Positions 1 to 25,026 of a stretch of DNA of 25,026 nt are shown here, piece by piece. Numbering within the stretch: the stretch's first letter is position 1; the number at the start of each line of letters is the position of its first letter. Under the pieces are notes generated by a model. The model was not told the DNA's origin, searched no databases, and worked only from the letters and a program-made list of their open reading frames with translations. Position numbers and translations under genes: made by a program. Source of the DNA: a virus; IMG/VR virus record IMGVR_UViG_3300037189_023131, positions 1 to 25,026 of that record. One strand, 5' to 3'.

Positions 1-13
1 AAAAAAGAAAATT

Positions 14-511
14 ATGGGAAGTGTAATTAGTGATATTGAATGTCCAAATTGTAATCAAGAAGCATATGATGACTTTTATTACAAGACAGGAGAAGAGTAT
101 GTGAATTGTAGTCATTGTGGCTACCACTACTCAGCAACAATTAAGAATCGGGATAAAAAACTAAGTGAATTGACTGATGATGATTGGGAAATTAAAGAAC
201 TAAAGAATCCATATGGCGCATACCGAATTAGTGGTTATGGTTCAAAAGGATTTGCTTGTGGTGCTTTAGAAAATGAAGAACAATTAAATGAATTGAAGCA
301 ACAACTAGAAGAATCAATTCATGTAGGAGTTGAAGTAGAATACTTTACAATTAGTCGTTTTGTAGATGGTGAAATTAAAGTTGAAATTGTAATTGATAAT
401 GGTCCTAAATATGACTCAGCAGGATTTTCAATTGAAGACCGATTTGAAAGTGAAGCAGGTGGAGAAAGAGACTGTGGAAATAATGATGATGAAGGGGACT
501 TTTTCAATTAA
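14..511 (+). CDS. Zinc-ribbon small phage protein, function unknown
   Basis: The 165-residue product begins with a four-cysteine zinc-ribbon pattern: C10-x2-C13 and C32-x2-C35 (CPNC and CSHC). A charged mixed alpha/beta body follows, with a very acidic, asparagine-rich C-terminus. Zinc ribbons of this kind bind nucleic acid or protein partners, but no enzymatic motif is visible. The ATG is preceded by an A-rich leader ending in ATT, like its neighbours; its promoter presumably lies before the window. The next gene starts 12 nt after the stop with no motif between, so the two are probably co-transcribed. The zinc ribbon is seen directly; any role in host takeover is inferred from position. Confidence 0.85.
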   Translation: MGSVISDIECPNCNQEAYDDFYYKTGEEYVNCSHCGYHYSATIKNRDKKLSELTDDDWEIKELKNPYGAYRISGYGSKGFACGALENEEQLNELKQQLEESIHVGVEVEYFTISRFVDGEIKVEIVIDNGPKYDSAGFSIEDRFESEAGGERDCGNNDDEGDFFN

Positions 512-523
512 AAAATAAGAGTT

Positions 524-733
524 ATGAGTACAACATTTGGAGTTAAAATACCATCAACAGGAGAAATAGAACCTATAGCACGACGTGTAGGAGTGGGAAA
601 CGGAAAAGTAAGTGTTTATTTTACTAATGAAATTGCTGAATTGTTACCTGATGATACAGAAGTAGAAGCAATGGATAATTCACCACAAGGTATATTCACA
701 ATTGGTGACATTAAAGAAAAAATAGGGGAATAA
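524..733 (+). CDS. Conserved small phage protein, function unknown
   Basis: This 69-residue product has a beta-rich N-terminus (TFGVKIPSTGEIEPIARRVG) and the segment ELLPDDTEVEAMDNSPQGIF. It resembles a small family I have met in phage early regions, but no function is known to me. It follows the zinc-ribbon gene by 12 nt and has a GAGTT-ATG start. No promoter-like motif separates the two, so they form a short operon. No signal peptide or membrane segment is visible. Confidence 0.8.
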   Translation: MSTTFGVKIPSTGEIEPIARRVGVGNGKVSVYFTNEIAELLPDDTEVEAMDNSPQGIFTIGDIKEKIGE

Positions 734-747
734 ATTTATTAAAATAA

Positions 748-762
748 GTTTCGTATATTAAA
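748..762 (+). promoter_or_regulatory. Early promoter-like motif copy 1
   Basis: GTTTCGTATATTAAA, full consensus. The core C is 30 nt before the ATG at 782 (long-leader class). Confidence 0.7.
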
Positions 763-781
763 ATAAATTAAAAAGAAAATT

Positions 782-988
782 ATGGCTGGAAGAAATTATG
801 GAACTATGTTCATGGGTTATTATTATGATGAAAGTTGGACTAATATTGGTTATGATATTTATATTGAAGGTGGAATTGCTTTTCACAATGTAGCATATCA
901 TTCAAAACGGCAACTCATAGTTCAACTTACTAGAGATGGACATAATAAAGATGAAATTAAAACTAGAAGAGTTAAATACTTAAAATAA
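782..988 (+). CDS. Hypothetical small protein
   Basis: The 68-residue product is rich in tyrosine and glycine in its first half (residues 5-30) and basic at its end (KTRRVKYLK). I do not recognise it. It starts at an AAATT-ATG after its own motif copy and stops just before the phosphoesterase ATG at 990. That gene lacks a motif of its own, so this gene probably leads a two-gene transcript. Confidence 0.7.
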   Translation: MAGRNYGTMFMGYYYDESWTNIGYDIYIEGGIAFHNVAYHSKRQLIVQLTRDGHNKDEIKTRRVKYLK

Positions 989-989
989 G

Positions 990-1514
990 ATGGCAATAGT
1001 ACGATTTATAGCAGACTTACATTTAGGTCATATTAACATGGCTTTACATCGGGGCTTCTCAACAGTAGAAGAACATGATGAATATATTATTGAAAAATAT
1101 AATAGTGTTGTTTCAAAACGAGACGTTACATATATTTTAGGTGATGTGACAATGGAGAAATCAGCTCCATACCCATTGCTTGATCGTTTAAATGGTATAA
1201 AACATGTTGTATTAGGTAATCATGACCGACGACAAGACGTTAAAAAATTACTTGAATATGTTGAAAGTGTAGCTGGTATGATACAATACAAAGGTGTTAT
1301 GTTAACACATTGTCCAATTCATCCAATGGAACTTGATTATCGTTTCAACTATAACATTCATGGTCACATCCATGACAAACAAGTAATGAGAGATGTTTAT
1401 CACCTTGGTACATACAAAATAACTCAATTAATAGATGAACGTTACATTTGTGTTTCATGTGAGCGGGTTGATTATACTCCAAAAACATTAGAGGAATTAG
1501 GTATTAAAAGATAA
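990..1514 (+). CDS. Calcineurin-like metallophosphoesterase
   Basis: The 174-residue protein carries the full metal-binding signature of the family in order: DLHLGH (D9, H11), GDVT (D52), GNHD (N77, H78), THCP (H107) and HGHIH (H124, H126). These residues bind two metal ions that hydrolyse phosphodiesters or phosphomonoesters. The compact single-domain length is usual for small phage and bacterial members, whose substrates are often unknown; nucleic acid, cyclic nucleotides or ADP-ribose-type compounds are all possible. The start follows the preceding stop by one base (TAAG-ATG), implying translational coupling. A motif copy and the ligase gene follow, so a nucleic-acid role is plausible but inferred. 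Confidence 0.92.
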   Translation: MAIVRFIADLHLGHINMALHRGFSTVEEHDEYIIEKYNSVVSKRDVTYILGDVTMEKSAPYPLLDRLNGIKHVVLGNHDRRQDVKKLLEYVESVAGMIQYKGVMLTHCPIHPMELDYRFNYNIHGHIHDKQVMRDVYHLGTYKITQLIDERYICVSCERVDYTPKTLEELGIKR

Positions 1515-1528
1515 TTTCATATATTAAA
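1514..1528 (+). promoter_or_regulatory. Early promoter-like motif copy 2
   Basis: ATTTCATATATTAAA, a CATATATT variant. It begins on the last base of the phosphoesterase stop codon, and the core C is 25 nt before the ligase ATG. Confidence 0.6.
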
Positions 1529-1542
1529 TAAAAATAAGAGTT

Positions 1543-2604
1543 ATGATATTTAAAACATTATATAAACGTTCCACAACAGGAAAAATCAGTGAATGGACAA
1601 TTGAAACTGAAACAAATAAATTCAGAACAATGTCAGGGTTCACTGATGGTCAAAAAGTTATATCTGAATGGACTGTATGTGATGCTAAATCATATTGTAC
1701 AGCAGAAGAACAAGCCATAAAACAAGCTAAAGCGTTACATAAAAAGAAAATGGATTTAGGAGCATTTGAAGACATCAATGACATTGATAAACCTATATTC
1801 TTCAAACCAATGTTGGCTCATGATTACAATGACTATAAAGACAAAATCAAATATCCAGTAGCAACTCAACCTAAATTAGATGGTGTAAGATGTATTATTG
1901 ATATTGATGGAATGAGAAGTCGCAACGGGAAAGAACTTATATCTGCCCCCCACATTCATGAAGCATTAAAACCACTATTTGAAAAATATCCTGATTTAGT
2001 ATTTGATGGTGAGTTGTATGCTCATAAGAGTGATGGGGTTGATTTTAATAAGATTATCTCGTGTGTTAGAAAAACAAAACCAACTCCGAATGATATAATT
2101 GAAAGCAAACAATACATCCAATATTGGATCTATGACTTGCCATCACATACAGGTCAATTCCATGAACGAAGTTTTGCTATAAATGATTTAGATTTACCTG
2201 GATGCTGTATTGTAGTTGATACAACTATTATACATAATGAAGAAGATTTAATGGATATGTATCGTGTTTATATGGCTGATGGGTATGAAGGTCAAATGGT
2301 TAGAGTGTTAAGTAGTGAGTATGAGAATAAGCGTTCAAAACACTTACTTAAACATAAATCATTCATGGATGATGAGTTTGAAATTAAAGGCGTAGTTGAA
2401 GGTAAAGGAAAACTAACAGGTAAAATAGGCAAACTAGTATTTGATGGATTTGATTCAGCAGTGAATGGAGACCATGAGTATTTAGAAATGTTATTTAAAC
2501 GAGGTGATTTAATAGGTAAAAAAGCAACTGTTAAATACTTTGAATTAACCACAGATGGCGTTCCACGATTCCCTAAAGTAATAGCAATAAGGGATTTTGA
2601 ATAA
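1543..2604 (+). CDS. ATP-dependent DNA ligase
   Basis: The 353-residue enzyme joins nicked DNA by way of an adenylated lysine. Nucleotidyltransferase motifs are visible in order: motif I KLDGVR (K111 is the expected AMP-acceptor lysine), motif III FDGEL (154-158), a conserved YWIYDLP stretch (194-200), motif IV DGYEGQMVR (246-254) and motif V around KHLLKHK (266-272). An OB-fold tail follows. The first 75 or so residues resemble a WGR-like beta domain found in front of some phage ligases. At 353 residues it is smaller than T4 gp30 and nearer to T7-type ligases. It serves phage replication and repair. Motif copies precede (1514) and follow (2613) it, so it is likely a single-gene transcript. 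Confidence 0.95.
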   Translation: MIFKTLYKRSTTGKISEWTIETETNKFRTMSGFTDGQKVISEWTVCDAKSYCTAEEQAIKQAKALHKKKMDLGAFEDINDIDKPIFFKPMLAHDYNDYKDKIKYPVATQPKLDGVRCIIDIDGMRSRNGKELISAPHIHEALKPLFEKYPDLVFDGELYAHKSDGVDFNKIISCVRKTKPTPNDIIESKQYIQYWIYDLPSHTGQFHERSFAINDLDLPGCCIVVDTTIIHNEEDLMDMYRVYMADGYEGQMVRVLSSEYENKRSKHLLKHKSFMDDEFEIKGVVEGKGKLTGKIGKLVFDGFDSAVNGDHEYLEMLFKRGDLIGKKATVKYFELTTDGVPRFPKVIAIRDFE

Positions 2605-2612
2605 TAAAATTA

Positions 2613-2627
2613 GTTTCGTATATTAAA
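2613..2627 (+). promoter_or_regulatory. Early promoter-like motif copy 3
   Basis: GTTTCGTATATTAAA, full consensus, 9 nt after the ligase stop. The core C is 30 nt before the ATG at 2647. Confidence 0.7.
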
Positions 2628-2646
2628 ATAAATTAAAAGTGATATA

Positions 2647-2868
2647 ATGAGTGATAAAAAAACAACAACAAGCGGAATTGGTATTGGAACAGTATTGTTT
2701 CTGATATTCTTAACCCTTAAATTAGCAGAAATAGGACCAGTAGCAAATTGGTCATGGTGGTGGGTAACAAGCCCGTTATGGATTCCATTAGCGTTAGTTA
2801 TAGCAATAGTAGCAATTGCGGCTATTGTAGCTGTAATTGTAGCTATAATCGCAGTCACACTAAAATAA
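2647..2868 (+). CDS. Two-helix membrane protein (Fragile-X-F-like)
   Basis: The 73-residue product has two hydrophobic stretches: about residues 11-29 and a long Ile/Val/Ala helix at about 46-71. They are joined by a tryptophan-rich loop (NWSWWWVTSPLWIP). This loop is typical of small phage proteins annotated as transmembrane Fragile-X-F proteins, whose role is unknown. Inner-membrane location is inferred from hydrophobicity. The start context is GATATA-ATG, not the usual TTATG. The stop lies one base before the next ATG, so the pair is coupled. Confidence 0.82.
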   Translation: MSDKKTTTSGIGIGTVLFLIFLTLKLAEIGPVANWSWWWVTSPLWIPLALVIAIVAIAAIVAVIVAIIAVTLK

Positions 2869-2869
2869 T

Positions 2870-3160
2870 ATGACTAAAAGAGATACATCATGGGACGACC
2901 CACAGTTATCAGATGGAGACATGCCTATTAAAAAAGAAAAGACTATGAAATTTAAAGAAGGGGACATTTTAGAATTCAAAGGAGCTGAAAACTATGAAGC
3001 CCAAGAAGGAGCAACAGCTGTATTTCAAGGATACTATGTTGGAGCCGGAGATGAAGAATATGTCAAAGTAGAATGGATCAGAGATGATCTATCAGGCAGT
3101 CAAGACAATGGTGGTTATTTTGAATATCAATTTGAAAAAATAAAGGAAGAGGTTCTCTAA
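2870..3160 (+). CDS. Small SH3-like phage protein
   Basis: The 96-residue reading frame has a core FKEGDILEFKG, GATAVFQGYY, YVKVEWIRDD, then GGYFEYQFEKI. This beta-strand pattern fits a small SH3-like barrel and resembles a recurrent phage family of unknown function. The frame can start at 2870, coupled to the membrane-protein stop. An internal ATG at 2945 would begin exactly at the conserved MKFKEGDI core and is a reasonable alternative. No catalytic motif is seen. Confidence 0.75.
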   Translation: MTKRDTSWDDPQLSDGDMPIKKEKTMKFKEGDILEFKGAENYEAQEGATAVFQGYYVGAGDEEYVKVEWIRDDLSGSQDNGGYFEYQFEKIKEEVL

Positions 3161-3165
3161 AAATA

Positions 3166-3180
3166 GTTTCGTATATTAAA
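3166..3180 (+). promoter_or_regulatory. Early promoter-like motif copy 4
   Basis: GTTTCGTATATTAAA, full consensus, 6 nt after the previous stop. The core C is 26 nt before ATG 3196 (short-leader class). Confidence 0.7.
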
Positions 3181-3195
3181 ATAAAAATAAGAGTT

Positions 3196-3522
3196 ATGAA
3201 AAATTTAAGATTTAATTTCGAAGAAGGAAAACAGCGAGTAATTACTATGTTAGAAGAACATGTTGATAGTTTCACTAATGAGATGTTTCAAGACATTGGA
3301 ATAGTAGTAAATAGAGATAAAGATAAAACAGTTGATGAAATTGAGGACATCATTCAAAGTATTCGACTCAATTTTAACGCGTGTAAAAATGCTATATCAA
3401 AAGTAAAATCAGCTACAAGTATTATAGAAGTAATAGAAGCAATGGATGATACAGGATTTGAAGGAATGGAAGAAACAGTATTGAATGAATTATTTGGACT
3501 TGAATCAATAACTATAGATTAA
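3196..3522 (+). CDS. Hypothetical acidic helical protein
   Basis: The 108-residue product is predicted from its heptad-like leucines, isoleucines and charged residues to be mostly alpha-helical. It includes a segment VDEIEDIIQSIRLNFNACKN near the middle. I do not recognise it. It has a GAGTT-ATG start behind its own motif copy and is followed after 5 nt by the next gene, with which it probably shares a transcript. Confidence 0.75.
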   Translation: MKNLRFNFEEGKQRVITMLEEHVDSFTNEMFQDIGIVVNRDKDKTVDEIEDIIQSIRLNFNACKNAISKVKSATSIIEVIEAMDDTGFEGMEETVLNELFGLESITID

Positions 3523-3527
3523 AAATT

Positions 3528-3905
3528 ATGAGTGGAGGAACATTTGATTACAACCAACGACGTATTAGAGAAATAGCTGACCGTGTTGAACATGAAATAG
3601 CTTTAAGTGGAGCGCCTAAAACAGAACGTGAATTAAAAGAAGAATCATGGCGTAATGATGATTGGTATAAAAAATATCCTGAAGATTTAAACCATTACAC
3701 ACTCCCAGATGAGGTTATGACTGAGTTCAAAAGAGGCTATGAAATACTCCGCAAAGCAGAAATATATGCTCAACGTATGGATTGGTTGTTAGCCGGTGAT
3801 GATGGGAATGAATCATTTTTAGAACGTCTAAAAGAGGAACTAGATATTTTAGATTTTGAACTTTCAGTGAAAAGATTTACAAGGGAAGAAGATGATGAAG
3901 ATTAG
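3528..3905 (+). CDS. Conserved MSGGTFDY-type phage protein
   Basis: The 125-residue product begins MSGGTFDYNQRRIREIADRV and contains RGYEILRKAEIYAQRMDWLL followed by AGDDGNESFLERLKEEL. This layout (glycine-rich start, long helix, aromatic YAQRMDWL segment, acidic tail) belongs to a widespread family of small phage proteins of unknown function. It follows its neighbour by 5 nt with AAATT-ATG. The C-terminus is strongly acidic (EEDDED). The TAG stop overlaps the first base of the next motif copy, an unusually tight junction. Confidence 0.82.
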   Translation: MSGGTFDYNQRRIREIADRVEHEIALSGAPKTERELKEESWRNDDWYKKYPEDLNHYTLPDEVMTEFKRGYEILRKAEIYAQRMDWLLAGDDGNESFLERLKEELDILDFELSVKRFTREEDDED

Positions 3906-3919
3906 TTTCGTATATTAAA
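3905..3919 (+). promoter_or_regulatory. Early promoter-like motif copy 5
   Basis: GTTTCGTATATTAAA. Its first G is the last base of the upstream TAG stop, so any -35 element would lie in coding sequence. The core C is 24 nt before ATG 3933. Confidence 0.7.
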
Positions 3920-3932
3920 AGAAAAAAAGGTT

Positions 3933-4226
3933 ATGAAAAGTTTAAAAGAAGTTAAAGAGCAACTAATCAAAAATGGATTTGAAAATTCATATCCATTCAA
4001 TGATTACACACTAGTGCAATATAAGGCATCAAATGGTAATAGTTTTCACATATATTTGGATGAAACTAAACCAAACCGTGTAGCGGCATTAAGAGGAATG
4101 AAACCAACTACAATTATGGCTTTTGGTTTGATCGGGAAATTTTGTGGTAGTGGTAAAGTTGGTAGAAAGTTTTCATTCAAAACACCTGAGGATTTAAAGA
4201 ATAAATTAGAAAATTGGGTTTATTGA
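3933..4226 (+). CDS. Hypothetical small protein
   Basis: The 97-residue product has an N-terminal helix (SLKEVKEQLIKNGF), a beta-like middle (YTLVQYKASNGNSFHIYLDE) and a basic glycine-rich segment (GKFCGSGKVGRKFSF). I do not recognise the family. The mix of a basic Gly/Lys loop and beta strands would allow nucleic-acid binding, but nothing proves it. It is a single-gene unit flanked by motif copies, with an AGGTT-ATG start. Confidence 0.75.
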   Translation: MKSLKEVKEQLIKNGFENSYPFNDYTLVQYKASNGNSFHIYLDETKPNRVAALRGMKPTTIMAFGLIGKFCGSGKVGRKFSFKTPEDLKNKLENWVY

Positions 4227-4252
4227 TTAAGGGAATAAAATTCATAAGATTG

Positions 4253-4267
4253 ATTTCGTATATTTAA
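4253..4267 (+). promoter_or_regulatory. Early promoter-like motif copy 6
   Basis: ATTTCGTATATTTAA. The core C is 23 nt before ATG 4280. Confidence 0.68.
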
Positions 4268-4279
4268 ATAAAAAAAGTT

Positions 4280-4606
4280 ATGAAGAAAAACACAGTAACA
4301 TCAACATTCCATCATGAAATTGAATGTGGTGAGGAGTATCTAGAAATAGAATTTGATTGTGAACTACATCCTGAAAATGATGGTATTGGTTCATATGAAT
4401 TTTGGGGTTCATCTTATTATGATGCTGGTACTAATTATTTAGTCTTAGATGAATTGAAATGGGATAAAACACAATTCACAGATAAACAGAATGATATAAT
4501 AGAAAAACATATAGATAACAACTGGGCAACATTAGAAGAAATCATTACACAAGAGTTGTATGATGAATATAATGGTTATGAGTATGATGAGGATGAAGAT
4601 TATTAA
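4280..4606 (+). CDS. Hypothetical acidic protein
   Basis: The 108-residue product opens with alternating beta strands (STFHHEIECGEEYLEIEFDC), has a tyrosine-rich turn (SSYYDAGTNYLVLDEL), then a helix and a tyrosine/aspartate/glutamate tail ending DEDEDY. It loosely resembles small beta-rich phage proteins of unknown function. It is flanked by motif copies on both sides and starts at AAGTT-ATG. Confidence 0.75.
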   Translation: MKKNTVTSTFHHEIECGEEYLEIEFDCELHPENDGIGSYEFWGSSYYDAGTNYLVLDELKWDKTQFTDKQNDIIEKHIDNNWATLEEIITQELYDEYNGYEYDEDEDY

Positions 4607-4611
4607 AATAG

Positions 4612-4626
4612 GTTTCGTATATTAAA
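4612..4626 (+). promoter_or_regulatory. Early promoter-like motif copy 7
   Basis: GTTTCGTATATTAAA, full consensus, 5 nt after a stop. The core C is 25 nt before ATG 4641. Confidence 0.7.
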
Positions 4627-4640
4627 TAAAAAAAAAGGTT

Positions 4641-4856
4641 ATGAAAAAGTACAACATTCAACTAGAAAGTGTTAGAGCGACACTAACAGGAAAAATTAAA
4701 GGGTTCGAGAATGGTATTAAAAATACTATGGAGAATGAGTCTATCTCTACTGAAATGAAAAACCGTTCTATTCATACAATTGAGTTTGCTCTAAGGGAGT
4801 TAAAAGAAGTCCTTGCCCAATTAGAATATTTTGATGAAAAGGATGAAGAAGCTTAA
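4641..4856 (+). CDS. Hypothetical helical protein
   Basis: The 71-residue product is almost entirely helix-forming: LESVRATLTGKIKGFENGIK, then IHTIEFALRELKEVLAQLEY, with an acidic tail. A helical hairpin is likely. It starts at AGGTT-ATG after a motif copy. I do not recognise it. Confidence 0.72.
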   Translation: MKKYNIQLESVRATLTGKIKGFENGIKNTMENESISTEMKNRSIHTIEFALRELKEVLAQLEYFDEKDEEA

Positions 4857-4861
4857 AATAA

Positions 4862-4876
4862 ATTTCGTATATTAAA
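4862..4876 (+). promoter_or_regulatory. Early promoter-like motif copy 8
   Basis: ATTTCGTATATTAAA. The core C is 32 nt before ATG 4898; the leader carries the extra AATTA block of the long class. Confidence 0.68.
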
Positions 4877-4897
4877 GTAAATTAAAAAATAAAGGTT

Positions 4898-5134
4898 ATG
4901 GAAGTAAATGAGTTTAACATCGAACAAGTGATTGCTGAAGCAGTCAACATGCACCCAATAATCAGACAATGCTCAGCTGATTTTCCTGAAAAGTTAAAAA
5001 TGCATTTCATATTGGAAACAGAATTTGAGGGTGACATAAAATCATTCATTACTAATTTTATGATGTTCCTAATTGAGACTGAGGAATTTGAAACGGCCGC
5101 TTTGGTTCGTGATGAGTTTATAAATAAAATGTAA
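4898..5134 (+). CDS. Hypothetical helical protein with UVR-like tail
   Basis: This 78-residue helical protein ends in TEEFETAALVRDEFINKM. That segment resembles the UVR motif (acidic, aromatic, two alanines, then LRD) used for protein-protein contacts in UvrB and UvrC. The resemblance is short and may be only a generic helical hairpin. A similar segment (EEYEKCAFLKKIQDF) occurs in the protein at 15577. It is a single-gene unit with motif copies on either side. Confidence 0.72.
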   Translation: MEVNEFNIEQVIAEAVNMHPIIRQCSADFPEKLKMHFILETEFEGDIKSFITNFMMFLIETEEFETAALVRDEFINKM

Positions 5135-5157
5135 GAGGAATATTTTTAACAAAGTAA

Positions 5158-5172
5158 ATTACGTATATTCAA
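5158..5172 (+). promoter_or_regulatory. Early promoter-like motif copy 9
   Basis: ATTACGTATATTCAA, the first copy with A in place of the third T. The core C is 33 nt before ATG 5195. Confidence 0.66.
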
Positions 5173-5194
5173 TTAAATTAAAAAAAGAAAAGTT

Positions 5195-5605
5195 ATGAAA
5201 AAAGTAGAATTGATTAAGCAGCTAGAAGCAGCAAAAACATTATCATCACAGGTTGATATTGACAAAGTGATTGTACTGATTGAACAAATTGAATCAGAAG
5301 CAAAAATAGGAATTACCCAAGCATTAGCTGATGAGGTAGCAAACAGAATTGAAAGGGTATTAGATCATAATAGTGAGGATCTGATTGATTTGGATAGCGC
5401 TGAGCTTGAATTGACTTATGATAATCGGATTGAGTTGCGTAGTGTGGATGTGAATGTTTATGAAATAATGGAACATGTAGGGGCTGTACTGAGTGAGTAT
5501 ATAATTGAAGAACCAGAAGAGGAAGATCTACAAGTAGAGACATACAATGAGAACTCAACAGAACAAGTAGATGGGTTTATTGAAGCTCAAAGAGAAGCAG
5601 AATAA
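5195..5605 (+). CDS. Hypothetical acidic helical protein
   Basis: The 136-residue product starts with helix-forming KKVELIKQLEAAKTLSSQVD, continues through a long helical stretch and ends in an acidic tail (EEPEEEDLQVET). No fold is recognised. It has AAGTT-ATG behind a motif copy and a proper hairpin terminator 23 nt after its stop, so it is a complete single-gene transcription unit. Confidence 0.76.
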   Translation: MKKVELIKQLEAAKTLSSQVDIDKVIVLIEQIESEAKIGITQALADEVANRIERVLDHNSEDLIDLDSAELELTYDNRIELRSVDVNVYEIMEHVGAVLSEYIIEEPEEEDLQVETYNENSTEQVDGFIEAQREAE

Positions 5606-5627
5606 ATAAAATAAAGTTTAATAAAGG

Positions 5628-5649
5628 AAGGCTCTCATTAGAGAGCCTT
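5628..5649 (+). terminator. Hairpin terminator fused to next promoter-like motif
   Basis: A 9-bp stem AAGGCTCTC / GAGAGCCTT closes a 4-base ATTA loop. The following T-run is also the TTT of the next motif copy (5647-5661), so terminator and motif share bases. Confidence 0.82.
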
Positions 5650-5661
5650 TCGTATATTCAA
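5647..5661 (+). promoter_or_regulatory. Early promoter-like motif copy 10
   Basis: CTTTCGTATATTCAA, whose first three bases lie in the terminator's right arm. The core C is 22 nt before ATG 5673. Confidence 0.68.
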
Positions 5662-5672
5662 ATAAAAAAGTT

Positions 5673-5900
5673 ATGGAAAAAAGAGACAGAGAACAATTGC
5701 TATATGAGGCAATGGAACAATTAAACACAGCGATTAGAAACATTGAAACAGCGTTGAGAGGAACATCAATGAAAGGACATGCTGACGCTTATATTATAGG
5801 ACATCTACGCAGCTGGGTTGATGCTGAGGGTACTTACAATATGGGTATTCAACAGTACATTGATAGGTTAGATGAAGAGGATGATGGAGATGAAGATTAG
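5673..5900 (+). CDS. Hypothetical small acidic protein
   Basis: The 75-residue product has a helical N-terminal half (REQLLYEAMEQLNTAIRNIE), a short glycine/histidine-bearing middle and an aspartate/glutamate tail (DEEDDGDED). I do not recognise it. The TAG stop overlaps the next motif copy. The junction from 5889 to 5914 is identical over 26 nt to 3894-3919, at the end of the MSGGTFDY-type gene. Confidence 0.74.
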   Translation: MEKRDREQLLYEAMEQLNTAIRNIETALRGTSMKGHADAYIIGHLRSWVDAEGTYNMGIQQYIDRLDEEDDGDED

Positions 5901-5914
5901 TTTCGTATATTAAA
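5900..5914 (+). promoter_or_regulatory. Early promoter-like motif copy 11
   Basis: GTTTCGTATATTAAA, overlapping the upstream TAG stop by one base as at 3905. The core C is 33 nt before ATG 5937. Confidence 0.7.
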
Positions 5915-5936
5915 GTAAATTAAAAAAAGAAAAGTT

Positions 5937-6275
5937 ATGAGTAAATTTAATCAATTATGTGTTTGGCCTGCAACAACATTAGGAGACAGCAAACCACAGG
6001 AACTAGTTAATTTTTTCCAACAAGAATTTAACACTAGGATCCAATTTGAACAGGAAGTAATTACCAATCCTGATTTGGATAAGAATGGAAATGAAATAAA
6101 AGACACAGGTGGTAGAACTGATTTGTTATTTTATGTTCATGATGATGATATTACTTCATTTGCAATACCACGATTACAAGTAGGTATCCGTTGGTGGGAG
6201 GATGTTGTATCATATAATGACAATTCACACCTATATTCAAAAGAAATACTTGATAAATATTCTGTAAAATGGTAA
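5937..6275 (+). CDS. Hypothetical small protein
   Basis: The 112-residue product has WPATTLGDSKPQELVNFFQQ near the start, an NPDLDKNGNEIKDTGGRTDL loop and a C-terminal aromatic stretch (VGIRWWEDVVSYND). The loop with regularly spaced Asp/Asn recalls a metal-binding turn, but no family is assigned. Its stop overlaps the next gene's start by 7 nt, so the pair is translationally coupled. Confidence 0.75.
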   Translation: MSKFNQLCVWPATTLGDSKPQELVNFFQQEFNTRIQFEQEVITNPDLDKNGNEIKDTGGRTDLLFYVHDDDITSFAIPRLQVGIRWWEDVVSYNDNSHLYSKEILDKYSVKW

Positions 6276-6460
6276 CAACAGAACAATCAATAGAGCAGAT
6301 TCAAAAGCGAATTGAGTTTCTTCAAACAGACAAAACAGTATGGACCATGGCTTGGGAAGGAAGCACTTACAACCATGGCCCATACTTAAGACGATTAGAA
6401 GTTAAACGTTTAAAAGCCAAATTAAAACGGCTACATAAAAAATTAGTTAAGAAGGGATAG
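6269..6460 (+). CDS. Hypothetical basic helical protein
   Basis: The 63-residue protein is strongly basic in its second half (RRLEVKRLKAKLKRLHKKLV) with a heptad-like coiled-coil pattern. This contrasts with the mostly acidic neighbours. The helical N-terminus is followed by a tryptophan-bearing loop (TVWTMAWEGSTYNHGPY). It overlaps the preceding gene by 7 nt and has no motif of its own. A nucleic-acid-binding helix is possible but unproven. Confidence 0.7.
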   Translation: MVTTEQSIEQIQKRIEFLQTDKTVWTMAWEGSTYNHGPYLRRLEVKRLKAKLKRLHKKLVKKG

Positions 6461-6475
6461 CCATCAATAAAATTT

Positions 6476-6490
6476 GTTTCGTATATTCAA
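6476..6490 (+). promoter_or_regulatory. Early promoter-like motif copy 12
   Basis: GTTTCGTATATTCAA. The core C is 23 nt before ATG 6503. Confidence 0.69.
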
Positions 6491-6502
6491 ATAAAAAAGG
6501 TT

Positions 6503-6967
6503 ATGAAAAGTATTAAATCGGCAGACCACATTATTGGCTATAACGAGAGTGCGATAGCCAAAGGTGAACGTAACGATTGTGTAGTTAGAGCAGTTGCATC
6601 AACGTTTGGATTGAAGTATGATGTTGCTCATAAGTTTGTAGCGAATGAATTTGGACGGGAACCACGAAAGGGCACATTTGGAACCACATTGAAACTAAGA
6701 GCTAGAGATAACATATTAGGAGTCAAATACAAATTAGTACATAAAGAAAACCTATTATACCCCGGATCAGATATACACCAGAAAAAAGGTGGTGAGCCAG
6801 TTAATGTACCGTTACGTTTATTTCTAGAACGGTTTCCTAAAGGAAGATATTTAATAATAGTTAAGGGACATGCATTTTCAATTATTGATGGAGTTGTAGT
6901 AGGAAATGATAATGATGGTAACCGACTCAAAGCAAAGGTATTATTTGCCATTAAAGTAGAGGATTAA
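6503..6967 (+). CDS. Papain/C39-like cysteine-peptidase-fold protein
   Basis: The 154-residue protein has NDCVVRAVAS with C26 at the start of a helix and, later, KGHAFSIIDGVVVGN with H123 and a following D129 or N135. A Cys at a helix N-terminus followed by a His on a strand and then Asp/Asn is the layout of papain-like and C39-like peptidases. Small phage proteins of this pattern exist but are poorly studied. It could be a peptidase, deubiquitinase-like enzyme, transferase or inactive relative. It is a single-gene unit with AGGTT-ATG and a motif copy on each side. Catalysis is inferred, not shown. Confidence 0.72.
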   Translation: MKSIKSADHIIGYNESAIAKGERNDCVVRAVASTFGLKYDVAHKFVANEFGREPRKGTFGTTLKLRARDNILGVKYKLVHKENLLYPGSDIHQKKGGEPVNVPLRLFLERFPKGRYLIIVKGHAFSIIDGVVVGNDNDGNRLKAKVLFAIKVED

Positions 6968-6981
6968 AATAATTAAAATAA

Positions 6982-6996
6982 GTTTCGTATATTAAA
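6982..6996 (+). promoter_or_regulatory. Early promoter-like motif copy 13
   Basis: GTTTCGTATATTAAA. The core C is 25 nt before ATG 7011. Confidence 0.7.
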
Positions 6997-7010
6997 ATAA
7001 AAAAAAAGTT

Positions 7011-7226
7011 ATGGAAGTTTTAACACGCTCAGAGAACACAGTTGTAGAACGCCTAATCAAAATTCAACACCCAACAGAAGGGGTTATGATCTATGTTGAA
7101 TTAGTTGATGGGGATAGTAAAAAAGTACTTGATTATTCACTACGAAGTAAAGATGGACACCATATTGATGAACCAGAACTGGTAGCTGAAGTATTAGAAT
7201 TTATTGATAAAGTAATTGGGGAATAA
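7011..7226 (+). CDS. Hypothetical small acidic protein
   Basis: The 71-residue product has alternating strands (VVERLIKIQHPTEGVMIYVE) then a helix (EPELVAEVLEFIDKVIGE). I do not recognise it. The start is AAGTT-ATG. The unit holds this gene alone, between motif copies 13 and 14. Confidence 0.72.
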   Translation: MEVLTRSENTVVERLIKIQHPTEGVMIYVELVDGDSKKVLDYSLRSKDGHHIDEPELVAEVLEFIDKVIGE

Positions 7227-7240
7227 ACTTAGTAAAATTT

Positions 7241-7255
7241 GTTACATATATTAAA
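7241..7255 (+). promoter_or_regulatory. Early promoter-like motif copy 14
   Basis: GTTACATATATTAAA, a CATATATT variant. The core C is 27 nt before ATG 7272. Confidence 0.62.
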
Positions 7256-7271
7256 ATAAAAAAGAAAAGTT

Positions 7272-7568
7272 ATGAGTAAGTATGTAGAATTAAGAAGAAA
7301 CCCACCTAAACTAACTATTAAAGAAGGAGCTAGAGAGGTAGTGTTTACAACAGTATCATGTATGTGTGATAACATCCATTACATGACATTTAAGAAGAAT
7401 GATGATGGTGATTTCAAAATGCATTGTAACGGATTCGCTTATTCCAATTTCCAAATAAAACATCCAAAACATGATGTTGAATGGGAAGCAGATGAGAATG
7501 AATGGGGTGGAGTCATAGCAATGATCAATTCAGGAACATCAGTTATATCAGAAGTAAAAAGTAGATAA
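7272..7568 (+). CDS. Hypothetical beta-rich protein
   Basis: The 98-residue product is beta-rich, with an early basic strand (KYVELRRNPPKLTIKEG) and three cysteines (C36, C38, C58) that are not spaced as a zinc ribbon. A tryptophan/acidic segment (DVEWEADENEWGGVIA) lies near the end. No family is recognised. It starts at AAGTT-ATG as a single-gene unit. Confidence 0.74.
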   Translation: MSKYVELRRNPPKLTIKEGAREVVFTTVSCMCDNIHYMTFKKNDDGDFKMHCNGFAYSNFQIKHPKHDVEWEADENEWGGVIAMINSGTSVISEVKSR

Positions 7569-7590
7569 AGGAATAAAAGATTAAAAATAA

Positions 7591-7605
7591 GTTTCGTATA
7601 TTAAA
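7591..7605 (+). promoter_or_regulatory. Early promoter-like motif copy 15
   Basis: GTTTCGTATATTAAA. The core C is 27 nt before ATG 7622. Confidence 0.7.
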
Positions 7606-7621
7606 ATAAAAAAGAGAAATT

Positions 7622-7846
7622 ATGAAAATTAAATTTTTAAAAGACCAGTGCATCGAAGTTTGTGTAGGATTTGATGAAGAAGAGGATCCCATTATGGAGG
7701 AAGAAGAAATAACCGCTGGGGAAGTATTCAACGATGTTGAGATTATTGATACTATGGACGAGGACATTATTGAAGTACAGTTTGCAGATGGATCCGTAAG
7801 CTTTATCGATAAAGGGAATGGTGGTGTAGAAATAAGTGAGGATTAA
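7622..7846 (+). CDS. Hypothetical highly acidic protein
   Basis: In this 74-residue product Asp and Glu dominate (FDEEEDPIMEEEEITAGEVF), with a final beta-like segment (IIEVQFADGSVSFIDKG). The strand pattern could form a small barrel. The strong negative charge is shared by several neighbours; DNA mimicry is one speculative reading with no direct support. The start is AAATT-ATG. Confidence 0.72.
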   Translation: MKIKFLKDQCIEVCVGFDEEEDPIMEEEEITAGEVFNDVEIIDTMDEDIIEVQFADGSVSFIDKGNGGVEISED

Positions 7847-7861
7847 GAGATATAAAATAAA

Positions 7862-7875
7862 GAACGTATATTAAA
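7862..7875 (+). promoter_or_regulatory. Early promoter-like motif copy 16
   Basis: GAACGTATATTAAA, diverged in its first bases. The core C is 22 nt before ATG 7887. Confidence 0.6.
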
Positions 7876-7886
7876 ATAAAAAAAAG

Positions 7887-8099
7887 ATGAAATATAAAGT
7901 AGGAGATAAAGTAAAAATTGTATCATCAGAAAACGGATCAATCAATAAAGTAGATGATGTAGGAACCATTGTTGAATATGATTTAGATGAAAATGATAGA
8001 CTAGATTATAGAGTACTTGTAGAAGGACGAACACACGTTGGAACAGAAAATACCGCAAATTGGCACACTGAGGATGAAATAGAACTAATACAAGATTAA
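7887..8099 (+). CDS. Small SH3/KOW-like barrel protein
   Basis: The 70-residue product begins MKYKVGDKVKIVSSENGSIN followed by DVGTIVEYD and YRVLVEGRT. This is the usual strand order of a small SH3-like or KOW-like barrel, as in the 2870 gene. Such domains bind nucleic acid or peptides; the partner is unknown. It starts at AAG-ATG, lacking the usual TT before the ATG. It is followed after one base by a 25-codon membrane mini-ORF. Confidence 0.75.
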   Translation: MKYKVGDKVKIVSSENGSINKVDDVGTIVEYDLDENDRLDYRVLVEGRTHVGTENTANWHTEDEIELIQD

Positions 8100-8100
8100 C

Positions 8101-8178
8101 ATGGGAGTAGTGGGTGTTATATTAGTATTGCTAGTTGTAATAAGCATAGGAGAGATAAGTAATGACTTTAAAAAATAA
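8101..8178 (+). CDS. One-helix membrane mini-protein (25 aa)
   Basis: The frame encodes a hydrophobic stretch of about 16 residues (VVGVILVLLVVISIG) followed by the polar tail EISNDFKK. The ATG lies one base after the preceding stop, suggesting translational coupling. Similar tiny membrane ORFs occur at 8827 and 13237. It is too short for family assignment; membrane insertion is inferred from composition. Confidence 0.5.
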   Translation: MGVVGVILVLLVVISIGEISNDFKK

Positions 8179-8218
8179 TTAGTACCATAAAAAGAGGGGA
8201 ATAAAAAATATAAATTTA

Positions 8219-8233
8219 GTTTCATATATTCAA
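8219..8233 (+). promoter_or_regulatory. Early promoter-like motif copy 17
   Basis: GTTTCATATATTCAA, a CATATATT variant. The core C is 22 nt before ATG 8245. Confidence 0.62.
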
Positions 8234-8244
8234 ATAAAAAAGTT

Positions 8245-8412
8245 ATGAAAATAAAATTAAGTAAGTTCATTAAGAAAGCAGAAATGGCTTCAAATCATCC
8301 TAATGTAGTACAAATGGTTAATTCATTAAAAGTAGTGTTACGGAATAAAGGAGACATCCAAATTGATTTAGAACATATGTGTCAACTATTAGGAGTGAAA
8401 ATTGAGGATTAA
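8245..8412 (+). CDS. Hypothetical 55-aa basic helical protein
   Basis: The product opens MKIKLSKFIKKAEMASNHPN and ends HMCQLLGVKIED. It is basic at the N-terminus and helical throughout. It has the canonical AAGTT-ATG start behind a motif copy and is followed after 12 nt by the next gene. The frame and context support a real gene; no function is recognised. Confidence 0.68.
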   Translation: MKIKLSKFIKKAEMASNHPNVVQMVNSLKVVLRNKGDIQIDLEHMCQLLGVKIED

Positions 8413-8424
8413 AAGAAAGAAATT

Positions 8425-8625
8425 ATGAAAAGATATATAATTGAGGAACAAGTACCTGCTATGGTCACTTACACTTATGAAATAATTGCTAAGGATGAAG
8501 AAACAGCAATGGAAATGATCATGAACCGGGAAGCAGATTCATGTGAGACAACTACAGAAACGATTTATGAGAGTTCTGTAACAATAGAATTTACAAGACA
8601 AACCATAAAGGAAGAAGAGATATAA
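8425..8625 (+). CDS. Hypothetical small protein
   Basis: The 66-residue product has a strand-helix-strand pattern: VTYTYEIIAKDEETAMEMIM, then TTTETIYESSVTIEFTRQT. This beta-alpha-beta layout is common in very small phage proteins where a YEV-type strand is followed by an EEA helix, but no role is known. It starts at AAATT-ATG 12 nt after the previous stop without a motif between, so the two form an operon. Confidence 0.72.
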   Translation: MKRYIIEEQVPAMVTYTYEIIAKDEETAMEMIMNREADSCETTTETIYESSVTIEFTRQTIKEEEI

Positions 8626-8631
8626 AAGAGA

Positions 8632-8645
8632 GAACGTATATTTCA
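8632..8645 (+). promoter_or_regulatory. Early promoter-like motif copy 18
   Basis: GAACGTATATTTCA, diverged on both flanks. The core C is 35 nt before ATG 8670. Confidence 0.58.
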
Positions 8646-8669
8646 GTATAAATAAAAAATAAGAAAGTT

Positions 8670-8825
8670 ATGTATAGTTTAGATTGTAGTTACTTTAAGG
8701 AAGAATTTAATTCATTACAAGAGTTAATTGATCGTGTAATGTATAGTGGAATGGATCCGAGTTATGAAATAACTAAGAACGGAAAAGGAACAGGTGAGTA
8801 TTTAGAGGATTTTATAGTGTTTTGA
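8670..8825 (+). CDS. Hypothetical 51-aa protein
   Basis: The frame encodes MYSLDCSYFKEEFNSLQELI followed by a polar, glycine/lysine segment and an aromatic end (YLEDFIVF). It has the usual AAGTT-ATG start behind a motif copy. Its TGA stop is one base before the next mini-ORF. It is unrecognised and too small for a fold call. Confidence 0.62.
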   Translation: MYSLDCSYFKEEFNSLQELIDRVMYSGMDPSYEITKNGKGTGEYLEDFIVF

Positions 8826-8826
8826 T

Positions 8827-8901
8827 ATGGAATTGTTTATAGGAGTATTCATTAGTGTATTGATTGTTATGTTAGTGATTAGAGGTTATTGGGTGGAATG
8901 A
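8827..8901 (+). CDS. One-helix membrane mini-protein (24 aa)
   Basis: The product is a single hydrophobic segment (LFIGVFISVLIVMLVI) capped by RGYWVE. It begins one base after the preceding TGA, matching the coupled arrangement of the mini-ORF at 8101. Membrane insertion is inferred; reality of the gene is uncertain because of its size. Confidence 0.45.
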   Translation: MELFIGVFISVLIVMLVIRGYWVE

Positions 8902-8931
8902 GATTATAGAGGAGTAAAATAATAAAAATCA

Positions 8932-8946
8932 CTTACGTATATTAAA
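8932..8946 (+). promoter_or_regulatory. Early promoter-like motif copy 19
   Basis: CTTACGTATATTAAA. The core C is 21 nt before ATG 8957, the shortest spacing seen. Confidence 0.66.
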
Positions 8947-8956
8947 ATAAAAAGTT

Positions 8957-9139
8957 ATGGAAGTAAAAACAGCATTTAAGGAATTAGTTGAGAATGGATT
9001 TGATATTCTCCAACTTGAAGTGGATAAATTTGAAGTGACCGACAATGGTAAGTTTGGATTTCTTGAGGAAACAGATCCGTTTATTGTAGATGGAGAGGAA
9101 TTACTAGAAATTTATGAAACATACCTTGGAGATAATTAA
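8957..9139 (+). CDS. Hypothetical small acidic protein
   Basis: The 60-residue product begins MEVKTAFKELVENGFDILQL and ends in an acidic helix (GEELLEIYETYLGDN). It starts at AAGTT-ATG behind motif copy 19. It is unrecognised. After its stop there is no motif for about 335 bp, the longest such gap inside the early region up to that point apart from the ligase gene. Confidence 0.68.
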   Translation: MEVKTAFKELVENGFDILQLEVDKFEVTDNGKFGFLEETDPFIVDGEELLEIYETYLGDN

Positions 9140-9166
9140 ATAAGAAATGAAATAAATGTGATATAA

Positions 9167-9259
9167 ATGAGAACACCATTAAAATATAAAATGTATCATA
9201 AGTGTTATTTGAGTGTTTTATACGCGTTTAATTTATTAAGGATATTTACCAATGGGTGA
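9167..9259 (+). CDS. Possible 30-aa basic ORF
   Basis: The frame gives MRTPLKYKMYHKCYLSVLYA and a short tail. The first third is basic and the middle is hydrophobic. It lacks a motif copy and a TTATG start, and its end overlaps the next frame by 8 nt. It may be a short leader peptide or chance. Confidence 0.25.
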   Translation: MRTPLKYKMYHKCYLSVLYAFNLLRIFTNG

Positions 9260-9446
9260 CAAACAGGAATATAAGGGGGTAATGAGATTAGAAGTGATTG
9301 TGAGTAGGTGGAAAACAGGAGATGATAAGTGTGGAATAGAGGAATGTCGTATCGGACCCTTACATGGTGCGAACACGACCCTTTGGGTAGAGAACGAAAG
9401 TATATACAACCCCCACACCCCCACGGGGGAACAGGGGGGAGAATGA
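9252..9446 (+). CDS. Possible 64-aa protein in atypical segment
   Basis: The frame encodes MGDKQEYKGVMRLEVIVSRW followed by a cysteine-bearing segment (DDKCGIEECRIGPLHGAN) and a proline/threonine/glycine end. That end is encoded by a run of C and G tracts forming a hairpin (9410-9439). There is no motif copy upstream, and the start context is CCA-ATG, unlike every confident neighbour. An internal ATG at 9282 is another candidate start. The frame may be real, but the segment could equally be non-coding. Confidence 0.42.
   Translation: MGDKQEYKGVMRLEVIVSRWKTGDDKCGIEECRIGPLHGANTTLWVENESIYNPHTPTGEQGGE
9410..9439 (+). terminator. G/C-tract hairpin, possible terminator
   Basis: Two CCCCC tracts (9410-9414, 9418-9422) face GGGGG (9425-9429) and GGGGGG (9434-9439). 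Together they make an imperfect stem with an internal ACA/AACA bulge and a very short loop. No T-run follows directly. It stands out strongly in this AT-rich DNA, and a motif copy lies 36 nt downstream. Confidence 0.5.
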
Positions 9447-9474
9447 TTAAAAGGGACTAAAAATTATTAAAATT

Positions 9475-9489
9475 GTTTCGTATATTTAT
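9475..9489 (+). promoter_or_regulatory. Early promoter-like motif copy 20
   Basis: GTTTCGTATATTTAT. The core C is 25 nt before ATG 9504. Confidence 0.66.
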
Positions 9490-9503
9490 TAAAAATAAAA
9501 GAA

Positions 9504-9656
9504 ATGAAAAAGGAGACAATTAAAATGAACATAGGAGCCACAAGGGAATCACAGAAACAACAGGGGTACTTTGATGGAAGATTTGTTGCGAGGGCGATGG
9601 AATCAAAAAAGAAATACACCCGTAAAGATAAACATAAGGGGATAAGCTTAGATTAA
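9504..9656 (+). CDS. Hypothetical 50-aa basic protein
   Basis: The product begins MKKETIKMNIGATRESQKQQ and has a lysine/arginine-rich end (ESKKKYTRKDKHKG). It is one of few clearly basic proteins here. The start is AAGAA-ATG; a second ATG at 9525 (MNIGATRES) lies downstream. Its position between two motif copies supports it being real. Nucleic-acid binding is possible from charge alone. Confidence 0.6.
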   Translation: MKKETIKMNIGATRESQKQQGYFDGRFVARAMESKKKYTRKDKHKGISLD

Positions 9657-9660
9657 AAGA

Positions 9661-9675
9661 GTTACGTATATTAAA
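9661..9675 (+). promoter_or_regulatory. Early promoter-like motif copy 21
   Basis: GTTACGTATATTAAA, 4 nt after a stop. The core C is 23 nt before ATG 9688. Most copies from here on carry TTAC in place of TTTC. Confidence 0.7.
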
Positions 9676-9687
9676 AGAAAAAAGGTT

Positions 9688-9999
9688 ATGAAAGTATTAA
9701 AAGAAAATGAATTAAAAGGGAAGACATCAGGGTCTGGATTTAAAGGATACATTAACTGTACCTACCAGGACCTAGTTAGGGTACTAGGGGAACCAACACA
9801 CCCAGAAGCATCAGGAGATGATAAGGTTCAGAAGGAATGGATTGTAGAGTATAATGGAGAGATATTTACAGTTTATGATTGGAAGACTTATGATGAGGAA
9901 TACACCATGAATGAATTGGATGAGTTCCATATAGGAGGAAAAACAGATGCCTATGATTTTTTCCTAGAATTAAAAGAAATGATAGATAGTGAGGAATAA
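9688..9999 (+). CDS. Conserved small phage protein, function unknown
   Basis: The 103-residue product has GYINCTYQDLVRVLGEPTHP, then QKEWIVEYNGEIFTVYDWKT and a C-terminal EFHIGGKTDAYDFFLELKE. This order (strand, a helix with LGEP, W-x-V/L strands, the WKT turn and H-I-G-G) matches a widespread small phage family whose function is not known to me. It starts at AGGTT-ATG as a single-gene unit. Confidence 0.82.
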   Translation: MKVLKENELKGKTSGSGFKGYINCTYQDLVRVLGEPTHPEASGDDKVQKEWIVEYNGEIFTVYDWKTYDEEYTMNELDEFHIGGKTDAYDFFLELKEMIDSEE

Positions 10000-10013
10000 A
10001 ATTATTAGAAATT

Positions 10014-10028
10014 GTTACGTATATTTCA
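10014..10028 (+). promoter_or_regulatory. Early promoter-like motif copy 22
   Basis: GTTACGTATATTTCA. The core C is 35 nt before ATG 10053. Confidence 0.66.
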
Positions 10029-10052
10029 ACATAATTAAAAATATAAAAGGTT

Positions 10053-10247
10053 ATGACAGTAAAGGAGTTAATTAAAAAATTAGAAAAGGTTAAGGACAAA
10101 GATCTAGAAGTGATTGTTCAAGGAACCGACCCAACAAATTATATTTACTATAATGATGTTGAGTACATAGGAACTGAAAAAGTATACCTGAGTGAAGATG
10201 ATAATAAAAAGACTAAAGTATTTATTATTGACGGGGGAATGTTTTAA
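10053..10247 (+). CDS. Conserved small phage protein (GTDPT/IDGGMF type)
   Basis: The 64-residue product starts MTVKELIKKLEKVKDKDLEV, then VQGTDPTNYIYYNDVEYI, and ends VFIIDGGMF. This N-terminal helix, GTDPT turn and terminal GG-x-F are characteristic of a common small phage and prophage family of unknown function. It has AGGTT-ATG behind motif copy 22. Confidence 0.83.
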   Translation: MTVKELIKKLEKVKDKDLEVIVQGTDPTNYIYYNDVEYIGTEKVYLSEDDNKKTKVFIIDGGMF

Positions 10248-10256
10248 GTTAAATTT

Positions 10257-10271
10257 GTTACGTATATTTAA
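10257..10271 (+). promoter_or_regulatory. Early promoter-like motif copy 23
   Basis: GTTACGTATATTTAA. The core C is 33 nt before ATG 10294. Confidence 0.68.
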
Positions 10272-10293
10272 GTAAATTAAAAAGATAAGTGTT

Positions 10294-10614
10294 ATGAAAA
10301 AAGTAGAGATTATTGAAGTAAAACAATTGGGACGCCCAGTTAATCCTGAAAGTGTAAGACAATTAAGACTAAAGGAATTAGAAGAAAGAAGAAAGAATGG
10401 GGAGATTAAAAAAGGAAGACCCATTAAAGAAGATAGTGTTAGACAGGTAAGGCTAAAAGAATTAGAAGAGAAGAGAAGTAATGGGGAGTTAAAGAAAGGA
10501 AGACCTGTTAATGGAGAGAGTAAAAGACAGATGAGGTTGAAGGAAATAGAAGAAAGAAAATTAAATGGAACTTTTAAGTTAGGGAGACCAAAAATGATTA
10601 AAAGTGAAGAATAA
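10294..10614 (+). CDS. Repeat protein with AT-hook-like GRP cores (paralogue A)
   Basis: The 106-residue protein consists of a 12-residue lead and three exact-length 28-residue repeats plus a partial fourth. GRP is at residues 13, 41, 69 and 97. Each repeat reads GRP-x4-S-x-RQ-x-RLKE(L/I)EE, then R/K-x-NG. GRP flanked by lysines is the core of AT-hooks, which bind the minor groove of AT-rich DNA; the rest of each unit is a basic/acidic helix. A role in coating or bending DNA is inferred. It is paralogous to the 12550 gene but uses AGA/AGG for 13 of 14 arginines. A hairpin terminator follows, making a complete transcription unit. Confidence 0.85.
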   Translation: MKKVEIIEVKQLGRPVNPESVRQLRLKELEERRKNGEIKKGRPIKEDSVRQVRLKELEEKRSNGELKKGRPVNGESKRQMRLKEIEERKLNGTFKLGRPKMIKSEE

Positions 10615-10623
10615 AAATAAAAT

Positions 10624-10647
10624 AATAGGGGTGTAAAAGCCCCTATT
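10624..10647 (+). terminator. Rho-independent-type terminator
   Basis: An 8-bp stem AATAGGGG / CCCCTATT with the loop TGTAAAAG is followed by TT. It ends 3 nt before motif copy 24. Its loop resembles that of the 11946 terminator. Confidence 0.82.
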
Positions 10648-10650
10648 TTA

Positions 10651-10665
10651 ATTACATATATTTAA
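10651..10665 (+). promoter_or_regulatory. Early promoter-like motif copy 24
   Basis: ATTACATATATTTAA, a CATATATT variant directly after a terminator. The core C is 24 nt before ATG 10679. Confidence 0.6.
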
Positions 10666-10678
10666 GAAAAAAAGAGAT

Positions 10679-10825
10679 ATGAGTTTAAAGGAAGAAAAGC
10701 AACTAGTACTACAGGAATTAGTTAATGTAATGAACAATGGACTAGCTGATGAGGAAAAGCTAACATCTGAATTACTAGGAGAATTAAAAGAAAAGATAGA
10801 GGAACTAATGAAAAGTGATTTTTAG
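10679..10825 (+). CDS. Hypothetical 48-aa helical protein
   Basis: The product (MSLKEEKQLVLQELVNVMNN at the start, LGELKEKIEELMKSDF at the end) is wholly helix-forming with heptad-spaced leucines, so a short coiled coil or helical hairpin is likely. The start context is GAGAT-ATG. It sits in its own unit between a terminator and motif copy 25. Confidence 0.62.
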   Translation: MSLKEEKQLVLQELVNVMNNGLADEEKLTSELLGELKEKIEELMKSDF

Positions 10826-10846
10826 GGAGTAAAATCATTAGAAATA

Positions 10847-10861
10847 GTTACGTATATTAAA
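10847..10861 (+). promoter_or_regulatory. Early promoter-like motif copy 25
   Basis: GTTACGTATATTAAA. The core C is 24 nt before ATG 10875. Confidence 0.7.
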
Positions 10862-10874
10862 AGAAAAAAAGGTT

Positions 10875-11135
10875 ATGAAAGAAGAAACATTTAAGGTGGT
10901 ATCACCACGAGGAACAGAATTAGAAGTGACAGTAGGAATCAAGAATGAAGGCTACGGTTGGTTTGAATTGTATGATGTTGAAACAGGGGGTGAAAGGGTT
11001 TATGCCGAAGGAGGCCTATGGTTTGATAAGGAAGGAGACACAACTTACCTAAGAGATTATGATGGTGTATTTGAATTACCAGAGTATATTATGGATAAGT
11101 TAGTTGAAATGGGATATAGTATGGATTGGATTTAG
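10875..11135 (+). CDS. Conserved small phage protein, function unknown
   Basis: The 86-residue product has beta strands (FKVVSPRGTELEVTVGIKNE), GYGWFELYD, AEGGLWFD and DYDGVFELPEYIMDKLVEMG. The EGGLWF and DYDGVFELP segments recur in a small phage family of unknown role. Its TAG stop lies inside the left arm of the following hairpin. The start is AGGTT-ATG. Confidence 0.82.
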   Translation: MKEETFKVVSPRGTELEVTVGIKNEGYGWFELYDVETGGERVYAEGGLWFDKEGDTTYLRDYDGVFELPEYIMDKLVEMGYSMDWI

Positions 11136-11154
11136 GGGGAATAAGACCCCCTAA
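11132..11154 (+). terminator. Hairpin terminator overlapping the stop codon
   Basis: An 8-bp stem TTAGGGGG / CCCCCTAA with a 7-base loop is followed by TTT. The left arm contains the TAG stop of the upstream gene. Motif copy 26 begins 5 nt later. Confidence 0.8.
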
Positions 11155-11158
11155 TTTA

Positions 11159-11173
11159 GTTACATATATTTAA
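11159..11173 (+). promoter_or_regulatory. Early promoter-like motif copy 26
   Basis: GTTACATATATTTAA. The core C is 32 nt before ATG 11195. Confidence 0.62.
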
Positions 11174-11194
11174 ATAAATTAAAAAGATAAAGTT

Positions 11195-11425
11195 ATGAAG
11201 ATCAAAATTAAAAGCGTATTGGAAGAGGTGGCACCACAAGTATTCCAGATTAGAGATTTGAATGAGGCAAAAGGAGTAATTCTAAGTTTTATTGAAACTA
11301 AAAATATTAAGGACACAGACAAGAAAATAATTGTTGATAATGTGTCCCAATTCAAAAATATAAATGCCGTACATAGGTATATTGCAAATAGTTTATTGAA
11401 ATATGAGGGGCTAGGAATAAAATAG
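11195..11425 (+). CDS. Conserved small phage protein (NSLLKYEGLG type)
   Basis: The 76-residue helical product ends with KIIVDNVSQFKNINAVHRYI and NSLLKYEGLGIK. This C-terminal stretch (a hydrophobic helix, then N-x-LLKYEG-L/M-G) matches a small family common in phage genomes, with no function known to me. It starts at AAGTT-ATG. Its end overlaps a GGGGCTA/TAGCCCC hairpin. Confidence 0.8.
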   Translation: MKIKIKSVLEEVAPQVFQIRDLNEAKGVILSFIETKNIKDTDKKIIVDNVSQFKNINAVHRYIANSLLKYEGLGIK

Positions 11426-11429
11426 CCCC
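11407..11429 (+). terminator. Hairpin over stop codon, no T-run
   Basis: A 7-bp stem GGGGCTA / TAGCCCC closes a 9-base loop. The right arm begins with the TAG stop. The downstream bases AACAAATT are not a T-run, so termination is less certain; a role in mRNA 3'-end protection is possible. Confidence 0.6.
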
Positions 11430-11434
11430 AACAA

Positions 11435-11449
11435 ATTACGTATATTAAG
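11435..11449 (+). promoter_or_regulatory. Early promoter-like motif copy 27
   Basis: ATTACGTATATTAAG, 6 nt after a hairpin. The core C is 33 nt before ATG 11472. Confidence 0.66.
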
Positions 11450-11471
11450 ATAAATTAAAAAGATAAAGGTT

Positions 11472-11660
11472 ATGAATGAGATTAAAGTAATAAACAGGTT
11501 CAAACTGGCCATGAAGAGGGCTAATGAAGGGGAGATATCAGGCCAGGATATAAAGGCCATAGTGGCCTACCAATTGAGAAAATATATTAACGAGGGAGAA
11601 GAGCCCTTTAATGACACGGAGTTGGCTTTATTAGCTCACAGGATGGTAACATTTAATTAA
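11472..11660 (+). CDS. Hypothetical small helical protein
   Basis: The 62-residue product begins MNEIKVINRFKLAMKRANEG, then GQDIKAIVAYQLRKYI and TELALLAHRMVTFN. It looks all-helical and mildly basic. I do not recognise it. It starts at AGGTT-ATG as a single-gene unit. Confidence 0.7.
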   Translation: MNEIKVINRFKLAMKRANEGEISGQDIKAIVAYQLRKYINEGEEPFNDTELALLAHRMVTFN

Positions 11661-11683
11661 CAGGAACATAATTATTTAATTTT

Positions 11684-11698
11684 ATTACTTATATTTAT
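11684..11698 (+). promoter_or_regulatory. Early promoter-like motif copy 28
   Basis: ATTACTTATATTTAT, first of three consecutive CTTATATT variants. The core C is 32 nt before ATG 11720. Confidence 0.58.
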
Positions 11699-11719
11699 AT
11701 AAATTAAAAAATAAAGATT

Positions 11720-11941
11720 ATGGGAAAAATTAAATTTAAGACTAGAGATTATGACTATGTTAAAGAAGTGATTGAATCTTATGAGGATGATGAGATGTTA
11801 AATAACTTTTTAAATGAGTTTAAGGTGGGTGAGGATATAATTTATAAAGATTATTTAGATTTTTGTTATAATTATATAGATGATTTGAGTGAGATAGGAT
11901 TTATTGAGTGTAATTGGAATGATGAATATGATTATATTTAA
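11720..11941 (+). CDS. Hypothetical acidic tyrosine-rich protein
   Basis: The 73-residue product is rich in Asp, Glu and Tyr (RDYDYVKEVIESYEDDEMLN, ending NDEYDYI). It is probably helical. The coding DNA is extremely AT-rich. No family is recognised. It has an AGATT-ATG start and a strong terminator beginning 5 nt after its stop. Confidence 0.7.
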   Translation: MGKIKFKTRDYDYVKEVIESYEDDEMLNNFLNEFKVGEDIIYKDYLDFCYNYIDDLSEIGFIECNWNDEYDYI

Positions 11942-11945
11942 TTAG

Positions 11946-11970
11946 TGGGGGTGTAAGAGCCCCCATTTTT
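11946..11970 (+). terminator. Strong rho-independent-type terminator
   Basis: A 6-bp stem TGGGGG / CCCCCA with the loop TGTAAGAG is followed by TTTTT (11966-11970). Motif copy 29 starts at the very next base. Confidence 0.88.
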
Positions 11971-11985
11971 GTTACTTATATTTAT
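11971..11985 (+). promoter_or_regulatory. Early promoter-like motif copy 29
   Basis: GTTACTTATATTTAT, abutting the terminator T-run. The core C is 32 nt before ATG 12007. Confidence 0.6.
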
Positions 11986-12006
11986 ATAAATTAAAAAGAT
12001 AAAGTT

Positions 12007-12198
12007 ATGAAGTATTTAGTGATTGATTATTGTTTAAATTTTAGTTTTATTAGTAATAGTAAGGAAGAATTGATTGAGAGTTTAGGTTATGAGGTGGGTG
12101 AGATTGAGTTTGAAGAATTGTGTGATAGGGATAAAAATGAGTATGAGATTATTGAAGTTAAAGATGTTAATGGGTTAAAATGGTTAAGTAAGGAGTAA
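12007..12198 (+). CDS. Hypothetical acidic protein
   Basis: The 63-residue product starts MKYLVIDYCLNFSFISNSKE with a helix LIESLGYEVGEIEFEEL, then EYEIIEVKDVNGLKWL. The strand-helix-strand order is suggestive of a small alpha/beta fold. The start is AAGTT-ATG and the DNA very AT-rich. I do not recognise it. Confidence 0.68.
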   Translation: MKYLVIDYCLNFSFISNSKEELIESLGYEVGEIEFEELCDRDKNEYEIIEVKDVNGLKWLSKE

Positions 12199-12212
12199 AT
12201 GAATTAAAGTAA

Positions 12213-12227
12213 ATTACTTATATTTAA
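12213..12227 (+). promoter_or_regulatory. Early promoter-like motif copy 30
   Basis: ATTACTTATATTTAA. The core C is 32 nt before ATG 12249. Confidence 0.58.
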
Positions 12228-12248
12228 TTATATTTAAAGATAAAGGTT

Positions 12249-12317
12249 ATGGAGAATTTTGATGGACTAATTAGCTGGGAAAAGATTGAATGGTACTCTG
12301 AATATAATGAGGAGTAA
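12249..12317 (+). CDS. Possible 22-aa peptide gene
   Basis: A 22-codon frame (MENFDGLISWEKIEWYSEYN, then EE) fills the unit between motif copies 30 and 31 and has the canonical AGGTT-ATG start. Context rather than length supports it. It is acidic with two tryptophans; no function can be proposed. Confidence 0.5.
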   Translation: MENFDGLISWEKIEWYSEYNEE

Positions 12318-12331
12318 GTTTAGTTAGATTG

Positions 12332-12346
12332 GTTACGTATATTAAA
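12332..12346 (+). promoter_or_regulatory. Early promoter-like motif copy 31
   Basis: GTTACGTATATTAAA. The core C is 23 nt before ATG 12359. Confidence 0.7.
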
Positions 12347-12358
12347 TAAAAAAAGGTT

Positions 12359-12499
12359 ATGAAAAATTGGATTGAAACATTAGTATTAGGAGCAATGGGA
12401 ACCATTGCGGTAGTAGGATTAGTAACGGTAGTAGCATCTATGATTATTGGTGAGATGGATTACAACCAATTTAATTACATCAGTTTAAGTGGGGAGTAA
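12359..12499 (+). CDS. Small membrane protein (46 aa)
   Basis: The product has one hydrophobic helix at about residues 7-30 (TLVLGAMGTIAVVGLVTVVA) and a polar C-terminal tail (GEMDYNQFNYISLSGE). It starts at AGGTT-ATG behind a motif copy. One-helix proteins of this size can affect the host envelope or block superinfection, but nothing here is specific. Confidence 0.62.
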   Translation: MKNWIETLVLGAMGTIAVVGLVTVVASMIIGEMDYNQFNYISLSGE

Positions 12500-12513
12500 G
12501 TTAAGTTAAATCA

Positions 12514-12528
12514 GTTACGTATATTAAA
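12514..12528 (+). promoter_or_regulatory. Early promoter-like motif copy 32
   Basis: GTTACGTATATTAAA. The core C is 32 nt before ATG 12550. Confidence 0.7.
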
Positions 12529-12549
12529 GTATAATTAAAAATAACAGTT

Positions 12550-12972
12550 ATGAAAAGAAATGAATTAGTAGCAACAGCGATTGCAGCAGGAATTAAAGGA
12601 GCTCATACAATGAAGAGCGTAGTATTGGAAGAGATGTTGGCAAACATGGCCAAGCCAGAGACAACAGGGAAACGAGGCCGACCAGTTAAGGCAGATAGTG
12701 CCCGCCAAATACGAATTGCCGAGTTGGCTGAGAAACGAGCGAATGGTGAGTTGAAAAAGGGTCGACCAATTAAGGCAGACAGTGCCCGCCAAATGCGGTT
12801 AGTGGAGTTAGAGACGAAACGAGCAAATGGTGAGTTGAAAAAAGGTCGCCCGGTGAATGGGGAAAGTGCGCGCCAGAAACGATTGGCGGAAATGGAAGCC
12901 AAGAAAGCCGCTAATGGTGGTGTGATGCCACTTGGAAGACCAAAAGTAGTAATTAACGACACCGCTTCATAA
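12550..12972 (+). CDS. SAP/Rho_N-like head plus AT-hook-like GRP repeats (paralogue B)
   Basis: In this 140-residue protein, residues 3-30 (RNELVATAIAAGIKGAHTMK and onward) resemble the short helix-turn-helix of SAP or Rho N-terminal domains, which bind nucleic acid. GRP follows at residues 43, 71, 99 and 129, heading repeats of 28, 28 and 30 residues: GRP-x-(K/N)-x-(D/E)SARQ-x-R(L/I)-x-E, then RANGELKK. The best AT-hook match is KRGRPVK at 41-47. It is a paralogue of the 10294 protein with an extra head. Arginine is CGN in 12 of 14 codons, against 1 of 14 in the paralogue. DNA binding is inferred. A hairpin terminator follows 27 nt after the stop. Confidence 0.85.
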   Translation: MKRNELVATAIAAGIKGAHTMKSVVLEEMLANMAKPETTGKRGRPVKADSARQIRIAELAEKRANGELKKGRPIKADSARQMRLVELETKRANGELKKGRPVNGESARQKRLAEMEAKKAANGGVMPLGRPKVVINDTAS

Positions 12973-12999
12973 CCGGTTATCTTAAATATACACCTTGTG

Positions 13000-13017
13000 A
13001 GCCCGAGTAATCGGGCT
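13000..13017 (+). terminator. Hairpin terminator
   Basis: A 7-bp stem AGCCCGA / TCGGGCT with a GTAA loop is followed by TTC. The next ORF (13028) begins 11 nt later with no motif copy, so its expression would need read-through. Confidence 0.75.
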
Positions 13018-13027
13018 TTCGGGGTAC

Positions 13028-13186
13028 ATGAGAACGCAAACATTTTTACAGAAACACGGAGCCGACATTTTGAGTATGGATGGCAATTTAGACCAAGCGG
13101 TGATAACGTTACGACTTGAAGACGGACGACTAGCGTTTTATTGGTTCGATGAGGGAGAGTATATTAAACACGTTATAAAGGAGTAA
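13028..13186 (+). CDS. Hypothetical 52-aa protein without its own promoter motif
   Basis: The product begins MRTQTFLQKHGADILSMDGN, then VITLRLEDGRLAFYWFDEGE and YIKHVIKE. The strand-turn-strand middle looks like a genuine small beta fold. The start (GGTAC-ATG) lacks the usual TT. The gene lies directly behind a terminator and ahead of motif copy 33, an unusual position. Codon use is CpG-rich like its neighbours. Confidence 0.6.
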   Translation: MRTQTFLQKHGADILSMDGNLDQAVITLRLEDGRLAFYWFDEGEYIKHVIKE

Positions 13187-13200
13187 TAACACCAAACATT

Positions 13201-13215
13201 GTTACGTATATTAAA
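13201..13215 (+). promoter_or_regulatory. Early promoter-like motif copy 33
   Basis: GTTACGTATATTAAA. The core C is 32 nt before ATG 13237. Confidence 0.7.
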
Positions 13216-13236
13216 GTATAATTAAAAATAACGGTT

Positions 13237-13314
13237 ATGGAAGTTTTAGTATGTTTATTATTGGCAGTGGGAGTAGTAGGTGTTAAATTTGCTTTATTGT
13301 ATATTCTAAATTGA
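13237..13314 (+). CDS. One-helix membrane mini-protein (25 aa)
   Basis: The frame MEVLVCLLLAVGVVGVKFAL plus YILN is hydrophobic throughout. It has a motif copy and the canonical CGGTT-ATG start, the best context of the mini membrane ORFs. The next ATG (13320) follows 5 nt after the stop. Confidence 0.55.
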   Translation: MEVLVCLLLAVGVVGVKFALLYILN

Positions 13315-13319
13315 AGGTT

Positions 13320-13625
13320 ATGACAGCAAGAGAGTTTATGGACGCGTGTAACACGTTTACACAATTCGGAAAAATTAAAGACATCGATTTCGAAATGGAG
13401 TTATGGTGTGATCGACTTGACAAAGTGGGTAAATTGGAGTTGCGAGGTTTCGATTTCGAAAACGGAACAGTAGTGTTAGGTGAGTATATTGATTTCGGAT
13501 GTGATTGTTGTGGTGGGTATTATGAAGACCAGACATACGATTTAGATGACTTAGCTCGTAATGGCTACCTAGGAGACCTAATCGACATGTTAGATGACAT
13601 ATTGAGAGCAAAGACGGGAGTATAA
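13320..13625 (+). CDS. Hypothetical protein with CDCC cysteine cluster
   Basis: The 101-residue protein starts MTAREFMDACNTFTQFGKIK, then has beta strands (DFEMELWCDRLDKVGKLELR), a cysteine cluster GCDCCGG (about residues 60-66) and a C-terminal helix (GYLGDLIDMLDDILRAKTG). I prefer the AGGTT-ATG at 13320 over the in-frame TTG at 13311, which lies inside the preceding ORF and lacks the standard context. The cysteines could bind metal. It is likely co-transcribed with the membrane mini-ORF. Confidence 0.74.
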   Translation: MTAREFMDACNTFTQFGKIKDIDFEMELWCDRLDKVGKLELRGFDFENGTVVLGEYIDFGCDCCGGYYEDQTYDLDDLARNGYLGDLIDMLDDILRAKTGV

Positions 13626-13637
13626 GTCGCAAATGAC

Positions 13638-13652
13638 ATTACGTATATTTCA
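13638..13652 (+). promoter_or_regulatory. Early promoter-like motif copy 34
   Basis: ATTACGTATATTTCA. The core C is 31 nt before ATG 13673. Confidence 0.66.
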
Positions 13653-13672
13653 GTATATTTAAAGAAACGGTT

Positions 13673-13807
13673 ATGAGAACATTTGGTATTACAGTAGGAG
13701 TATTTGGAACGATATTATTGGCGTTCGGGAACGATTGGGGTTTAATCGGATTGGTTCCGTTGTTGATATTACAGTTTGAAGAGTTAGCTAAGGACACTAA
13801 TGACTAA
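13673..13807 (+). CDS. Small membrane protein (44 aa)
   Basis: The product has two short hydrophobic stretches (FGITVGVFGTILLAFG and WGLIGLVPLLILQF) and an acidic end (EELAKDTND). It may form a helical hairpin in the membrane. It starts at CGGTT-ATG behind motif copy 34 as a single-gene unit. Confidence 0.62.
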   Translation: MRTFGITVGVFGTILLAFGNDWGLIGLVPLLILQFEELAKDTND

Positions 13808-13812
13808 AGACA

Positions 13813-13827
13813 GTTACGTATATTAAA
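13813..13827 (+). promoter_or_regulatory. Early promoter-like motif copy 35
   Basis: GTTACGTATATTAAA, 5 nt after a stop. The core C is 31 nt before ATG 13848. Confidence 0.7.
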
Positions 13828-13847
13828 GTATATTTAAAGAAACGGTT

Positions 13848-14060
13848 ATGGAAAGAAAAGTTTTTACAGTAGTGGACGGAATGAGAATCCAAGCAGAACA
13901 GTTGTCAGGGTGGAAGAAAATATTGATACCTGAAGTGTACACCGCGTTAGAAGAGTATGCGAAACGTGATAACGACAAGGCGGAAACAGGGTATGACATT
14001 TGCCGCGGAACAAGTTTAGATAGTTACATTGGCAATTATATGTTGGGATACAGACTCTGA
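13848..14060 (+). CDS. Hypothetical small protein
   Basis: The 70-residue product begins MERKVFTVVDGMRIQAEQLS, contains LIPEVYTALEEYAKRD and ends with CRGTSLDSYIGNYMLGYRL. No family is recognised. It starts at CGGTT-ATG and is CpG-rich like its neighbours. Confidence 0.7.
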   Translation: MERKVFTVVDGMRIQAEQLSGWKKILIPEVYTALEEYAKRDNDKAETGYDICRGTSLDSYIGNYMLGYRL

Positions 14061-14066
14061 AATTGA

Positions 14067-14081
14067 ATTACGTATATTAAA
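14067..14081 (+). promoter_or_regulatory. Early promoter-like motif copy 36
   Basis: ATTACGTATATTAAA. The core C is 32 nt before ATG 14103. Confidence 0.68.
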
Positions 14082-14102
14082 GTATAATTAAAAATAGCGG
14101 TT

Positions 14103-14327
14103 ATGAAAAATTTGAAAAAACTTGATGGTGTAGATGTGAACGTAATGGATCAGTTCATCGCAGTAATGGATTTCTTGAAGGCGATGGGTTACGACACAAG
14201 TAAGTTAAGCGTGATGGACGCTGCGTATTTGAAAAGTGACATAGTTAGAGCGATTGAGAACTGTGAAGACCCGTATGCGGAATACATGACAACCAAAAAC
14301 AATGATGACCAAGTGACGAGATGGTAG
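14103..14327 (+). CDS. Hypothetical helical protein, last gene of early array
   Basis: The 74-residue product is helical (MDQFIAVMDFLKAMGYDTSK, then LKSDIVRAIENCEDPYAEYM). No family is recognised. It starts at CGGTT-ATG. It is closed by a strong hairpin (14347-14366), after which gene packing stops for about 375 bp. Confidence 0.7.
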   Translation: MKNLKKLDGVDVNVMDQFIAVMDFLKAMGYDTSKLSVMDAAYLKSDIVRAIENCEDPYAEYMTTKNNDDQVTRW

Positions 14328-14346
14328 TTTAGCGCTTCTAATAAAG

Positions 14347-14366
14347 GTGGGTCCGCAAGGACCCAC
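14347..14366 (+). terminator. Strong hairpin terminator with GCAA loop
   Basis: An 8-bp G/C-rich stem GTGGGTCC / GGACCCAC closes the stable tetraloop GCAA, 19 nt after the last early-array stop. The following T-run is short (TTCC). Confidence 0.82.
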
Positions 14367-14428
14367 TTCCGTAGTCTCACCGCATACGGTATATGGTACA
14401 TATATGGTACGTACTAGGTATGTATATC

Positions 14429-14458
14429 CCCCGTACGCGTTACGGTCAATGTACGGGG
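14429..14458. repeat. Inverted repeat CCCCGTAC/GTACGGGG
   Basis: Perfect 8-bp arms with a 14-base spacer lie within the GTAC cluster. There is no T-run, so it is more likely a protein-binding or structural site than a terminator. Confidence 0.6.
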
Positions 14459-14637
14459 TATGGGTATACGGGAAGGAATGTGATGGATTTATAGAGCGAA
14501 AACAACTTTTACCCATCGATAAATATATAATTATATACCACCCAAAGAATATACCCCATGATTCCAAAATTGCAAAAATGGATAAAACCCAAAAACCCAC
14601 AAAAAGAGATCTTTAAAAAAATTTCACCTTTTGACCA

Positions 14638-14655
14638 AGTATATTTGTATATACT
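14638..14655. promoter_or_regulatory. Dyad AGTATAT/ATATACT, possible operator
   Basis: A 7-bp dyad with a TTGT spacer ends 6 nt before motif copy 37. A repressor or activator binding site is a guess from position. Confidence 0.4.
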
Positions 14656-14661
14656 AAATTA

Positions 14662-14676
14662 GTTTCATATATTCAA
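14662..14676 (+). promoter_or_regulatory. Early promoter-like motif copy 37 (last)
   Basis: GTTTCATATATTCAA. The core C is 39 nt before ATG 14705, the longest spacing. Confidence 0.58.
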
Positions 14677-14704
14677 AGAAATTAATAATTAAAAAATAAA
14701 GGTC

Positions 14705-14977
14705 ATGAGTAACAAGGAAAAAGCACAGCAACTAGAAAAAGAAATCCGAGTAATTGATTTCGTAATCATCACATTAATGTTTACAGGTGTAGTAGAATCA
14801 ATACTAGCCGTAATGGAAATTGTAGACATGGACATCATTTCATTCTTAATAATTTCAGCTAGTTTGTTTCTAACTTTTGTCAACGCTAGAAAACGTAGCA
14901 TTAAGGAACTTACAAAACGAGTTAACGAAGCAATTTATATGACGGAAGAGGAGTATTATGAAAAATACCCAAACTAG
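14705..14977 (+). CDS. Two-helix membrane protein
   Basis: The 90-residue product has a charged N-terminal helix (residues 1-16), hydrophobic segments at about 17-38 and 43-59, and a basic/acidic cytoplasmic-type tail (RKRSIKELTKRVNEAIYMTE). No family is recognised. Its start context is AGGTC-ATG. Its 3' end overlaps the next frame by 20 nt if that gene starts at 14958. Confidence 0.76.
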   Translation: MSNKEKAQQLEKEIRVIDFVIITLMFTGVVESILAVMEIVDMDIISFLIISASLFLTFVNARKRSIKELTKRVNEAIYMTEEEYYEKYPN

Positions 14978-15443
14978 TATGAAACGTATTAGTGAATCCG
15001 AAGCACACAATTATATCCCAGTATCAGAAGACTTCACAGGATCAGAACCAGCATTCTTTACCCTAACACCAAATGAAGAAGACCCAGAATGGGATAACGT
15101 AACTTATTATACAGCTAGAAAAAAAGATCTGTATCAAAATAGGGAAGGTGAAGGTGACTCATGGATCTACATTTTGACAAATAAGACTATGCCTAATTTG
15201 GTTAAAATAGGATTTACTGATAAGACGCCGGATAAACGTGCTAAACAAATTTCTCGATCAACTGGCGTGCCTTTGGAGTTTAGTGTTGTATATGCGTTTA
15301 GATGCTTTAATGCACACGCTTTAGAAATTGAGCTTCATAGGTATTTAAAAGGTTATAGGATAAATAACGATAGAGAGTTTTTTCAAATATCCGTGGAGGA
15401 AGCCAAAACAGCCATTACATTGTTGGGACAAAGGTACTTATAA
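14958..15443 (+). CDS. GIY-YIG (T5orf172/MUG113-type) domain protein
   Basis: The 161-residue protein has a variable first 65 residues, then SWIYILTN (the GIY-like strand, 68-75), LVKIGFT (81-87, the YIG-like strand), the conserved arginine in DKRAKQISR, and a C-terminal LEIELHRYLKGYRINNDREF with E140 and FF. This matches the T5orf172 branch of GIY-YIG nucleases, seen in phage and host proteins. It may nick DNA, but many members lack shown activity. It starts at ATT-ATG 14958; ATG 14979, just after the upstream stop, is an alternative. Context does not look like a homing endonuclease. Confidence 0.85.
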   Translation: MKNTQTSMKRISESEAHNYIPVSEDFTGSEPAFFTLTPNEEDPEWDNVTYYTARKKDLYQNREGEGDSWIYILTNKTMPNLVKIGFTDKTPDKRAKQISRSTGVPLEFSVVYAFRCFNAHALEIELHRYLKGYRINNDREFFQISVEEAKTAITLLGQRYL

Positions 15444-15452
15444 TATTTATCA
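15442..15452 (+). promoter_or_regulatory. Near match to late-promoter-like motif
   Basis: AATATTTATCA differs at its end from the late motif AATATTTATAA. It overlaps the preceding TAA stop and is 135 nt before the next ATG, so its function is doubtful. Confidence 0.3.
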
Positions 15453-15576
15453 ACAAACCTACACATACTAGGTCGTATATACGGATATTAGGATTTAGAT
15501 TAGGGTTATAGGCTATTTTATGGCGAAATCAAGTAAATAAGATATAGATTAAGTTCTTTAAACTAATTTTAATATA

Positions 15577-16014
15577 ATGGATTTAAATAAATTTTTTAAC
15601 TACTTTAACCCCACCTCTGATGATGATGGTGAGGTGCTTAGTAAGAACTTAGAGAGTTTTAAAGAAAGCCCTATTTATAAAATTAAGGTTTTTGAAAGAC
15701 TTATCCTTAATGGTTTACTTTTTAAAAAGTCTATTATAAACTTCTTTAGCCAAGCTGATGAAAGCCTAGATATGATCCAAGTTGATTTAGCTGGAGAGTT
15801 TATGATGTATAATAGAGCATGGTTTTGGATTAGCCAGGTAGATTGGAATGATGGACAATGGGTAAAAGATTTAGAAATAGCGTCTAATGAAAACCTTTTA
15901 ACCGCTGTTAAATTATGTATGCATTATTTTGAAGAACAAGAAGAATATGAAAAGTGCGCCTTTTTAAAAAAGATTCAAGATTTTGTTCAAAATTGCTTGG
16001 CTATTGAAGATTAA
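15577..16014 (+). CDS. Hypothetical helical protein
   Basis: The 145-residue protein is largely helical, with a tryptophan-rich middle (NRAWFWISQVDWNDGQWVKD) and a C-terminal hairpin (CMHYFEEQEEYEKCAFLKKI) that resembles the UVR-like tail of the 4898 protein. No family is assigned. The start (TATA-ATG) is not of the early TTATG class. The 133 bp upstream hold no gene but contain the palindrome CGTATATACG at 15474-15483. Confidence 0.74.
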   Translation: MDLNKFFNYFNPTSDDDGEVLSKNLESFKESPIYKIKVFERLILNGLLFKKSIINFFSQADESLDMIQVDLAGEFMMYNRAWFWISQVDWNDGQWVKDLEIASNENLLTAVKLCMHYFEEQEEYEKCAFLKKIQDFVQNCLAIED

Positions 16015-16105
16015 GTTACGTATGTTGGCTATACGGGTTAAAAGAAAGACAAGTAGTAAGACATAAAATAGACAGAAAGAAAGACAGTTAGTAGAAAGTG
16101 GGGTA

Positions 16106-16303
16106 ATGAACATCCCTGTTATAATAAATAATCATATGAGAAATAAAGAATTAGCTTTGAGAAGGATTCAATCCTTACAAGCACGCCTTAGAGTTTTAAG
16201 ACAGACTATGGGCACCGGAACAAAAGAAGAAATTTCTGATGCTATGAAACAACTTCATGAGTTATTAGATGATCTTCAAAATATTGTTGAAAGAGAAAAT
16301 TAA
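16106..16303 (+). CDS. Small coiled-coil protein
   Basis: The 65-residue product is a basic helical hairpin (ELALRRIQSLQARLRVLRQT, then EISDAMKQLHELLDDLQNIV). An internal ATG at 16136 (MRNKEL) is a possible alternative start. No family is recognised. It precedes the HD-domain gene by 18 nt. Confidence 0.68.
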   Translation: MNIPVIINNHMRNKELALRRIQSLQARLRVLRQTMGTGTKEEISDAMKQLHELLDDLQNIVEREN

Positions 16304-16321
16304 TCAAAAACCAAATAAGTT

Positions 16322-17116
16322 ATGAATCTAACAGCAGAACAAATCCAAGCAAATTGGGGTGACTTGATGTCTTACATTGATAAGCATATTTCATCTCCTC
16401 GTAAAGAAAAATTATTAGAATTTTATGAACAGTATTCTGATCGTTTAATGTTGATGCCTGCATCACATAAAAAAGAGTATCATAATGCTTTCCCTGGAGG
16501 GTATGTAGAACATGTTTTACGAGTTATTAGATGTGCTATTAAGCAAGCTGAATTATGGGATGAAGAAGGATGCGATACATCTACTTTTACTCTTGAAGAA
16601 TTAGTATTCTCAGCTTTAAATCATGATTTAGGTAAACTAGGCTCAGAAGATGAAGAGTCATATTTACCTCAAACAGATCAATGGCGCCGAGATAAACTAG
16701 GAGAGGATTATATGTTTAATGAGCGCGTACCATTTGCTTCAGTACCAGATAGAGGCTTATATTTACTTCAATCTCATGGTATTCAATATACATTTAATGA
16801 GATGATTGCTATCCAAACTCATGATGGCTTGTATGATGAAGCTAATAAAAAATACTTTATCTCATTTACCCCAGGACAAAAACCAAGAACTAGTTTACCT
16901 TATATTCTACATCAAGCCGATTTAATGGCGTCACGTATTGAGTTTGAACGTGAATGGCTACCTAAGTTAAAAGAAGGTAAGAAATCCGTGGATAGTAAAA
17001 AAGGAAATTTTACATTGGGGACACAACAAGACACTCCAAAGAAAACTCCAACTAAAACCAAAGCGTTAAGTTCAATTAAGAGTGATAGTTTAAAAAATAT
17101 GTTAAATAGTTTGTAA
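16322..17116 (+). CDS. HD-domain phosphohydrolase
   Basis: The 264-residue protein has the metal-binding pattern of the HD superfamily: H64 in GGYVEHVLRVIR, H101-D102 in LNHDLGKLG, H168 in IQTHDGLYDE, and D200 in YILHQADLMASR. Such enzymes hydrolyse phosphomonoesters or phosphodiesters, often of nucleotides. T4-like marine and freshwater phages commonly carry one among the structural genes. The C-terminal 40 residues are Lys/Thr/Ser-rich and probably flexible. It starts at AAGTT-ATG. A nucleotide-pool or signalling role is likely, but the substrate is unknown. Confidence 0.9.
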   Translation: MNLTAEQIQANWGDLMSYIDKHISSPRKEKLLEFYEQYSDRLMLMPASHKKEYHNAFPGGYVEHVLRVIRCAIKQAELWDEEGCDTSTFTLEELVFSALNHDLGKLGSEDEESYLPQTDQWRRDKLGEDYMFNERVPFASVPDRGLYLLQSHGIQYTFNEMIAIQTHDGLYDEANKKYFISFTPGQKPRTSLPYILHQADLMASRIEFEREWLPKLKEGKKSVDSKKGNFTLGTQQDTPKKTPTKTKALSSIKSDSLKNMLNSL

Positions 17117-17118
17117 TT

Positions 17119-17406
17119 ATGTTAGTAGTTGTAATATGTATATTGTCGGTATTAGTTGTAATTCTAGGGTTTTCAACTTTTAACCTTTTGAGGAAACAAG
17201 AAAAAGCAGAAGATGTTTTAATGGAATACCTCGCATACTTAGATAGACTATCTAGAGTAGTAGAAGCATCAGATCAAAAACTTAAAGAAATTGATAATAA
17301 AGGAACTTTTAAATCCGATGATGAGATAGGCTTCTTTTTCAAATCAGTCCAACAAATACAAGATATATTAAATGAATTCAAAGTAATTCGAATAAAGCAA
17401 GAATGA
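17119..17406 (+). CDS. Membrane-anchored coiled-coil protein
   Basis: In this 95-residue product the first 22 residues are a strong membrane helix (MLVVVICILSVLVVILGFST). A helical, charged domain follows (LMEYLAYLDRLSRVVEASDQ to IQDILNEFKVIRIKQE). It starts 2 nt after the HD gene stop and overlaps the sigma-factor gene by 4 nt (ATGA), so the three are translationally linked. A membrane-tethered partner of late functions is possible; no family is named. Confidence 0.78.
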   Translation: MLVVVICILSVLVVILGFSTFNLLRKQEKAEDVLMEYLAYLDRLSRVVEASDQKLKEIDNKGTFKSDDEIGFFFKSVQQIQDILNEFKVIRIKQE

Positions 17407-18098
17407 AAAAAAAACGAGAAAAAAGAAGATATTTTACTCAAGAAACGGAAGATGCTATTGTTAGATACAATAGCACTTCTGATGTGATAGAGCGAAATAA
17501 GATATATGAGGAAGAAATACATTATGCTTTCTTCAAATTAACTCAAAATATAATTCATACATTTAAGTTCTATCATACTGAAGTAGAAAATTTGGAGCAT
17601 CTTCAACATGAGATTATTATCTTCTTGCTCTCTAAAATTCATCTTTTTAACCCACACAATGGAGCCAAAGCGTATTCATATTTTGGTACTATAGTTAAAC
17701 GTTGGTTGATTCTTTATAATGATAAGAATTATAATAAAAAAATATCTTCGTCCCCTGTAGAGGATATAATTCATGATGAAAAACATTCTTATGTCCTTGA
17801 AAGTAATCCTCAAAAAGATAGATTATCTAGTTTTATAGATTCATATGTAGATCATGTATCGCTTAATCTTTATAAAATATTCCCTAAAGGAAATGATGCT
17901 CAGATAGCTGATGCTGTGTTAGAAATTTTTAGAAAAAGAGATAATATAGATTTATTTAATAAAAAAGCTCTTTATATCTACATACATGAGATGATAGATG
18001 TTAAAACTCCTAAAATAACTAAAATTGTAACGGTACTTCAAAAAATATTTAAGGAGCATTATGTTTTCTATTTAGAAAATGACTATATTGATTTTTAA
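17403..18098 (+). CDS. 55: gp55-like late-transcription sigma factor
   Basis: The 231-residue protein has a basic start (MKKKREKRRY), then a stretch at about 38-108 matching sigma region 2: FFKLTQNIIHTFKFYH, EHLQHEIIIFLLSKIHLF, and NPHNGAKAYSYFGTIVKRWL. The AYSYFG-x-IVKRWL segment is the typical core-binding and -10-recognition helix of gp55-type factors. T4 gp55 (185 residues) directs host RNA polymerase to late promoters. The long tail may correspond to its clamp-contacting end. It is followed by AATATTTATAA sites ahead of late genes. The call rests on motif pattern and context. Confidence 0.8.
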   Translation: MKKKREKRRYFTQETEDAIVRYNSTSDVIERNKIYEEEIHYAFFKLTQNIIHTFKFYHTEVENLEHLQHEIIIFLLSKIHLFNPHNGAKAYSYFGTIVKRWLILYNDKNYNKKISSSPVEDIIHDEKHSYVLESNPQKDRLSSFIDSYVDHVSLNLYKIFPKGNDAQIADAVLEIFRKRDNIDLFNKKALYIYIHEMIDVKTPKITKIVTVLQKIFKEHYVFYLENDYIDF

Positions 18099-18112
18099 AA
18101 AAACTACCACTT

Positions 18113-18123
18113 AATATTTATAA
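18113..18123 (+). promoter_or_regulatory. Late-promoter-like motif copy 1
   Basis: AATATTTATAA, 22 nt before ATG 18135 and 14 nt after the sigma-factor stop. Confidence 0.55.
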
Positions 18124-18134
18124 CAAAATATCCT

Positions 18135-18479
18135 ATGGGTAGTTTAGACAAAAACATATTCGGAAAGAAAAAACTTTCAGATATATTTCAAGAGATATAT
18201 CAAAACCAAAAAAAGAAAGAAGAACAAATATCTGCTCTTATAAGTGAGCTTAAACCACTTATTAATGATATAGGTGATGCTACATTAATAGTTCCTTTAA
18301 TTAAGGAATACATGGAGTTAGGTATTAAAAATGATGAGCAGCTTATTAAAATGGCTACTATTGTTCAAAGAGCTTTAAACTCTGAAACTTCTGATGATAG
18401 TAATTTTGGAATGACTGAAGAAGAAAAAGCTCAATTATTAGCTGAAGTCAAAAACTTTAATTCTTCTAAAGATGATTAA
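18135..18479 (+). CDS. Small helical protein of the late region
   Basis: The 114-residue product begins MGSLDKNIFGKKKLSDIFQE and is helical with a coiled-coil stretch (YQNQKKKEEQISALISELK). An acidic segment with a GMTEEEKAQLLAEVKNF helix ends it. Its position between a sigma gene and the spike gene, behind a late-type motif, suggests a virion or assembly protein, but I cannot name it. Its 3' end overlaps the next gene by 8 nt. Confidence 0.78.
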   Translation: MGSLDKNIFGKKKLSDIFQEIYQNQKKKEEQISALISELKPLINDIGDATLIVPLIKEYMELGIKNDEQLIKMATIVQRALNSETSDDSNFGMTEEEKAQLLAEVKNFNSSKDD

Positions 18480-19731
18480 TAGATTAGGACTTACCGGGGC
18501 TATACAAAATCTCCAACCTACTAATAATAAAAGTGTAGTACCTAAAAATCTAGCTTATGTAGCTGGTAGAGTCACAGATATCATATTAGATGAAAACCAC
18601 CCTCAATTCCCTAGATTAGGAGAATGGGACTCTTTAGGAACTATATTTTTTATCCTTATAGAAAAAGGAAATTCAGGCACTACTAAAATTGCTAAACCTT
18701 TATTTCCTAATATAAAATCATTTCCTTTAATAAATGAAGTAGTAGTTTGTTTTCAATTACCTGCCCCTGTTATATCAAAAGGGGGAGAAAAAAATGAATA
18801 TTATTATTTAAATTCTATAAATACTTGGAGGCACCCACACCATAATGCTCTCCCATCATCTTTATACACCCAACAAGCCCCATCTCAAAACTTATCATAC
18901 GATCAAGTATCAGCCGGTTTTGAAAAAAGAGTTCAAGATGAAGAAATAACAATTAATTTAAATAGTCCTTTAAGTCCTAGTCAAGATACTTTTGTTGAAA
19001 AATCTAATATACATCCTTTATTACCATTTGCTGGAGATACTATATATGAAGGAAGATTTGGAAACAGTATTAGAATAGGTAATACTGCTAAATCTAAAAG
19101 TATATATAAAAATAATTGGTCTGATAATGGTAGTAATGGTGACCCTATTATGATTATTAGAAACGGCCAATCTCCAAGGGCTTCATCTGAAGGATGGCTA
19201 CCGGTTACTGAAGATATAAGAAATGACTTATCATCAATTTATCTAACTTCATTCCAACGTTTAAAAGATTTTAAAGTAGCTAGTGAATTATATAATTCAT
19301 ACACTACACCTCCAGTAACACCTAGTTTATTCACTCAACCTCAAATAGTATTAAATTCTAATAGAGTTGTTATTAATGCTAAAACAGATAGTATTTTATT
19401 AAGTTCTCAACAATCTATAGGAATGTCTACTAATGGTAGTGTAAATATGGATTCAAAATCCTTTTATGTTAGTTCAAATGATATAAAATTAGGATCTAAA
19501 AATGCTACGGAACCTGTCTTAAAAGGTGATACTACAATTGAGCTATTAAAACAATTAACTAAAGCAGTTAAGGATTTAGCTACAATATTAGAAGTTGAAA
19601 AAAATTGGCCTGGAGGAGCTTTACAAACCGGGTATAATGCTGTAGCAGGTAATGTTTTAATAGTACTAGGAGATATTGTTTCTCAATTAAATGATAATAG
19701 TCTTAAATCTAAAACTACAAAAGTTCAATAA
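18472..19731 (+). CDS. Baseplate spike/hub protein (gp5-like, no lysozyme domain)
   Basis: In this 419-residue protein, residues 25-98 (AYVAGRVTDIILDENHPQFP through INEVVVCFQLP) fit the OB-fold of gp5/gpV-type spikes. The middle has the conserved FAGDTIYEGRFGNSIRIG. The last third repeats short beta strands (IVLNSNRVVINAKTDSILLS and SNDIKLGSK), as in the beta-helical needle of spike proteins. A C-terminal helix (LLKQLTKAVKDLATILEV) ends it. The lysozyme domain of T4 gp5 is absent. It overlaps the preceding and following genes, consistent with one late operon. Needle and OB-fold are inferred from pattern. Confidence 0.78.
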   Translation: MINRLGLTGAIQNLQPTNNKSVVPKNLAYVAGRVTDIILDENHPQFPRLGEWDSLGTIFFILIEKGNSGTTKIAKPLFPNIKSFPLINEVVVCFQLPAPVISKGGEKNEYYYLNSINTWRHPHHNALPSSLYTQQAPSQNLSYDQVSAGFEKRVQDEEITINLNSPLSPSQDTFVEKSNIHPLLPFAGDTIYEGRFGNSIRIGNTAKSKSIYKNNWSDNGSNGDPIMIIRNGQSPRASSEGWLPVTEDIRNDLSSIYLTSFQRLKDFKVASELYNSYTTPPVTPSLFTQPQIVLNSNRVVINAKTDSILLSSQQSIGMSTNGSVNMDSKSFYVSSNDIKLGSKNATEPVLKGDTTIELLKQLTKAVKDLATILEVEKNWPGGALQTGYNAVAGNVLIVLGDIVSQLNDNSLKSKTTKVQ

Positions 19732-21311
19732 TGGGTCCATATAAATTTGATATTAAAAAATCTGATGGGCTCTGGGTAGCTGAAGTATACTATAATAAAG
19801 AATTAATAGAACAGATAACATACGCTTCAGATTATGTGGCTTTTATTGATGGGATAGATTATACAGGAAAACCAAAGAAAGGAATTGAAGCAGAATTAAA
19901 ATTTAAAGCCCAAACGCTTGGTTTCTTTAGTACAATTACTCAACAATTTTACCCATCATTAGATGAGTTGGGTGTAACAGATAAAAATACTAACCCCATA
20001 GATATAGATATTGCTACTATTCTTAGTGTATTAGGTCTTAACATAGCAGATTTATCTCTCCCAAATATACCAATTTCAGGAAGTGAAACTCCTCCCCAAT
20101 TACCAGAACTACCTAAAAAACTTAAATTAAAACCAGTAAAAGGTGTTATAGTAGATTCTACTACAAACGAACCTATAAAAGGAGCTAGAGTAATAAGCCC
20201 ACTTAAAAAACCTTCAAGGACTAATGCTAAAGGAGAGTTTGAAGTAAAAGTACCTGATGTTTTAAATACTGGATTAGATCCTAAAAAATTTGAAATAAAT
20301 ATTTCAAAAAATAAATTTGCTCCTCTTAAATTAACACCTTATACATCTACAAAAGATGTTAAAGCTGATTTAGGAATTGTTACTCTTCAACCTTTAGAAT
20401 CAAATTTAATACAAGAAATAACTGAACTTTTAACTTTTAAAGATGCTGAAGTAGAAAAATACGCTACTGTAGACTTAACTTTTGAATTTCATATTCAAAA
20501 ACAACTTAATTTAAGTATAAGTGAACTAAAAAAATTAGTTATACCTTTAATTTTAAACATGGTAGCTCAATATGGGCTAGCTAAAATTCAAGAATTAATA
20601 GCAGAAGTTGAAGCTAATGGAGGACAATTAACCGATAATATTAAACAACAAATAGTATGTCCGTTTCAAGATGCTTTAGTAAAAATTATAGCTTTAAAAA
20701 ATAAATTAGTAAACCAATTAAATAAAGTACTTAATACAATTAATGGAACAACACAAACTCTTCAAGTAACTGACACTACAATTCAAACGATAGATACTGT
20801 TTTTCAAGTATTAAAAGTACTACCTACCCCAACTGCTATAGGTGGTGTAGGTATTCCTATTTCTGTAATTAACACGGTACAAGATGTTAAAACATTCTTG
20901 AATAATAATATAGGAAAATTAAAACAAGGAAGTGGGGCTTTATCTACTATATTAGGATTGTTAGTTGAAGTATTAACTCAAGTTCTTTCATTTTTAAATT
21001 TCTTAGATCTTATAACTCAATTCTGTGCCCAAGGAGAAAATATAGACCAAAACCAAATTTCAGCAGAACTAACAGCTTTAACCCAACAGCAATCTAACCA
21101 GTTATCACCAGTTGTAACTAATGCTAATGGATTTGAAATGGGTGTTGAGACTGAAATTACTACTCAAACTTTAAAACGTAGAAGAGCTATAGCAAGAAAT
21201 AAAAAAGGAGTTGTTATGTTAAAAGGAGAATGGTCATTCTCATCTATTGATCAAATATTGATTGATGAACTTGTATTTTATATTCAACAAAATGATTTAA
21301 AAGCTGATTAA
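19731..21311 (+). CDS. Large structural protein with carboxypeptidase-regulatory-like domain
   Basis: In this 526-residue protein, residues about 135-220 (KGVIVDSTTNEPIKGARVIS, then TNAKGEFEVKVPD) fit the transthyretin-like CarboxypepD-regulatory fold common in Bacteroidota surface proteins. The flanks are helix- and strand-rich; about 300-420 are long helices typical of tape- or baseplate-type proteins. The end (GVETEITTQTLKRRRAIARN, then IDELVFYIQQND) looks like a structural contact region. It starts by sharing one base with the previous stop. Tail or baseplate location is inferred from context between the spike and gp25-like genes. A role in carbohydrate or receptor binding is possible. 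Confidence 0.74.
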   Translation: MGPYKFDIKKSDGLWVAEVYYNKELIEQITYASDYVAFIDGIDYTGKPKKGIEAELKFKAQTLGFFSTITQQFYPSLDELGVTDKNTNPIDIDIATILSVLGLNIADLSLPNIPISGSETPPQLPELPKKLKLKPVKGVIVDSTTNEPIKGARVISPLKKPSRTNAKGEFEVKVPDVLNTGLDPKKFEINISKNKFAPLKLTPYTSTKDVKADLGIVTLQPLESNLIQEITELLTFKDAEVEKYATVDLTFEFHIQKQLNLSISELKKLVIPLILNMVAQYGLAKIQELIAEVEANGGQLTDNIKQQIVCPFQDALVKIIALKNKLVNQLNKVLNTINGTTQTLQVTDTTIQTIDTVFQVLKVLPTPTAIGGVGIPISVINTVQDVKTFLNNNIGKLKQGSGALSTILGLLVEVLTQVLSFLNFLDLITQFCAQGENIDQNQISAELTALTQQQSNQLSPVVTNANGFEMGVETEITTQTLKRRRAIARNKKGVVMLKGEWSFSSIDQILIDELVFYIQQNDLKAD

Positions 21312-21314
21312 CCA

Positions 21315-21325
21315 AATATTTATAA
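21315..21325 (+). promoter_or_regulatory. Late-promoter-like motif copy 2
   Basis: AATATTTATAA, 15 nt before ATG 21330, starting 4 nt after a stop. Confidence 0.58.
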
Positions 21326-21329
21326 TTAT

Positions 21330-21671
21330 ATGAAAAGTGTAGAATTTAAAAAAATAATTAAAGAAGCTGTTAGAGAAGTAATCCAAGAAGAATTAAAGGA
21401 TATTCTTTTAGAAGCAGTTAAAACACCTAAAACAGTAGTTAGGGAATCATATTCTTCAACAACAAACCCTATCCAACCTTCTCAACCTGCATTTACCCCA
21501 AATATTGATTTGAGATCAAAATATGCTGATATTTTAGGGGAAACTGCTTTAAGTTTCACATCAAATGATGTTCAACCTTTTAGACCACAAGTAAGTGACC
21601 CTATAAATGGTAATTTAGGAGTAGGAGAAGTAGATATGAATCAAATCATGGGGTTATTAAATAATAAATAA
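21330..21671 (+). CDS. Small late-region protein, function unknown
   Basis: The 113-residue product has an N-terminal amphipathic helix (VEFKKIIKEAVREVIQEELK). A proline/serine/threonine-rich linker (TNPIQPSQPAFTPN) and a C-terminal acidic/helical end (GEVDMNQIMGLLNNK) follow. This helix-linker layout occurs in small structural or chaperone proteins of T4-like phages, but I cannot name it. The stop shares a base with the gp25 start. Confidence 0.72.
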   Translation: MKSVEFKKIIKEAVREVIQEELKDILLEAVKTPKTVVRESYSSTTNPIQPSQPAFTPNIDLRSKYADILGETALSFTSNDVQPFRPQVSDPINGNLGVGEVDMNQIMGLLNNK

Positions 21672-22075
21672 TGGCTTTTGATCCTCAACAAATATATCCA
21701 ATTGATCTAAATGCTAGTAAAGCAGTAGGAGTAAATATCCCTTTTAATGCTCCTGCTGTTTTCCAATCAAATTATTTAACTAAAGATGCTATAAAGAATA
21801 ATTTGATAAATTTCTTCTTAACTAACCCTGGGGAAAGATATTTAAATCCAACATTTGGTGGTGGTCTACGAGCTTTTATATTTGAACAAATTACTAAACA
21901 AGAAACAGATTTCCTTTTACAAGACGTTAAAGATAAAATAACTCTTTATTTCCCTAATGTAGATGTAAAATCTTTAGAAATCTCCTCTATTGAAGACGAA
22001 AATACTATAAAAATAAATTTAACCTACTCAGTGAAAAATACTAATATTACTGATAATATAGAAATAGAATTATAA
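21671..22075 (+). CDS. 25: Baseplate wedge protein gp25-like
   Basis: The 134-residue protein carries the signature of the gp25/GPW family: NLINFFLTNPGERYLNPTFG followed by GGLRAFIFEQ. Length matches T4 gp25 (132 residues). gp25 joins the baseplate wedge with gp6 and gp53 next to the sheath-nucleating ring. It lies directly ahead of the gp6-like gene, with overlapping start and stop bases, the expected partner order. Confidence 0.93.
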   Translation: MAFDPQQIYPIDLNASKAVGVNIPFNAPAVFQSNYLTKDAIKNNLINFFLTNPGERYLNPTFGGGLRAFIFEQITKQETDFLLQDVKDKITLYFPNVDVKSLEISSIEDENTIKINLTYSVKNTNITDNIEIEL

Positions 22076-23928
22076 TGGCGACTGTAAACAGAGACATCAA
22101 ATACATTAATCGTGATTTCAATGATTTCAGACAACGATTAATTGAATATACTAAGACTTATTTCCCTAATACTTACAATGACTTCTCCCCAGCATCCCCA
22201 GGGATGTTATTTATGGAGCAAGCAGCTTATGTTGGTGATGTTCTAAGTTTTTATCTTGATAATCAATTTCAAGAAAATTTTATTCAATATGCTCGTCAAA
22301 CCAATAACATCTTTGAGTTGGCTTATATGTTTGGATATAAACCAAAAGCTACGGGTGTTGCTCAAGTTACTTTAAATTTTTACCAACAATTACCTTCTAA
22401 GCTTTCTGGTAGTGAATATGTACCTGATTATGATTATGCCTTAACTGTAAGAGAAAATTCAACAGTTAGTTCTCAAAATGGAACATCTTTTTTAACTCAA
22501 GATAAAATTGATTTCTCAATATCTAGTTCTCAAGACCCTACAGAAATTTCTGTATATCAAATAGCAGGGACTATCCCTCAATACTTTCTTTTAAAAAAAC
22601 AAAGAAATGCTATATCCGCTACAATAAATACAACTACACAAACCTTTAATGAACCTGTAGAATTTTCAACTATTGAGATTAATAAACCTAACTTAATAGG
22701 GATCCTTGACATAACAGATTCAGATGGAAATGTATGGTATGAAGTAGATCATTTAGGACAAGAAATGATTTATAAACCTGTTATTAACACTAACATTAAT
22801 GACCCTAATAACTCAGTAAGTAATAATCAAGTACCTTATTTACTTCGTCTAGAAAAAATCCAAAGAAGATTCACTACCCGATTCACATCTCGTAACACTC
22901 TAGTTATCCAATTCGGTTCAGGAACAACCCAAGATAATGATGAAGAAATAACACCTAACCCTAACAATGTAGGATTAGGATTACCCTTCTATCAGGATAA
23001 ATTAACTGCGGCTTACTCTCCTACTAATTTCTTATATACTAATACTTATGGTATAGCGCCTTCTAATACTACTTTAATCATTAGATATTTAACAGGGGGT
23101 GGAGTTGCTTCAAATTTACCTTCAAATTCTTTAACTAAGATAGATCCAACGGCATATACTTTTAATGTTATAGGATTAAACCCAACAACGGCTAATTACA
23201 TTAATTCTTCTTTAGCTTTATCAAACCCAGAAGCAGCTTCTGGAGGATCAGCAGGAGATACTTTAGAACAAATTAGACAAAATACTTTAGCACTTATAGC
23301 ATCTCAACAAAGATCTGTAACATCATATGATTATTTAGTTAGAGCTTTAAGTATGCCTTCTATATATGGTTCATTATCTAAAGCATATATTCAACAACCT
23401 CAATTAACAGATGAACAAGTTTCAACTATTGAAACTTTAAATCTTTATTGTTTAGCATTTAATAATTTAGGTCAATTTGATTATGCCTCTAATACATTAA
23501 AGAATAATCTTCGCACTTACCTTTCCCAATATAGAGTAATAGGAGATTCTATTGAGATTAAAGACGCTTATATTATTAATATAGGAGTAAATTTTGAAAT
23601 CATAGTTTTACCTGAATATAACAACAACGAAGTTATCTTGGCATGCATCACTTCAGTCCAAAATTATTTTGCTCGTGATAAATGGCAAATTAATCAACCT
23701 ATATTTTTAAGAGATTTATATATACTTTTAGATAAAATAAAAGGAGTTCAAACTGTTAAAAATATTGCTATTTCTAATAAAGTAGGAACTATGATGGGAT
23801 ATTCTCAATATGCTTATGATATAACAGCAGCTACCCAAAATCAAGTTGTATACCCTTCTTTAGACCCTAGTATTTTTGAAGTTAGATACCCTGAGTTAGA
23901 TATTAAAGGAAAAGTAGTACCTTTATAA
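22075..23928 (+). CDS. 6: Baseplate wedge protein gp6-like
   Basis: The 617-residue protein begins with NRDIKYINRDFNDFRQRLIE and has the gp6/gpJ-type helical core around 38-105: FSPASPGMLFMEQAAYVGDV, then NQFQENFIQYARQTNNIFEL and MFGYKPKATG. A C-terminal half with VTSYDYLVRALSMPS and LRTYLSQYRVIGDSIEI fits the family. T4 gp6 is 660 residues and forms the core ring of the wedge with gp25. Order and translational overlap with gp25 support the call. Confidence 0.92.
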   Translation: MATVNRDIKYINRDFNDFRQRLIEYTKTYFPNTYNDFSPASPGMLFMEQAAYVGDVLSFYLDNQFQENFIQYARQTNNIFELAYMFGYKPKATGVAQVTLNFYQQLPSKLSGSEYVPDYDYALTVRENSTVSSQNGTSFLTQDKIDFSISSSQDPTEISVYQIAGTIPQYFLLKKQRNAISATINTTTQTFNEPVEFSTIEINKPNLIGILDITDSDGNVWYEVDHLGQEMIYKPVINTNINDPNNSVSNNQVPYLLRLEKIQRRFTTRFTSRNTLVIQFGSGTTQDNDEEITPNPNNVGLGLPFYQDKLTAAYSPTNFLYTNTYGIAPSNTTLIIRYLTGGGVASNLPSNSLTKIDPTAYTFNVIGLNPTTANYINSSLALSNPEAASGGSAGDTLEQIRQNTLALIASQQRSVTSYDYLVRALSMPSIYGSLSKAYIQQPQLTDEQVSTIETLNLYCLAFNNLGQFDYASNTLKNNLRTYLSQYRVIGDSIEIKDAYIINIGVNFEIIVLPEYNNNEVILACITSVQNYFARDKWQINQPIFLRDLYILLDKIKGVQTVKNIAISNKVGTMMGYSQYAYDITAATQNQVVYPSLDPSIFEVRYPELDIKGKVVPL

Positions 23929-23937
23929 TATTTATAA
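23927..23937 (+). promoter_or_regulatory. Late-promoter-like motif copy 3
   Basis: AATATTTATAA, overlapping the gp6-like stop codon and 15 nt before ATG 23942. Confidence 0.58.
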
Positions 23938-23941
23938 TAAA

Positions 23942-25026
23942 ATGGCTGTCTACAAGATATTCCCTACCCAAGATGCTACTTTGTATTCTGAATACCCAGA
24001 AATGAATACAGGTTTAGATGCTATATGTGAAGTCTCTAATACGTTAAATGGAGCTGGAAACCCAGTTGTAACTAGATATCTTACTTTATTTGATACAGAT
24101 GAAATAAAAGATATATTAAATAATAAAGTAAAAGATAATTTATTTGGGGTATACTTAAAAAATTTCATAGCTACCGCTCAAGGATTAAACGCAGATACAA
24201 CAATAGAAATTTATCCTGTAGCTCAATCTTGGAATAATGGAACAGGAGTGTTCGGAGATTCCCCTCAAACTAAAGACGGAGTATCCTGGAATTACGCTAA
24301 CTTCTCAGGTTCAGGGAATTGGAATCCAAGCGGCTCTATAAATGGATTTTCTTATACCAGTTCTTATAACTCAGCTTATGCTTCTGCTGGGGGTGGTAAT
24401 TGGTTTTATGATACAGGAAGTAACTTATATGTTGTTATTAACTATATGAGTCCTTTTTATACTCAAGGAAATCCTTTAAGTTTACCTTCTAGTGCATCAT
24501 ACGGATTAAGAACTGTTAAAGATCTTGAAGCAAATGTTAGTCTCTTAGTCCAAGCGTGGGCGGAAGATTATATACCAAATTATGGTTTTATAACTAAACT
24601 AGATGAAAACGCTGAATTTAACCCAAGTCAAAACATTCAACCTACATTAAAATATTATAGTGTTGATACTAATACAATATACCCTCCATGTTTAGAATTT
24701 AGATGGAGAGATTATTCTACCATACTAACAGGAGCATCTACAGAAAAAATACTTAACACAACAGAAGCAAAATTAGCTCTAAACGAAAACCCAGGAGTAT
24801 TTTATCCTTTTAGTGTAAATAGATTTAGAGTTAATTCAAGTCCTTTATACCCACCTCGAACATTCCAGACATCATCATACTTTACTGATTTATATTATCT
24901 ACCAACTTCTTCATATTATGCTATAAAAGACTTGGATACTAATGAATACGTTGTTACATTCGATGAACAATATACTCAAATTAGTGCTGATGAATATGGT
25001 AATTATTTTGATGTTTATATGAGTGG
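23942..25026 (+). CDS. Tail or baseplate structural protein (partial, runs off the right end)
   Basis: The frame is open for 361 codons to the window end with no stop. It begins MAVYKIFPTQDATLYSEYPE followed by NTGLDAICEVS and TRYLTLFD. This opening resembles DNRLRE/CBM-like beta modules in which FP-x-DAT-x-YS marks the first strand. The remainder is Ser/Tyr/Gly/Asn-rich and beta-like, with WNNGTGVFGDSP and a GSGNWNPSGSINGFSYTSS run. Position after gp6 suggests a baseplate-proximal or fibre protein. The C-terminus is missing, so the call stays general. Confidence 0.7.
   Translation, partial: MAVYKIFPTQDATLYSEYPEMNTGLDAICEVSNTLNGAGNPVVTRYLTLFDTDEIKDILNNKVKDNLFGVYLKNFIATAQGLNADTTIEIYPVAQSWNNGTGVFGDSPQTKDGVSWNYANFSGSGNWNPSGSINGFSYTSSYNSAYASAGGGNWFYDTGSNLYVVINYMSPFYTQGNPLSLPSSASYGLRTVKDLEANVSLLVQAWAEDYIPNYGFITKLDENAEFNPSQNIQPTLKYYSVDTNTIYPPCLEFRWRDYSTILTGASTEKILNTTEAKLALNENPGVFYPFSVNRFRVNSSPLYPPRTFQTSSYFTDLYYLPTSSYYAIKDLDTNEYVVTFDEQYTQISADEYGNYFDVYMS

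Follow-up and report, generated by a model that had tools for sequence, protein, structure and literature searches.

The window (the whole stretch of DNA analysed, 25,026 nt), a fragment of a T4-like myovirus, carries 37 cores of a two-part motif, in full RGGA-N22-C(G/A/T)TATATT. Sequence comparison makes it probable that these sites are per-gene promoters used by the RNA polymerase of the host, that GGA has taken the place of the Bacteroidota TTG in them, and that the cassettes are also seams. The grounds for per-gene promoters are the rigid two-part motif, the TTG/GGA swap among relatives, and the different motif found elsewhere in these genomes. The top named match to the window is Flavobacterium phage immuto, whose annotation includes gp20- and gp23-type proteins, and PHROGs for baseplate wedge are present within the window. 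The virus belongs to a clade of uncultured viruses whose hosts are probably Flavobacteria-type bacteria (Flavobacteriales) and whose genomes carry the two-part signal ahead of almost all small genes within one region.

A two-part motif ahead of genes

The core C[GAT]TATATT occurs 44 times on the + strand and three times on the - strand of the window, against a mean of 9.2 and a maximum of 16 for both strands together in 100 shuffles. The array comprises the 37 pre-gene + cores; seven + cores classed as in-gene and the three - cores were omitted. Our recount (28 CG, 6 CA, 3 CT) is identical to that of the original prediction, the core C lies 21-39 nt ahead of the first ATG at all 37 sites, and the motif at 3905 and 5900 does begin within a stop codon. 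Since the distance to the ATG varies over this range, the core is not part of the ribosome site. A weight matrix built from the 37 sites gave leave-one-out scores of 14.7-48.8 bits for them, and no further position on either strand of the window reached 8 bits. At 35 of the 37 sites, an ORF of 35 aa or more begins 15-45 nt further on; the remaining two, 12217 and 13205, are followed by shorter ORFs (22 and 25 aa, respectively), of which the 25-aa one has a counterpart in L063.

The array had been described as having no shared -35 box, which proved wrong. Counted from the core C, GG occupies -25 in 36 of the 37 sites, as part of GGA in 34 of them, and GGA at other offsets from -30 to -20 was detected in none of the 37. 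GG at -26 (17 sites) and -27 (9 sites) reflects longer G runs with the same end point. The two-part pattern has 38 + matches (36 in the array, two in genes) versus 0.34 expected. The sole exception is 14666, where TTG at -21 replaces GG at -25, and L063 2211 and L009 2570 have a similar layout. The array sites of the window are:

727..759, +, GGA-type cassette, core C 752
1493..1525, +, GGA-type cassette, ligase module left junction, core C 1518
2592..2624, +, GGA-type cassette, ligase module right junction, immuto homologue of the gene has TTG, core C 2617
3145..3177, +, GGA-type cassette, core C 3170
3884..3916, +, GGA-type cassette, core C 3909
4232..4264, +, GGA-type cassette, core C 4257
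4591..4623, +, GGA-type cassette, core C 4616
4841..4873, +, GGA-type cassette, core C 4866
5137..5169, +, GGA-type cassette, immuto homologue of the gene has TTG, core C 5162
5626..5658, +, GGA-type cassette, terminator-like hairpin between boxes, core C 5651
5879..5911, +, GGA-type cassette, core C 5904
6455..6487, +, GGA-type cassette, core C 6480
6961..6993, +, GGA-type cassette, core C 6986
7220..7252, +, GGA-type cassette, core C 7245
7570..7602, +, GGA-type cassette, core C 7595
7840..7872, +, GGA-type cassette, core C 7865
8198..8230, +, GGA-type cassette, core C 8223
8610..8642, +, GGA-type cassette, core C 8635
8911..8943, +, GGA-type cassette, core C 8936
9454..9486, +, GGA-type cassette, core C 9479
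9640..9672, +, GGA-type cassette, immuto homologue of the gene has TTG, core C 9665
9993..10025, +, GGA-type cassette, core C 10018
10236..10268, +, GGA-type cassette, core C 10261
10630..10662, +, GG-type cassette (GGT), hairpin, core C 10655
10826..10858, +, GGA-type cassette, core C 10851
11138..11170, +, GGA-type cassette, hairpin, core C 11163
11414..11446, +, GGA-type cassette, core C 11439
11663..11695, +, GGA-type cassette, core C 11688
11950..11982, +, GG-type cassette (GGT), hairpin, core C 11975
12192..12224, +, GGA-type cassette before the 22-aa ORF (12249-12317), core C 12217
12311..12343, +, GGA-type cassette, core C 12336
12493..12525, +, GGA-type cassette, core C 12518
13180..13212, +, GGA-type cassette before the 25-aa ORF (13237-13314), core C 13205
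13617..13649, +, GGA-type cassette, core C 13642
13792..13824, +, GGA-type cassette, core C 13817
14046..14078, +, GGA-type cassette, core C 14071
14645..14673, +, only TTG-type array site, TTG at -21, core C 14666

The original prediction also offered a conserved signal in the RNA leader, or one for RNA processing, an alternative favoured by a core-to-ATG region that is conserved in type (A-rich, with GTT ahead of the ATG in 29 of 37 sites). We regard this as very improbable, since the motif is also conserved 25 nt ahead of the core, at a position that often falls within the previous gene: the upstream box overlaps the preceding ORF at 23 of 37 sites, and its spacing is equally rigid in coding and non-coding upstream DNA (36 of 37 sites). 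The TTG/GGA swap at promoter-like spacing and the strong hairpins in just four of 36 sites also argue against it. A promoter for almost every gene, as predicted, is well supported; it is not minimal, given the fixed upstream box. The promoters are presumably early, judging from gene size and content and from position. One promoter would serve each gene or short gene pair of this T4-like phage, with RGGA ending at -23, C(G)TATATT at 0 to +7 (core C = 0) and A-rich sequence from there to the ATG; alignment on the host -7 element (T-12) would place the start ~14 nt past the core C, giving a leader of ~7-25 nt.

Probable descent from Bacteroidota promoters

The Bacteroidota sigma-A promoter consists of a -33 TTTG and a -7 TAnnTTTG (PMC6847099, PMC9723704), and among F. 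johnsoniae promoters the final G of the -7 box is reported as nearly invariant (PMC6847099). The likeness of the core to TAnnTTTG, pointed out earlier, stands as history, since the full TATATTTG is present in Mel-JY01, a distant relative, but not as a description of the window sites, which have T at +8 in 11 of 37 and the final G (+9) in none. The -33 TTG, ~20 nt before the -7 box, is present at one of the 37 (14666).

In immuto and other relatives, TTG is found at -21 before the same core, which is the Bacteroidota -33/-7 layout. It was detected in 30 of 35 immuto sites (27 of 32 under a stricter rule) and in 41 of 63 sites of five TTG-lineage records, where GGA at -25 occurs once. Mel-JY01 sites read TTG-N20-CGTATATTTG, a complete TAnnTTTG: over 90 of its 190 kb, TTG is at -21 in 13 of 133 TAHHTTTG sites, versus counts of 0-8 at 17 other offsets tested, and in L345 of Mel-JY01 all five TTG-type sites have TAnnTTTG with the final G. 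Mel-JY01 bridges the TTG relatives to the host consensus.

Across 16 GGA-type records, GGA is at -25 in 259 of 294 distinct CGTATATT sites, and the next offset has 17. In a five-protein tree the 16 GGA-side records form a single group nested among TTG relatives, and the branch that splits them from seven others has a support of 1.000. For five gene families, the immuto members carry TTG where those of the GGA clade carry GG. TTG-type sites persist inside GGA genomes, where the box type tracks the gene: after removal of near-duplicates, 21 ortholog pairs are mixed TTG/GGA, versus a mean of 56.5 and a minimum of 24 in 2000 shuffles. Plain inheritance could suffice for the retention of TTG or GGA by gene. 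The ancestor would be a Bacteroidota promoter, TTG-N20-TAnnTTTG, in which this clade swapped TTG for GGA and lost the end of the -7 box. That half of the start signal is swapped relative to relatives points to a novel way of reading it.

Candidate readers of the GGA box

Other genes carry a different motif, TATTTATA, and no upstream box was found at its sites. In most records its minus-strand reading also shows a slight excess ahead of genes (0-58% of copies). The late-type sites and the candidate factors are:

10294..10614, +, 106-aa GRP-repeat (AT-hook-like) protein, candidate DNA-binding factor
12550..12972, +, 140-aa paralogue of the GRP-repeat protein
16106..16303, +, 65-aa protein, second candidate tied to the GGA clade
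17403..18098, +, sigma-region-2-like (gp55-like) protein, candidate late sigma factor (weak)
18115..18122, +, late-type motif TATTTATA, ATG 18135 is 20 nt on
21317..21324, +, late-type motif TATTTATA, ATG 21330 is 13 nt on
23929..23936, +, late-type motif TATTTATA, ATG 23942 is 13 nt on; this gene probably runs past the window end

The promoters are likely to be read by host RNA polymerase, given that the search for a multisubunit phage polymerase came up empty: Rpb2_6 and Rpb1_2 had no match in ten records, several of them fragments, while 14 of 14 controls were detected. A phage RNA polymerase, or a phage sigma fully replacing that of the host, would fit the rigid spacing, which resembles that of single-enzyme promoters, and phiKZ early promoters contain TATATT. 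We nevertheless consider it unlikely given the polymerase result and the near absence of sigma region 4, detected in G010 alone (ECF-type) of 23 phage records other than the window and G008; an ECF sigma factor was thus not a general feature of the records scanned. The gp55-like protein, whose sigma-likeness is weak, is common to the GGA clade and the TTG lineages, which also counts against a phage sigma.

With host RNA polymerase retained, GGA could be a -35 element read by the primary sigma of the clade's different hosts with no phage factor, which we hold to be a serious possibility. The single clade-wide switch is as expected from a host change, and the retained -10 core and the scarcity of sigma region 4 in the phage records are in its favour. 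However, the GGA genomes still contain TTG-type sites, which go with particular genes, and GGA-N22-CGTATATT had two matches versus two for the backward control in two Flavobacteriales MAGs, which may not be hosts.

Our analysis tentatively favours, as the likeliest option, a phage-made or phage-borne adaptor that would read GGA beside the host sigma, like T4 MotA/AsiA; otherwise a host sigma or host factor alone would do so. More specifically, and with somewhat greater reserve, GGA may be the site of a phage-made or virion-borne adaptor that redirects the unusual Bacteroidota primary sigma and arose once, independently of T4 MotA/AsiA. Neither MotA nor AsiA families were detected among ten window proteins and ten G001 proteins (G001 by Pfam only). 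The first adaptor candidates are the GRP-repeat proteins, found in 12 of 16 GGA-type records (11 of 14 once the near-duplicates G020 and G023 are dropped) versus one of six others, or else the protein of 55-65 aa encoded at 16106-16303.

Gene exchange and comparison with known systems

Several junctions between genomes fall in the cassettes. The ligase module is bounded by cores 1518 and 2617; G008 and G020 share 99.97% identity over 21.8 kb from 13 nt before a core and are unrelated upstream; and G001 and G021 differ by one gene gained or lost, with the junction in a cassette. For site-bearing genes of eight records, 1121 of 1589 comparisons found no member of the family in the other genome. 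Block ends lie near cores at 0.46 versus 0.23 by circular shift (4 of 1000), an excess partly confounded by faster-changing non-coding DNA, and junctions at repeats possibly come from chimaeric assembly. The cassettes appear to double as seams for gene exchange between phages, and some would also contain a terminator-like hairpin, which sits between the two boxes where present. Hairpins with MFE <= -5 were detected in four of 36 window sites (including the in-gene match 1129) versus 39 of 673 control 27-mers, in nine of 36 sites in G013 and in nine of 28 in G011. These junctions and missing families would also be expected if the array were a recombination seam alone, with a GGA box that has no role in transcription. 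This is the least probable reading, as the inter-box sequence varies freely at fixed spacing, which homology alone does not need, and the TTG lineages keep a host-like promoter layout.

Promoter-terminator cassettes (PeSL) of T4-type phages were reportedly described by Arbiol in 2010 and Comeau in 2014. In PeSL, early promoters, sometimes with stem-loops, are repeated between small variable genes and form gene-shuffling seams (PMC4503421). The window similarly has 37 repeated promoter sites between small variable T4-like genes, and junctions of gene exchange fall in window-type cassettes. Unlike PeSL, the array promoters have Bacteroidota-type ancestry and a GGA box, and the hairpin is found in a minority of sites, between the two boxes. 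We read the array as a variant of the T4-type early promoter cassettes. We know of no counterpart of the GGA box.

The sister lineages and site 14666 share TTG-N20-TA with the Bacteroidota sigma-A promoter, and TATATT matches the start of its -7 box, but 36 of 37 window sites lack TTG at -21 and all 37 lack the final G. In T4 middle promoters, a MotA box occupies the -35 position and the host -10 is retained (PMC2988021). The array resembles these in that the host-type downstream box stays, the upstream box is replaced at a different distance, and some genes retain the host-type -35; it differs in box sequence, position and hosts, and in the lack of MotA/AsiA among the 20 scanned proteins. The T4 late promoter, TATAAATA, is read with gp55. 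Like this promoter, given as TATAAAT (PMC3037559), TATTTATA is a single AT-rich box with no -35, found in the structural block among other places, and a sigma-region-2-like protein is encoded near its sites; the motif itself differs, as does the weak sigma-likeness of the gp55-like protein.

No paper listed in searches of the open-access PMC literature describes such promoters, and transcription takeover by Bacteroidota phages seems little studied. The clade offers a natural experiment in which the promoter core is the same, the -35-type box has been exchanged clade-wide (259 of 294 sites) and a few old-box sites are left. The GGA reader is directly testable, with the cultured immuto/Flavobacterium pair as a TTG control. 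If the adaptor reading is true, a sigma-appropriation system would drive some 25-35 promoters per genome.

The two-part layout of the array cassettes

The core C[GAT]TATATT occurs 44 times on the + strand of the window and three times on the - strand, against a chance expectation of 9.2 for both strands. Thirty-seven of these cores stand before genes in the array at 748-14676 (+). They comprise 28 CG, 6 CA and 3 CT sites, with an ATG 21-39 nt on, and both the counts and the distances agree with the original prediction. That prediction also held that no shared -35 box is evident, which proved incorrect: GG is found at -25 in 36 of the 37 sites (offsets are counted from the core C as 0). By column, G at -25 and G at -24 are each present in 36/37 sites and A at -23 in 35/37. 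The spacing is rigid, as GG at -24, -23, -22, -21 and -20 is detected in 0, 0, 0, 1 and 0 sites, respectively, and GG at -26 (17 sites) and -27 (9 sites) represents extended G runs. The bipartite pattern has 38 matches in the window, all on the + strand (0.34 expected), and 36 of them are array sites. A weight matrix over -27 to +19 separates the 37 sites from all other positions on both strands, and no match of 8 bits was found in 20 random sequences scanned on one strand. The array is real and richer than first described, its motif and rigidity being legible in the sequence itself. We infer that each gene's cassette is a two-part promoter, and its start position and early timing are likewise putative.

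The box lies within the upstream open reading frame at 23 of the 37 sites (frame 2 in 17, frame 0 in five and frame 1 in one). That it is a coding artefact is ruled out by these mixed frames and by the presence of GG even where the previous gene stops further upstream. The less strong positions T-A-A/G at -21, -12 and -6 share the frame of the 17 box overlaps, and we therefore suggest that the cassette also provides stop codons for the preceding gene.

Several other features vary along the array. The base 5' of the core is T in its first part and A in its second (16 T, 21 A; Mann-Whitney p 5e-5), and is almost always T in nine tabulated relatives; this shift perhaps reflects local homogenisation by recombination. 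Core-to-ATG spacing is either 21-27 or 30-39 nt, and most sites with the longer spacing have an extra AAATT or TATAATT-like stretch. Cassettes also precede tiny ORFs at 12249-12317 (22 aa) and 13237-13314 (25 aa), the latter with a hydrophobic product and a 28-aa counterpart in locus L063. At the sole window site with TTG at -21, the host-like Bacteroidota layout, the TTG is spanned by an imperfect palindrome, GTATATTTGTATATAC (14639-14654), with similar sequences in L063 and L009; it is a possible operator at the early/late border.

Relatives and the replacement of TTG by GGA

The window's baseplate wedge protein matches 35 records, the best being Flavobacterium phage immuto at 46% identity. 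The 160-kb immuto genome has the same gene order as the window (small-gene block, phosphohydrolase, baseplate genes), and MAG contigs labelled Flavobacteriaceae and Flavobacteriales contain two distant relatives (57 and 56%). Immuto cores have TTG at -21 in 30/35 cases and GG at -25 in 0/35, and TA directly follows 18 of its 27 TTG/TATATT sites. The 16 GGA-type records hold 294 distinct CGTATATT sites, of which 259 carry GGA at -25 (next offset, 17) and 32 carry TTG at -21; this pooled count excludes G023 (99.98% identical to G009) and two identical-context sites, and includes the thin or mixed records G022 (two GGA and three TTG of six sites), G002 (one site), G024 (eight and five of 13) and G025 (seven and four of 11). 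Five TTG-lineage records show TTG at -21 in 41/63 sites and GGA at -25 in one (in G014). A five-protein tree splits 16 GGA-side records from seven others with a branch support of 1.000; the 16 take in G002 and the near-duplicates G023 and G020, and the seven include G004, whose few sites do not allow a class to be assigned, and G006, which is weakly TTG. The tree was built without G022, G024 and G025 (proteins absent) and L343 (two proteins). Both the replacement of one box by the other and the clade that carries it are read from these sequences.

A passage of PMC6847099 gives the motif TAHHTTTG, whose positions T-12 to G-5 hardly vary, and a -33 element described as weak, and a passage of PMC9723704 describes the Flavobacterium psychrophilum sigma motifs SM1-6, of which SM1-3 are TAnnTTTG variants. 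In two Flavobacteriales MAGs, TTG-N20-TAHHTTTG is in modest excess (48 and 52 matches versus 35 and 29 for a backward control). The distant relative Mel-JY01 (90 kb examined) has five TTG-N20-CGTATATTTG sites and a TTG peak at -21 of TAHHTTTG (13/133; other offsets 0-8). The promoter can thus be traced from the host TTG/TAnnTTTG to TTG/TATATT in immuto and on to GGA/TATATT in the GGA clade. In a pattern scan of viral contigs, 57 of 80 locus/strand rows among the matches listed are chance-like, with a single match and fewer than three GG sites. We found no published description of these phage promoters in the open-access PMC literature; T4 early and middle promoters are described in a passage of PMC2988021.

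Mel-JY01 (PP395634.1) is labelled a Microcystis elabens phage. Its Bacteroidota-type TTG-N20-TATATTTG sites are in L345, it also has relatives of Flavobacterium phage proteins, and its assignment to Microcystis may be an error.

In five gene families, the immuto member has a TTG site and the GGA-clade member a GG site:

Gene families with TTG in immuto and GG in the GGA clade
Window, 5162
Window, 2617
Window, 9665
Relative G013, 6605
Relative G021, 43374

TTG is retained at a few genes within the GGA clade. The 11 sites of the DUF932 family comprise six TTG (one of them in immuto), two with both boxes and three GG; in the records with two copies (G003, G021 and G024), GG stands before the 248-253 aa copy, and TTG or both boxes before the 267-269 aa copy. 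With near-duplicates removed, mixed ortholog pairs number 21 versus a shuffled mean of 56.5 (minimum 24, 2000 shuffles). TTG-TTG pairs without the near-duplicates G020 and G023 number 14 versus 3.3 (maximum 11; 0/2000 shuffles reach 14), and a single DUF932 family (about 267-269 aa) is the source of 10 of these 14. The TTG-TTG count is 17 versus 3.9 when three in-gene matches are included, and 14 versus 3.3 when those are dropped and near-duplicates kept; all three versions exclude sites carrying both boxes. Common descent alone could suffice for this conservation of box class by gene, which does not prove two regulatory classes.

Candidate readers and the late motif

Rpb2_6 or Rpb1_2 domains were detected in 0/10 records, with working controls, and sigma region 4 was found in one of 23 records scanned (G010, in an ECF-type gene) and in none of the other 22. 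Because of these two results host RNA polymerase is favoured as the enzyme acting at the cassettes, and we infer its use here. The G010 gene (11142-11630; L304, L308) has sigma regions 2 and 4 over cut-off and lies inside a GGA array. ECF sigma promoters (GGAAC/CGT) have a spacer of 16-17 nt. This promoter type was rejected for the cassettes, in which the spacer would be 20 nt; the sigma gene is present in one of the 23 records.

Two protein families are candidate adaptors, both correlations falling within one clade. Proteins with multiple GRP (AT-hook-like) repeats are encoded in 12/16 GGA-type records and 1/6 others, and a 55-65 aa protein (window 16106-16303) in 13/16 and 1/6, this one being G002, which lies inside the GGA clade on the tree; with the near-duplicates G020 and G023 removed, each is found in 11/14. 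The GRP-repeat link may be a sampling effect, since these genes are sited close to where the array ends and are lacking in G022, G024 and G025, records without a match to any of the tree's five late proteins. The window copies (10294-10614 and 12550-12972) are paralogues with ~26-aa repeats starting GRP, for which Pfam and PHROG gave no convincing match.

Ahead of genes outside the array, TATTTATA is the enriched word; it has no upstream box and is preceded by A/C in immuto and G005. Copies lie 10-60 nt ahead of a gene start in 23/30 cases in immuto, 27/41 in G005 and 20/37 in G001, versus 6/15, 3/18 and 5/11 for the reverse-strand word; such stretches make up 5-7% of the seven genomes counted. 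In 10-kb bins, this word and the array motif are mostly apart in G001 and G021 and overlap more in immuto and G019. The assignment as a late motif is based on the relatives, as the window itself shows no enrichment of MTATTTATA (7 versus 4.0 expected, 13/100 shuffles).

The protein encoded at 17403-18098 is probably a gp55-type late sigma, as judged from a predicted structure and weak profile matches. Sub-cut-off sigma-region-2 matches were detected in 14/16 records (none of this kind in immuto and G013), and all 11 of the 14 that were checked are the orthologue of this protein. On its own it matches no Pfam sigma family, and the protein family has 0 matches to the PDB by sequence. The predicted model is of medium confidence (mean pLDDT 73.5, pTM 0.45); in Foldseek, 24 of the top 25 matches have sigma factor or initiation complex titles, none with E <0.001, and they include the SigE N-terminal domain (8b3z_C, TMt 0.74 over 66 columns, E 4.4). 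A protein encoded close to where the late block begins (14958-15443) matches endonuclease and homing-endonuclease families.

Cassettes as seams between exchanged genes

Homology boundaries visible in the sequences fall within cassettes. The ligase gene is 86.5% identical between the window and G001 over 1517-2627, from one core to 10 nt beyond the next, and the flanking 80-100 nt have no clear similarity. The gene ahead of core 1518 matches G013 instead (89%), up to that same cassette. The ATP-dependent DNA ligase-like product (1543-2604) has 92% amino acid identity to G001 versus 72% for the baseplate protein, and the gene is therefore considered a recent exchange. A second junction involves two other relatives:

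G008 2612 and G020 1049 (oriented; L334-L335, L483), G008/G020 junction

Here, 99.97% identity over 21.8 kb begins within a cassette, downstream of the GGA box and 13 nt ahead of the core, and the preceding 200 nt are unrelated (29% identical); this is either recent recombination or chimaeric assembly. In G021, two G001-matching blocks meet at one cassette, with ends 26 and 12 nt past the core; G001 holds an additional 680 nt there, the span of its gene 13285-13965. All junctions come from metagenome contigs, in which chimaeric assembly at repeats may have occurred.

Gene turnover is high among the site-bearing genes of eight records: 1121 of 1589 family-genome comparisons are absences, and 58 of 180 common neighbouring gene pairs are still adjacent. 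Terminator-like hairpins lie between the boxes at a minority of sites. In their promoter-bearing seams and gene exchange, the cassettes resemble the PeSL, the promoter-terminator cassettes of T4-type phages, as these are described in a passage of PMC4503421.
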